Source of the DNA: Lineus longissimus
Lineage: Eukaryota; Nemertea; Pilidiophora; Heteronemertea; Lineidae
NCBI RefSeq assembly: GCF_910592395.1
Contig: NC_088312.1
Location: 22,577,292-22,641,291, forward strand
Direction of reading: 5' to 3'
Length of the DNA stretch: 64,000 nucleotides
The position numbers and the translations under genes were made by a program. Position 1 is the stretch's first letter. Each line of letters starts with the position of its first letter. Shown piece after piece: positions 1-64,000 of the stretch. Below the pieces are notes generated by a model. It worked only from the letters and a program-made list of their open reading frames with translations, ran no database searches and was not told where the DNA came from.

Positions 1-1596
1 TTAGGAAAGTATCTTCTAAACCCGTCATGACAATTTTGGTTGGACTTGATACTGAATTGATCGAGAAAAGTGTAATTTTAAAACGTAACTTTTAGACGTT
101 TGTCCTGTATGAATGTATTTGTAAATCCTGTGTGTAAAATTTTAAAAAATTGTGAAATGTATTAAATGACTTTACGACTTGGCCAAAAGTATGGCAAAGC
201 CAACTTTTAATCTTTGCCCTGTCAAGGTCACCTCTTTTGTCATGCAAATAACATATCCGAACTGCGCCTTTTGTCATGCTAAGTGGCAGCCAGCTCTGTC
301 CAGCGGCCATGACAAAAGTGGTTCCTTTGTTATTCAAATTGGGTCCTGCAAATCAACAGCAGTGACCAAACCTATTGTCAGCTGACATGGCTCACCTGAA
401 GCCATGAACAATAGGTTTTAATACAATAGCTATTCATGTATAATAAACAGGATGAATGCATGAAGAGGTTTAGTGCCAACTCAAACCATTGTGTATAGTT
501 GAGTCTATTGTGTTTGATCTCAAGTCAGCATTGTGTTGCAAGGACACTTATTAGTGTTTCTTTGTGACCTCTTGTAAAGAAGTTGACCATGTCTTGAGGG
601 GATAGTGCTACTATCCTATCTCCTGGTCCTCTTCTTGTATTGGGCTTTCGGAGTGGTGCAGCAAAAAAATGTAGACGTTCATTGTATAATGTACAATGTA
701 TTGAGTCATTTTAAACATAAGCGCCTGTCACCTGTGTGATGGAGATGGCGACTCCCTCCGATTGCGTAGGTTTTCTCCCGGTATGTGGGTTTCCTCCTAC
801 ACAACATTCCAATTCGTCATGTGTCTTCCTTGGAATGTACAACAATAAAGATTTTTTTGAAAGAAAAACAGTTTTTTTCTTATTGACTGAATAGCTCTCT
901 TAAAGTCTCATCATTGGACCATGGCCTCACTCACAGCCTCCCTCTGCCTCCACCATGGACACCAGATTCCCTGCATTTATTTAATACAACATTGGCAGCC
1001 CAGATAGGAAGATTAACAGGATGTAAAATCAGGCTGCTGCAAGAGTCTACTCTATGGTACTCTGCTCTCCGGCTCGATGACCATGACCGTGCCAGAGTCG
1101 GAACAGATTTCCAGTAACAACAGGTCCCTGTCTGATCATTTCTCAAACCAAAAGAATTTAAAAGGTGGTGAAATTCACTCCTTATTACAACCCTCAATTT
1201 CACCAGCCATAAAAGATCGGGTAGGGTATTGTTACCATAAATCTCCTCCCAGCTCGAGTACGGCCAATCGATTGGCCACTTTGATGACTGTAATACCGAA
1301 CCTGAGAGATGACTGTCGATGTAGCCATCAATAATAAGACAAGCCTGATTTTAATTTTTGGCATAAGGGATAAAGAAACATCTTCCTATTTTGGCCTGAC
1401 AACCTGCAAAAACAATAGGGTTCTCAAGCAGCTCACACAAAAGCTTAAAGCAAAATTAACAGCACCTGGCTGGCTTCACAGTAGGCCTTAACCCTTGGTC
1501 TTAACCATTGTGAATAAGAGCTTGGGTGATGATTTTTTGGCCAATAATACATTGACCACTCTCACTGGGACTGTTGATGGCCACAGTCACTTGAGT

Positions 1597-1683
1597 TTAC
1601 ATTGAATGGTTTATCACCAGTATGAATCCACATCCCTCACTTGAGTTCACATTGAATGGTTTATCACCAGTATGAATCCAGAA
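1597..1683 (-). pseudogene. Antisense zinc-finger linker relic, duplicated
   Basis: On the minus strand a segment reading IHTGDKPFNVNSS occurs twice in tandem about 50 bp apart, the copies in different frames. H-T-G-D-K-P-F is a near-consensus C2H2 inter-finger linker, but no Cys pair follows. It is a short fragment and could be chance, yet the match is unusual for non-coding DNA and it lies next to a large zinc-finger exon array. Confidence 0.35.
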
Positions 1684-1698
1684 TTGCGGTTGTTTCGC

Positions 1699-2375
1699 GC
1701 CGTGTCGTTTTCGCCCCCAGTCTTTTCGCTCCAAATCGAAGTCGTTTCGCTCCCTTGGACTTCTGTTGGGATTGAGAAAGTACCCCGGGAAAGTGCAAGT
1801 GGCAAAGTAGATGTGCTTTCGGGGGTTGTCAAATCCACAAAGAAGGAATCGTTTGGTCATCTACTGTGTGATATTTGGCAAGTCACTTGTCTTTCATTCT
1901 TTATCATTCGTCCAGTCATCAAGAGTGTGATCCTGGGCAAGTCTATCTTCTCTTGCAGTCATACCACGAGTGAGCTCTGGGACTTATTTTGGGAGTTATT
2001 TTGGCGTCCAGACATCAGTCATAAGCATCCATCTTTTGAAAGAAAACTTTGATGAAATCGGCTCAGTGTTTTTTTCTCGTACTGCGATCCAAAGGGACAG
2101 TGATATGGGGCGAAGACTTGTTAAATCAGTCTTGTCTTATTATTGATGGTCACATCGACAGTCATGCTGAGGAAATCCAATCAGGGGTTAATGTTAGCTG
2201 TTCCCTTCTCCGGTCCTTACTTCATTACCTGGGTCAAGTTGCTTACCTTAGTCAATTTATCTATGAATTTCAACAAATATTAGTTCATTGTGCCCGAGTA
2301 CTTTCTCAATCCCGACAAAAAGTCCCAGGGAGCGAAACAACTGGGGGCGAAAAGGTCAGGGAGCGAAATGATTGG
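1699..2375. mobile_element. Foldback/MITE-like element with about 90-bp inverted ends
   Basis: The left end (about 1699-1788) and right end (about 2291-2375) are imperfect inverted copies. Both contain GGGATTGAGAAAGTAC and repeated TTTCGCTCC / TTTTCGCCCCC blocks in the same order when one is reverse-complemented. The interior (about 500 bp) has no recognisable transposase. The element is probably non-autonomous; no target-site duplication was recognised. Confidence 0.5.
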
Positions 2376-2937
2376 ATCCCATCCGAACTCCCTGCCGTTG
2401 CTCAGCATCCTCAACAAAAGAAAATGGTGGGAATACTGTTGATGATCTTGAGATGATATTTGACCGAATATAACCAATTTATGATCGATAATTATAAGTC
2501 TGCGTGCATCAGAAAAGTGTATAAAGATATTGTGCATTAGCAGAAACAGGTATTTGTTATAGTCTTGCCTTTGATTTTGTGTTTGGGCGTGTAAAGTGGC
2601 GGCGATTTGCGAAAAATTGCACGAGTTTAATTGTGGTGCTCTGTGGTGCACCCAGGTAGCGCTCGCAACTTAATAAAAAAACCGGTATTTCCCAATCCAG
2701 TACTCAACATCTGAACATATAGTCATGCCGTAACATGTCATGGCAGTGATGACTTTATGGGAATTTGTCAGGTATTCTGCAATTGTGCCATATAATGATG
2801 ATATTCATCGTTCTAGGCCTAATCGAATCGAAACTAATCCAATAAGTTTTGAGATGCGATTTTTGTTTACGACATACGTCAAGAAGAGTCATATTCTCTT
2901 TTTCAGGCTTCCGATAGATAACGTTGCTTGTAGTTAG

Positions 2938-3651
2938 ATGATGAAGGACAGCACAATGTCGGTTGCAGACACAGAAGAAGAATTTATGGCACCTCAGGTG
3001 TCGAGCCCTACTGATGATGAAGAGGAAGAGGTAGAGGAAAACAGCCCCTTTGAAAGTATGCAAACAGAGCTACACAGCAGGGGTGCAGAACTGACAAAGG
3101 CCTGGTCAAACTTGTTCAGTTTCATAACGAAATATCAAGCGGAACTTTTTGTTAAAGAGAACTCGGTTGAAATAGCAGAGAAGGAAATAGAGCAGAGAAA
3201 GAAGCAGCTTGCAGAAATGAAACCAGTGGTTGATGCTGGTAATGAGGAGATTACACAATTACAAGATGACATTCGAACGAAAGAAAGACAACTTCGTCAA
3301 GCACAGTCGCAACTTTCTGTCAAGGAGCGAATGTTACAACGGGTACAATCAGACCTGTCTTGTAATATGGAAATGTTAGAAAACTCTCGAAGTGAACTTT
3401 TAGGCAAACAAAATGAGATTATTCGATATAGGGGTGATCTAGAACGTATGAAATCTGAATTGACTATAAAACAAGAGCAAATACAAATCAAAGACAATTT
3501 GTTGAAGAAATTACAGAATCAACTCATGAAGGAGAATGCCGAATTGAGGGAACAGTTGGAACTTGAACGACGGGCGCTACAATTGGAGAAACAATCACAT
3601 GAGCTGACGAAAAGAACCCTGTCGTCGCAGAGTGGGGGTAGGAAGCGACCG
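2938..3651 (+). CDS. Constant exon A: acidic N-terminus plus long coiled coil
   Basis: Encodes 238 residues. The in-frame codon just before the first ATG is TAG (2935-2937), which fixes the upstream limit; a second ATG follows at once in a better context (A at -3). Residues about 20-37 are acidic (a DDEEEEVEE run). About 45-230 form a Glu/Gln/Lys/Leu-rich heptad-type coiled coil. The end is basic (GGRKRP), a possible nuclear localisation signal. The acceptor TCTCTTTTTCAG ends at 2906 and the donor CCG|GTAGGT is at 3651/3652, phase 0, matching the next exon. The coiled coil presumably dimerises the isoforms, the role BTB plays in lola. I recognise no closer named family. Confidence 0.85.
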
Positions 3652-3988
3652 GTAGGTGTTCATTTCTGGGCAAGTTCATGAGGAAGAGGCTACTACACCA
3701 GATTATGGTTTCTTCAAAAACTATTTTACCATGGTGCGAGTTTGGGCCTCGAAATCCCATTTAAATTCAAACCTGAGGAGGTTTGCTGTTCTCAAATTTG
3801 TGTCGAAAAGTGTCTGCACTGAAAATACAATGAAAGGTACATGTACATTGCAAAGATGTCTTGAAATCAAGCCTGATCTGCAGATTTGTGGTGGTCAATT
3901 CTACAAATCGATGCCAGGTTAACATCTATGGCAACACGTCGGTCTTCATTTCAGAAACCATTCACAATTTTCAACATTCATATTTCAG
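3652..3988 (+). other. Intron between constant exons A and B
   Basis: 337 bp, donor GTAGGT and acceptor TTCATATTTCAG. Reading-through frames in it are short. It keeps phase 0 on both sides. Confidence 0.75.
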
Positions 3989-4615
3989 AGAACGAGTGAA
4001 GGCCCTGCTGCTGTGATAGAAATTCCTGACTCGCCACCAACACTAGATCTTTCCGTTGAAGGAGATTTCGGACTCTCAAACATCATCTCATTGGCCGAAT
4101 CGCAGGCTATGGGAGAAGACTCTTCAGCGCAAACAAGACTTTCCTCGGGACACGATACATCCCGTATTTCAAACACCTCTCAGTCTTTCACAGATCATTC
4201 CAGCCGTTTACACCACATGCCAACCACGACCACTCCCTCCCAATGGGGTTTTTCAACCCCATCTAAAGTTGCCCCGTCTCCATCAAAGTTTATGGCGTCA
4301 CCCTCGATAACGCCTACACGGGCTTCTCTAACAAGTATTAATGACAATATTTCAATAACTGATACAGCTGCCATGACATCCAGTGATACATTTTTCCCCC
4401 TAAGTGTTTCTGAGGACGTTAAACCTGGTATTGACACTATGACATCTAGTATGCAAATGGACAGTGACAGTCAAGGCAATATGCCGACTATAAAACCAGG
4501 GACTCCTAGCTCAGGGACAAGTGATAGTAATCAAGGCCCAGTGCCAGTGTCGGGGCCGATACCAAGTCCAGCGATGTCACCAGGTGGCAGCACGGATGGG
4601 GGAGCAGACGGAAAG
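3989..4615 (+). CDS. Constant exon B: Ser/Thr/Pro-rich linker with a SUMO-interaction-like motif
   Basis: Encodes 209 residues in phase 0 (starts AGA ACG AGT, ends GGA AAG before donor GTAGGG). It is low-complexity and rich in Ser, Thr, Pro, Met and Gln, typical of a flexible or transactivation segment. Near its start AVIEIPDSPP has the hydrophobic core plus acidic/Ser tail of SUMO-interaction motifs. Several SP/TP sites (TPSK, SPSK, SPSI, TPTR) could be phosphorylated. Exon B ends in the same phase in which all finger exons begin, so it is the likely last constant exon, although a small extra exon in 4616-9574 is not excluded. Confidence 0.8.
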
Positions 4616-5662
4616 GTAGGGATCAGTTAATAAAACTTGTAGTAATCAACAGTGACAAAAGTCTCGTGATAGGAATGGTAGCTCAAACGATGGAGATGAA
4701 TTATGATTATATTGCTGTGAAACACAAAATGTTGGTTTGAGAATTGTCCATAAATCTATTATTTGACTTGAGATGACAAAATCTTGGTTGCCATTAAACA
4801 TCGGCTATAAAAGTTCAATTCACATAGTTGTCCATTGCTGATTAGATTCTAAAATGTGTGCCAGAACTCGTCATCGTAAAAACTGGTCTTGCAACTGTAG
4901 AATTTGGCAGTTCCTGATCAAATGCAAGGATACTGTCACAAACAATAACAGTAACAGATTGAGCAGACCCATGGATGGGTACTATAATCAAGAAAAGGTT
5001 GAGCCTGTTTTAGTCATTGCAGCGTATAGCACAAAATGTACCAGTTGGTCGTCCTCCATATGACATCTCTCTGAGCTGCTCTTCTCTGACACAAGGCTGA
5101 TGACACTAAGGGTTCAGAGTGCCTTGTCCACCACTAATCTCCACACTTTTTATCACCCAGAACTGTGCACAGCTGGTTCTGTTGTTTCGATTCTGATCCC
5201 AAGTTGTGGAGGTTTGTGGAATTCATGAATTGTTCAAATGTCGGTCTGGAGGTCATGCACTGCTTAGTGAGCAGATCTGAAATAATAATGACTTGAGGAG
5301 ATGACAGGCAGGTTTCTGTCATGGGCCTTTAGTTGATGATGTGGGCCATTCCCTATCATGGATGGAACTACATTCACTACAGAGATGTATCATGTACATA
5401 CAACATGATTATAGTCTGTACAGCCTCGAGGATCTGTAAACCTGATTGAAAACCTATCAATATTATTCACCTCCAGGTTAGCATTTGGGCACTTCTTACT
5501 TCAGAACACTTGAATAATCAGGATGGCATTTTCGTGTGAAGAAAACTTGATCCAGAATTCTGTGATGTCAAAAAAAGTTTTAAAAAGAAAACTGTCCTAT
5601 GATAATTTGCCTGTAACATTTTAATGTTTTTGAAAAGATTTTGCCGGCATTTGAGTATGAAT

Positions 5663-5880
5663 CAGTGGAGGATGTGCTTCTTGGAAGAATGTCGCAACCA
5701 GTATGACTCAGTGGAAGGCTGTGCTTTCTTGGAAGAATGTCGCAACCAGTATGACTCAGTGGAAGGCTGTGCTTTCTTGGAAGAATGTCGCAACCAGTAT
5801 GACTCAGTGGAAGGCTGTGCTTTCTTGGAAGAATGTCGCAACCAGTATGACTCAATGGAAGGCTGTGCTTTCTTGGAAAA
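5663..5880 (+). repeat. 48-bp tandem repeat, about 4.5 copies
   Basis: The unit begins TGTCGCAACCAGTATGACTC and ends CTTTCTTGGAAGAA. Because 48 is a multiple of three, open frames run through it on both strands with a 16-residue period. Copies are almost identical, so the array is young. No splice sites favour coding use. Confidence 0.85.
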
Positions 5881-6907
5881 GTCGCAACCAGTCTCAAACC
5901 TGTACACTGCCTCCAACCTGTAGACTGCCTCCACAGTAACAGGCTGTATTGGAAGTCATGACTTTGCTGAATCAGCCAAGCTGGACGACCAATCACTCAG
6001 ATTTTAAATGACAAAAGAGAGTCTCAGCAGTTCAAGTTGCTGGACCCAACCAATTATGACATACATTAACACTGACAAATGCATTGCAAATGCAGCCCAC
6101 AGAATGGATTCATGTGTTCTTGACTCGGGGATGCCAATTTGAATTTTCAGGTGTTTTTAGTAGTTTTTGGACCCGTCATTTTGAACCCAACAATTCCTTG
6201 ATTTAGCTAGACAACTCATCTTTGGTCACTTATCCTCTTGCCAAACTTCGAAAACCTGCTGTGCAGGAAATGCTCTCCCGATTTTCATATTGTGATAGTT
6301 GTGGTGCAGTGATGTTTTTTGATTGAACCTCATCACGAAGGGCAAGTCAGGTGTGGTGTACTAGAGTATAAAATTTGACCATCGTTTTTCTTGTTAACTA
6401 AGTACATGGTGCACCAGAGATGAGTTGTGATTTGCCACCACCACCATGGACATCTACTCTGAACTCATCATACACAACTTGGTTTCTGCTCTAAAATACA
6501 TGATTACTGAGTGTAACGAGCTAGACTTTCCAAATTCTATGTTGTAGTAAAATATACTCAACTTTTCACAGACGGGACTTGAGTTGGACTTCCTTAGTCT
6601 TTTAGGGAGTGAAAAAATGTTTTGACAACTTCTCGGGAGCCGGTGACAATTTGAACAAAGGGTGAGATTAACTTTTAAAATTAACATATTCATTGGTTTG
6701 TCCATGGTGGAGTTTAGAATATTGCTTTATAAAAATGTTTGCTGATTGTGGAAAATCCATTTTGAAATCAACAACTAAAACAGTTGAAAAAAGAAAATTT
6801 GAAATGGATTTTCTTTGTTCTTGAATTTAGCAAAACGCATTGGCAATTGTGGAGAAATCGAAGAGAATGACATCATATGATGACTTTGTGCATGGCTATG
6901 TCCAAAA

Positions 6908-7100
6908 ATGTGACTCGTCACAGCAAAACCAGGCGCATGTCGCACAGAAGATGAGCCTAAATGACACCAGGAGATAATGGAAGAAATTGATGTGCTCATA
7001 TTTCACAAAAGGCAGACAATAGAGAAATGAACAAACAGTCCGTCTCAACCTGCCAAGCTCAGAGCGACATGCACCTGGTTTTGCTGTGACGGATCACAAA
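6908..7100. mobile_element. Diverged copy of an inverted-repeat MITE
   Basis: Left end GTGACTCGTCACAGCAAAAC and right end TTTTGCTGTGACGGATCAC are inverted copies. The right half (CACAAAAGG...CAATAG.GAAATGAACAA...) clearly matches the arm of the perfect foldback at 20065-20293, so the two belong to one family. This copy is older. Confidence 0.7.
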
Positions 7101-7578
7101 TGTGTTTCTTGCACTGTCAGCCGGTAAGGGGGATTGATTGTTTTCTCACTAAAACAGACCTAAAGTAAAAGGATGCTGATCTTTTTCCCTGAGGAAATGA
7201 TGGTCTGCTCATTCAGGTTTTGTTCAGAATTGCCAGTGTTGTGTAAGTCAACATTTATGGTTTGATGGAACCCTTTAGAACTGCAGGACATAGGCCTAGA
7301 TTCTTCTCTATTTTGGTTAAGATCAAGTATTCTACTGCTTTTCAGTTCTTACTGTCTTCGATCGATTGTTGCGTATTTTTGTGGGAGCATAGAATTTGTT
7401 GAAGTAATTAGTGAAGCATGAAGGGTTGTGCCTTCTTGTGAAGTAGAAGCCCTTGCCGGGCTTTGAAAAATGAAAGCTGTATTCAGCTGTACCTAGGAGC
7501 AGGAAAAGTATTTGATTTAATATGAAATGCTGAAAAGTTGGAGGTTACTTGGTCTTTCCAGTTCAATTTCAGCAATAG

Positions 7579-8001
7579 GACACGGAAGAGGAAGAAGATC
7601 ATCCCCATTCACGTCATTCTTCAATCAGCAGTTTAGGAATCCTATCATTGTGTTGGAAGTTCTATTTTCTGACGCTATTGACTAGTTGGGCAAGGATCAC
7701 CGTTTTGCGAGTTGTGGCAATCATCGCTGCTCTCTGCTTCCACTTGTGTCCAAGACAGGTTGAGACAAGTCCTCCGCTGCTAAACTTACGAGTTACCTCT
7801 AGATTTAGCTTCTTCCTTTCTAATGACAGTGACATCTTCCAAAACTGGGATCCTTGCATGACTGTTGACCTCGTGAAGACGGTAAAACCTGTTGTGGACT
7901 TTATGACCAACGTACGAATCAATTGCCAGCATCAATATGAATCTCAGGTCGGTTGGCCTGTGTCCTTTCTGTCTGATCGCACCATGGAAGTTCTCCACTG
8001 A
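7579..8001 (+). other. Doubtful open frame, possible non-finger terminal exon
   Basis: An AG at 7577-7578 is followed in phase 0 by an acidic start (DTEEEEDHPHSRHSS), then a hydrophobic stretch, running open to TGA at 7999-8001 (140 residues). It has no zinc finger or known domain. It could be a finger-less alternative C-terminus, as some lola isoforms have, or a chance frame. The acceptor context is mediocre. Confidence 0.2.
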
Positions 8002-9574
8002 ATGGAATGGGACTAAACAATGTGACGTTCCAGTGGTCAAAGAAAACCCGCTGGCGGGAGATCAGTGCAAGCTGATGGATCTCCCGCATTAACCTTATCT
8101 AGTGTGTTTTATCATGACAACAGACAGAAAAGACAGCGACCTCCCTTATGGTGGGTCAGGGTGACACGAGACCTGAAAAGTAGCTTTCAGATATAATGGG
8201 TGGAAACTGCTGAAGCAGATTGCCTATGATCTTCAAGCCAGGTTTATTACAGCTGTTTTAGGCCTATCTAGTTGGTAACAGGTAAATGAAGATCTGGAGG
8301 GTTCCATCATGCCGTTAAAAGATATTTTGCACTCTGTCATTTTGTGTTGCTTGTTGTGTCCCGCTTTTCATCACCCCGCCAAAGGTAGACATTACAACCT
8401 CCTGTATCTTTTCAAGTCTCTTTCCGACGTCTGAGTCAACCACATGTGTTTGAAATGTTTTCAAAAGAACTGGCTATCATTTCCAAAAGGCCTGAAATCA
8501 ACCTTTGGGAAAATCCCCCCCTAATATAAGTGCCCCTTTCAGGAGCAGTTAACTCAGAGACAGTGCAAGAAATTGAATGTAAAGTGAAGAATGCAGTTTA
8601 GGGCTGATGACAAGTTTGACAATCCTGGAAGCCTTTTGACTCCGTTAGTGATATTTAATCAACCGTTATGCAGTTATGCGGTATCAAAAGAAAAAGATAT
8701 CTCGGCGGCCAACCTTGTGTTCTCCTTCACAGAAAAGTAGAATTTCATTTTTGCAAGTTTGCTGTTGGCTGATTCTGTATTACTCTCGAGGGCGAGAGGC
8801 TTCCACAGTTGTATACCGCTTTGTGTTTATCGCTTCTTACATAATGTTTGCATAGTCGGATGAAAAATACCAAGCTGCCATCAAAGGCTCCAAATTCACG
8901 CAGACCATAAAGGATATATACGATTACGATAGAAATATAGGCTTACATTTCGATAACTTTCCTGAAAAATATATCTTTTGATAAGGGCGACTTTCCAATC
9001 ATACTTCATTTGATGGACGGATTAGAATAATAGATTCACTAGTTGATTTGTTGGCCACTGTTTTGTAACACACTGTCTGATTGATGGACGTTTGCAGGAT
9101 TGATTTGAACTGACCAGACAGGTAGCTTGTTGCAAATCATTTCTTGCTGATGTATGAATGACCGTCGGTCTATTTGACTGCTAGTCAGATAAAAAGTGAC
9201 GAAAGAAATGAAGGATAATAATGTGATGCTAAATGATAAATATGAGAGTATGTCAGTGACATGAAGGCTGCAAGAGGCACAACCTGGAATACAAATGAAA
9301 GGTAGAAGGATTATTCCATGAAAAAAACATGCTCCTTACCTCTGTAGGATTCTCGCCAGACAGTTAATTCTGTAGTCGACCTTGGATCCAGTGGAGGTAC
9401 TCTTGTATTGTGTCAATAGAAAATTGGGGATGAGGTGGACAACATTATCACGATAAACAAGAAAGTTGATATTCTGATGGTCAATCAAAATGATTTCCAA
9501 GTCCTTGCTCTTTGAGTTCCTATGTTGTGGTTTTAGTTCTGTGTTCGTCTCTTGTTGCTGGTTCTGATTCATGA

Positions 9575-9841
9575 TTGTCAGAGATTTCTTGATGACCTCG
9601 TTGGCTAAGGCACATCCATCACATCGCTAGACCTCTCCAGTGCCCCATGTGCAGCATGACGTTTATACATCGATATCGCAGCCAAAATCACATCGTGACA
9701 CAACATGGCATCGATTGCTTGGCTGACATTCCTGACGAGAGTTACAGATGTTCTATATGCGGGCTTGGATTTACTCAAAGCCGCTTCACTCCTAGGCTTT
9801 GTCAGTTTGTTGCAGACAGCAAAATTCAGCACTTTCAGTAG
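9575..9841 (+). pseudogene. T0: decayed finger exon related to T1
   Basis: At 9641 a perfect finger reads C-P-M-C, 12 residues, H-x4-H. It is followed by the same kind of long inter-finger spacer as between T1 fingers 2 and 3, then CSICGLGFTQS, after which the His pair is lost. Upstream, a frame-shifted remnant of a first finger ends RHIHHIARPLQ before the intact one. It aligns with the whole T1 exon, so it looks like a tandem duplicate that has decayed. A short functional exon from a weak acceptor at 9640 (CTCTCCAG) is possible, as it too would be phase 0. Confidence 0.6.
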
Positions 9842-10049
9842 GCCCTCTGCCAGAATGACTTGTTCAATGACATGGCCTTTGCAGGATGTTGAAAATCTTG
9901 AGTGTGAACTGTTTGCTCGTTATGAGTTCCGTTTCACTTCCAGTGCAGTCATGGTGGTACAACAACTCAGCTAGTTCCTTGAGTCTGGACACCGTTAAGG
10001 GACATAGCGCTGCAGTTACTACATCAAATCCACTTCTTTATAATTGCAG

Positions 10050-10454
10050 TTTGCGAGCAGAATCCAGCAACGTTTTGAGAGTCAAGATGTATCATATCAT
10101 AACATCTGTCGCCCTCGTGGGCGTCCTGCGAAGCCAAACTCCTTGAAAACATTGGCACACCAGTGTGAGCTCTGTGGACGTTCTTTCAAACAAAAGTGTA
10201 CCCTGACCCGACATATGCGCATCCACACAGGAGAGAAACCATACGATTGTCCAAGCTGCCCGAAAAGCTTCCGGCATCGATTCAGTCGGCATGAACACAT
10301 GCTGAGCGTCCATGGAAACTTGGTCGAGGTCGTGGATGAGTGTTACAAGTGTGATATCTGTGGGCGTGGGTTCTTCCAGAGAGGTTCTCTCATGCTTCAT
10401 CGGGCATCGCACGCACCCAGAGATTCAGCTGTGGACAAACTAAGCTTTCCTTGA
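10050..10454 (+). CDS. T1: alternative terminal exon, 3 C2H2 fingers
   Basis: The acceptor TTTATAATTGCAG ends at 10049 and the exon opens in phase 0 with FASRIQQRFES; 134 residues to TGA. Before the fingers, RPRGRPAKP is an AT-hook-like core (R-G-R-P), which could add minor-groove contact. Finger helices (-1 to 6): QKCTLTR, HRFSRHE (H-x4-H), QRGSLML. Fingers 1-2 are joined by a consensus HTGEKPY linker; fingers 2-3 by a long acidic spacer (GNLVEVVDE). Such a gap usually means the third finger acts separately. Confidence 0.85.
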   Translation, partial: FASRIQQRFESQDVSYHNICRPRGRPAKPNSLKTLAHQCELCGRSFKQKCTLTRHMRIHTGEKPYDCPSCPKSFRHRFSRHEHMLSVHGNLVEVVDECYKCDICGRGFFQRGSLMLHRASHAPRDSAVDKLSFP

Positions 10455-11060
10455 AGTGTCTTTGTCTTTTGAGAAACAGCGCCGGGAGAGGAGGGACCAG
10501 TTGTGGCTGCTGTGTCTTTCATTGATCACAGATTCGTTGTCAGTTTTGAAGCTGCGCCTTCAATCAAGGAGTTTTAAAAGAAGTAAACCATGATTCAGAT
10601 AAGGGTGTCTCTCTTGATATTGATGAAAGTGTTTAGGTTTCTTTCTTCCCTGTGGAGACATGAAGGTCTCTCTCATAGATGGCTGCTTATTTTACCCATC
10701 TCCTTGGAATGAAGGAAGGCATAACGCTATGATATATTGCACTGTGCTGAGGAGAGAGCACTCTGTGACATTGCATTCATGATGAGAACTGTACAGTTTA
10801 CTATGAATGATTTTAAAGGGGCTACATCAAGTGCCTCGTCTTGGTTTGAAGTCTAATCGGACTAATGTATGCTTGCAACTGCTTTTCGTCTCATCGTCAT
10901 ATATCTCATTGTCACTTTATTCTGACCATAGGTTGTCATCTATTTCAGGCAGCTACAAGAACCCTGTATGGCATAAAGGGACTGTTTTGACTATGAAATA
11001 GATCATCTCACCTTCTGTCTTCCCTGAAATCTGTTACACGAAGTCTTTCTTCTTTTACAG
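10455..11060 (+). other. Intron / 3' UTR between T1 and T2
   Basis: About 600 bp with no finger remnant or recognised repeat. It ends in the strong acceptor TCTTCTTTTACAG of T2. Confidence 0.5.
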
Positions 11061-11402
11061 CTTGGATTCCTTGGTTGGTCAAAGTCCCCTCTGATGTCCC
11101 AGGAAAACTTAACATCCAATGCGAAGCCCTATCCATGTCTCTTGTGCCCGCTGGTGTGCACCTCCGCTGGTAATCTCAAGACGCACTTGAGGAGCCACTC
11201 GGGAGAACGTCCCTTTAAGTGCCCTGTTTGTCGTCAGGGGTTTGCGCGGAAGGACGCTATGAAGACACATATTCGCGTCCATACTGGGGAAAGGCCGTAT
11301 GTTTGTCAGATCTGTGACCGCTCGTTCACTCAGCTGGGTCCACTGCGACGCCATCTAATGGCAATGCATCACACTTTAAAAAACGTGAAGTTCCCAGTCT
11401 GA
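11061..11402 (+). CDS. T2: alternative terminal exon, 3 C2H2 fingers
   Basis: The exon opens in phase 0 (LGFLGWSKSPL) and encodes 113 residues to TGA. Helices: SAGNLKT, RKDAMKT, QLGPLRR; linkers HSGERPF and HTGERPY. In finger 1 the usual Phe position is Cys (CLLCPLVC). Finger 3 has H-x4-H, as in most last fingers here. Finger 3 (xLGxLRRH) resembles those of T3 and T6, placing T2 in a proximal subfamily. An AATAAA at 11606, about 200 bases after the stop, could be its poly(A) signal. Confidence 0.87.
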   Translation, partial: LGFLGWSKSPLMSQENLTSNAKPYPCLLCPLVCTSAGNLKTHLRSHSGERPFKCPVCRQGFARKDAMKTHIRVHTGERPYVCQICDRSFTQLGPLRRHLMAMHHTLKNVKFPV

Positions 11403-11682
11403 AGGCGAGGTTTCAAAATGGGTAACATACAGCCAATGTGTTTGAGACTCAGTCAGGACCACTTATCTGTCTCGATTTAATTTTTCCAAAAAACAAAATT
11501 TGGTCAATTGTGTGCCGAGCTGTACCATATTCTGTGAAATAGTCTTGTACAGGTAGTAAGTGTGCATTCATTTGTGTTCATGTTGTTTAATCTTGCAGAC
11601 TAGGAAATAAAGTCAGCTCATCACAGCATGTCGTCTTACGTAATTCTTTCACTTACGTAGCATCCCTATTCTTCTACTGCAG

Positions 11683-12021
11683 GCTGTCCATGGGAGGGTC
11701 ATGCAACAATCACAAGTCGTCACCCCGGGAATTTACGACGCTTTTAACATGAAATGCCAAATCTGTGGAGTAATAGCGACAACGCCTTCAAACTTGAAGG
11801 TTCACATGAGACGCCATACTGGAGAGAAACCATATTGCTGTCAAATATGTAGTAGAGCATTTGCTCATTCCAGTGCCCTAAAAGTACACCAACGTATCCA
11901 TACTGGAGAAAGACCATATGGGTGTCGCTACTGTGATAAGGGGTTCACAACCCTTGGGGCTCTGAAACAGCACCAGTGGTTGGTTCATAACGTTGTTGTA
12001 ACTTTCCGAGACCAACACTGA
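11683..12021 (+). CDS. T3: alternative terminal exon, 3 C2H2 fingers
   Basis: The acceptor ATTCTTCTACTGCAG ends at 11682; phase 0 start AVHGRVMQQS; 112 residues. Helices: TPSNLKV, HSSALKV, TLGALKQ; linkers HTGEKPY and HTGERPY. Finger 1 lacks the Phe (CGVIATTPS), as do finger 1 of T6 and T8. Closest relatives are T6 and T4 (FAH-type second finger). A decayed copy of its last finger follows at 12086. Confidence 0.87.
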   Translation, partial: AVHGRVMQQSQVVTPGIYDAFNMKCQICGVIATTPSNLKVHMRRHTGEKPYCCQICSRAFAHSSALKVHQRIHTGERPYGCRYCDKGFTTLGALKQHQWLVHNVVVTFRDQH

Positions 12022-12085
12022 ATCGTTCTGTAACTGTACCTCTGGGCTCTTATCTGTACCAGAGAAAGCTGCGTGTCCTGCACAA

Positions 12086-12199
12086 CTTATTCATAGTGGT
12101 GAAGGACCACATGGATGTCCCTTTGATAAGGGATTCACAATCCTCGAGACTCGAGAACAACCCCTATGGTCAGCTCATAATGTTGTTCAACCTTTAAAG
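12086..12199 (+). pseudogene. Relic of a T3-type third finger
   Basis: Nucleotides align with the end of T3 (linker plus finger 3). The decayed frame reads HSGEGPHG, then C-P-F-D-KGFTILE, then SAHNVVQ. The second zinc Cys and first His are gone, but KGFT and the HNVV tail survive. It is best explained as a duplicate of T3 that lost function. Confidence 0.75.
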
Positions 12200-12427
12200 A
12201 AGAATGCTTCTTAGAAAATGTTCTCTTGTATTGATATGTGCTGCCTGCTGTTACACTGGAGGGCCTATTATTGTGATGGGGAAAGTTGTACTACTTTGCC
12301 TCACATATAACTAGGATGTCCTGATCTGCAAAAGCAATCATATTGCATGTTGTGTGCTGTCATAAAGCCTGCTCGTACTAAAACATTCCTGCAAGTCCAC
12401 TCATTTGGGTCGTTTGTATATTTACAG

Positions 12428-12694
12428 GTCGGACAATTCTCCAGGTTTCAATCTAGCAGACGATCAAACACCAACGGATTCGAGTGTCACTCCTGCGGAA
12501 AGTTATTCTCGAGGCAGTGGAATATGAAAGTTCATTTGAGGCAACATACGGGAGAAAAACCATTTCAGTGTCGCATTTGTGGTGCGGCGTTTGCGCATAA
12601 TTGCAGTCTGAAAACTCACATGTATCAACAGCATCTGGAGTGGCAGGATAAGGAGAGGTCGTCACAGACTGGTGACTTGGGGAGTAAAATGTGA
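12428..12694 (+). CDS. T4: alternative terminal exon, 2 C2H2 fingers
   Basis: The acceptor GTATATTTACAG ends at 12427; phase 0 start [14 protein letters not shown]; 88 residues to TGA. Helices: RQWNMKV and HNCSLKT (H-x4-H), joined by HTGEKPF. A basic SSRRSNTN lead-in precedes finger 1. The second finger ([11 protein letters not shown]) is close to the FAH fingers of T3 and T6; a third finger like theirs appears to have been lost or never present. Two fingers alone bind DNA weakly, so dimerisation through exon A would matter. Confidence 0.85.
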
Positions 12695-13651
12695 TTCTGA
12701 TTACCCAGTGAGACGTTCTCAGTTCCTGATCAATATGCTATGGCATTCCTGAGTTCTCTGGATGGCATTATTTCAAGTCGCACTGCCAATCACTCGGTTG
12801 GTCAACATCATAAAATCCTGTTTATCTAGGACCAGTGTAGTGAAGTGACCAATTTGGGACCCAAGTCAGTGTGCCCGGTACTTGGAGACTTTAATCTGCT
12901 CAGAGGTGATTGCTAAAGATGTTCGACTGTAGTGACTGATTTGCTTGGGTTGACTTGGTTATTTGAAATCTACTTTTCGCTACATTCAGCATGCTGTGAA
13001 CTTTCCTAAAGTTGCAACACAATATCAAGCTGACGAACTATTTCTTGTTTACAGTACCAGATAACGGATGGATGCATGGTACCAAATCTTAACAGTTGGC
13101 AGCGAGTGTTGTTAACCCTATAACACCTGGAGGCGCCCGATGACGCCCGCCGCCGATCCCCCTGGAGGCGCCCTATGACGCCCGCACACCTATATTCATA
13201 TTTCGCGTGCTAAGCTACCGATCTCCTTCAGAGTGCCGCCTATTTTTAATCTATGAAACTTAAGCTTTCAAATGCCCGGATGAACAATGGTGGTTGCTGT
13301 AGAAGTTTTTGAGATATTTGACGATTAAGTTTTTGTTTCTCTTCAAGCCAGTAAATTCAGGTTGGACATTTGAGTTGCTGAAATGGATCGTTTGTTTGAT
13401 TCCGATTTGGATGTACCCTATCTAATAGGGAATTTAATCTTCTTTTAAATAAACAGGTCTTATAATACATTATTTGGAAATTCACCTATGTCATTTTGTA
13501 AAAAACTGGACCCATCGCAAAAAATGTGATTTCCAGGTAAAATCGCGTCGGGGCCTAGGGGAATAAGCACTTGCGCTGGCAGTGGCTCTAGGTGTTATAG
13601 GGTTAAAAGTATCTGTACCAAAACTTTGACAAACTGTTTTCTCTTTTACAG
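12695..13651 (+). other. Intron between T4 and T5
   Basis: Mostly unremarkable up to 13111; the remainder is filled by a piggyBac-type MITE (listed separately), leaving only 45 bp of non-MITE sequence before the T5 exon. Confidence 0.6.
13112..13606 (+). mobile_element. piggyBac-type non-autonomous element with TTAA duplications
   Basis: Flanked by TTAA (13112-13115 and 13603-13606), the hallmark of piggyBac insertion. Terminal inverted repeat CCCTATAACACCT at 13116 and AGGTGTTATAGGG ending at 13602, 13/13 matching. Subterminal direct repeats CTGGAGGCGCCC..ATGACGCCC occur at the left end. An internal ATG at 13383 reads MDRLFDSDLDV, like the start of a PGBD transposase, then is truncated. About 487 bp between TSDs; cannot move alone. 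Confidence 0.85.
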
Positions 13652-13978
13652 TACATGATGATCAGTGGTCAAGGTGTAATTCCGAGACGAGCTTACTCAA
13701 CCCAATTCAAGTGCCATATCTGTGCGAACAATTTCTCCTCCAAAAATGCCGTCACTCTGCATATGAAGTGCCACACGGGAGAACGTTCGTTTACTTGCAC
13801 GTTTTGTGGTCGGATGTTTGCACTCAAACAGACTCTCCAACGCCACGAACTCGGCCACACGGGAGAAAGACCCCATGTTTGCAGAGTGTGCAAGAAAGAC
13901 TTCCGGCGTTTGAGTACTATGAAGAATCACATAATGTGTCGCCACCTGACATCTTGGCATACTCCGAAGAGTGACTGA
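13652..13978 (+). CDS. T5: alternative terminal exon, 3 C2H2 fingers
   Basis: The acceptor TTTTCTCTTTTACAG ends at 13651; phase 0 start YMMISGQGV; 108 residues to TGA. Helices: SKNAVTL, LKQTLQR, RLSTMKN (last finger H-x4-H). Linkers HTGERSF and HTGERPH depart from the consensus at the aromatic position. A piggyBac MITE ends only 45 bp upstream of the exon, so the branch point must lie in that small interval or inside the element. Confidence 0.86.
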   Translation, partial: YMMISGQGVIPRRAYSTQFKCHICANNFSSKNAVTLHMKCHTGERSFTCTFCGRMFALKQTLQRHELGHTGERPHVCRVCKKDFRRLSTMKNHIMCRHLTSWHTPKSD

Positions 13979-14370
13979 TACATTGGCCTTGGACTTTCCT
14001 TCTTCTTCGTCTTTAGCGCCCAGTAATTTCACTACACAATGCGCAGTTAAAATGAGATAAAGGAAGGTGTTGTGTCGTGGATTAACCTTCAGTATAAAGC
14101 AGCTATCGGGGAAGAAGACAGTAACGGTGTGTGCTAATACAGTTTGCGTCCTCTCTCAATTTCATCTTGGTTATTTCTCTTTTGAAGGCATCGTTGGCAT
14201 CTTGAACGGCAGAGAATCTTCTTCACCTTGACGTTCTCTCCCTGAACTTACTTGTTGTCTTGTGTGCAACTGGATGAAACCGTTACATATTGATCCCAAA
14301 TGTGCCTCAGGCTGTTGCCCTTTTCATTTCAGTGGCGCGAACTATTCACTACCTATTTCTTCTTTTACAG
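13979..14370 (+). other. Intron between T5 and T6
   Basis: About 390 bp; no relic or repeat recognised. Ends with acceptor ATTTCTTCTTTTACAG. Confidence 0.5.
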
Positions 14371-14694
14371 TATCCTATCGGTCAAAGCAGTCCTAGCAAG
14401 TGTTGGCAACAAATGTCAAGTCTCCAATGCAGTACCTGTGGCCATTTGCCGACGACCACACAGAGTCTGCAAGTCCACATGCAACGTCATACAGGAGAAC
14501 GCCCCTATAAATGTCCTACGTGCGGTCAGACGTTTGCCCATAATAGCCCTATGAAGACGCACCATCGTATCCATACAGGAGAAAGACCATATTCTTGTAA
14601 CATATGTCAGCGTAATTTTGTCACTCTGGGTCATCGGCGTAGCCATCAAGTTTCTGTGCACGGAGGACTTCTTCTGAAATGGAATCGGCCATAA
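14371..14694 (+). CDS. T6: alternative terminal exon, 3 C2H2 fingers
   Basis: Phase 0 start YPIGQSSPSKCWQQ; 107 residues to TAA. Helices: TTQSLQV, HNSPMKT, TLGHRRS (last finger H-x4-H). Linkers HTGERPY twice. Finger 1 lacks the Phe (CGHLPTTTQ) just as in T3; fingers 2 and 3 also pair with T3, so the two are paralogues. The acceptor resembles those of T2 and T5 (CTTTTACAG). Confidence 0.87.
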   Translation, partial: YPIGQSSPSKCWQQMSSLQCSTCGHLPTTTQSLQVHMQRHTGERPYKCPTCGQTFAHNSPMKTHHRIHTGERPYSCNICQRNFVTLGHRRSHQVSVHGGLLLKWNRP

Positions 14695-14821
14695 ATGACA
14701 AATCTGTCATGTCTGTCAGCATTCCAAGAACTGGTTCCTTGCATGTGTTCATAACCAGCGAGACAAAATCTTGTCATCGGTATGAAATTTCACAACAACG
14801 AGGTCTTGACATAGTGTGGAA

Positions 14822-16927
14822 TTGGTGAACAATGTAGAAATGGTTCCATAGGCCAACTCATCTGAAGGTGTGGTCTTGGTAAACCATGAAGAAATGGTTC
14901 CATAGGCCCACTCATCTGAAGGTGTGGTCTTGGTAAACCATGTAGAAATGGTTCCATAGGCCGACTCATCTGAAGGCGTGGTCTTGGTAAACCATGTAGA
15001 AATGGTTCCATAGGCCGCCTCATCTGAAGGCGTGGTCTTGGTAAACCATGTAGAAATGGTTCCATAGGCCGCCTCATCTGAAGGCGTGGTCTTGGTAAAC
15101 CATGTAGAAATGGTTCCATAGGCTGCCTCATCTGAAGGCGTGGTCTTGGTAAACCATGTAGAAATGGTTCCATAGGCCGACTCATCTGAAGGTGTGGTCT
15201 TGGTAAACCATGAAGAAATGGTTCCATAGGCCAACTCATCTGAAGGTGTGGTCTTGGTAAACCATGAAGAAATGGTTCCATAGGCCAACTCATCTGAAGG
15301 TGTGGTCTTGGTAAACCATGAAGAAATGGTTCCATAGGCCGCCTCATCTGAAGGTGTGGTCTTGGTAAACCATGTAGAAATGGTTCCATAGGCCGACTCA
15401 TCTGAAGGCGTGGTCTTGGTAAACCATGTAGAAATGGTTCCATAGGCCGCCTCATCTGAAGGCGTGGTCTTGGTAAACCATGTAGAAATGGTTCCATAGG
15501 CCGCCTCATCTGAAGGCGTGGTCTTGGTAAACCATGTAGAAATGGTTCCATAGGCTGCCTCATCTGAAGGCGTGGTCTTGGTAAACCATGTAGAAATGGT
15601 TCCATAGGCCGACTCATCTGAAGGTGTGGTCTTGGTAAACCATGTAGAAATGGTTCCATAGGCCGCCTCATCTGAAGGCGTGGTCTTGGTAAACCATGTA
15701 GAAATGGTTCCATAGGCCGACTCATCTGAAGGTGTGGTCTTGGTAAACCATGTAGAAATGGTTCCATAGGCCGACTCATCTGAAGGTGTGGTCTTAGTAA
15801 ACCATAGAAATGGTTCCATAGGCCGACTCATCTGAAGGTGTGGTCTTGGTAAACCATGTAGAAATGGTTCCATAGGCCGACTCATCTGAAGGCGTGGTCT
15901 TGGTAAACCATGTAGAAATGGTTCCATAGGCCGACTCATCTGAAGGCGTGGTCTTGGTAAACCATGTAAAAATGGTTCCATAGGCCGACTCATCTGAAGG
16001 TGTGGTCTTGGTAAACCATGTAGAAATGGTTCCATAGGCCGACTCATCTGAAGGTGTGGTCTTGGTAAACCATGTAGAAATGGTTCCATAGGCCGACTCA
16101 TCTGAAGGCGTGGTCTTGGTAAACCATGTAGAAATGGTTCCATAGGCCGACTCATCTGAAGGCGTGGTCTTGGTAAACCATGTAAAAATGGTTCCATAGG
16201 CCGACTCATCTGAAGGTGTGGTCTTGGTAAACCATGTAGAAATGGTTCCATAGGCCGACTCATCTGAAGGTGTGGTCTTGGTAAACCATGTAGAAATGGT
16301 TCCATAGGCCGCCTCATCTGAAGGTGTGGTCTTGGTAAACCATGTAGAAATGGTTCCATAGGCCGACTCATCTGAAGGTGTGGTCTTGGTAAACCATGTA
16401 GAAATAGTTCCATAGGCCGACTCATCTGAAGGCGTGGTCTTGGTAAACCATGTAGAAATGGTTCCATAGGCCGACTCATCTGAAGGTGTGGTCTTGGTAA
16501 ACCATGTAGAAATGGTTCCATAGGCCACCTCATCTGAAGGTGTGGTCTTGGTAAACCATGTAGAAATGGTTCCATAGGCCGACTCATCTGAAGGTGTGGT
16601 CTTGGTAAACCATGTAGAAATGGTTCCATAGGCCGACTCATCTGAAGGTGTGGTCTTGGTAAACCATGTAGAAATGGTTCCATAGGCCGACTCATCTGAA
16701 GGTGTGGTCTTGGTAAACCATGTAGAAATGGTTCCATAGGCCGACTCATCTGAAGGCGTGGTCTTGGTAAACCATGTAGAAATGGTTCCATAGGCCGACT
16801 CATCTGAAGGTGTGGTCTTGGTAAACCATGTAGAAATGGTTCCATAGGCCGACTCATCTGAAGGCGTGGTCTTGGTAAACCATGTAGAAATGGTTCCATA
16901 GGCCGACTCATCTGAAGGCGTGGTCTT
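14822..16927 (+). repeat. 54-bp minisatellite, about 39 units, with 8-unit higher-order structure
   Basis: The unit contains AACCATGTAGAAATGGTTCC and ACTCATCTGAAGG. Variants differ mainly at GGC(C/T)(G/A)(A/C)CTC and G(T/C)GTGG. A GGCTGCCTC variant recurs at 15121 and 15553, exactly 432 bp (8 units) apart with matching neighbours, showing block duplication. One unit near 15806 lost 2 bp. Since 54 is divisible by three, long minus-strand frames (up to 720 codons) run through; I read these as a by-product. Confidence 0.95.
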
Positions 16928-17314
16928 GCAGTCTCTTGGTTTTGGTCACCAGCGTTGCGGTTTCTGTCACTTTTGACTTTTGTTGTCTTGACTTCAGTCT
17001 TTGGTGGAAGTTACAGGAAATGGGCTTTTGAATACTTCTGTTCAAGAAGGACCCCAAAGTAACTGAGAGCATGCTGCATGGAAGTTTGGGGAAATGGGCT
17101 GTGGAAAACATCTGTTTTAAAAGGACTCCAGAGTTTTTGAGCGACTTTGAAGAAGATTGATTTATGATTGGAAACACTTTCTTATAGGTTTCAAGAAACA
17201 TCACTCCCCACTTCATTACATCATTTTCCTGTTCAGTTCAGTCCTGCACGTTCGTTTGTTTTCTACTATGCAAAAACAAGAAAATTAAAACTCAACATGA
17301 TTTTGTCCTTGCAG
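16928..17314 (+). other. Intron between the 54-bp array and T7
   Basis: About 390 bp with no recognised feature other than the T7 acceptor TTTTGTCCTTGCAG. Confidence 0.5.
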
Positions 17315-17500
17315 ATTCCTGACCACAGATCTGAACGCCGTCATAAAAGATGCACTTATTGTAAAAAGTGGTATTCTTCTGGAGCGCTCACTCGCCATAT
17401 CAGATTGCACACCGGTGAACGACCATTTAAATGTTCCATCTGTAGTGTTGGCTTTGCTCAAAATGTGTCACTTCAGTTGCATATGAGAAAACACTGGTAG
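17315..17500 (+). CDS. T7: alternative terminal exon, 2 C2H2 fingers
   Basis: Phase 0 start IPDHRSERRHKR; 61 residues, one of the shortest. Finger 1 (CTYCKKWYSSGALTRH) has 11 instead of 12 residues between the second Cys and first His, one short of consensus, so its fold may be altered. Finger 2 helix QNVSLQL is standard. Linker HTGERPF. The last codons CAC TGG TAG are the first bases of the 47-bp array that follows, so the stop codon lies in the repeat; a longer ancestral C-terminus may have been cut off. Confidence 0.8.
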   Translation: MPDHRSERRHKRCTYCKKWYSSGALTRHIRLHTGERPFKCSICSVGFAQNVSLQLHMRKHW

Positions 17501-17886
17501 GCCCTAGAGCGCTGGTAGGCCCTAGAGCACTGGTAGACTGGTAGAGCACTGATGAACACTGGTAGGCCCTAGAGCACTGGTAGACTGGTAGAGCACTGAT
17601 GAACACTGGTAGGCCCTAGAGCACTGGTAGACTGGTAGAGCACTGATGAACACTGGTAGGCCCTAGAGCACTGGTAGACTGGTAGAGCACTGATGAAGAC
17701 TGGTAGGCCCTAGAGCACTGGTAGACTGGTAGAGCACTGATGAACACTGGTAGGCCCTAGAGCACTGGTAGACTGGTAGAGCACTGATGAAGACTGGTAG
17801 GCCCTAGAGCACTGGTAGACTGGTAGAGCACTGATGAACACTGGTAGGCCCTAGAGCACTGGTAGACTGGTAGAGCACTGATGAAG
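17492..17886 (+). repeat. 47-bp tandem repeat, about 8 units, overlapping the end of T7
   Basis: Unit CACTGGTAGGCCCTAGAGCA followed by CTGGTAGACTGGTAGAGC and ACTGATGAA. A nested CTGGTAG motif occurs three times per unit. The first unit is the end of exon T7. Units alternate GAACACTGG and GAAGACTGG. TAG codons in it close reading frames. Confidence 0.92.
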
Positions 17887-18129
17887 ACCAGTGCCAAGTT
17901 GGACTAAAAATTGACAGATTTTATCTTCATTTAGTGTATAAAATGAGAAAGTTACAATTTTCCTTGTGTATAACCTTCAAAAACATCCGAACATACCAAG
18001 TCGAAAATCAATATTGTTTAAATGTGCTTTTATAATAAGCAATATTAATGCCTTTCTCTTCTTGAAGTTTTGTTATTTTCATGTTTTCATCAATCGAGGA
18101 ATAAATGCAGATCTAATTTGTTCTTGCAG
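17887..18129 (+). other. Intron remainder before T8
   Basis: AT-rich, no remnant recognised; ends with TTTGTTCTTGCAG. Confidence 0.5.
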
Positions 18130-18444
18130 GCATCGTGGAAAAGGGCAGAAAACTCATGTAATCCTCATACTTGTGGCTACTGTGGGAAGGTTCTCTCAAC
18201 ATCTGGGGCGCTCAAAGTTCACATACGGTTACACACCGGGGAATGCCCTTTCAAATGTTCCATTTGTACTAAGGGGTTTCCTCAGAAGGGGATGCTAGAG
18301 GCTCATGTCCGAGCACACACTGGTCAGAAACCATTTGTGTGTGACGAATGTGATGCAAGGTTTACCCAGCGGAGGTCGCTACGACGTCATATTTTCACAA
18401 AACATCCAAAAGTTGAAGAAGTCGGCCAGTTTGCTTTGAGCTGA
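18130..18444 (+). CDS. T8: alternative terminal exon, 3 C2H2 fingers
   Basis: Phase 0 start [13 protein letters not shown]; 104 residues to TGA. Helices: TSGALKV, QKGMLEA, QRRSLRR (last H-x4-H). Linkers HTGECPF and HTGQKPF are both off-consensus. In finger 1 Leu replaces the core Phe (CGKVLSTSG). Finger 1 helix SGALxxH is shared with T7, suggesting common descent with a one-residue deletion in T7. Confidence 0.86.
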
Positions 18445-19367
18445 GAAATGTGTTGCTTTTCCAGTGTATCAGAATGACAGGTGTAAAAGTTGATGGTGTT
18501 TAAAATGTATGGGGACTGATACTTTTTCCAGGCTACACTTATAACTGTTCTGTAGACAACTCTGTTGGTTTGTATATGCCAGTTTTATGTTGTAATTCAA
18601 TATGTTGACATCTTTTTGTCCTTAATCAGCAAGGTTGGGTATAACATAATCATGTTAATTGTTTAGTAGCCATGTTTCCAAGGACTCTCTGTAAGTCTGG
18701 TGTGATCTTGTGCAAGAAGCCATAGTCAGAATATTAAAGATGGATATATTTTATAATTCTTGGTTTCCTCTTGTTTTCTGTTGGCTGTTTGTTTTTCACA
18801 CAAAATTGGAATGGAATTGCTGGGTGACCAGTCCTGTTGACTGAGGTCAACATGGCTTCTGTATTCTAAAATGTTGAGCTGAGGGCTAAGAGGTATCATA
18901 TAAACCTGATATTCTCCCCAGCGCCAGATCTGCCCTAGTCCTGCACATCACCAAACAGTGGTATCTGCCCTGGGGTCCGAACCCTTCCCAGCAGACTGAT
19001 CAAACCAGGTGTCAATTGATTTAAGGATCCGTCCAGAAAGTTGGCAGTATACAGTAAATGACTGAATGTGGTGTCAACTAATTTCACCAGATTGACTCCC
19101 GACTGGACCTGGGCCTGGTTTTCCAAAATAAGTTTTGTCACTAACGCTGGTGTTGAACATGGCGTCAAGTTGAAGGGCTTGATTGATGGAGATAATCCCA
19201 AGTTAGACGTAAGGGACAAAGTTTGTTTTGAATAACGAGGTCCTGATCTAACTCCGACCTAGTGTCAAACTGTCTTATAGGTGCGACAGATTCTACCTTT
19301 GTCAGTGACTACTGTATTGGCCTCTGTTTGTCTCCATGCAACTCATCTACACCTGTTTATTTTGCAG
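18445..19367 (+). other. Intron / 3' UTR between T8 and T9
   Basis: About 920 bp. No finger relic recognised. Ends with TTTATTTTGCAG. Confidence 0.5.
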
Positions 19368-19670
19368 TTGCTGAGAGACAGGCAGAGACTGATCAGGACG
19401 TGTGCTCAGCAGAATGGGACATTCATATGCTGTGTTTGTGGAGTGATTCTTGGTCATCGTAACAGTCTTATCCAACACATCCTACGCCATACTGGAGAAC
19501 GGCCATTTGCCTGTCCTTTCTGTCCGAAACGATTCCGACAGAGAACGAACTTGAACCGCCATAGGGTTGCTTTTCATACATTCGTCTGTAGATACTGTGG
19601 GAAAAAGTTTGTGGAGACACAACATTGGGAGTCGCATGAAGCCGAACGTGCTTGTCAAATCATGGGCTGA
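19368..19670 (+). CDS. T9: alternative terminal exon, 2 C2H2 fingers plus a C2HC finger
   Basis: Phase 0 start LLRDRQRLIRTCAQQ; 100 residues to TGA. Helices: HRNSLIQ, QRTNLNR (H-x4-H), ETQHWES. The third finger ends H-x5-C (HEAERAC) instead of His, a C2HC variant, and follows finger 2 directly (FHTFVCRYC) without a TGE linker. C2HC fingers often serve protein contact, so this isoform may differ in partner choice. Confidence 0.85.
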   Translation: MLRDRQRLIRTCAQQNGTFICCVCGVILGHRNSLIQHILRHTGERPFACPFCPKRFRQRTNLNRHRVAFHTFVCRYCGKKFVETQHWESHEAERACQIMG

Positions 19671-20064
19671 GTGGATGGTTGCTCCTCTGTCACCTTGAAA
19701 ATCCATCAAAGCAGAGAGCGTACCGAAATCAATCCTTTCACTGTTTTGCAAGAAATTCGGATTTTTGAGGTCTCTCCACAGTGGTCCGTGCTCAAGTGTT
19801 CTCAAGAACGTGCTGTGGTTGAGTTCTATTCTCGATAATGTAGGCTAATGTTGGCAAGGAATGTTGAGGGTTATATCTAAATAGTATCGTGGCATGGCCG
19901 AAAAAAGTTGTATTACGAAATCTCGCTGCCCTCAAGTTGCTGAGAACATGTAGAAGGAGATACTAGTAACAGTTGTAGTCTTACTGCTTCCGTGAGAAAT
20001 AGCATCTTGCACCATTGCATGTCGCTCTGCTCAAACTAGTGATTTGTCTATGAATGCCATGCAT
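19671..20064 (+). other. Intron segment after T9
   Basis: No recognised feature; leads into the perfect foldback at 20065. Confidence 0.5.
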
Positions 20065-20293
20065 ATATGTGACTCGCTCTACCAAAACTAGGCGCTTGTC
20101 GCATCTGAACTTGACAGGTTGATACGGACTTGTTGTTCATTTCCCTATTGTAGACCTTTTGTGAAATGTGACCAAATCAGTTTGTAATAGATTTTACAAA
20201 AGGTCTACAATAGGGAAATGAACAACAAGTCCGTATCAACCTGTCAAGTTCAGATGCGACAAGCGCCTAGTTTTGGTAGAGCGAGTCACATAT
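20065..20293. mobile_element. Perfect foldback element: 98-bp arms, 33-bp loop
   Basis: Arms 20065-20162 and 20196-20293 appear to be exact reverse complements (begin ATATGTGACTCGCTCTACC, end GGTAGAGCGAGTCACATAT). Homologous to the degenerate copy at 6908-7100. Such perfect symmetry implies recent insertion or gene conversion. RNA from it would form a long hairpin. No coding capacity. Confidence 0.92.
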
Positions 20294-20767
20294 TTTGTTT
20301 TTCTGCACAGTTCTATCATAAAAATATTTTGTTTTTCCGCACAGTTCTATCATAAAAATATTTTGTTTTTCCGCACTGTTCTATCATAAAAATATTTTGT
20401 TTTTCCGCACAGTTCTATCATAAAAATATTTTGTTTTTCCGCACTGTTCTATCATAAAAATATTTTGTTTTTCCGCACAGTTCTATCATAAAAATATTTT
20501 GTTTTTCCGCACAGTTCTATCATAAAAATATTTTGTTTTTCCGCACTGTTCTATCATAAAAATATTTTGTTTTTCCGCACAGTTCTATCATAAAAATATT
20601 TTGTTTTTCCGCACAGTTCTATCATAAAAATATTTTGTTTTTCCGCACAGTTCTATCATAAAAATATTTTGTTTTTCCGCACAGTTCTATCATAAAAATA
20701 TTTTGTTTTTCCGCACTGTTCTATCATAAAAATATTTTGTTTTTCCGCACAGTTCTATCATAAAAAG
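20292..20767 (+). repeat. 34-bp tandem array, 14 units, acceptor-like
   Basis: Unit TTTTGTTTTTCCGCACAG followed by TTCTATCATAAAAATA. Ten units carry CACAG and four carry CACTG. The CACAG units have a T-rich tract and terminal CAG like a 3' splice site. The array ends about 50 bp upstream of the real T10 acceptor. Confidence 0.93.
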
Positions 20768-20819
20768 TGACGATTCTAATTGACCATCTCTTATCTGCCA
20801 TCTTGTTGTTCTCTTGTAG

Positions 20820-21146
20820 TTTCGAGGGATGACAAGGCAGCAGATTGAAGGCGTCACCTTCGGGGCGGACTTCTCACCAATTGAGTCGATCACATGCAAC
20901 ATCTGCCAGAACGTCTCGCTGAGTCGCTACGCGCACAGACGGCACATGGTCAGCCATACTGGAGAGTTTGTCTGCGCGGAGTGTGGGAAGCATTTCTCGA
21001 CCAAACAGAGTCTTCAAGTTCACACGCGGCTTCATCGGAATGCAAAACCGTACAAGTGTGACTTTTGTGGGAAGGATTTTAATCAGAAGATCCAGCTGAA
21101 TACACACATTATTGGTCATGCTAAGGGGAGGAATGATTTTCCTTGA
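20820..21146 (+). CDS. T10: alternative terminal exon, 3 C2H2 fingers
   Basis: The acceptor TTGTTCTCTTGTAG ends at 20819 (TAG-type, weaker than CAG); phase 0 start FRGMTRQQIEG; 108 residues to TGA. Helices: SRYAHRR, TKQSLQV, QKIQLNT. Finger 1 is atypical (CNICQNVSLSRYAHRRH, no core Phe). The linker between fingers 1 and 2 is short (HTGEFVC), that between 2 and 3 is HRNAKPYKC. AATAAA at 21553 and 21658 lie downstream. Most of the preceding intron is a foldback and the 34-bp array. Confidence 0.85.
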   Translation, partial: FRGMTRQQIEGVTFGADFSPIESITCNICQNVSLSRYAHRRHMVSHTGEFVCAECGKHFSTKQSLQVHTRLHRNAKPYKCDFCGKDFNQKIQLNTHIIGHAKGRNDFP

Positions 21147-21816
21147 GGATGGCCAATTTCATTGTTGATTCTGATTCTCAGGATGGAAATTATTGATTGC
21201 TGTTAATAGGGCAGCAGAGTTTGATAAATACCTACTGTAATGATTGTTCTCAATCGAAGATCTCCTCAGCCTGATGTTGGAAGTATTTCAGTTTGTGCTT
21301 TATAAACATCACTGTCAAATCTCAAATGACATTTGCCCTCTTTCGATTTCAAGTCAGAAATGCTTGACTTTAGTGTGTGCCGATGCAGTTTCCAATTGGT
21401 TTCAACTCTCGGTCTTTGTTGCTTCATCAAAGTTCTAGCATCGAACCATTTCTTGCCGTATTATGATGGGCATTGTGTCATACAAGTTATTTGTGGATTT
21501 TCGCTGCAGTATCATCATCATTGAAGAGTGCATTTGCTTGAAAACTATTTCAAATAAAACTAAAAATTGACAATATGTGCTTCTTACTTAGAAGAATAGT
21601 TGTTACATAACCCTGTTCTGCTGTGTGTCATCAAATTATGTTATCAGATATATGATCAATAAAACATATCAGAATAAGATATGTATTTTGTACACTGTTT
21701 TGTTAAATTTGTTGCTCACGGCCACAGCGGGCATCACTGGTCCATGGACTTGTGTTTCTTGTATCAAGGATGTGTTTAGCTAAACTCATCTTGGCCATTC
21801 CATTTTCTACTTGCAG
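21147..21816 (+). other. 3' UTR / intron between T10 and T11
   Basis: Two AATAAA hexamers (21553, 21658) suggest T10 transcripts end here. No relics recognised. The interval ends in CCATTTTCTACTTGCAG, the acceptor motif shared by distal exons. Confidence 0.5.
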
Positions 21817-22116
<300 letters not shown>

Positions 22117-22501
22117 TAAACAGCTACTCTTGTTTGATGCCAAAAAGTCGGCCCCTTGAACATTCTCCGAAGCAGACATGACGTATTCAAGCACATTCTC
22201 TCTGCTAGTTATAGCTTCCATGTTGTATTAGTCACTGTACATTGTACAGTGCATTCGCGTACTGTAATCAGAGATGGCTGTACAATGGATGTGTTTGGAC
22301 TGTTTACTTGAAAAGTAGCCAATTTTTTTTGGTATTTCAGGTCATTTCCTATGTATGGAAGTAAATGACTGATGTTTTATTTTTATAGTGCAGTTGCAGT
22401 GTTCTTTTCAGATTTCTGACTAGTTTAACCCAAGGCGGTATGCACACACCAAGAAGATGTAAACGTGATACAAAAAGTCTTAATTTTTTTTCTCTTTTCA
22501 G
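22117..22501 (+). other. Intron between T11 and T12
   Basis: About 385 bp, AT-rich, ending in a long T-rich tract TTTTTTTTCTCTTTTCAG. Confidence 0.5.
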
Positions 22502-22756
22502 ATGTGTGGCATGTTCGTATCCCCAAGTCTCGTGAAACCACCACGATCTAATCCTGGCCAAGCTGGTTACAAGCCTTTCAAATGTGAATTCTGTGAGAAA
22601 AGATTTCGGCAGAAAAGTAACATGCAGCGACATGTGCGGCTGCACACGGGAGAAAAACCGTTTGGATGCGATTTTTGTGGGAAACGTTTTAGTGATCAGT
22701 CGAACTTTAGAATTCACGTGTTCAAGCATAAGGCGGCTCAAGTAGATTTCTCCTAG
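22502..22756 (+). CDS. T12: alternative terminal exon, 2 C2H2 fingers
   Basis: Exon starts at the base after CAG with ATG TGT GGC; phase 0; 84 residues to TAG. Helices QKSNMQR and DQSNFRI, linker HTGEKPF. The DQS-type last finger links it to T16-T20. The exon could start translation itself, but the tight match with the splice phase favours use as a terminal exon. AATAAA at 22911 is a likely poly(A) signal. Confidence 0.86.
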   Translation: MCGMFVSPSLVKPPRSNPGQAGYKPFKCEFCEKRFRQKSNMQRHVRLHTGEKPFGCDFCGKRFSDQSNFRIHVFKHKAAQVDFS

Positions 22757-23067
22757 CTCGCTGATGTATTGAGGCCATCTGGAGGGTTCTTGGGGGCAGG
22801 GAAGGTTGTCAGAGCAGTAGCTGTGGACCAATCAGTGTCCATACCGCATCCCACCAAATTTTCATTGGCGTTTTATTTTGCGGATTTCATGAATAACCTT
22901 GATTCTCCAAAATAAAAATTGTAAAGATTCATTCCTTTTGAAAATTTTTCTGAATGCAAAAATAAATGCAAAAATTGAGTGTCTTACATGACCTTGTCAT
23001 ACACATTTGTGCCACTGTGCTGAAAGCTACTGAAAATGTATAAATCATTCCTGGTCTGCTGGTGAAG

Positions 23068-23139
23068 CTCTACACCGGAGAAAAACAATTTGTATGTGAT
23101 ATATTGGAAGCCTTTGAAATTGGTCTGTCAGTCAAACGT
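23068..23139 (+). pseudogene. Relic finger upstream of T13
   Basis: Reads LYTGEKQFVCDILEAFEIGL: a near-intact linker (TGEKQF), then the first zinc Cys; the second Cys and the His pair are lost. Remnant of a former exon. Confidence 0.55.
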
Positions 23140-23408
23140 TGCAGTTATGTCTTCTGATTCGTTGAGGTATGACCAGTTTATTTGACGATGTGTCGTTGTT
23201 GTGTTAATGTGTGTCTTGAGAATTCCTCTGTTTGGGGCCCTGCAGTGATACATCCAAAATTGTACTCAAACAATGGGGAAAATGTTTGTAATTGTTTTTT
23301 CCACATAGTGCTTCTCTCTATGTCTTGTGGTTTCAGTGACTTCAATTATCATTCAACTGGACAGAAAAAGACGCATTACTTAATGGACATTCCATTTTCT
23401 ACTTTCAG

Positions 23409-23714
23409 ATCGATCACACGTCGGAAGTCTTCCAGGGTAACTTGGGAAAAGCAAAATTCAAACACTGTCCACAGTGCAGCAAAATTTTCCCGGGGAAGAA
23501 ATTACTTGAAGCACACCTGCGCGTCCACTCCGGAGAGAAACCCTTTGAATGTGTCATTTGTGGGAAGGCGTTCTCGCAAAAAGGCAATTTGCAGAGACAT
23601 GAAAGAGTGCATACAGGGGAAAGACCTTTTGTGTGTGAGATTTGTGGGAAAAGTTACAAGGAAAAGGCTGGGTTGAAAGTCCACGAGTTTACCAATCATT
23701 TTCTTGATGGATAG
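23409..23714 (+). CDS. T13: alternative terminal exon, 3 C2H2 fingers
   Basis: The acceptor CCATTTTCTACTTTCAG ends at 23408; phase 0 start [11 protein letters not shown]; 101 residues to TAG. There is no ATG before the first finger, so it cannot be a stand-alone gene without splicing. Helices: GKKLLEA, QKGNLQR, EKAGLKV (H-x4-H). Linkers HSGEKPF and HTGERPF. Finger 2 is a textbook finger. Confidence 0.88.
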
Positions 23715-23725
23715 GATTCTGATAT

Positions 23726-24125
23726 ATTTCTCTGAGTCCAATGCACTGTTGCTATTTCTCTGAGTCCAATGCACTGTTGCTACTTCTCTGTGACAAGTTT
23801 TGGAAACTGTTTCTCCTAAAGACTGCTTACAGAGACCAATTCTGGTATACTTGACTGTGGCCCTTGTAATGTTGCTGTTGCTCTGAGGCTTTTGCTGTTT
23901 TGCAATGTGGCCATTTTTGGAAAGCATGTCTCAAAAAAAGTAATTACCAGAGACTAGAGCCTAGAGGTAGAGGGAGAACATATTCTTGTGTGATGTTTTG
24001 CAATGTGGCCATTTTTGGAAAGCATGTCTCAAAAAAAGTAATTACCAGAGACTAGAGCCTAGAGGTAGAGGGAGAACATATTCTTGTGTGATTTGTTAGA
24101 AAGGTTGGAGTTGGAGGCTAAAATT
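23726..24125 (+). repeat. 28-bp and 98-bp tandem duplications with a finger relic
   Basis: ATTTCTCTGAGTCCAATGCA...TTGCT is duplicated at 23726-23781. A 98-bp block starting GTTTTGCAATGTGGCC is duplicated (23897-23994, 23995-24092). At the end of the second block 24070-24125 reads GRTYSCVIC-stop-KGW, a finger start (linker, both Cys, KG) that has decayed; its first half is also duplicated. Confidence 0.75.
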
Positions 24126-24661
24126 GTTCTGTGGTCGCAGATGGTGACAGTGCTCTGGTTTGTTGTGTTTGTATGTTTGTTGCTTGACGTTATGTTTCAT
24201 CGCATGATGTCATCATGTCCAAGCAGACGTCATCTCATGAGTCGTACAACGTCACAGAAAGTGAATACTTCTGAAACGTTGAATTCTCTGTGACCATTGC
24301 AGTCTCTGTTGATTTTCTGTCTTTCGTTTTATTTGTACCTCATATGACTCGTATCTCACTTTAGAGTAGTGAATTATAAACTTAGCTGGATCGTAGATTA
24401 CATTCATATTCATTTCTCAGAATATATTGCAGGTTTCCAGTCCAAAATGGACAGCAGGTAGACAGCATTATTGTTTCATTTGACGATCCGACCCAGTTCC
24501 TGCCATTTTAAGTTCTTTTGATCTTCTTTTTCTCCTCCGTCATCTTGGTAAAAGTAGGGCTCCAGTTCGAGCACATTTTACTCCTCATGAAATGTGCAAG
24601 TGCGAGGGAAACACCCTGGTTTGATAACATTTACGACTTGATTTTCAATTTATCATTTCAG
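24126..24661 (+). other. Intron before T14
   Basis: No further relics recognised; ends in AATTTATCATTTCAG. Confidence 0.5.
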
Positions 24662-26080
24662 GATTCGGATTCGGATGTCATATATCCTGTTCAGAGTGAG
24701 GAGATGTCTTGGTCTGGCAGTGACTCCGAATCTGAAGTATTCAGGTGTGATCTGTGTGACTTGGTGGTCGCTTCCAACAGAGCATTGCGGATGCACCGAC
24801 GCAGCAAACATGCCGATGAAGAGCTATATGTTGCTTGCAGGGTCTGTGGTGACAGGTTTAGACATGTGACTGATCTTGCCAGACACGAGCTCTCACACGA
24901 GGAGCCAATGAAGTGTTTGCTTTGCGACGAAGAGTTCTGGACTGTCTACAAATACCGCTGTCATGTCCTGCGCCATCGGAACCAGGCATTGAATAGCGAA
25001 TCCTATAATCGACGAAAATACAGTTGTGATACGTGTGGCAAATTATTTCACACGAAACATTCGCTACAACAACATATTGCTACTCACTCGACTGATAAAC
25101 CGTTCGTATGCCCCGACTGTAGTGCAGTATTCCGGACGAAGATTGGTTTGAAGTGTCACATTGGCCGACAGTGTTATTCGCGGCTGGGCAGGTCAAGTGC
25201 CAATGTTTTGCAACAGGATGAGTGTTACTTTTGCCACAAGTTGTTTGGGACGAGATTACTCATGAAGGAGCACTTGGCAACGCATACTGATGAAAATCCG
25301 GAGCAATGTCCGATATGTCACAAAACGTTCAGTATGAAATCGAATCGAAACAAACACTTGAATACTCATGTGGCCGTTATAGTATTCAGGTGTGACGCGT
25401 GTCTGATAAGTTTTAGAACAAAAAGTCATTTGCAAAAACATATGGCGACTGAACATCATGATTTGGATAAAACAACTGTACCTTCTGAAACAACTGGTGA
25501 GGGGGCACGGGGGACCTCAACGACAGAAGGTGAATGCAAAGATAAGCAGACGCCTTCAATAAAACAAGAGGATTCGTCAGATGTTGGGCCTAAATCTGGA
25601 GATAGCGTCACACATGTGGATGAAGTTGGCCTGGAAACATCGGGAGGTGATGATGGAATGCCAGTACCAGGGCCGTCTGCAAAAAAAGACTCGGTGGAAA
25701 GAAGGAAAACGCTCCCTGAGATAACGTGGAAAATTTACGAATGTGACTTCTGCCGTTACGCGTTCATCTCGCAGAAACTTCTGGATGCGCATCGCAGGAA
25801 ACACACGGGTGAAAAACCGTACTTGTGTTCGATTTGTGGGAAGGGATATCAGAGTAGTAGCAGTCTTTCAAAACATATTGCACTCCACCCCTTTGTGGAA
25901 AAACCTAAAAATACCATATGTCCTGTTTGTAAAAAGCGTTTTAAGAGTTGGTGTTTTTTGCGTGACCATTTACGCGTTCACTCGGGGGAGAGACCATTTG
26001 TTTGTGAGACGTGTGGAAAGGGGTTTATGAGTATGGATGTCCTGAAAAAGCACAGAGCTACACACAAGAAAAAGGAATGA
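24662..26080 (+). CDS. T14: long terminal exon, 12 zinc fingers in 8+4 clusters
   Basis: Phase 0 start DSDSDVIYPVQSEE; 472 residues to TGA. Fingers 1-8 helices: SNRALRM, HVTDLAR, TVYKYRC, TKHSLQQ, TKIGLKC, TRLLMKE, MKSNRNK, TKSHLQK; fingers 9-12: SQKLLDA, SSSSLSK, SWCFLRD, SMDVLKK. Finger 5 is C2HC (HIGRQC). Fingers 1-8 mostly lack TGEKP linkers; 9-10 and 11-12 have them. The roughly 110-residue acidic spacer holds SIKQEDS, a match to the SUMO consensus (I-K-x-E). It is far larger than its neighbours and may be an older or independently recruited exon. AATAAA at 26361. Confidence 0.9.
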   Translation, partial: DSDSDVIYPVQSEEMSWSGSDSESEVFRCDLCDLVVASNRALRMHRRSKHADEELYVACRVCGDRFRHVTDLARHELSHEEPMKCLLCDEEFWTVYKYRCHVLRHRNQALNSESYNRRKYSCDTCGKLFHTKHSLQQHIATHSTDKPFVCPDCSAVFRTKIGLKCHIGRQCYSRLGRSSANVLQQDECYFCHKLFGTRLLMKEHLATHTDENPEQCPICHKTFSMKSNRNKHLNTHVAVIVFRCDACLISFRTKSHLQKHMATEHHDLDKTTVPSETTGEGARGTSTTEGECKDKQTPSIKQEDSSDVGPKSGDSVTHVDEVGLETSGGDDGMPVPGPSAKKDSVERRKTLPEITWKIYECDFCRYAFISQKLLDAHRRKHTGEKPYLCSICGKGYQSSSSLSKHIALHPFVEKPKNTICPVCKKRFKSWCFLRDHLRVHSGERPFVCETCGKGFMSMDVLKKHRATHKKKE

Positions 26081-26625
26081 GTCAGGGGTGTGAGTTGATA
26101 TTGGATCTGAGGGAAGGTATTCTACTGTATTTGATTTATATTGAGAGTTGACATGGCTGCACACAAGAAAACAACTTGAGCAGACGACTTCCAGTAAGGC
26201 GAGCAGACGTAATCGACTTCACATATTTTCTTTAAAACTAAGCCTTCAGGAGGAAAATATTTGAAGTAGGCCTATGTTTTTCATACTGACCATCCCTATG
26301 TTTCTTCAGTTTTATCTAATATACATGTCCTCCATCAGGTTCAGTTGATTAAGTTCTGTTAATAAAATTCAGTCTTTCTTCTCTTCTTCTTCTTCTTCAG
26401 TTTGTAGAAACTCACTTGGCAGATGTTTCTTCCATAGACTTATGGATAATAGTATTCAACTGATATTTCACTTTGACGCTTTATTTTTTGCAGGTAGCTA
26501 GCTTCAGTTTCATTGAATTCTTCTGAAAGAGTCATTTTAGTGTCTGTTTTTCAGAGTTATCAGCACATAGCTTACAAAATTGATGAGAATCACTTGATTT
26601 CTTATCTTTTCTATTCTCATTTCAG
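26081..26625 (+). other. 3' UTR / intron with spare acceptors
   Basis: AATAAA at 26361, then a (TCT)n tract giving CTTCTTCTTCTTCAG (26400), which would open a 20-residue phase-0 tail, and TTATTTTTTGCAG (26494), which would open a 10-residue tail. Neither encodes a finger. They may be decoys or ultra-short C-termini. Confidence 0.35.
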
Positions 26626-27555
26626 ACTTTTGAATCTGGTGCTGAAAAGGGAAATACATTTGAAGGCATCCCAGAGAGCAAGGTGGCTGAATCAAAGTTC
26701 GCTGATAAGATCTGCCCTCATTGTGACAAGGTCTTCAATGCCACGTATAATATTAAGCGGCACATAAGATGCATGCACGGAGAAGACAAATTATATAAAT
26801 GTAGCAAGTGCCCATGGACATTTGTCTTTAGACAAAGGTTTGATGCGCACATTCAGAAACATACTGAGAGAAATGTGGCAAAAATTCATGTGTGTAATGT
26901 GTGTGAGAGAGCCTTTGAATCTAAGTGGAGCCTCGAAACGCATTATCGTATTCACACTGGTGATATGCCATATCGGTGTACGGTGTGTGCCAAAGCATTC
27001 ACCCAGGCTGGTCAGTTGAAGGGACATATGTTAACGCATTCAGATGAACGGCCCTTTAAATGTGTCGTTTGTAACCATGGCAGCAAGGAGAAACAGTCTT
27101 TAGAAAGTCACATCCGAACACACAAGGACTTGTCTCCGGCCATGAAGGCATTGGTTTTGAATCAGAGCCTGTTTGATTCGGGCAAGCAGAAGAGGCCCCC
27201 AAAGGGTGGGAAACATTGTGAGTGCAACATTTGCCACAAAGTTTTTAGCGCTCGGTATAAATTGGATGCTCACATTCAAAGCCACACTGGTGAAAAACCA
27301 TTTCTTTGTTCCGTGTGTGGCAATGCCTACCGGCACAGAGGTGGTCTTTGGAAGCATATGATGGCCCACGCCGGGCAGAAACCGGCTAAGACCATACATT
27401 GTGAGGTTTGTAATAAAGAGTTCAGGGATGCGACAGACTGTCAGAACCACTTGCGGGTCCACACAGGAGAAAGACCATTTGTTTGTCATATTTGTGGCAA
27501 GAAGTTTCGTTTTCAGTCGAACCTGAGAAGCCACTTGGCAACACACAATAAATGA
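26626..27555 (+). CDS. T15: long terminal exon, 9 zinc fingers
   Basis: The acceptor CTATTCTCATTTCAG ends at 26625; phase 0 start TFESGAEKGNTFEG; 309 residues to TGA. Helices: ATYNIKR, FRQRFDA, SKWSLET, QAGQLKG, EKQSLES, ARYKLDA, HRGGLWK, DATDCQN, FQSNLRS. Fingers 1-5 and 6-9 are separated by a basic spacer (GKQKRPPKGGK). TGE/TGD linkers occur after fingers 3, 6 and 8. In finger 5 Ser replaces the core Phe. The last codons AAT AAA TGA contain an AATAAA overlapping the stop. With T14 it forms the middle pair of long exons in the array. Confidence 0.9.
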   Translation, partial: TFESGAEKGNTFEGIPESKVAESKFADKICPHCDKVFNATYNIKRHIRCMHGEDKLYKCSKCPWTFVFRQRFDAHIQKHTERNVAKIHVCNVCERAFESKWSLETHYRIHTGDMPYRCTVCAKAFTQAGQLKGHMLTHSDERPFKCVVCNHGSKEKQSLESHIRTHKDLSPAMKALVLNQSLFDSGKQKRPPKGGKHCECNICHKVFSARYKLDAHIQSHTGEKPFLCSVCGNAYRHRGGLWKHMMAHAGQKPAKTIHCEVCNKEFRDATDCQNHLRVHTGERPFVCHICGKKFRFQSNLRSHLATHNK

Positions 27556-28811
27556 GTGGATAAATTGTCATCATTGCTTGGATAGATCCTGCATGCGATG
27601 TCTATTGACGACAGCAAAGGATTGGGAATCTGCCTGCTGTGCTTCACCGTAAAGTATATCATGTAGCTACCGCTTTGTAAAGAAAAGTTAAGCGTTAAAG
27701 TCCACATAGGCCATAACTGTACCACCTTGCCTAACATTCTCCCCTCCATCCGGACTCTCCTGCACTTTACGAGACAAGACCACAATTGATTTTTTAAGCC
27801 TTTTAGCAGTTAAATTGTCAATGTTTGACCGCGACGCATCAAATACTGCGTGGGGTTGTGAATTTGAAATTTAGATTATGTTATTCCAGACAGTCGGGCA
27901 AGTAAATGGTGAAAAATAAACTGGTGATTGACCACAGAAATTTTTTGATAATCGACAAATTAGACAGACTTTGATATTTCCACACTTTTCAGCCAACTTG
28001 CAGAAAAAACTCAAAACACGCCCCCTATTACCCAATTAGCAAAATTCGAAATTAATTTTTTCATCAAATAATTTCTTTATATCTGTAGACTTGCCACAAC
28101 AAATATTTTTTCAATACCTCTCCAAATATGTACTTGAGAGTTAAAAACATGCACTCGTCTAATTGATAGGCCTCGACCCTCCAACCTATGAATATCCATT
28201 AGTGGTCTTGTCTCTTACAGCCGCAATCCGGACTGATTTATGAAGCACTGTCAAATCATTTATGAAAACAAATCTCTCGGGAGAATCACTGTCAGGCTGC
28301 CATGTAGCAAAAGCCAGGGACAACACTGAACAAACTGACAAAGGTTTGACCGAGTTCCATGAAATTAAGCCTGTTTTGTTTTTGCCTTTTTGAACTAGGA
28401 TCTGTTTCAGTTATAGGTCAAGGATTTCCCTGATAGGTCATATTGGACATTTCTGAAAATATATGTACTTTCTCAAGGTCAGAGGAGCTTTCAAACCAGT
28501 TAACCATACTTTATTAACGTTTTCTATTTTCAGGTTTTTGATACATTCTATGTATCCAGCACAGCTTTAATCTGTATTTTGTATATATTCTTTTTAATGC
28601 ATGTGTTATGATTTGGACTATTCAGTCAGTATGTAGCAGTTTATAAAGGGATCAAGTTAAGAATTGTAAAAATTGTACATCTCGGCTGTATGCCCTGTTT
28701 ATTTTGTCTTGATTTGGGTCCTCTATATGAAGTCAGTTCTGAGATACACATAATATATACACATAAAGCGTGGACACAGTATAATATTATTATGCTGTGT
28801 CCACGCTTAGC

Positions 28812-30232
28812 CTGTACCAGTAGGCAAGGTAACCGGAAAAATGCCGACCGACCGACTGACCTGCCAAAAAACGCTGACCGACCGACCTTCCGACCTACCA
28901 ACCCAAGGAGTTTCGTAGTTGAGTCACAGGTCTCATAAGTCAATGTGATATATCCAATCCACGATAGCAGGTCATGTGAAATGAAATTGTAAACAAGCGC
29001 ACGTGCACTGGTCAAATGACAACAAATGCATGTTGCGCGTTGCAGTTCATGCATTGCATCGGTCGAGACACTCGAGTAGAAAAACTACATTGCATAGATT
29101 AGGCCCAAATCATGTTTTTAGCTCAGCTGACAAGCTGAGCTATTCATATGAGTAAAAAGCTGAGCTATTCATATGAGTAAATGGTAGAATGAATGTCCGT
29201 CTGTCTGTCTGTCTGTCTGTCCGTTAAACAGGCACGTTTCAAAACTATGGCGGATAGGCGATAGATTTTCCCTATAAGCCATTTAGACCCTTCAGGACTC
29301 CTGAATAGACCAAGTGTGGGTCCGGCAGGATTAACAGTTTGGCCACCAGGGGGAAAAAAGCCTAAATCACAAAACAATTTTTTGGCGCTTTATTCAAGCA
29401 GATAGAAGCTTGAAATAAAGTTGAAAAGGACCGCATGCATGTAGGTCTTGAAACTACTAAGAGTAGTTTTGATTGATATTACCAGTTGGCGTTACTGAGC
29501 CAAAATCTGTGTTGACCTAGTTTAAGCTTGATTTGAATTTCCCGCTCTTGTATGACTCTGAAGGTTGTGGGTTCCAATCCCACTTCGGGACAATTTTTTT
29601 TTTTTTTTAATTTTTACTTTTTTCACTTGTAAATACATTTTCTTTACTTTTTTGAATAATTTGGTGGGCGGCCATCTTGGTTTTTTTTTTCTATTTTAAA
29701 GCCTTTGCTGTATCCAGAGTGACATGAATTTTATGGTTGGTGTACAATAAGTCTCCTTTACATGATATCACATGGGCTTTCTATTTGACCTACTTTTCAA
29801 GGTCAGCCTGGCTCAGGCACTTAGATTTGACTAATAAGTGGCATATTTGTCACCATTTAAAAGTCTTTTTACTTTGGTATGTTTGCCTGATATATTGACA
29901 AAACTGAGGTTGAAAGAGATCTATCGGGTACTTTCCATGTTCATATATTTCAGCTGAGCGCCAGGCCCTTGGGCCTCTTGTTATATCCACCGACCATGCA
30001 GACAAAACATATCTTTAGAGTATCGTTATCAGTTCCTTACCATGTGGGCTCGTTTTCCCGGTATAATTGACTGGAGGTGCAGCTGTCAGACACGTCGGAA
30101 TCCATCACGTCCATTGTGCTGGGCACTACACAGATACATGTGCTATAGAGAAGTGAAAGGGATACTGCATATGACGGTAGGTTGGCAGGTCGGTCGGTCG
30201 GCGTTTTTCCGGTTACCAGCAGGCAATGCTTA
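28812..30232. mobile_element. Composite element bounded by GACCGACC inverted repeats
   Basis: Left GGTAACCGGAAAAATGCCGA...GACCGACC and right GGTCGGTCGG...CGTTTTTCCGGTTACC are inverted. Inside, 29119-29982 starts AGCTCAGCTGACAAGCTGAG and ends CAGCTGAGCGCCAGG...GGGCCTCTTGTT, which looks like a second, nested dispersed element. No transposase. Boundaries approximate. Confidence 0.5.
29545..29600 (+). other. tRNA-like T-arm / possible SINE fragment
   Basis: GTGGGTTCCAATCCCAC forms a 5-bp stem and 7-base loop like a tRNA T-arm and nearly matches the Pol III B box. It is followed by TTCGGGACA and a T-run. No complete cloverleaf, so not a tRNA gene. Confidence 0.35.
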
Positions 30233-31364
30233 TCCTATGTGTAATAGGCCTGTGTGCCACAGCCCCACCAAGACCAGCTTAATGGTGTCTACACAGTGTA
30301 TTACTTGATATCGATGCAGGACTTGTAAATATTACCATGTGTGTAAATCACAACCATCATGTATTAGATTGAAAAGGAATAAACTGAATAAAATTTGTGA
30401 TTATGTGAGTTATACATCCTTAGTTTAGTTTTTTTTTACTTGGACTTTTAAAGCCACTTTGCTACTGCGGACCATGCATCATGATGCTTTCTGCTAGCTT
30501 CGATGCACAGCGGGATGTCACGTAATGCATTGCATGATGACCACTTGAGACTTGACTGTAATAACGAATAAAATGTGTCATTCACCGGGACCTGTGACAT
30601 AACCAGGACAGTACTTAGCAAGGTGGAGCAGGCATGAAATAATTACAGTCTCAAACAATGGAGGAATACTGTAAAATTATACTCTGACACAATATAAAGT
30701 CATTGAAGTGACCCTGACTATTATCACCTCTGACACTATATGAAGTCACTGAAGTGACCCTGACTAGCACCTCCAAATTACCTCTTTCCTCAAGCAGGAG
30801 TTGGGGACTTTCGATCAGGTCTTAGCCAATCGGAAGAGACCTATCATACTCGGACAGCCCACCATGGGGCATACTGGGCTTCTGAGTGGTCAATATCTTT
30901 GTGAAACTGGCATATTCTTGCTTCAGGAAAGTAGTGAATTGTTAGAAGCATCGGCTACCAATGCAGTGTTTATACCCGTGACGGGCCGTCTCGTTTACCC
31001 GAGCGAACGCTGAAGAAGACGACCCTTAGGATCACTATGAGCTGATTCCCTCGACCTTGGCATCTTAACCGAAGGGTTTTGTAATATGAATCGTCTCATT
31101 AAATCATGCTATCATGCAAGGAATAGGAAAACTACGATAGAAATTCAGACATTTATAGGGAGGTGTTGCTCATTCAGACCTGATGTTTTCCTCATTCACA
31201 CCGGGCGGCTCCATGTATCTGTGTTCTGGCACTTTTAGTGTTGTCTTGTCTCTGTTTGTGAACGATTACCATTTCCGTTCTACTTCTCTTTTGCTAGTTT
31301 TATGACAAGTCATATAATTTTCAAACCAAACCCACCACTAACACTTCATCCTTTCTAATTTCAG

Positions 31365-31670
31365 ATGTCTTGGTCGAGCGGCGGGCAATCTATGAGTGTG
31401 CCTGATTTGTATAAGTGCGTTTTCTGCGGTGAAACATTCCTAACGATAGAGGTGCTAGAACGGCACACAAGACGACACCAATATCGTCTCAAATGTGAAT
31501 TCTGTGAAAAACCATTTACGACACGCGGCAATCTCAAACGGCATATACGCATCCATACAGGAGAGAAGCCATTTGAATGCAAGATATGTGGGAAGGCATT
31601 TTCTGATCAATCTGCTTTCAAAATGCACGAGGTCCGGCATCATTTAAAGACATTTACGGACAGACATTGA
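31365..31670 (+). CDS. T16: alternative terminal exon, 3 C2H2 fingers
   Basis: The acceptor CTTTCTAATTTCAG ends at 31364; the exon opens with ATG TCT TGG in phase 0; 101 residues to TGA. Helices: TIEVLER, TRGNLKR, DQSAFKM. The linker between fingers 1 and 2 is degenerate (HQYRLKC); the second is HTGEKPF. First of the distal group (T16-T20) sharing a DxSxFxx last finger and the CTAAT acceptor. Confidence 0.88.
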   Translation: MSWSSGGQSMSVPDLYKCVFCGETFLTIEVLERHTRRHQYRLKCEFCEKPFTTRGNLKRHIRIHTGEKPFECKICGKAFSDQSAFKMHEVRHHLKTFTDRH

Positions 31671-32275
31671 CGACTTGTGTCCTGAACTTGTACAGTAAGG
31701 ATTGTCCGGTTCATTTTTGTTGGGTTTTGTACGAGGGGGGATGATAGTCACATTCAAGAGCCAAAAGTATAGGTATTATTCTGACCCGGGAAACATTCTT
31801 AGAAATAACCAATTCCACCATTCCTGTTATCCATGATTCCCTGAATTCATTTCTGGGAGACACAAGCTGATTGGTTTGTTTGTTTCTTGGTGAAATATCT
31901 GGCTATAGGTTTCGAGACAGGGTTGTACTCAGTTACCTGTGACCATAGGCCAGCAATCTAGGCGTTAAAAGAAAGCTTGTAGCTCCTACTTTCTGATATT
32001 TGCTTTAGTTTTTCCATGAAATGTATACTTTTGGAATTGTGGCCATTTTTTGCCGATTTCGTTTTTTTAAGGTTTATTCAAAGGACAAGGCAATCACAGT
32101 GAAGTGACAAGCAAGCCCAAGATCACACAGGATGAGTCGGTGCCTACAATCGAATCCTCATTGCATTAAGTTCTTCCTTTTCAGGCTCTTCAGGTTCTTC
32201 AGCAAGATAACCTTCGTCTCGGACCAATCACGAATCCAACACCAGTAAACATGTTCAACCACTTTCTAATTCCAG
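31671..32275 (+). other. Intron between T16 and T17 with a SINE/LINE-tail-like fragment
   Basis: At about 32088-32165, AAGTGACAAGCAAGCCCAAG, ATCACACAGG and ATCGAATCCTC resemble the conserved tail found in CR1/L2-type LINEs and their SINEs. Identification is by eye only. The rest is unremarkable. Ends in ACTTTCTAATTCCAG. Confidence 0.35.
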
Positions 32276-32635
32276 ATGTTGTCTGCTACCAGTTTATCTG
32301 AATCACAAACCAATGATCCCGAGAAGACTTCCGATATTACCTCAGCCCCAAAGGGACCAGCACAAGTTTCATCAACTCATAATTGCAGTTATTGTGGGAA
32401 GCAAAGCAGTACCAAGAGGGATTTGGCACGCCATATTCGTACCCACACGGGTGAAAAGCCATTCAAATGTTCCTACTGTGGCAAAGGCTTCAAACAGAAA
32501 CCACACGTAACTGTGCATGAGAGGATTCATACAGGAGAGAAGCCATATAAATGTCCTATTTGTGAAAGGAGGTTTCTTGACTCTTCTGCCTTGAGAAGGC
32601 ACATGGTCACTCACTTGAGATCACACTGTCATTGA
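32276..32635 (+). CDS. T17: alternative terminal exon, 3 C2H2 fingers
   Basis: Opens with ATG TTG TCT in phase 0; 119 residues to TGA. A Ser/Thr-rich 35-residue lead precedes the fingers. Helices: TKRDLAR, QKPHVTV, DSSALRR; linkers HTGEKPF and HTGEKPY. In finger 1 Ser replaces the core Phe (CGKQSSTK). AATAAA at 32654, 18 bases after the stop, indicates a very short 3' UTR. A decayed finger follows at 32757. Confidence 0.88.
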   Translation: MLSATSLSESQTNDPEKTSDITSAPKGPAQVSSTHNCSYCGKQSSTKRDLARHIRTHTGEKPFKCSYCGKGFKQKPHVTVHERIHTGEKPYKCPICERRFLDSSALRRHMVTHLRSHCH

Positions 32636-32756
32636 CTTGAACATCAGGAGATGAATAAATTCATTTGACTATTTCAGTATTATCTTAATGTTCTGTGTGT
32701 ACCTAAACAACTTGAGGCCTATCGAGTAATTTAGAAAGGCATTCATGTATTCTAAT

Positions 32757-32868
32757 CCACACAGGTGAAAATCATTCCAGTATTCATTTTGTGGAAAGGC
32801 ATTGAGTCAGAAACATATGCATGAAAACATCCACACCAGAGAGAGACCATTTGAATCTGACTCTGTCA
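32757..32868 (+). pseudogene. Relic finger between T17 and T18
   Basis: CCACACAGGTGAAAA (linker), then after a 1-bp frameshift FQYSFCGKALSQK, a short deletion, then HMHENIHTRERPFES. The first zinc Cys is Tyr, and spacing to the His pair is shortened. It resembles finger 2 and linker of T17-T19, so it is a decayed duplicate of that group. Confidence 0.75.
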
Positions 32869-33194
32869 AACCATAAAGTTTAAAGTTCCTAATTCTTAAC
32901 TGCATGGTTTCTTTGTGCCAGCTTTCCCTTCGTTGTCTTGTATGTTGTACACACACACTTGAACACCTACAGAGACATAGCAGTTTCACAACCTTCAGGT
33001 TCTGGGTCTGCATTGTCTCATGTTCCAAATACACACACCAGCTTGCATGTTGTGATGCCCAACATTACATGTGAATATATGTCCTCTTTTGTGTGATCGT
33101 TGGTCCGTATCTGTCAATTGTATTTGTTGAGGAGCTGTTTCACAATCATGCTCTTTCAATAACGTATCCTTTTTGTTCCATTTTCTAATTCCAG
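32869..33194 (+). other. Intron before T18
   Basis: No further feature; ends CCATTTTCTAATTCCAG. Confidence 0.5.
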
Positions 33195-33503
33195 ATGATA
33201 ATCCCCTTTACACATTCGGATGAATACGGCATCCGTCGCTCCCTTTACAAGTGTACCAAGTGCGGAAAGATATGTAACGACAAAACACGATTGGCCGAAC
33301 ACGTCCGGACACACACTGGTGAAAAGCCGTACAAGTGTTCGTATTGTGAGAAAGCGTTCGTTCAGAAAGGGACGCTAAAAACTCATGAACGTATTCACAC
33401 AGGAGAGAAACCCTACACATGTCTCATCTGTGGAAAGGCTTTCTCCGATAGTTCGTACTTTCGCCGTCATCAACTTGGTCATATGTCAGATGGAAATAAA
33501 TAG
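33195..33503 (+). CDS. T18: alternative terminal exon, 3 C2H2 fingers
   Basis: Opens ATG ATA ATC in phase 0; 102 residues to TAG. Helices: DKTRLAE, QKGTLKT, DSSYFRR; both linkers HTGEKPY. Finger 1 has Cys in place of the core Phe (CGKICNDK). The end GGA AAT AAA TAG contains AATAAA overlapping the stop. Very close to T19 in every finger and in the acceptor, a recent duplicate. Confidence 0.9.
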   Translation: MIIPFTHSDEYGIRRSLYKCTKCGKICNDKTRLAEHVRTHTGEKPYKCSYCEKAFVQKGTLKTHERIHTGEKPYTCLICGKAFSDSSYFRRHQLGHMSDGNK

Positions 33504-33977
33504 GAGTATGGATATTTCAGTTCATAATACATGTAGGCAGTACTTTGATATCGTACTGTAGTGCTTTATAGAGCTCCAAACTGATGTAGTACTGTGGTGC
33601 TTTTAGAGCTCCAGACCTTGGTCAGTCACCAAAATCTATGTTTTGACCATGATTTTTGACCAGAATATGTCAAAAAGTGACGAAATAGTATATCGCACCT
33701 TTAAAGACATGGTACAAATACCGTTCTGTAGACAGATCTAGATATTCATGTACTATTAACACCAAGGTCCAGCGAATTTGCTTGTATAAGAACTGAAAAT
33801 GCAGCATTTTGTATCAAATTTGCATAGTTCTTCAATTCTATTCACATGTAGGCCAGCTATTTCACATTGTTTCTACCAGAGTGTTTAATTTTCCAGGTTC
33901 CCTCTCCTGTAGAAGTCTTCCTATTCAATCATATTGTCACATCTAGGTCTCATGGTTCTTCCATTTTCTAATTGCAG
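33504..33977 (+). other. Intron between T18 and T19
   Basis: 470 bp; a short duplicated phrase (GTACTGTAGTGCTTTATAG / GTACTGTGGTGCTTTTAG) near 33555 and 33590. Ends CCATTTTCTAATTGCAG. Confidence 0.5.
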
Positions 33978-34280
33978 CGATTTCCCCCATCAGATGTATT
34001 GAGTCATTTGAGAGGATATCGTCACAAATGTCATTTCTGTGGACGACTTTTTGCTGACAATACGAGATTGACCCACCACGTCCGTACCCATACTGGTGAA
34101 AGACCATTCAAGTGTTCGTTCTGTGGGAAAAGTTTTATTCAGAAAGGGGCACTGAAAACTCATGAGAGGATTCACACAGGAGAAAAACCATTTCAATGTC
34201 AAATTTGTGGGAAGGAATTTTCTGATGGTTCATACTTCAGAAAACACAAACTTTTTCATTTGGCGGACGGTGAACGATAG
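33978..34280 (+). CDS. T19: alternative terminal exon, 3 C2H2 fingers
   Basis: Phase 0 start RFPPSDVLSHLRG; 100 residues to TAG. Helices: DNTRLTH, QKGALKT, DGSYFRK; linkers HTGERPF and HTGEKPF. Paralogue of T18 with changes at contact positions mainly in fingers 1 and 3 (helix positions 1 and 6), so the two probably prefer related but not identical sites. Confidence 0.9.
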   Translation, partial: RFPPSDVLSHLRGYRHKCHFCGRLFADNTRLTHHVRTHTGERPFKCSFCGKSFIQKGALKTHERIHTGEKPFQCQICGKEFSDGSYFRKHKLFHLADGER

Positions 34281-34652
34281 TGGATCCAATTATTTCGAAT
34301 GCTTATGGCTCATTGGCTTTTCAAATTCATAGCGCTGTTGCTTTTGCTTTCAAATCCTTCACTTTCTCAGATGAAGATTGGGATTTCAGGATTACAAATA
34401 GCTTTCAGGATATAGCCGCCAGTTGGTGAATGGTAGTGAATTCATAAAGTTTCAAATTGTGTCACATATTTATAGGGTTCATTTGCTTTCCAACATCATA
34501 TACGCACTATCGCATTTTACTTTAAATTCTTCAAGTTCTTAGATAAAGATTTAAATTTCAGGATTTCAGGTAGGGTTAAGGTTTTTTTCTGAATAATCCC
34601 TGTCTTTCGTTTCCATTCTTTGGTCTCATGGTTATTCTGCCTCTACTTCCAG
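34281..34652 (+). other. Intron between T19 and T20
   Basis: 372 bp; the phrase ATTTCAGGATT occurs twice (about 34383 and 34556) with similar surroundings, a degenerate local duplication. Ends CTGCCTCTACTTCCAG. Confidence 0.45.
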
Positions 34653-34946
34653 ATGATGTACTCATCATATTCTGCTGGTCAGTTGGGAGATCCTCGGCCC
34701 GTTTGTGATTTCTGCGGCCGGCACTTCAGGGATAAATCAAGACTAAGAGAGCACATCAGGGTCCACACCGGTGAAAAGCCATTTGGGTGCAAAGTCTGCG
34801 GTAAAGCTTTTCGTCTGAAAGAGCAGCTAAAAGCGCATGAAAGGATTCACACAGGAGAGAAACCATACGCTTGTCACATTTGTGGGAAAGCATTTGCTGA
34901 TCTATCTTCCTGTCGGAAGCATAAACTTGGTCATCAGATGCAATGA
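34653..34946 (+). CDS. T20: alternative terminal exon, 3 C2H2 fingers
   Basis: Opens ATG ATG TAC in phase 0; 97 residues to TGA. Helices: DKSRLRE, LKEQLKA, DLSSCRK; linkers HTGEKPF and HTGEKPY. Third member of the T18-T20 cluster, more diverged in finger 2. AATAAA at 35355 may end this transcript. Confidence 0.9.
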   Translation: MMYSSYSAGQLGDPRPVCDFCGRHFRDKSRLREHIRVHTGEKPFGCKVCGKAFRLKEQLKAHERIHTGEKPYACHICGKAFADLSSCRKHKLGHQMQ

Positions 34947-35434
34947 GTACATTCAAGCCTAAACGGGTTTCTTTCCCTACCTCCCAAGAATTCTGGACAT
35001 GATGGGCTGTCCGCATCTCGCTAGGCAGTGCTGGCTGTCACTATATTCAACTTTTGTCTTACTGGAGAATTTAGTTCTATTTTGGTCTGACAGTGGCCTT
35101 TTGGTGATTTGGTGATCAAGTTTTGAACTGAATCAAATTCTGCGATTATAAATATTTGCATGGCTTTTACTGCATATTTTGCATTTACAGGTGATTGTGG
35201 AAATATATGACAACAAAACAGAAAAAAATCTTATTGAAAATATTGTTACACGGTTGTCCAAACACTAAATTGAAAGTACGGAAAAGTTCTAATTTCTCAA
35301 AACTGCAAAATAAAATGACCAATACTTCTTGGTTTACAGTGTATTGGTTGATTCAATAAACAATTTCACGTCACTTCACTTTGTAATCTGACCGGTATTT
35401 CCCTTATAAATCCATTATCCACCCTCCTCAAGTC

Positions 35435-35617
35435 AATAAGGGAGTGATCAGACCCCTAACCAGGAGAGCCTTCAACATCTGTGCACCCAAACATCTGGAA
35501 TCAGAATGGCACTACACTCAACAGTCTTTCACAACCAACAATGGATACCCTACAGATGTTGTCGAGAAAACCATCAGATGCACCATCGATAACCATATGA
35601 GACAGGACAGGCCGTAG
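35435..35617 (+). mobile_element. Dead retroelement fragment, possibly Penelope-like
   Basis: The frame reads NKGVIRPLTRRAFNIC, then a run ending NNGYPTDVVEKTIRC, then a stop at 35615. The GVI..L..RA..IC ... NGYP order is typical of the region after the RT core in Penelope-like and related elements. Family assignment is tentative; the fragment is about 60 residues. Confidence 0.45.
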
Positions 35618-35811
35618 AAATCACCTGCATATAGATCATCACCCACTCCCTTATATAGTGCTTCACACAAAATCTAAAGACTAACATGCAGTTAGAAGAA
35701 GACTATAAGAGAAAACTAACTTAGGCTTTTCAGATCAAGAGACACCAGCCATCTCTGAACAGACGAGGGCCTTTTCATACCAACAGCTTACAATTATATA
35801 ATAAACTGTTA

Positions 35812-35976
35812 GGGCCAAATTCATAAAGGGCGTTTAGCTTAAAACAGCGATTAACTACTGAATAGACAGATTCAGGTCCTTCATGTAAATCTTCGCAGAA
35901 TATGAATAGGCCTCGAAACTGATTAGAGAGAAGTTACACGCGTCTAACCCTTAAACGCCCTTTACGAATTTGGCCC
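35812..35976. mobile_element. Harbinger-type MITE with TTA target duplication
   Basis: Terminal inverted repeats GGGCCAAATTCATAAAGGGC and, at the right, the complementary GCCCTTTACGAATTTGGCCC (one mismatch), flanked by TTA at 35809-35811 and 35977-35979. Length 165 bp. TTA duplication and GGGCC ends fit PIF/Harbinger. Confidence 0.85.
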
Positions 35977-36372
35977 TTAGTGTATTTAGTAGTTCTCTGT
36001 GTGTCAGTTGCTAATCCCTTCTATGTGTGACATAACACACTTTACATGTTCTTGAGACTATGGATCATTCAGACACTTGACAAGGCACAGTGAAGACTGT
36101 TGGAAACATCTTGTACAAGGACTATTAGAAAGTGATCCAAACCCTTCTAAAAATGACATTCAAGGATAGTGTTGACAGAAAATAATTAATATCTAAGAGT
36201 ATTTGCATATGAAAATCATTCAACTTATTTGACTCTTCAGCATATCAAATAAACATTTAATAACCAAATACATTTTCAGATTTCTGTGTTTGTGTAGGTG
36301 TGTGTGTCAGCTATTAACTTTGTAACTATGTATTTTGTAAGACTTTAAAATGTTTTCATTTTCTATTTTCAG

Positions 36373-36672
36373 TTTGTCTATGATAGTCTATACCTTGAAC
36401 CAAACTTCCGAAACTTCCGAAGTCATAAATGTGCCATGTGTCGGCAGCCATTTGCAACAACAGCGTTGCTCAAGACCCACCTGCGTACTCATGGCGGGGA
36501 AATGCCTTTCGCTTGTAAATTCTGCGGGAAAGGTTTTGCTAAAAAGTGGAATATGACGATACATGAGCGGATACATACTCATGAAAAGCCATTTGAGTGT
36601 CATATCTGTGGCAAGAGGTTTAACCATGTGTCGCATAAGAAGACACATTTATTGACGCACATGAATAAATAG
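36373..36672 (+). CDS. T21: last recognised terminal exon, 3 C2H2 fingers
   Basis: Phase 0 start FVYDSLYLEPNFRN; 99 residues to TAG. No ATG precedes finger 1 in the exon, so splicing is required. Helices: TTALLKT, KKWNMTI, HVSHKKT; linkers HGGEMPF and HTHEKPF are off-consensus. The end ATG AAT AAA TAG again overlaps AATAAA with the stop; a further AATAAA is at 37529. Confidence 0.88.
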   Translation, partial: FVYDSLYLEPNFRNFRSHKCAMCRQPFATTALLKTHLRTHGGEMPFACKFCGKGFAKKWNMTIHERIHTHEKPFECHICGKRFNHVSHKKTHLLTHMNK

Positions 36673-37790
36673 AAGGTTTTGTTGCAAACACTGATGTTGA
36701 TTTTTGGCATATCTAGTGAAAAGAATGCGTCTCAGCTTCAAGGGGAACTTGCTGGGACAGCGGGGCCTAGCGTAGTTGATCTCCTTGGTTGTGTTGTTGG
36801 CTCTCTTGGGGCAGAACACCAAATATGCATGAAAAATCACATTTTTCAGACCGGTCGTGGGGGGGGATTATAAAATTTCTTCTGGTGTTTCCAATCAAAA
36901 AAGTTTTTTTTCCCCAATTTCATTTTCGTGAATCAATCTTCAAAGATAAAATAACTGCAAAAACATTTTGGCAGTTACAGTCATGTATGCGTATTGCCAG
37001 ATCAAAAACAATTGTACATGTAAACTGTTGTAAATTATAGATTTTGTAATCTGAAAAGTTAGATTAAAAAGGCCTTTAATGTTTTAATTGATGTTATATT
37101 GTTGCTGTTTGTATTGTAAACAAATTGTTGTGTTTAATTGTTTATGTTGTTAAATGTTTAAAGGGATAGTAGAGGCAGGACCCATGTGGGCCAGATAAAG
37201 TTGCATGAATTCATCCATAGGGGTCTCTACTGTCTAGCAATGCATCTTCATTATTCTAGGATGTACCAGGACTATTATTATCACAAAGTTACGCTGGACC
37301 CTCCAGCTTCTGTTATAAGGCCTGGGTGCTGCCTATAGGCTCCCTGTAATACAGTATGTAGCATATTATGTTCAGCGCTGAAGGTACGTTACACTACAGT
37401 CATTCACCATGTATACATTAGGTTTTATCAGAGACTATGTGACATATCTACTGCAAATATCATAGAGAAAAAAGTATTAAAAAGCTTGTAAATGTTCACT
37501 CAGTATATTTTGTAAAATAATTGAACAAAAATAAAATTAGCTTTCAAAGAAGAGATGTTTGTGTTTCAATTTTGTGTGTCTTCATGTAGTGGTTGCTTCC
37601 TGGTAGATGGAGCCATTGTGACCCCTGATTTAAGTCGTCTTGTTATGGCATTCGGGTTGTGCCTTTGTCTTCATCAAACCAATTCAGGATGAATGGAAAT
37701 GCATGACAAGTCATCATTCACTGTAATGTTGCCAAGAGAGTCTCGTCTGTGATGCTTGATTACATTTCCATTCATTCCAAATTGGTCTCA
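36673..37790 (+). other. 3' UTR of T21 and downstream flank
   Basis: AT-rich, with AATAAA at 37529. No gene recognised. A C-rich/G-rich phrase at 36856 and a possible dispersed repeat near 37160-37380 are noted without identification. Confidence 0.4.
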
Positions 37791-38160
37791 TGAGGACAAA
37801 GGCACAACCAGCATCCCAGGGTAAGACAACTTAAAGCAGGAGGTCTTTAACTGACCAATGGTGTGCATTGATGAGGACAAAGGCACAACCAGCATCCCAG
37901 GGTAAGACAACTTAAAGCAGGAGGTCTTTAACTGACCAATGGTGTGCATTGATGAGGACAAAGGCACAACCAGCATCCCAGGATAAGACAACATAAAGCA
38001 GGAGGTCTTTAACACACCAATGGTGTGCATTGATGATGACAAATGCACAACCTGAATGCTAGGATAAGATGACTTAAACCAAAAGATCTTCAACTGATCT
38101 ATGGAGTGCATTGATGAAGACACAACCAGCAGGCCAGGATAAGACGACTATAACCAGGAG
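37791..38160 (+). repeat. 81-bp tandem repeat, about 4.6 units
   Basis: Unit TGAGGACAAAGGCACAACCA...TGGTGTGCATTGA. Units 1-3 are nearly identical, later ones diverge, giving a directional age gradient. A 27-residue-period minus-strand frame passes through it. Confidence 0.88.
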
Positions 38161-38162
38161 GT

Positions 38163-39330
38163 CTAACTGACATTGACTTGCCTTATAAACCACAGGAGAT
38201 GTTGAGGCATGTTTTGTCTTGAAACAACAACTCCAGAAAGAACCACTGACCAGACTGAAGCACCAGAGCTTTCACCATATCACCGTGGACCTACAAAGTC
38301 ACCACGAGGACATACTTGGAAAGGACCAGGAGATGAGTGAGGATATCAATGTGGATCGCTGAGAGAAGACTACCCGAGTTCAGAACAACAATGTCAGGGA
38401 TAGTCTCAAAGGGAAGCCAACCAATTGAAGTCCTGAAGGCTCTGTGACTCTCGAGATGATCGATGCTCAGTTCCATGCATGGACCCATGTCTACACTGAC
38501 GGATCCTCACAGAATGCTGTCAGGAATGGAGGAAGTAGTGTTTTGTCAAACACCCTGACAGAGAATCGCACTCCATCGCATTCTGTGCCAGCAAACTTTG
38601 TTCCAACTACAGAGCTGAACTACAGCAACTCACCACCGCTGCTGACTACCTTGCCAGGAACTGTGCCAAGTGTGGAGACAACATCATCCTAATGACTGAC
38701 TCACTGTCAGCCCTCCAAGCTCTCCAGAGCGGGAAAGCCTAGACACTGACTGACAGCCTACTAGACAGGCTAGATCCCCTTCTCTCCAAGAAGAGAATTG
38801 TCATCCAGTGGATCCCAGCCCTTACAGGAGTGCATGGAAATGAGCAAGCTGACCACCTAGCCAAGGAAGGCAGCATGCTCCCACAGTTCCAACACAGGAT
38901 CTCATATGCGGATTCCAAGACCCTCCAAAAGGCCAGCTACAATGCGAGCTGGAGCAGGCAGACTGGCGGTTACAGAACAGCACAGGACAAAATCCACAAG
39001 CTAGATCGGAGGAGCAAGGTGATTATATACCGGCTTCGGACAGGACACTGCAGGCTTAATAAACACCTGAAGCAACTAGGAATCCGAGAAACGGCCAACT
39101 GCGGGTGCGGCAACGGAGAACAGACCCCAGAGCACATCCTAAACACCTGCCCACTTCTAGAGCCGGCACGCGGGAAGTTCTGGCCCGACGAGACAACACC
39201 TCCAGATGAAGCTGTGGGGAAATGCTGATGACCTGACGCGAGCTTCCCGTTTTGTCGATGCATCCACACCACAGATCTGATATATGCATGATCAACCAAA
39301 CGCTGAAGAAGAAAGGAGAAGAAGAAGTAT
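38163..39330 (+). mobile_element. Decayed LINE 3' end with RNase H domain
   Basis: Reads HVYTDGSSQNAVRNGG (RNase H first strand), then after a frameshift MTDSLSALQALQSGK, a stop at 38739, WIPALTGVHGNEQADHLAKE (RNase H last motif), then a CGCGNGEQTPEHILNTCPLL zinc-knuckle-like tail. Domain order fits I/Jockey-type non-LTR elements with an RNase H. Multiple frameshifts and stops make it inactive. A GAAGAAGAAAGGAGAAG tract follows. Confidence 0.85.
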
Positions 39331-39524
39331 TGTAACATTCAGGAGGAGGAGGAGGTGATCTGTCTTGGCAACAAGTATTAAATACAGCCATACTGAGTCT
39401 TTTCTACCATGTATTATGACGACCTCTTCTGTCGCACTGAGGCGTTAGTTGAGACAAAATGCCCTGATCAAGACTGTTTGTTCAGTCTCGTTTCCTCAAA
39501 TCCACACCTGTCATTTTCCAACAT

Positions 39525-40140
39525 CCAGCAGTGACAGTATCTCCCACTGCAGACATGGCTGTGACTGCATTTGTCATTTACCGAGACATGGTTGTGACAG
39601 TCGGTCGTGTCTCCATTTGCTTACGGATGGTTGTGTCTCAATTTGCTTACAGAGGGTGTAGCCATCCCAAGAGCTCTACTGCAAGACTTAGTTGTGACAG
39701 CATCTCCCATTGGCAGGACATAGTTGTGACAGCATCTCCCATTGGCAGGACATAGTTGTGACAACATCTCCCATTGGCAGGACATAGTTGTGACAGCATC
39801 TCCCATTGGCAGGACATAGTTGTGACAGCATCTCCCATTGGCAGGACATAGTTGTGACAGCATCTCCCATTGGCAGGACATAGTTGTGACAGCATCTCCC
39901 ATTGGCAGGACATAGTTGTGACATCATCTCCCATTGGCAGGACATAGTTGTGACAGCATCTCCCATTGGCAGGACATAGTTGTGACATCATCTCCCATTT
40001 ACCAAGACATGGTTGTGACAGTCAGTCGTGTCTCCATTTGCTTACGGATGGTTGTGATTGTAGCAAACCCAAGAGCTCTGCTGCAAAACAAAGTCGTGAA
40101 AGCGTCTCCTATTAGCAAGACATGGTTGTGACAGTGTCAC
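39525..40140 (+). repeat. 32-bp tandem repeat, 9 core units with mirrored flanks
   Basis: Core unit AGTTGTGACAGCATCTCCCA + TTGGCAGGACAT. Both flanks contain the same diverged variant (ACATGGTTGTGACAGTC, then CGTGTCTCCATTTGCTTACG), implying that a larger block was duplicated and the centre expanded afterwards. Confidence 0.9.
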
Positions 40141-41739
40141 CCAGTGTTGAGGGAAGACGATCAGGTTGACGAAATGGACTGCATAGTCTGTACTATAGTG
40201 TCAATATGGTCAAGATTGACTTGGCTCAGACAGGTCTTGTAGTTGTCCAAGTGAATAGCCCTTCTTCCATGAGACTTGAGAGAAACACCAGCCTTTGTTT
40301 CAACAGATTAGTTTGTCCAGTGTCACTTGAATCTGGCGTTCCATTTTGTTGTTACGGAGGACTGGTAATGAGACCAACATCAGGCCTGGAGTCATCTTGA
40401 CCCTCAGTGTATTGACATCGCTCAGCTTCCAGACAATGACCAGGATAACAGTCTTGGCTATAGGGTCACAATCCTAGCTTATTCCATGGGAGAAGAGGGG
40501 TGACTGGGAATAGGTAACCCAATGAAACTTCTCACTGGCATTGTTCCGTCATGTACAGATTTGGTTCTGTGCAGTCTCGTCAGAAGGCATTGTAGTAGAA
40601 GTACACATTGTGACGGTGTGCAAGGGATAGTAGTCCTAGGGCTGATAGTCCGTGTAACAATAGCCCGCATTGCTAAATGTTTTGGTTAGGGTTAGCGCTA
40701 CAATAGATCATGCTGCTTAATTGGTCAAATACAATGCTACCGGACTATGACTCCAGGGGGACTATATCCGCTGTCACAACGGTACGAGTGCCAGACTGCC
40801 AGCTATCCGCATTTGATATGGTATTCTTTTGTTCTGCTAATGATGTAATTCTAATAAACTGAAGCTTGGGCTTGCATTAGGATGACTTCTAAAACTGTGT
40901 CACTATCATCTTTATTCATCTTGGTGACATGGAGATACTGGTCAGCCTGGACTGATTGTGACATCTTTGGAAATTCCGTCCTTGTGTCTGTGTCCGAATA
41001 TGTCGCTTGTCTTAGATGATGTCTTTAGTTCTTGGGACATCCTGTCACAGTTTCATTGTCCAGAACATTTTTTGATCTGGATGTGGCAGACTTTGTTCTC
41101 AATCTGGCCTGGACTGATTCGAACATCTCATTAAATCTTTCCCTTACCTCTGCATGTATGTTCAAATACATCGCTGTCCTTCGGGTATGGTGTGACATAG
41201 TTCACAGGTTGTTTTCCCAAAGATCATCTCATTTGGGACGGAACTGTCGTGGGTATGGTATGCATGTGACTTTGACGTTTAATTATGGCCTTAGTCTGGA
41301 CGAACAGGGACATTGGATGTCTTCTAAAGCTGTCTCAATGTGGCATAAAGTCAACCTTTATGGTCTTATTGTAACGTGGAGAGACTGTAAAACCAGGACT
41401 CATTGTGACATCTTTGGAAATCCCGTCCTTGTATCTACATGTATCTCCAGATGTGGCAATGGTTTTCGCCTATGAGTCTTGGAGACCTAATGCTGTCTGC
41501 AAAACAGTTCATGGAACAACTTACAGAGTTTCAATGTTGTTAGAAGTGTCTTTTATACGATCTGGATGTGACTTTGGCAAACTTGTCCTCAGTCGGGACT
41601 GATTGGAACATCGAATTAAATCATTCGGATGCATCTTTGTCCAAATGTGTCATTGTCCTTCCTGGATCTTGGATGACTGTTACAATATTAGGACCCTTCT
41701 GTCTCTGGTAGATCTACTGTCTCATTGTGTTCTTGAAGA
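40141..41739 (+). other. Spacer with degenerate long repeats
   Basis: Phrases such as TGTGACATCTTTGGAAAT and GGACTGATT.GAACATC recur at roughly 450-490 bp spacing (for example 40960/41405 and 41110/41597). No protein domain. Confidence 0.5.
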
Positions 41740-43060
41740 CGGGCCCAAGTAGCCTACTTGGCAACTCAAGTAGCCTACTTGGCAACTCAAGTAGCCTACT
41801 TGGCAACTCAAGCAGCCTACTTGAAGTGAACGATGTTCCCGAGGTATCTCATGTACCTGGGACGTCATCAGTACCCTTCTGCCTCTGGTAGAGCTTTCAA
41901 AGACAGGTCTTATATAAGTACCATTACTGACTCATAACCCAAGTAGCCTACTTGAAGTACATGATGTTCCCAAGGTAGCTCAGTCATGTACCCGGGACAG
42001 CGTTAGGACCCGCTTCTGGCAGAGCTTTGAAAATGTATTGAGGACTACTCTTCTGGTTACACCTCGTAGTGTTAAGACACCTATACTTACAAATAAGAAC
42101 TAAAACGTCTGAAGACAGATTGTGATATTGTCTCTACTATCACTTACAGCAGAACACTGGCCCATGTACCCTACTTTGAAACTCGGCCTACATGACGTAT
42201 AGATGCTCCCGAGGTAACTCATGTACCTGGGACATCATCAGGACCATTTCGCTTCTGAAAGAGCTCCCATATCACTCTGGTCTTGAAGACCCGCCAATGT
42301 ACCCATCTTGGCAACTCCAAGTAGCCAACTTGAATAAGCTGTTGTACCTGAGGTACCTCATGTACCTGGGACAGCATGGGGGCCTTCTGCCTCTGGTAGA
42401 GCTTGGAAGACAGGTCTGATATAAGTACCCTGACCTTTAGATGTAATGAATGACGAGCGGGTAAACAACGAGTAAACTTTATTGGAGGACTACTCTTCTG
42501 GTTACATCTGGTACAGTAAAGACACCTGTACTTACAAAACAAAACTAAAACGTCTGAAGACAGATTGTGATATTGTCTCTACTATCACTTACAACTGTCG
42601 TCTTGAAGACTTACCTTAGTGCCCATCTTGGCCTCTCAAATAGCCCTTGAATAAGCTGGTGTACTTGAGGTAGCTCATGTACCTGGGACAGCATCAGGAC
42701 CCTTCCGCCCACGCAAGGCTTTTATCTCACTATGATCTTGAAGACCAACTAAGTAAACCGCCTGGAAAGCCAAGCAGCCTACCTGAATTAACTCTTGTAC
42801 CAGAGCTAGCTTCGATCCGCTGTAGGGCGGAGTAGCGCCGGTCTATACGTGATCGGACCCTCATGCACCTTGGAGAACACCTGGACCCATCTGCCTCTGG
42901 TAGAGCTTCTATCTCATTGTGGTGTTGAAGAGAGATGCAATTCAGTAAACTACTTCAGAACTCAAGCAGCCTACTTGCAGAAGCTGACGCACCTATGTCT
43001 AAGACAACATTCGAAACATTACGTTCACAATATGGTGAATACAGCCTTAACGATGAAGAG
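41740..43060 (+). repeat. Composite tandem repeat with AAGTAGCCTACTT core
   Basis: A 21-bp unit AAGTAGCCTACTTGGCAACTC is repeated four times at 41752-41820. A larger block (GAGGTAGCTCATGTACCTGG..., CTTCTGCCTCTGGTAGAGCTT) recurs about six times. A 115-bp phrase (GGAGGACTACTCTTCTGGTT ... ) occurs at about 42040 and 42483. Copies are diverged; a few open frames are accidental. Confidence 0.75.
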
Positions 43061-44660
43061 TGTGAGACTTTTTTATGTAAGGGTGATATGATGTTGCACA
43101 GTCCATGATAGCACAGTATTTTGCAGCCTGCATGAATAAAAGCCTGTATTTAATCCTTCCCTAATTGACAAGTCTTTGATCAAAATACAAAAACAAAGTT
43201 GACCTATTCAACTGGTGAACTTGGCGCTGTAGAAAAGGACCAGCGTGGATGGACGTTCAATCCAAATGATAAGCCAGATAGACCGTAAAGCAAAATCTAT
43301 TGTCGCGAATCGTAAAGTAAATCCATTGCTTAGAAATCGTAAAGTAAATCCATTGCTTAGCAATCGTAAAGTAAATCCATTGCTTAGAAATTTCTTTAAG
43401 AGAAATCCATTGTAAGTACGTTTGTAATTTTTTTATTGAAGTGAAATCCCTTGATGAGCAATCTCTCGAAGTGAAATCCATAAGGATAAGAACCTTATCC
43501 TTAGAAGTAACAAGTTAATCCAAAGAGACGAGATAATCCAGGAGAGATAATCCATAGTGACTGATAATCCAGTGCGTATTAATCCACAAAAGAGATAATC
43601 CAACGAAGAAGACACAAACTCTTTAAGTTCCTCGATTTGCCGCCAGGGTATAATCCATTCGAAACACTTCTTCAGTTCCTTGTTTTGCCACTAGAGGGTT
43701 TTGAGCACCATTGGTGTCACATGTATCCTTGGTGACAACGAACCGTTTGAATCGCAATAGGTCATCCACTTCCGGTAATGCGAACAAGGAGGGATTGAGA
43801 ATCGGGGGCGTGTGGGCGTCATGAAGGTGGGATTTTTCCGAGTGAACTTCAAACATGACACACCCCAGGCATCAAAGTGCTTAGTTTCTATGACGTACAT
43901 TGCATTTATCACCCTAGTTGTTACTCCATTTCTGCCAAAGGCAGTTTGATCAAAAATTGAGGGGGAGCTTGGATGTTTTCTAGAACGAATCAGTCAAAAC
44001 ATTTGCCTGGCAAACTCCCACAATGCTCTTTTGACATTTGCGGCGTGTGCATCTGAACATCACACACCAACGTTTTTGTACTCTCTTTCAACCTCAACCA
44101 ATTGTGAACTTATAAGGTATCACTTGGTTAAGTGTATACTTATAAGGTATCGCTTGGTTAAAGGGTGAGCGTTCATGGAAGATAGCTGAGCACTTGATGC
44201 TCGGTAGGGTGCATTGGGATTATCCTTTATCCAATTGACATTACTGTATCCTTGGTCCGTCGTCGTCCATATCAAGTCATCCATGATTGGTCCGACTGTC
44301 CGTCCATACATTGGACCACGTGAGAAAGGAGACTACTAGATATAGGGATAGGAATGAAGAAGTTAGGGAACAGGGAGAGGGAGGAGGGGTTGATTGGAGG
44401 GAAAGGAAGGGAAAGGAAGGGAAAGGAAGGGAAGGAAGGTTGAGGAAACTTTGGGCTGCGGTTAGGAAAAAGTTGAACTTCAAGTTGAAGCCACTCCAAT
44501 GGGTTCGTCTCCTTTCTGACATGGGTTTGTTTACATTCAACATGGAGCAGACGACATCAAAATCACAGCACAACATATGAAGATAGTGAAGAGATGATGT
44601 AATCATATTTTGAAAATATTTATTATAAAGCCCTTTGGCACATCGTATCGTCATACAAAA
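43061..44660 (+). other. Spacer with 27-bp repeat, TAATCC cluster and purine tract
   Basis: 43300-43395: ATCGTAAAGTAAATCCATTG repeated three times at 27-bp spacing. 43516-43656: seven TAATCC sites. 44107/44145: duplicated CTTATAAGGTATC.CTTGG. 44340-44455: GGGAAAGGA purine-rich tract. No gene recognised. Confidence 0.6.
43516..43656 (+). promoter_or_regulatory. Cluster of seven TAATCC sites (putative K50 homeodomain targets)
   Basis: TAATCC begins at 43516, 43534, 43548, 43565, 43580, 43596 and 43651, most as GATAATCCA. TAATCC is the core bound by Otx/Gsc/Pitx/Bicoid-type homeodomains. The cluster sits beside a decaying ATCCATTG repeat, so it may be only a repeat derivative. Regulatory use is inference. 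Confidence 0.3.
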
Positions 44661-47600
44661 GTTGTTTACATATTTATATTCATATGCAAAATTATTTATA
44701 ACAAATCAACACTTCACCAGACTACCACGGTGTTGCAGTGAGTGACATCTTTTGCTAAACTTAGAAACTACACATCTGATGGACAAGGAATTTCATTTTT
44801 CTAAACGCTAATAGAAGTAATCCTAGAGAGATTTAAATCATTTTCATTGAAATCTTATCATACTTATACATGAAGTGTCGAGCATTGCTTTATCAGAGTA
44901 CTCCATTCCAGGTTTTATAATAACCTGATTTGATAGTTTTTCCTTGTCTATGGAGAGTGTAATCTTTAAGAACAGTTTCAGATGGAAAAGCAAGATCACA
45001 TACTAATGAACTAAATCTCGTTGCATTATTTATACAGTATGTATAGTCTATATACTATTTTCCATTGTATCTACAACTGTATCTCAGATATTGCATTGAA
45101 AATATATACAAATGGCTTGAAACAACTGTCATCCGATGGACCAATCAGAGAAGAGGCAGTTTCTACTGCTCAAAACTGTAGCATCTAATTTGTAATGGCG
45201 AAAGAATTTGTTTTGCTTTCAAAAAGATGAATATTCCAAAAATGTGGATTTGTGAATGAATGATTTTGATGATTATAAATGTTTTTTTTTCTCAAATTTT
45301 GATCACTGCATGGGATGATAGTTGAGTCAACTTTACATTCTGAGACCATCTACGAAGTTATTCATTTTTCTACAGTGCGTATCGATAAAGAAACCCACTG
45401 AAAGATCCAAACTACCAAAAAATAACCCACAATTGAATATTTGTAAGGGAGAAAAAAATGGGGGACTTCACAGCAGGGGCCCTGCCTTTAAGACCAAGTG
45501 GAGAACTGTACCAGTGCAATAAATTGCATAATAGTGTAGTGGCACCTTCTACACTGGTTCTTAGATTGGCAAAGACCCTGTAAATGATTACATATTTGAG
45601 TAAACGTGATACATTTTTGAATTACAACTGAGGGGACTAAAGTATGTGGGATTTACTAAACATTAAATTCAAAAAAAGTGATTTTATGAATTGGTCACAA
45701 AAAAGATTATGAATTGTGTTCTGAACTCAGGAAGCATAGTGCAGATTGCAACTGGGAATGCATAGTTTGAAGCACTCAATATCTCAAATGAAGATCTTAA
45801 GCGAAAAGGCTCTATTTTTAGCGAGTATTTTTCTTGTAGGTAATTTGAATTTTCTTTATATGCTTCCATTAACAGATTAACAATTATTATAATTCAGTAC
45901 CATTTTACCAGGAAAATAAAATAACTTGACCCAATTTATTAACAGGCCAAAAATAATTTTCAAACCACGACTAACCCAAAGCAAAGTTAGAAATGAAAAG
46001 AGAGGAAACTAAAAGTAACTTAATAGTTTGAGAAAGGTTTAAAAATTGAAATTTACTAAAGGAAACTCAAGTAACTTAATTTTGAGGTTTTTAACCACAG
46101 ATATGTTAACCATGAGAACTGAGTGTTATGATTGCAGAGTGGACAGATAAATTAACTAAAATCAAACCAAGGATTACATTAGTAAGTGAAAGGAAATAAT
46201 TGGAAGAAAAAAATGAACTCGAATGAAATGAGTGACTAGCACCAAAGTAAAGTGAAACAAAAAATGAAAACTTTCGAATTGTAAATATTTGTTAGCTTGT
46301 CTTGGTCAGTTTCTGACAGACAAAAGCTTGTACATTTGTGTTTGATAGATTAATATAGATAGAAATAAACTCAAAATTGAAGAGAGAAATTTCAAATTAA
46401 AGTAAAGGAATGAACCAAAATGAACTAAAAATTGGCAGTGTTGAAGTTTACAAGTTAAAACTAAACTTAAAATTTTGAACAGATAAAATTGATTGAACTA
46501 AATATAGATTTGCTTTGGATAAACAAGAGATTCATTATGTGTTTCTACACATATTCACATGTGTTTAGACACATTCAAATGTGTTTATACACATTTTACA
46601 TGTGTTTAGACACATATTTACATGTGTTTTTACACATTTACATATCTTTGAATCTATGAATCTCTGAAAAAATCAAAGTGCATGTGTTTGACATTCAACT
46701 AAATTCTTAAACCATTTAACATCAACTTCTATTATTCTGTACAAAACGCATAGAAATTATACAAATGTTATAGTTAAGCACAGAATAGTATAAAATTCTT
46801 GTAGTAGAAAAGAAGATATTTATAATGAAATTCATTAACTAGTGATAATAATATACAGTGTTTGGACCCTTGACGCCTGTATTCGTGAACAAGGTCGGCC
46901 AGATAAGACTGGATTACCCTGAACATGAATAGAGGAGTAGAGGACCAGGATAGATCGACTGGCATCTGTTTGATAATGGAAACAAAACTAAAATCGATCG
47001 TTTTGAGCGAAGTTAAATTTTTTCACTTTTTGAATTTTCCATTCGTTTTAATTGCAGCTTATGGATCTGTATCATATGATTCTGCAATTATGGGATGTTT
47101 AGACAGATGCCGAGTCTGATGATGATAATACTTACAGAATTAACGCACTAAGCCCATGAAGAAAGTTTTCGAATGAGGCAAAGGGGTGGAGGCATTTGTC
47201 AATAGAGAGAGATGTCATTTCTTAGAAGAAAACCCCTATGCCATTTATATGCCAGTAGTTCGACTGAGAACGTCACTACGGCTTAAATTGTCATGGTTAT
47301 AAGTCATTACTAATGATACAAAAGTGTCATTTATAATCATACAATTCATTCCTTCGTCTCCTAATTTCACCAACATGGACTTTTACACAGCAACAAAAAT
47401 CAACTAAATTGTTTAATTTTGAATGAGATAACTCAAATGAACTTAAATTCTGTCATGAACGAATGCTGAAGACGAAATGATTTTAATGAAGACTTGGAGT
47501 AACTGATGTTCTACATCAGACTTGATTATGAATAGCGTACTGTGAGTTGACTGAGCCAAAACATGACCTCAAGATGACACAAGGTCGAAGTGAAGACCAC

Positions 47601-48635
47601 TTCAAGATTTTCGAAGTTGTTCCGTTTCAAAGCAGCTGTCAACAGCTGGTTTGAATGACTAATTGAGCTTTTTAAACTTCTGATAAGTTCGTTCGATTTG
47701 TGCACAATACGCTACTGTTGTTATTATCTATTATCATCCGACACCAGGCAATGCTCAGGTACTGAACATGCCCTGATGTACAGACATAAATGAATTGTAA
47801 TGATATAGGTCATTTTCAAAGAAAAAGCCTATTTTGGGTTTGACAAATTTTGACCGCGCGCACCGGTTTCTCAATCACAAGAAACGCGGCGAGCCATCAC
47901 TGTGACTTTCGTAACATTTGTCGAAACCCTCAGCAGTCCAAACATTATCCTGATTGGAGCTCTGCATTTGTGATGATTTAACACTGTACATGTCAGGCTT
48001 TAAGCCTAATCAATCAGTCCAGCTGTTTGCTTGGCATATCACCGTTTGCAATACTAGTTTCAGACTATCACAGTAATCTAGTATCAATTGCAATAGAGAG
48101 AAATATATTCCTTTTTGTGATAGCAATAAGAGAAACAGAAATCGAAAGATTGTAGAAATTTTCAATTTAGAGGTGATTTTTTAGAATAATTTTGAAAGTT
48201 TCCCAGCATACGGTTTGCCAACGCGAACCGTTTGCTTGGGGTGTAAGGTGATATGAAGGTTCTGCATAGGGTGCCACCCTATGCAGACTTAGAATCAACG
48301 CAAGATCGTATAAGGGAGAGCTCAATCACATTCAGTTCTGCATAAGTCTGTATCCGTAATACTCCATCCCGAATTTGGAAGACTGTCGCTGGAACAGTAT
48401 CGTAACAAGTGGACAGTTCGCACCAAGTCAGTATCGCAGCCGCCTATGACACAAGCGCGGCGTCCTTACATTCCCGACTAGCAGGAATCGTCGTCGATCA
48501 TATCACAAAGTTCGGATGAAAAACAGAATTGTTCTGTAAAGTTCCTAACCACATGGTAATCGAATGGTTAAGTTAATCCGTAAAACTGCCACTTTGAAAA
48601 TTTGTTAAAGTTTTTTCCTAAATTCAGCATTCAAC
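44661..48635. other. AT-rich interval downstream of the CUB gene, possibly its 3' UTR
   Basis: No coding frame of note. On the minus strand AATAAA occurs for example at about 45934 and 44620, far from the stop at 48636, so a long 3' UTR or an intergenic spacer are both possible. A palindromic repeat lies at 46538-46645. Confidence 0.4.
46538..46645. repeat. Palindromic ACATGTGTTTAGACACAT repeat
   Basis: About five alternations of ACATGTGTTT and A(C/G)ACACAT with 1-8 base spacers. Each half pairs with its neighbour, so RNA or single strands could form serial hairpins. Confidence 0.7.
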
Positions 48636-48889
48636 TCATACGATGGAGATTTTCTGCATTGTTTCCCGGTTGATCATTCGGTCTGATGATTTACTGCAAT
48701 GGGCCTGGTCGATCATGAATCGGATGTCGGATTCGTCCGACTTGATGTTGTGGTGGGGGTGTTTCACCTTCTGGGACATGGACCTCCTTCGGCGGTGGAA
48801 CATGCACACGAGGATGATGATGAGGAGGAAGAGGGTGATGGCGACGCCGAGAGCAATATGGAGGACGTTGTATGCTGGTGGTTTGGGGC
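48636..48889 (-). CDS. CUB/LDLa receptor, last coding exon: transmembrane helix and cytoplasmic tail
   Basis: Minus-strand acceptor CACTATTTTGCAG ends at 48890; entry phase 1. Encodes about 84 residues: a short juxtamembrane PKPPAYN, a hydrophobic helix of about 22 residues (VLHIALGVAITLFLLIIILV), a basic stop-transfer HRRRRS, and a tail of about 55 residues rich in Ser/His/Asp ending KISIV. Joining to the LDLa exon completes the sixth LDLa cysteine (T|GC). The C-terminal ISIV has a class I/II-like PDZ-ligand look, weakly. Other exons might lie in 48890-54683, but direct joining is seamless. Confidence 0.8.
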
Positions 48890-49590
48890 CTGCAAAATAG
48901 TGGGAAGAGAATATTATAGCGATTGTTTGGCAACCCGAAACTAAAACCAATGCTAACTTCAATGTGCTTTAAAACAATCTGGCATTCCCAGAATAAAGTT
49001 TGAAATTACTCATCACAAGAAGAAAGCATTAGTAATAACATCTACTTATTTGGTACTACATTGAGAGAGATTTTGAGGCAAAGAGCTTTTAGTTTTTATT
49101 TTCAATAGCATTAAAAGTTGTAAGGCTTCTCAAATTCCCTCTGTTCAATTACATTTATAAGGCAACTGCTCGAAAATTTGAAGATTTTTGAAACAAATAT
49201 TTCAGATCTTTTATCAAATCTGCAAGACTGATTCAAAAGCTGAGCAGACGTCTTTATGCAACACTATATTCAACAGAAAATCCTTTGGAAATCATGGAGT
49301 CGGTGGTTAGTTTGATGTTAATTCAACTAATCATGTATTTGAGGTTAACATTTGATGCAAAGCTTGTTGTAAATATGCAATTACCATGCTCTATCTATTC
49401 TTAATTGTAACTCCATGCTTCCCAAGGTATAACAGCTGCATTGGGCCAAGCTCTGCGGAAGAACAGACTTCATAATATGACAACTGGATCATGCATCATA
49501 CAAATGATGGATGAGATGAAGTAAGATGCGATGATACAGCGCCACATCAGTCTGTCCCGACTGTAGAACAAGGCACTCTGCACTGTCTAA

Positions 49591-49731
49591 TCTCTCAAAC
49601 TTGTCTCTCCCGCTACAATACGGAGAACTAGCGCCATGTGATTGGAGAACGAACTAGCTACGGTCCAATCAGATAGCAGACTTACCTTGAGCTACAGGAG
49701 ATAAATAATCGGGAGAGAAAGTTTGAGAGTG
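49591..49731. repeat. Short inverted-repeat element
   Basis: CTCTCAAACTTGTCTCTCCC at the left and GGGAGAGAAAGTTTGAGAG at the right pair over about 19 bases with one mismatch/gap. Length about 140 bp. MITE or hairpin; no coding. Confidence 0.55.
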
Positions 49732-49759
49732 CTAGGCTGCCACATCTACAGAGCAGCAC

Positions 49760-49880
49760 AATTAGAAAAATCGACCTGGCTGGTTGCACTTTGGACCAAA
49801 CGAATCTACACCAAAAACCTAATGTCGGTGTAAACTCGACCTGGCCTAAAATACAATTGACCAGAACGATTTTTCTAATT
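49760..49880. mobile_element. Small MITE-like element
   Basis: Terminal inverted repeats AATTAGAAAAATCG and CGATTTTTCTAATT, exactly complementary over 14 bases, 121 bp apart. CGACCTGGC occurs twice within. Confidence 0.6.
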
Positions 49881-52739
49881 ATGATGACCTAACTGATGAT
49901 AGGCTGACCTATGGTCAACAGATGACATACATGACGTTATGACGCTACTATGTCTAGGCAATGGGGTGCGTTGAGTTTTCTTGGAGTCGTGGTGAATAGG
50001 GTGCGGGTTTGGGTAGTTTGTGAGAACAGTGAGAAGACGGACAAAAGCAAACGAAGACTTCTTTCTCAGTCATCCAAAGTTTCAATTCACCAAGATCATA
50101 TTCGCGAGTTAGGTGTAAAACAGAAGAAAGTGCTCATTCAAAGGATTATTGTTCACCAAATAGTCATTTTTCCACAGTGGGCAATTTCCAGACAGTTCAG
50201 CTTTAAGACAGTTGTTCAGGACATAGTTCAGCTTTAAGGTTTCCAAGTTGGGAGTCCACAGCAACACAAACACGAAAAGCAAGAAGTTTCCTCAGGGAGA
50301 GGAAGGGTAGTACAAACCAAAAAGTCATTGGAACTTAGAAAGTGATGTTCCGTGCACAGATCCTCGGTATAGTGTCTAGAGAAGACACAGGTAGCGTACG
50401 TGTGTTTTGGGATGCAAGCTAGTATGACGTGTTGGAGGAAGGAATGATTAAGTGCAAGGCGTAGGTGACCATCATGTGACAGGAAAATCGTTTGATAACA
50501 TCGCCACAGAATAGGAACTTTCTGTGACAATCTTGTCAAATTCCTGAAACATTCTGATTCCCTTTGTGGAAGGTGTCGTGAAGTTGCTTCTGCAGCAGAA
50601 GCTGAAATTTGAATGTGTGAGGTCGAATGGTGGGACGAGCAGACGTAAGGTCAACCTGGAAGGGAAGGTGGTGAAGAGGCATTCCATGCTTTGGAGGCAG
50701 GATCACACAGGCAGTGGAAGCATTCAAGGCAGGCTGGAGTCAAGAATTTATTCCAAGTGATGGCTTGAAAGAAATCCTTGATTCATCATTGGCAAGACAG
50801 ATCATCCAACCTTCCCAAAACACCCAAAAAGCTTCACAGCAAGATGGGGGTTCTGAGAAGCAGGACCCCTGATGCTTGGCAGAAGATGGAAGATGACAGA
50901 AAAGAATGGATCTGATTGGCTAATAGTCACCCAATTAGATCAAAGATGAGATCTGATTGGTTGATTGTTATCCAATGAGGTTGAAATCCAAGAGCCCAGG
51001 ATGAAATCAGTTTCTGTCTGGTTGTTTTTTGAATTTTCATCTTATTTTAGAGTTTGAGAGGAGCTGGAGTAAAAAAGAGGATTTAGATCGTTGGTCTGAT
51101 TCATCTTTGGCTCTGGACACTGACTGGAAGAGAGATTGGATGATGCCACATGTAGCATGATTCAGGATCTTTGGCTGAAATTGGCTGAAGCTTTAATTAG
51201 ATCTCGTTAAGTTTACTGATTAGTTGTTATTAGTGCTGATCTGGTAGTGTGCTGGTCAATAATTGGCATCAGTAAAAAACATAAGTTAGTTGTTAGTATG
51301 AAAAGCAACAGGTTAGCGTTGTTGAACCACCAATATATTGTCAAACATGAACAGTGCTCATCAATTTTCGTTGATAAAGGGAAATTGCTTTGGGGAAAAG
51401 TGTCAAACTTTGAATTGATCAAATTTGATTGAAATCATTCCCTGAGGATACATGCTCTACAAAGGTATAGGTTCGACTATAATTATTGGAGGTTCGTTGC
51501 CGAAAAATGCTAAAGATTATTGCTTTCCTTACCATTATTATCAGATGGACCTGAAGGACAAAACATGACAACAACATTAAGGGCCAACTTAAAGGAGTAC
51601 AGTATACGATTGTAGTCTCATGAATATGCATAACTACCCAAGAATTCATTTTCTAATTCACAAATTTCCAAGTGGATTATTTTAGTATCAGTGACTATTC
51701 TGCATCCTGCTCTTAGATTCACCCCGAAATCTCACTTTCTGTTCGCTCAACAAATTTCAAACCCATCCACTAGGCACCAGTTTATGATTTCACAATGTTA
51801 GGACCAGAGTCTATTGGATTCACACTGGTTTTTGAATTGGCAATAGAACATTAATGACAAGCTTTTGAATGCCTTGTGTCATTACTAGTTCATGGGACCC
51901 AACAACCCAGAGCAGGATTTTATTTGTGTGGGACCACAACATCGGTTCTACTATACTTACCAAGGGAAGTTTTACTAACACTTAACTAACATTTATGGCA
52001 TAAAAAATGGTGCATAAGATAATGTTGCTGAAATGAAGCGGGATGAGGAGGAAGGAAAATGATGAGGCTGTGGAAAGAAGGATGATGAAGACAAAGTAAA
52101 GCAGTGAGAATAATGAAATTAAATGAATGAAATTAATCTTGATCTAAAACCCTGTCAGATTCAGCACACTAGAGATCAGCACACTTTGTTTAGGCACACT
52201 TTTAATTCTTCATCGCACACTAGGACTTAAGTTGCACACTTTAGGATAAGGTCATCGCACACTAGGAATATTTCTCACACTTTCAGCATAAGAATCCTGT
52301 GTCCTTCAAGCATGCTACATGGGCAGAACACACTTGTTTCAACAGAAATATAGAAAGCATCCATCGTTTTGGGGAAAGGGAATCACACACTCAACCAACT
52401 GAAATGGTTTCATCATAGCTTGGACAAGAACTTGGTACTGACACTTTGTGAAGAAGTGCATGGAACTTGTCATGTCATGGTGAATCCAAGACCAGGCGAC
52501 CACTGTTTACCAATTCTCTCTCTTCCACTCACAGTCCCTCACGACTCATGAAATATCTTCACATTTCTAACCAAGAACCAGGGTCCATGGCTAACACACC
52601 AAATCCTAAACAATTATCAAAATACCTTGAGCATCAACACTGAAGAAGTGTTTTTTTTGGCGATATTTTGTAATTGAATAGGATTTTCAGTCACACAATG
52701 ATGCTCACGCCGGCTCAGACTACGTCCAAAGCCCTCACA

Positions 52740-54130
52740 CATTCAAATTTCATCGCACAACAAGTCACTGGTGCTATCATCTCATGCAACCATGCATCAG
52801 TTTCATAAACCAGTAACTCAGAATCACACAAAATATGCTAGAAAAATTAGTCTCACTCAGCTTTAAATGGTAAAATGCACACAATGGGGTGATCTGTTTT
52901 ACGACTGGAATCATTCACTCGGCAAGAGGCAATCAGGCATACAAGAGGCACACTCTCAGTCATATGGCGAATACACATGTATACATCTTGGTGAAACTCA
53001 CTCGCATTCACTCATGCTTTGGATTCACTCATTCAAACAAGAGGCATTCCTGCAGTCACTTTTTCATTTCATTCACTACCCAAGGATTCAGTTACTCCAG
53101 CATTCTTACTTCAGTCACACGGCAGAGCATTCAATCCAAGACTCACTACAGTCACTCCTCAGTCACTCAACCCAAGCATTCTCAATCCAACCATGCTTCA
53201 GTCGCTCTTCAGATGCAGTTTGCATTCAAGTCAGAGTCACACTGAGCCATTCAATGTCATTTGCTGCCACAAGCATTCATGAGACAATCATACATCATTC
53301 ACCACCAGTTTCACTCATGTTTTCCACCCAGTCAAATTCCAACAGACATCTCTTGCATTCAAGTGCATTCAACCAAACAGGCATCGCTTGCATTCAAGGA
53401 ACAGGCATCTCTTTGCTTTCAATCAAAAGTCATCTCTTACATTCTAGAGCTTTCAGTAATTCAAGCATTCAAACAATTCCAACAGGCATCTCTTGCATTC
53501 TTAAGCAATCAACCAACAGGCATTCAACCCAGTCAAATTCCAACAAGCAACTCTTGCATTCAACCCAGTCAAATTCCAACAAGCAACTCTTGCATTCAAC
53601 CCAGTCAAATTCCAACAAGCAACTCTTGCATTCAACCCAGTCAAATTCCAACAAGCAACTCTTGCATTCAACCCAGTCAAATTTCAACAAGCATCTCTCG
53701 CATTCAACCACTCAACCAAGTTTCATTCATAATCTCTTGCACTCAACCAACCTCAAACTTGCCATTCATAAGAGCAGACGCACTATTGCAATCATGATTC
53801 AGATTCAGATTCAGATTCAGATCAGATTCACCATCCTCAGCCTCGCTAAACTAATCTCACTAGCATACTCACACTCACACAAGTCGTATATAGGTTTGAA
53901 TCGGTCACAGTGATCTCACTCGAGACTTCGAAACATCAGGAACATTGGTTCCAGGGAAACGCTGAACCTGACATAGCAAAGTCCCCATTCACATCGCAGT
54001 CACACATGTTGTATTGGGGATGTTATGAAATCACACATTCACTCAACACAATTTTGATTGTGACCACTTCTGATCACAATTAAAATTGTGAACACATTCA
54101 CTCAACACAATCGGAGATCGTGCTCACACA
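52740..54130 (+). repeat. CATTCA/TCACTC-rich degenerate repeat with 36-bp core array
   Basis: CATTCA, TCACTC and GTCACA motifs recur throughout. A core unit CATTCAACCCAGTCAAATTC + CAACAAGCAACTCTTG (36 bp) is repeated about five times at 53520-53712. A 348-codon Ser/His/Gln-rich frame spans it, but the composition is explained by the repeat. Confidence 0.8.
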
Positions 54131-54683
54131 ATCACTCGTAGGGTTTGAACTATCAATGTTATCAAGTTCAAGTCGCCTAATGGGATAATTTTAATGGATT
54201 TATGATCCGAAGAACGAGAGGAATCAAGATGATTTAAGATGAAGAATGGGGATGGAACGTTTGTAATGGAGATGAGGTGACCTTCAGGGATCTGAAGGTC
54301 AGGAATAGGTGACCCTGTAGGTCAAGTACCATTACCTAAAATAGAAGCTACTTATGATAATGATAACGGTCTAATTAGCGTAGCTATCATGGCAAGTATC
54401 ATTCTCGTTTCAAGCACATGTTCGAATCTTCAGAACCTGTCTTAAATCCTTTGTATTTAATATCATCGGAACTTTCCAAAACTTAGATGCAATCAGCGCA
54501 AAATATTTATCCTTCATAGGATGGGAGAAGCTCTAAAGACTTTAACATGTACCTGAACATCTCTCAAATGGAATCAAATAGAACCTTCTGATTCCCACCA
54601 AAAGGATCTCGTAGAATGATTTGATAGAATAATACCCGCTATGGTCTAACTCTGGGAGGTAGTTCTCAGAATTTGAAACTTAC

Positions 54684-54803
54684 AGGCAATGGTTTCATCA
54701 GATTCGTCTTCAGCGCCGCAGTTTCTGACTTTGTTGCATTCGAGATGTTTGGCGATACAGTATCCGGAGCGTTGGCATTTGAAGACACCGGAGCAGTCAT
54801 CAC
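54684..54803 (-). CDS. CUB/LDLa receptor: LDLa exon
   Basis: 120 bp, acceptor CGTGTTTTCAG, donor CCT|GTAAGT, phase 1 at both ends, so it is a skippable cassette. It encodes one LDL-receptor class A module: Cys pattern C-x4-FKC-x5-YC-x6-EC-x5-NC and the acidic calcium motif EDESDE; the sixth Cys is split by the splice. It follows CUB 5 and precedes the membrane exon. Binding of calcium is expected from the acidic residues. Confidence 0.9.
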
Positions 54804-55152
54804 CTGAAAACACGTGGAGAGGACCATAAGTACCATATTTCGTCTCGTACCATGATTCCAAAAAGTTTTCAACCCAACCAGATCATATTGTCAGTGTAAA
54901 TCATAGTAGATATTGGTTTAAATGTGCGAGTTCAAACCACTTTATAAAGTGCAAGCTTTCCGTACCAAACCACGAGATATGGAATTCAAAGATGATAAAC
55001 AAGTCTCGAATTATTGATGAGAAGCAAGAGCATCACGTTTGATTCGAAAGTACTACAGCAATGGTTGCCATAGAGACTAATAAATCGCTCTGGCAGCTCA
55101 GTATCATTTGAAGATTTGGTTCTGGGCTTTTTGGCCAGAGAGAGACACTTAC
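54804..55152 (-). other. Intron between the CUB 3-5 exon and the LDLa exon
   Basis: 349 bp, donor GTAAGT (minus strand, at 55152) and acceptor CGTGTTTTCAG. Open read-through on the minus strand is not conserved-looking. Confidence 0.7.
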
Positions 55153-56132
55153 CACGGTCGTAGAGGAGTTCAGTGTAGGAGAGCTTGAAGCCTTTGCCGC
55201 CGCCGACTGAGTGCTGGCCAACAACAAATCGGATTCTCATTGGTCCGTTGGAGATCAACTGTTTGTCTCGGTTCTGGGTTCCGCAAAGGCTCTCCTGTGG
55301 TACACCACGGTTGTCGGTGAAGATCTGGACCTCGGCGTTCTGGCAGCTTCTTGGGGTTCCTTCCATATCAAAGTCTTCGAACTGGAGGAGAATCTTGTTC
55401 ATTGGGGAAGTTGGGTAGATCCACCATTCGCAGCTGAAGTTGATCTGGTATTTCTGTGGGTAGTTGGGGCTAGTGATGACTCCGCCGTGGCTTCGGGTAA
55501 TGTTGGCACCGCACTCCTTGAAGATGTGTTGCTTGGGGATGAAGTCGTAGTTGGCCTTGAATCCGACGCTGACGTCCTTTTCGTTGGAGTGGAAGATGAG
55601 TTTCAGCCTGTTTGCGCCAGGTTCGGTGATGATTGGGCCGGGGAAGTCTGAGCCGCAGTATTTGCCGATGAGTTTCTGGCCGTCGGGGAAGATGCTGTAA
55701 GCGACAATGTAATCTTCGTTGCAGAGAGCCTTATCGCCAGCGAGGAAGAAGTTGTCGAAGGACACTCGGACCTGTTCGTTGGGGAGGCCGTGGAATTCGT
55801 AGACGCAGTTGAGATCCTTGGGGTAGCTGCCTGGGTAACGTGGGGAGTTGGTGGATCCCTGCTTGCTCTCGGTTGTTCCGTCAGACTTGTAGATGAAGTG
55901 GCATTTCCTTGGGGTGGCCATGGTGCCGGATGGTATTCCGTAGTCGACCTCGAATTTGTAGTTAGCCTTGAATCCCTGGCCGGCCTTCTTGCCATGTGAG
56001 TCGAAGACGAGGAGGAGACGGGGGTTGGATGAGATGAAGTTGCTTTCGACTTCAGAGCCACAGAATTCACCATCGGGCTTGTCACTCTCGGTCTGTCCCT
56101 TTCCGTAGGCTTTGACGTAACCGTTGGGGCAT
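55153..56132 (-). CDS. CUB/LDLa receptor: exon with second half of CUB 3, CUB 4 and CUB 5
   Basis: 980 bp. The acceptor CATTTCCATTCCAG ends at 56133; entry phase 2 (A|TGC CCC AAC), exit phase 1 before GTAAGT. Translation gives CUB 3 second half (CPNGYVKAY, FCGSEVESN, GQGFKANYKF), a complete CUB 4 (KCHFIYKSDG ... SPRYPGSYPKDLNC ... YCGSDFPG ... VGFKANYDF) and CUB 5 (ECGANITRSHGGVITSPNYP ... SLCGTQNRD ... GKGFKLSYTE). Each has the SPxYPxxYP and GF(K)xxY hallmarks. Extracellular, ligand or receptor contact expected. Confidence 0.9.
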
Positions 56133-58335
56133 CTGGAATGGAAACGAGGGAAATGCTCGTAAAATAGTTCTTATGGAGACTAAAGTTTTGTAAATTGTTT
56201 CCTTAAAGTGCTTATGATCTTTTGTTTTGTTATGTATTTGCAAGGAAAATAAATAGGGGAGTTTTTCAAAATTGAAGGCGTGTAGGATTTATTCAAGATT
56301 TGCTAGGATGCATTTCTCAGGGTCAACATATTCCAATCCAAGGGTTTCGTTGTAGTGGTTTGGTTCAAATAACTTCGTTGGTCTATTTCTTCATGGGTTT
56401 AAACACTGAAACAAACACTGAACAAAGAATCCACAATTTAAGCTTGGTGTCGACTGAGGAGCCTGTGGTGTGCAAAACAAAATACAGTCAATCGAGGGAG
56501 GCAGTGCAAGGAACAGGGAAGAAAGCACAGGAGGAATATGAAAAATTGAATTTGAAACTGCTTTGGTTATTCAACATGCATAACCAAATAGATCTGACCA
56601 CACTTAGAAATAGCAACAGAATAGAAAATGATTTTACAGATTTTTTGTAAAATTATTCTGCAGATTTGTTGATTTTTTTCGGTTTCAGTGTGTTTGAAGT
56701 CAGACAATTCCATATTCAATTGACATAAATCCACACAGCGAGCGAGACATGAATAGCTAGCTGCCCCGTGGCAGCTATATGAAGAAGGGTTCATGATCCG
56801 CATGGTTCAGCGAAAGGACATCCATGTTTTTTTCAACAGAAAACATCGACTTGTTTGGCATCTTCTGAATGGTGGCAGGATAAAGATGGTGAATTAATGA
56901 GAACGAAAGAGGAGGGACGAAGCGTGACGAAGTGGACGAGACTGCATGAAAAAGCGATCGGTACTAGCACAAGGCTTCACGAATACACCACGTAATAGCC
57001 GCTATTAGCCGCTAATGCTATGAAACTGAGACACACCTGGACTCATCATCCATTTTCAGGCTCATGGCGGAGGACTGGTGGTGCCTGTGGTGATGATGGT
57101 GCCTGAAAATGGATAAAACCAGGTCGCCATTAATTAAATGTGATAAAGCACATTTTTGAAGAGGGGAGTCGTCTGGATCGTCTGGTAGAGTAGTTAGCAT
57201 ATTCTTATAACTTGCTTTCCGAGTCAAAACCATATGAGTCATATTTCAGTACTTCCTTCTCCCCTTTAACCATCCTTTCTTCCAAGAAAGTTTAAGAAAT
57301 TTCTACTTGAATGTTAGAAGGTTCTTTGTATTATAATCCATTAATGGTAAATCTGTGGCTTCACTAAATTTATCAGCTTACTAAGCAATTTTTGCAGCTA
57401 AACATTTTCGTCACAACGAACCGAAATTTAAATAAAAGACTACAGAAGATGGATGGAAGAGAACTGATGATGAAAGGGTTAATATGACGTGATGAAAATC
57501 TGATATCAGTGACTGCTTATTGCTGAGGAACAAAGCAAACTTGAAAATGCGATGTTTCAAAGCAGATTAGGCAAGGTGTTTGGTAGCAAATATCGTAAGA
57601 TAAAATGTTGTGTTCAAAAGAAACACAAAAAGATGATTGAGTGAGAACGTCTGCTTTTGGGATCTGTTTGCTTATGTTGAAGCTGATGATGTTGACATGT
57701 TACAAGATGGCCGCCAGTGACAAGATGGCCGCCAATGTCCACTGAAGGACAAGTGGCTTAATACTTGGTTTGATTTAGTTTCTGATTCATAAAGCTTTAG
57801 GTCTGTGCTGGTGAGCACATCAGGTTATCAGCGCCATCCGCATGATCTCCTGCTATATATAGGTAGTTCTTTATTGGGAAAGGAGCCTGAGCAAGTCTTA
57901 TGAAGAAGGATCAGGTCAAATATCGCTGCCATTGAGCAGGATTATTTCCAGTTCGGAAATAGGGAATCATGAGGTGCTGATTTTGTGATATCAATATGTG
58001 ATTTCGTATTGGTTGGTTTGGATCTATTTGGGTTAGGAGGAAGATGGAAGTACTGATCAAAATATGATGAAATGAATGGATGAATGGCAGGATATGATGA
58101 AATGATGAGAAAATAAACTGAGCAAATGATGTTAAAAAATATCAAAATGCAATGATGATGTGCCAAATCAGATCGGGAATGTTCAGTGCAGAAGGATAAG
58201 AATATGCTGTAGACAGTTTCTAAGGTTAATTCAAATAACCAAGGGAATATAAACAGTCGCACAGTTCAAAGTAAGAAACTCAGGAGAAGACTCTAAAAGG
58301 AAAATCGGGTATTCGTTCTAAGATTTGAAACCTAC
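56133..58335 (-). other. Intron inside CUB 3
   Basis: 2.2 kb. Phrases CAAGATGGCCGCCA(G/A)TG are tandemly duplicated near 57703-57737, and ATGATGAAATGAATGGATG-like runs occur near 58060. No exon recognised. Confidence 0.55.
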
Positions 58336-58522
58336 CCTCGGCCTCCGTTAACGGGCAGCTGGAATTTCTCGAAGTTCAGGCGCACTTTCTCGAGGTTCTG
58401 CTTGTCCATGAATCCGTCGATGTAGTATCGGCATGTGACGTTCAATGGGTAGGCGTGGGGGTAGTTGGGTGAGGTGATGGTTCCGTTGCTCTCGCCAGCG
58501 CTCAGTACCCTCATGTCGCATT
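58336..58522 (-). CDS. CUB/LDLa receptor: first half of CUB 3
   Basis: 187 bp. Acceptor GTGTCTTACAG; entry phase 1, exit phase 2 before GTAGGT. Begins ECDMRVLSAGESNGTITSPN, includes YPHAYPLNVTCRYYIDG and KVRLNFEKFQLPV. The exit phase matches the next exon, and the junction restores G-C-P-N-G-Y-V, the usual CUB third-cysteine position. Contains NVT and NGT glycosylation sequons. Confidence 0.9.
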
Positions 58523-60122
58523 CTGTAAGACACGAAATGAAAACAAGGTTAAGAAACATGCTTGGAATCATAGTCAGTTTAGGTGATTTCATTTCCCTGG
58601 CCGATTCGAACCCGACTGGTCAAAACCAATTTCGAGTCCCAGCGGACCACGAAAACCCGACGAAGCATAACAGATCCCCTTAATGCACTCCATCCATTCA
58701 TAAGTATAAGACCAGTCAGTGAGGGACAGATAAGGACGCCATTAATATCAGACGAGCTGTGATATATGGAGACAAGTCTCCATTAGGGGCGGCTGACCTT
58801 TCTAGGCTCATTATGACCCCTAGGCCATCAACAATGTGTAATGGCGCAAAGAATCTCATAATAGGATACAATGACCATAATACGAAAATCACACGCCGTT
58901 GTTATAAATGAAGTAATTGTACGCATGATTTTCCCATACTCGAGAGTAACTAACTTCTGAAAAAATAAGTTACTGATATTTTTGATTTGATTGCTTCGGT
59001 AGATTTGATCAGAGACCATGTGACGTTAACGTGCTGTGCTGTTGCGGCCACCGTGGAAAAACTCATCCGAAGGGAGATTCGATATTCCACGGTAGCACTG
59101 TAGTCGATTCTAGAATTACGTTTTAGAAATGCTCGAGCGATTCTGCGCTGGTCAATACTGGACATGTCATCTTTGGTAAGATTTATTGATGGGGACGAAA
59201 AACTTGATATGATATGATGCAACGTAGCCGGAGGCAATAGCCGGCAAAAACGATGTCTTCATCATAGATTGGTTGCACCTGCTGTGCTTAATAGAGCGCG
59301 ACATGGCGACTGGTTGCCAAAGATTAACCTAAAGCGAATTACAATTCTTTCCAAGCAAAGACCAAGCGCTGTGATAAATTTTTAAGCTGCCAGGAAACGC
59401 GAATAAGTGGTTTTATGGTTAGTCCCCACGGTAACCACTTGAGATGAATTTGATTAAAGACCATGAGTAAAAGTGTTGTCAGAAAATCCCTATTAGAGAA
59501 AGCCCGACCCATAAGACTAACAAAGATTACATCATAAGGCTTCCGTTGTGGTGGTCTGTACTCTTGGCACTGATGGTGATTCTGACACAATGTGACAGAA
59601 TGTTCAGTAAGGCACCAAGATGACCAGTAGGATTCTAACCATCTGCCCGAAGCTTCGTCACTAAGTGATACCCAGACAGAAACGAGAGCTAATAGATCAC
59701 GGCTAATGAATGGTGAGGTGTGGAGGCGAGTAGATCACCTCTGGTGAAAGGCCACATCATATCATGTCTTAAATGATTAGACAGAAGAATAGACGACCAC
59801 AGGCCGCGCCATTAACTAATAAAGGCTAAAGAGGAGAGAGAGAGGAAGGGGAAGAGTCAGTTATTCGGCTTTGCTTCTTCAGAATCAAACTTTCCAAAAG
59901 TCAAATGATCTAAAAGAAAGCTGTTGACTTGAAAGGGTGCTCTTTTTTAAGTTTCTAAGAGTTTCCTTTTCATTTTGGTTCTCAGAACTTATCCGAAGAA
60001 AACTTGGCTAATATTAGAAACTTGAAAGGATCTGTGGGCGTCTTGGAAAGTTTGGTTTGTGGAGAAGCTTCTTGTCACCAAAGACTGACTCGGAAACAAG
60101 TCGGAAGTCTCGAAAAACTTAC
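58523..60122 (-). other. Intron between CUB 2 and CUB 3
   Basis: 1.6 kb, no repeats of note and no exon recognised. Confidence 0.5.
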
Positions 60123-60847
60123 CAGTTCCGCGGATGTGGTGAGCGTTGGATCCCTGGATGAAGTTAAGCTTAACGAATTTGTCGCTGAAGGTGTACTGGG
60201 CCTTGAATCCGGTGCGTTCGATTTCGTAGTCCTTCTGGAGTTCCCAGTATGGCTTGTAGGGCTTGGCAGTTGGCTGGACGCGTCCGGACTTGGTGACGAA
60301 TTCGATGTGGAGGGCCTCGCTGGTGGAGAAGATGGTCAGTTTCTTGTGCTTGCCGCAGTAGGTTCCGATGATGGGGGTCTGGCTCGTGTATCCATCGTAG
60401 ATGCGGACAAAGTCGAAGGGGCAATGGTCACCACCGCTGAAGAGGTCGAAGACTTCGAAGTCGAGCTTGATACGTTCACCCTGTCGTCCCTGGAGGTTGT
60501 AGAAGCAGTAAGCGTTGTCTGGGTAGATTCCGGGGAAGGTGGGCGACATGATCATTCCGGTGGGCTTGTTCCTTGAGTGGATGGTGTAGCCGCATTTGTT
60601 AGGTGCTGGGGTTCCCATATTGTATTGCTCGTCATCAATGAAGGCATAGTTTCCGAAGAATCCCTGGGCAGTCTTGCCGTCTCCGTCGGTGAAGAATCCA
60701 ACAATGAAGGTCTGTCCGCTTGAAACCATTGCTGGTGGTTCATCTCCATCCTGGTCACCGCAGTAGCGTCCCTGTAGGGGGATGTCGAGTAAGTCCTGTT
60801 CTGGGTATTCACCTTGGGTGTAGATGTCGACGTAGTCACGTTCGCAC
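60123..60847 (-). CDS. CUB/LDLa receptor: second half of CUB 1 and complete CUB 2
   Basis: 725 bp. Acceptor CTTGTTTCTTGCAG; entry phase 2 (G|TGC GAA CGT), exit phase 1 before GTAAGT. CUB 1 second half: CERDYVDIYTQG, GRYCGDQDGD, GFFGNYAF. CUB 2: KCGYTIHSRNKPTGMIMSPT, FPGIYPDNAYC, KLDFEVFDLF, CPFDFVRIYDG, TYCGKHKK, TGFKAQYTF. CUB 2 carries the Glu/Asp residues used for calcium in cbCUB domains. The intron before C-x-x-DYV falls at the same place and phase as in CUB 3. The gene continues upstream beyond the window. Confidence 0.9.
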
Positions 60848-63800
60848 CTGCAAGAAACAAGCGGAAGAAACCGTTGAGGAACACATTCAAGAGAAAATCT
60901 GATTCAAGAAGCAATAGTGAAGAACCTTGAAAAGAGCTAATTTGAGGCTGCAATCCGTAAGATTTGTTCATCTGCTTTCATAGGATCTGAGGTCTGATTA
61001 AGCTGCTTGGTATTCATGGCAAGATCAGAGATTGGGAAGCATTGGGATTGCTGTCATGTGCCAAGTCCCTCAAAGATCTGGCTTAGCGTCTGCTTTAAAC
61101 CCAGGAGCAGACGTATCATGAAATGAAGCAGACGTGAATTGAAGAAGGAAGTAAATCATTTCCTTTTGAGCGGAAGTTGATAATTTCATTTTCTTAAAGT
61201 TCAATTTGTAAACAAATTCATCAAGCTTTCAAATGGATAATTTTATCAAAGTACTTTATGTTAAGTTCAGTCTGGGGAATTGCGTAGTTGATTGATTGCA
61301 AATGATAACATTTGTAATTAACAAGTATTTTTCCTGCGTCATTTACTGTTATCATCAAAGAGCTAAGTCTATGCGCGGCCAACAATGGTGTTTATTTCAC
61401 AAAAGCAATAAACAGCGATTGTCAATAAAGCCTTGTGCCGGGAGGAAAATCAATCGCCATTATCATCAACAACGCAAAGGATTCTGGTTACTTTGTTAAG
61501 AATATAATAGGTCACAGGATACGCCTAGGCGGAAGGCGGATTATACTAAATAAGGGCAGGTTTCCAACAAATGACGTCAATGGTCGTATGCTTCGTTACC
61601 AATGGTTACTTCTATTGATAGAGATGAAAGATTTTATTTGAAAAAATAGAAATTTCCAATCTATCGATTTGAAACTGTATTGGTATACGTACTGATGATG
61701 CTGTTGAGCTATTTTTATCAAGGTTAAACTTAGGGTTCAAATTGATTTTTGCGTCTATTTTTGACAAGAATCAATTCAAATTGGTTTTGGTTGGACAATT
61801 TTGAGTTACCGGGAGAATTTCCTGCCGTTGACAAGATGGTTACCCCCCACAAGGAACTCATCTTCACCCGATATAGCCCCATTCAGAACTGCAGAAAATA
61901 ATTTCCTGTTCGATAGAAAATGTTTCACAAGCTGACAATGGTTTGTAATCGAATTTCTGACACTTCTTAAGATGAGGCATGGCATAAAATAAAAGTCTCA
62001 AAGTGTCAACCCGGAATATCATGGTAGCTCAATAATGTTTTTTAGAGTATTAATACTTCAAATTTCAAGTTAATATCAACTTTAACTGTTATCCTCTAAG
62101 CTTCTCGCTCTCTCGAACCAATATCGCTTTTAAATCCCAAATGATCGTCACCAACCGTGGTATTCTGACCTTTATCTTTATGTTAATTGCCAGTACTGTC
62201 AGAGACCAGGGTAGAATAATTCCACCAGTGAAATAATCCCCAAGGGAAGCGTAGAGATGAGAGTAATTCCATAGGAGATTTCTTGTTAAAATCGTGAATG
62301 TTAGAGCCAAGATATATACAAGTTGTCGCAAGACATAAAACCGATCATTGGGTGAAATTAAGCAGAAATATTCAATCAAAGCATGGTTTCTTTTTAATAT
62401 TGTTACCCCACAGGGAATAATCCTTCAGAAGAGTACAATGTATCTTAGAAGGTTGTATCTAAGGATAATGAGAATATTCTTGTTAGGTACGGGACCGTAA
62501 AACCTAGACGATTTTGACGAAGGAGAATGGCGATGTTATGAGAAGGCACTGGACTGTGTTGGATGCATATTGCATTCGTTATTGGACCCAATAATTAATT
62601 CATCCCCCAAGCAATGTCAAGTGCACCATATATACAACATGAATGCAGAGAGATGTCAAAATGATTCTGGTCAAATATTAACTAGGGACGTATCAGCGGG
62701 AAGAAAAACCAAATGTCGATATGTTGGTTAAGGTCACCAGACTAATTGCCAAAACGTTCCAATTTTTTTCTTACATAGGGAGAAGTTAGCGGCAGACATT
62801 TTCATAGCGAGCCTGTTGATTATACAAGTCTGCGTCTGTTACTGTAATCATTGCCATGGGGGAACAAGATGCCAGAAATGTTGACGAATGGTGGCAACAA
62901 GCCCCGAGGGGGACGACCAATTACATCAATTTGACCATGGTATTTGTTGTTCTGTAAGAGCCAAGTCACAAGATTCATGAGGGATATTGATGTCCGAGTA
63001 ATTACCTTAATAGCAGATGCGAAGCAATAAAACCTTATACATTTGGTGTAGGTCACACGATTGGCGTTTCAAATGACATGAATTGCTTTGCCAAGTTATG
63101 GTGTGAGATTGAGAAAGATTTGAGCTGCTATAAGCTCTTGCAATCAAATCAAATTTGTAGTGGATTTTGCTGAAGTGTATTGGTCTTTCGAACTGGATAC
63201 TTCAAAGCCTCAACCGAGACTTAAACTCTGATCCTGTTAGCTCTGAAGGCCAACTTTGAAGTAATTTGTTGTCTGGTTGTCAATTTGAATGCTGGTCTGG
63301 TATAAGAGTAATAGGCTCGTCAACAAAGATGTATACTATGTATTTTACCAGGACCTAACCGAGTGGAAAAATGTCGAAAGTAGGCAATTGGTTCCCATGA
63401 GGGTAGTGTTGGTTGGCATTCTGGCTGGACCATTAGCAAAAGAAAAACACAACAGCGGACCCCAAAGCTAGTTTATGGCAAGCTGTGCCTGACAACCATG
63501 GACATTTTACAGATAGCCAAATGATTTATCGAATGGGCAACTTTCGGTGAATACCAACTTCTTTCTCAGCAAATTTATTGTATATCAATCATTTTTATTT
63601 GCGTTTAGACGATTTAGGGAACCAGCACAGGTTCTCTGATGGTTGTAAATATGCAAAGTGGCGGGTTAAGGGCCTTTACGTGTCCTGTACTTCGACTAGA
63701 TCAACATCAACATTCCTAGTGAAGCAAAACCTGGAGTGACTCACCAGGTAGTTTACAATTTCGTCTCCGTTACAATAGACAAAAGGGAGGGTAATTTCTA

Positions 63801-64000
63801 TTCTTTTTCACCTGTTATCTCACGTTATGGTTAATGTTCAAGAATGTTCTGTATGAAGCCTTTGGCATTTCTAAACAATGAGTAGAAATTTGAGAGCTGA
63901 GAGGCCCAAGCTTCTCTAAACAAGTCAAAAAATAGCCATTGGAAAAAAGCAAGGTTCCAATGACCATCTGTATATCAAATCCCAATGTTGGAATGCTGGA
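60848..64000 (-). other. Upstream intron of the CUB gene
   Basis: 3.15 kb with no further CUB exon recognised; the missing first half of CUB 1, the signal peptide and the start must lie beyond 64000 unless a small exon escaped me. Confidence 0.5.

Follow-up and report, generated by a model that had tools for sequence, protein, structure and literature searches.

According to the available portion of the published account, the common 5′ exons of the Drosophila gene longitudinals lacking (lola) are spliced, in cis and, for part of lola, in trans, to one of 20 or more terminal parts, the majority of which carry zinc fingers (PMC1947980). The ribbon-worm locus described here shares with lola, in its sequence and in NCBI models, constant 5′ exons and alternative terminal exons that are in one phase, and its variable ends likewise contain C2H2 fingers; it differs in that lola is a single BTB-encoding locus, whereas the ribbon worm has an unfamiliar coiled coil with no over-threshold Pfam domain, at about 41 loci. 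It works like lola, yet it is not lola. The mod(mdg4) locus of Drosophila, with its BTB domain, trans-splicing and exons on both strands, also combines a constant 5′ half with many variable 3′ exons; its ends are of FLYWCH type, whereas those of the ribbon worm are mostly C2H2 and lie on a single strand. Arrayed alternative exons with one common constant part are found in the clustered protocadherins too, where the first exons are variable and the constant part is 3′, the reverse of the ribbon-worm layout with its constant 5′ and variable 3′ parts. Tetrapod KRAB zinc-finger proteins, encoded by separate genes with one finger array apiece, resemble the present family in their large, fast-turnover clusters and in the pairing of a repressor-type N-terminus with C2H2 ends; the ribbon-worm half differs in having no KRAB, and its diversity arises from alternative terminal exons. 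Octopods, also lophotrochozoans, have a clustered C2H2 expansion with genes on several chromosomes and a few clusters among them, for which the available portion of the account makes no mention of a common constant half (PMC9795677). No described counterpart was noticed in a search of titles and abstract openings of openly accessible, non-preprint papers.

The window, a stretch of 64,000 nucleotides, belongs to chromosome 5 of Lineus longissimus, a nemertean, and the constant half occupies two exons on its plus strand. Exon A (2907–3651) follows an acceptor AG at 2905–2906 and consists of a short 5′ UTR and a coding sequence of 238 codons (2938–3651) for a conserved N-terminal helix and a long coiled coil; inspection by eye revealed an acceptor-like AG 5′ of the exon A ATG in most of 19 paralogues. 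An intron of 337 bp (3652–3988), which agrees with NCBI models P0008–P0010, separates it from exon B (3989–4615), which encodes a Ser/Thr/Pro-rich linker of 209 residues with the conserved block VIEIPDSPPTLDLS plus SDTFFPLSV. The exons together encode 447 residues, and both end in phase 0, as an earlier note on this DNA had proposed; their donors are CCG/GTAGGT (3651) and AAAG/GTAGGG (4615). That note's coiled-coil assignment is also borne out by the predicted structure of exon A, which has long helices at residues 37–97 and 102–232 (mean pLDDT 83, pTM 0.36), and the N-terminus is predicted to be of a long helical, coiled-coil type. At an E-value of 0.01, Pfam scans returned three weak sub-threshold matches alone for exon A (Cast, ATG14 and DUF745) and none for exon B, with neither a BTB domain nor a KRAB box in either exon. 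The idea that the coiled coil has a relative with a name or a solved structure was rejected, the matches being weak and of the sort that coiled coils give.

The terminal exons, all on the plus strand, encode C2H2 fingers. Three fingers each are encoded by T1 (10050–10454, 134 residues), T2 (11061–11402, 113), T3 (11683–12021, 112), T5 (13652–13978, 108), T6 (14371–14694, 107), T8 (18130–18444, 104), T9 (19368–19670, 100), T10 (20820–21146, 108), T13 (23409–23714, 101, with no Met), T16 (31365–31670, 101), T17 (32276–32635, 119), T18 (33195–33503, 102), T19 (33978–34280, 100, also without Met), T20 (34653–34946, 97) and T21 (36373–36672, 99, with no Met ahead of the fingers). Two fingers are present in T4 (12428–12694, 88 residues), T12 (22502–22756, 84) and T7 (17315–17500, 61), the 3′ end of which adjoins a 47-bp minisatellite, while T14 (24662–26080, 472 residues) and T15 (26626–27555, 309 residues) have 12 and 9 fingers by pattern. 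T11 (21817–22002) is broken by a nonsense codon within finger 2, with a third finger following in the same frame at 22033–22098. The earlier note counted at least 21 such exons; all 21 were recovered at the same positions, together with three decayed finger relics on the plus strand (9614–9778, 12083–12187 and 32769–32861). Since T7 is truncated and T11 broken, the window holds 19 intact-looking exons, one truncated exon, one broken exon and three relics.

Each of the 21 acceptors ends in AG and is followed, in phase 0, by a finger frame that has a stop of its own. The claim of 21 phase-0 terminal exons is confirmed, except for the damage to T7 and T11 and a narrow result at T6. With a leave-one-out acceptor matrix, the proposed acceptor was top-scoring in 20 of the 21 exons; at T6 a phase-1 AG at 14333 scored 10.2 against 10.1. 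When the 200 kb upstream were scored with a matrix built solely from the 21 acceptors of the window, the top acceptor was in phase 0 in 88 of 93 finger frames and out of phase in five. The background was 411 of 942 AGs in phase 0 in matching stretches of 112 frames (93 upstream and 19 from the window; T7 and T11 fall outside this set because they have fewer than two fingers by pattern), and the phase-0 preference of the top acceptors exceeds chance. As a small control, finger loci with long frames were scored at four other places (L002, L003, L007 and L008), two of which had a phase-0 top acceptor. Seven of the 112 frames were dropped for want of an accepted phase-0 acceptor, leaving 105 exons, of which 94 have two or three fingers. 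Codon periodicity was absent over the first 36 nt from the acceptor (mismatch 0.50, 0.53 and 0.53 by codon position).

The lola-like design proposed in the earlier note is also found in NCBI isoforms, which are computed models. Donor 4615 is spliced to 18130 in P0008, to 10050 in P0009 and to 24662 in P0010, and these proteins consist of the complete 447-residue product of the two constant exons and then exactly T8, T1 and T14, respectively; thus three of the 21 window junctions are present in the models read, where P0008 stands for a cluster of eight members. A constant half belonging to one of seven arrays was found in 16 of 64 L. longissimus models checked; the variable part begins at the predicted acceptor in 15 of these, and one codon later in the sixteenth, and 12 of the 16 also match the predicted stop. 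Two models at other loci pass the predicted stop through further splicing. The absence of finger-to-finger junctions holds for the window's three models, but in P0033, from another locus, one finger exon is spliced to a second, and the rule therefore fails to cover every locus. Genes in which a host sequence is fused to a transposase are known as a class, and P0020 and P0026, also from other loci, resemble them in carrying the constant half with a Tc5/CENP-B-type (transposase-type HTH) DNA-binding domain instead of fingers; P0024 and P0025 have the same half as P0026, and the difference is that the domain here serves as an alternative end at loci where finger ends occur as well. Automatic NCBI names in the family (sal-like, Krueppel-like, KRAB/SCAN-like and EGFR-substrate-like) conceal one coherent family, and we take KRAB or SCAN in some isoform names to be best-hit naming.

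Matches to exon A number 40 on chromosome 5, with a single further one on chromosome 11, leaving out a fragment of 33 residues with an internal stop on chromosome 1. By this count the window locus belongs to a set of about 41 loci that share the constant half and have multiplied almost entirely on a single chromosome. Exon B was recovered in 23 rows, and its donor AAAG/GT, sought in phase 0, is present in 19 of 20 halves; in the twentieth (L036) exon B extends to the end of the examined stretch. Intronless retrocopies were considered as possible proof of splicing and set aside: L049, a half whose open frame is long, resembles an ordinary two-exon half. In protein searches, all relatives recovered came from L. 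longissimus or from JGI contigs. The family is large and apparently lineage-restricted, and it includes both decaying and newly duplicated exons.

Very probably, these loci produce one pre-mRNA that is spliced in cis to a single terminal exon, giving coiled-coil dimers with exchangeable DNA-binding ends. At the window locus a promoter 5′ of 2907 would drive a single transcription unit, the pre-mRNA of which would carry exons A and B. From the single donor at 4615 the spliceosome would select one of some 20 terminal exons for splicing in cis, and each of these exons would bring a separate stop and 3′ end. The exon anatomy with its phases, the family, the shared strand of halves and fingers and the fit to NCBI isoforms are shown; the promoter, the cis route, a 3′ end for each exon, dimerization, DNA binding and SUMO- or CtBP-mediated repression are inferred. 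The scarcity of donor hexamers in finger exons, purifying selection and the long helices likewise speak for this reading. All products would have in common the N-terminal helix, about 130 residues of coiled coil by which they could pair with themselves or with one another, and the linker with VIEIPDSPPTLDLS; they would differ in the DNA-binding end, with usually two or three C2H2 fingers, and nine and 12 at two exons. AATAAA was found 18 times in sense and 6 times in antisense 200–400 nt past the stops; over 0–800 nt the counts were 50 and 46, and polyadenylation signals were set aside as weak proof of the 3′ ends. Also less favourable to this reading are the 12 chromosome 5 halves, out of 40, for which sampling gave no finger place, the lack of extra variation at DNA-contact residues, the five out-of-phase top acceptors and the models at other loci with serial finger exons or splicing past the predicted stop.

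An improbable alternative is that each terminal exon has a promoter of its own and that its transcript is joined in trans to the RNA of the constant half, as the use of both cis- and trans-splicing by lola might suggest (PMC1947980, in its available portion); also in its favour, the intron that ends at T21 would be as long as about 32 kb. Against this, nearly all sampled finger places are on the same strand as, and 3′ to, a half. On chromosome 5, each of the 137 sampled merged finger places has, at most 47.5 kb to its 5′ side, a half on the same strand, whereas with strands flipped such a half lies within 50 kb for none of the 137 and within 80 kb for 28; in a third, overlapping sample, 83 of 84 finger places were within 50 kb of a half, the sole miss being at 50.5 kb. 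On its minus strand the window contains no fingers, and six upstream arrays contain no antisense frames with two or more. Judged by sequence, the strand layout does not appear to call for trans-splicing.

The preferred reading, cis-splicing from a constant half, also has to be set against independent small finger genes with their own promoters and starts that lie behind a coiled-coil gene by chance. Within finger exons donor hexamers are rare (2 observed, against an expectation of 18.6 ± 4.1 for an unchanged protein sequence), while the reverse complement, as a control, gave 25 against 28.9. The dN/dS ratio was 0.43 over 19 independent exon pairs, a count from which pairs exceeding 0.62 synonymous differences per site are left out, and indicates purifying selection. 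An ATG directly at the acceptor in 20 of the 105 exons would suit independent genes, but ATG is part of a wider ATN first-codon pattern (43 of 105; ATC 10, ATA 8 and ATT 5), and 60 of 105 exons have no Met ahead of the first finger. In the window no Met lies between the acceptor and the first canonical finger in nine of 21 exons (T1, T4, T7, T8, T9, T13, T15, T19 and T21), extending what the earlier note had observed for T13 and T21. Independent genes are exceedingly unlikely: the preference for phase 0, the shared strand and the NCBI models all tell against them, and the models, if right, refute them for T1, T8 and T14; this reading and a pseudogene reading were ruled out by phase, strand, dN/dS and donor avoidance.

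In the linker, VIEIPDSPPTLDLS is the most conserved element. We take VIEIPDSPPTLDLS to be a putative SUMO-interacting motif beside a putative CtBP-type xDLS motif. A VIEI-type hydrophobic core with an acidic or Ser flank is invariant across the window's half and five diverse other halves, and this pattern occurs in 57 of 65 family proteins of at least 300 residues. A loose xD[LM]S pattern occurs in 60 of these 65, with one printed match falling in the coil; among the 65, the canonical PLDLS form is present in 5 only and PTLDLS in 44. The constant half may act in repression by way of SUMO or CtBP.

Two tentative readings of the biological role are both compatible with the proposed gene structure. 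The repertoire may serve genome defence, a possibility toward which we do not lean, with finger ends recognizing transposons and the constant half recruiting a SUMO/CtBP repressor complex, as in KRAB zinc-finger proteins. The size, apparent lineage restriction and exon turnover of the family are consistent with this role, as are the repression-like motifs of exon B, the transposase-type DNA-binding ends of two models and the faster evolution of finger linkers (dN/dS 0.80) and contact residues (0.68) than of structural residues (0.28). However, dN/dS is below 1 in every pooled residue class, contact residues show no excess over other exposed finger sites, and just two or three fingers are present in most exons. 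Positive selection at DNA-contact residues was not supported (65 of 100 variable, against 73 of 125 other exposed finger residues; p = 0.34). It is also conceivable, if again short of probable, that these are lola-like developmental isoforms, for example of the nervous system, in which the mixture of ends would set regulatory identity. The gene design is shared with lola, several isoforms of which are apparently developmentally regulated, and the fingers are under purifying selection; against this, about 41 loci with turnover are unlike the single lola gene, most isoforms of which were found in all neurons examined (PMC1947980, available portion).

A broader proposal, which we regard as rather unlikely, is a nemertean system of interchangeable DNA recognition: a private coiled-coil/SUMO-CtBP adaptor at about 41 loci on essentially one chromosome, with gene conversion, limited to the exons, keeping the two constant exons similar across loci, and with hundreds of terminal exons being born, diversifying, dying and even taking in transposase DNA-binding domains, so that cross-pairing would yield a combinatorial repressor set. 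If true, this would be a repressor set on the scale of the KRAB zinc-finger proteins, encoded by alternative splicing and not by separate genes. What would be new here, and unusual as a way of assembling many gene regulators, is a lola-type design in an expanding family of about 41 loci, outside insects and with an unrelated constant half. The locus offers a clean setting for asking how one donor picks among about 20 terminal exons, and it also suits the question of whether finger sets that evolve fast tend to end up in the control of transposons. Lineages differ in how large zinc-finger sets arise, and in this ribbon worm lola-type splicing would drive the growth of the family.

The window spans C5:22577292-22641291 on chromosome 5 of the 391,118,348-bp genome of the ribbon worm Lineus longissimus (Nemertea, Lineidae), and NCBI proteins of this species match its constant half at 100%. 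Both exon A, whose coding sequence spans 2938-3651, and exon B, at 3989-4615, are open and end in phase 0, as the earlier note had proposed, with donors GTAGGT and GTAGGG respectively. All 21 acceptors proposed for the alternative C2H2 terminal exons (T1-T21) are AG, and each opens in phase 0 into a finger frame; when each exon was scored with a matrix derived from the 20 remaining acceptors, the proposed site ranked first for 20 exons, the exception being T6, where a phase-1 AG outscores it by 0.1 bit. The acceptor consensus contains a branch-site-like TTTCTAnTTTCAG. The 21 finger exons are indeed all present, but T11 has a nonsense codon and T7 stops at a minisatellite; three additional finger-exon relics are found in the window. 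No methionine precedes the first canonical finger in 9 of the 21, in line with the claim that several lack an upstream ATG. Large intronic minisatellites occupy 5654-5892 (48 bp x 5), 14814-16928 (54 bp x 39), 17512-17885 (47 bp x 8, adjoining the end of T7) and 20290-20766 (34 bp x 14). The window also holds a retroelement remnant at 38743-39228 (RNase H, with zf-RVT below its cut-off) and CUB domains in two minus-strand frames at 54986-60903.

Independent gene models agree with this arrangement. Among its best-scored candidates, a protein search recovered 64 proteins. All but one (63) are NCBI models of L. longissimus, with 62 encoded on chromosome 5 and one on chromosome 11. The computed models P0008, P0009 and P0010 join the 447-residue window half to T8, T1 and T14, respectively. 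Sixteen computed models carry the constant half of one of the seven arrays analysed; in 15 of these the variable part begins exactly at the predicted acceptor, and in the remaining one a codon later. The predicted stop is also matched in 12 of the 16, one further model differs only by the acceptor codon, and three (P0018, P0032 and P0033) extend on through further splicing. The commonest border between constant and variable parts falls directly after DGK. The variable end is not always a zinc-finger exon, as a Tc5/CENP-B-type transposase DNA-binding domain takes the place of the fingers in P0020 (half L037, C5 ~11.60 Mb) and P0026 (half L036, C5 ~11.40 Mb). The NCBI models P0061, P0067 and P0068 attach long ends to the constant half; neither a finger by pattern nor a DNA-binding Pfam domain was found in P0061 and P0068 by Pfam scan, or in P0067 from the search listing and pattern.

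The 200 kb upstream of the window contain six further A+B halves, with exon A 64-78% identical, and 93 frames with at least two fingers, all on the same strand as, and by coordinates 3' to, a half; in one minus-strand array, 34 accepted exons follow a minus-strand half. With an acceptor model trained on the window only, the best acceptor is in phase 0 in 88 of the 93. At least one of the five exceptions, at 22377791, is a genuine second exon according to NCBI model P0033, as it forms the second half of that model's two-exon variable end. Genome searches gave 43 matches to exon A (41 on C5, one on C11 and a C1 fragment, left out) and 23 to exon B (22 on C5, one on C11); two C5 exon A matches are pieces of one half, leaving 40 halves on C5. 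Two Pfam zinc-finger searches, each scoring the best 150 of 3920 and 2646 candidates, gave 69 and 98 C5 matches, merged to 137 distinct places; family and finger-place counts are thus lower bounds. Among these best-scored matches, all 137 places have a same-strand half within 47.5 kb 5', compared with 0/137 within 50 kb and 28/137 within 80 kb on the flipped strand, and an average of 3.5/69 (maximum 13) for random positions. An overlapping third sample, with T18 as query, was concordant for 83 of the 84 C5 matches listed, with the miss at 50.5 kb. At least one finger place in the merged sample belongs to 28 of the 40 halves. An array of five finger frames in 3 kb accompanies the C11 copy, four of them with a best acceptor in phase 0. 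Elsewhere, a small number of short finger frames (119-164 aa) occur at C11:503564-557961, where no exon A half was found in the vicinity; they may represent a further array whose half is more remote. The clustered long-frame zinc-finger genes at C14:13.26-13.34 Mb (frames of 686-1176 aa) are an expansion of a different kind.

The terminal exons bear signs of both selection and splicing. Strong donor hexamers occur only twice in 105 accepted exons, against 18.6 (sd 4.1) with synonymous codons shuffled; the reverse-complement control gave 25 against 28.9 expected. Across nineteen independent exon pairs the overall dN/dS is 0.43, rising from structural codons (0.28) through inter-finger linkers (0.42) and contact positions (0.68) to N-terminal codons (0.80); compared with other exposed finger sites, contact sites showed no special behaviour.

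Seven of 21 array-pair comparisons yielded at least three reciprocal best exon pairs. Arrays c and d, which lie head to head upstream of the window, are collinear (nine pairs, rho 0.92), and therefore at least these two look like a whole-locus duplication. Array b and the window are also collinear (four pairs, rho 1.0), and the other five comparisons gave rho of 0.8, 0.5, 0.5, 0.4 and -1.0, each on 3-4 pairs. Arrays c and d share 98% identity in exons A and B (dS 0.04-0.05, dN 0.002), yet neither the A-B intron nor the 5' flank can be aligned. Homology was limited largely to exons in all six close half pairs tested, with the exceptions of an extra upstream block in L033/L038 and, in L030/L031, 70 bp of homology downstream. 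This exon-bounded identity is most simply explained by gene conversion confined to the exons, and homogenisation of this kind is greatest at the head-to-head pair C5:22474829/22477365. In L030/L031 and five more C5 pairs, exons A and B have 67-98% DNA identity (A 89-98%), with the A-B intron and 5' flank mostly unalignable. Terminal exons show a mixed pattern, the last ones of c and d being similar into the intron and E000/E021 solely inside the exon. From the exon A search, five pairs of halves on C5 stand head to head, 1.3-3.7 kb apart, as if divergent promoters were shared (22474829-/22477365+, 9217934-/9219223+, 6735558-/6737068+, 6973226-/6974646+ and 11346099-/11349769+).

The proposed coiled-coil N-terminus is matched by AlphaFold2, which predicts helices at residues 37-97 and 102-232 (mean pLDDT 83), and 51 invariant columns are common to 17 exon A proteins. 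No convincing relative of the constant half was found among solved structures or Pfam families. The longest invariant run shared by the window's half and five others (38-55% identity to it) is VIEIPDSPP in exon B, followed in the same six by an invariant D and S. We interpret this region as a putative SUMO-interacting motif adjoining a candidate xDLS motif of the CtBP type. One remote half has only VIVIEDDE at this position, and one group of five models keeps just PLDLS.

Protein searches, two of which scored the best ~7990 candidates, found relatives only among L. longissimus proteins and JGI-sourced contigs; as they require shared five-residue words, distant relatives in other phyla may be missed. 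Over the exon B border the JGI-contig protein P0070 reads ...GEGKVGIK, much like the window's read-through ...DGKVGIS, a likeness which suggests that the exon B donor is conserved in another organism. The resemblance to lola put forward in the earlier note is one of working design; judged by the absence of a BTB domain from the constant half, the locus is no lola homologue. We infer its regulation, dimer formation and biological role, while its structure and its alternative ends, through which it works like lola, are well supported.
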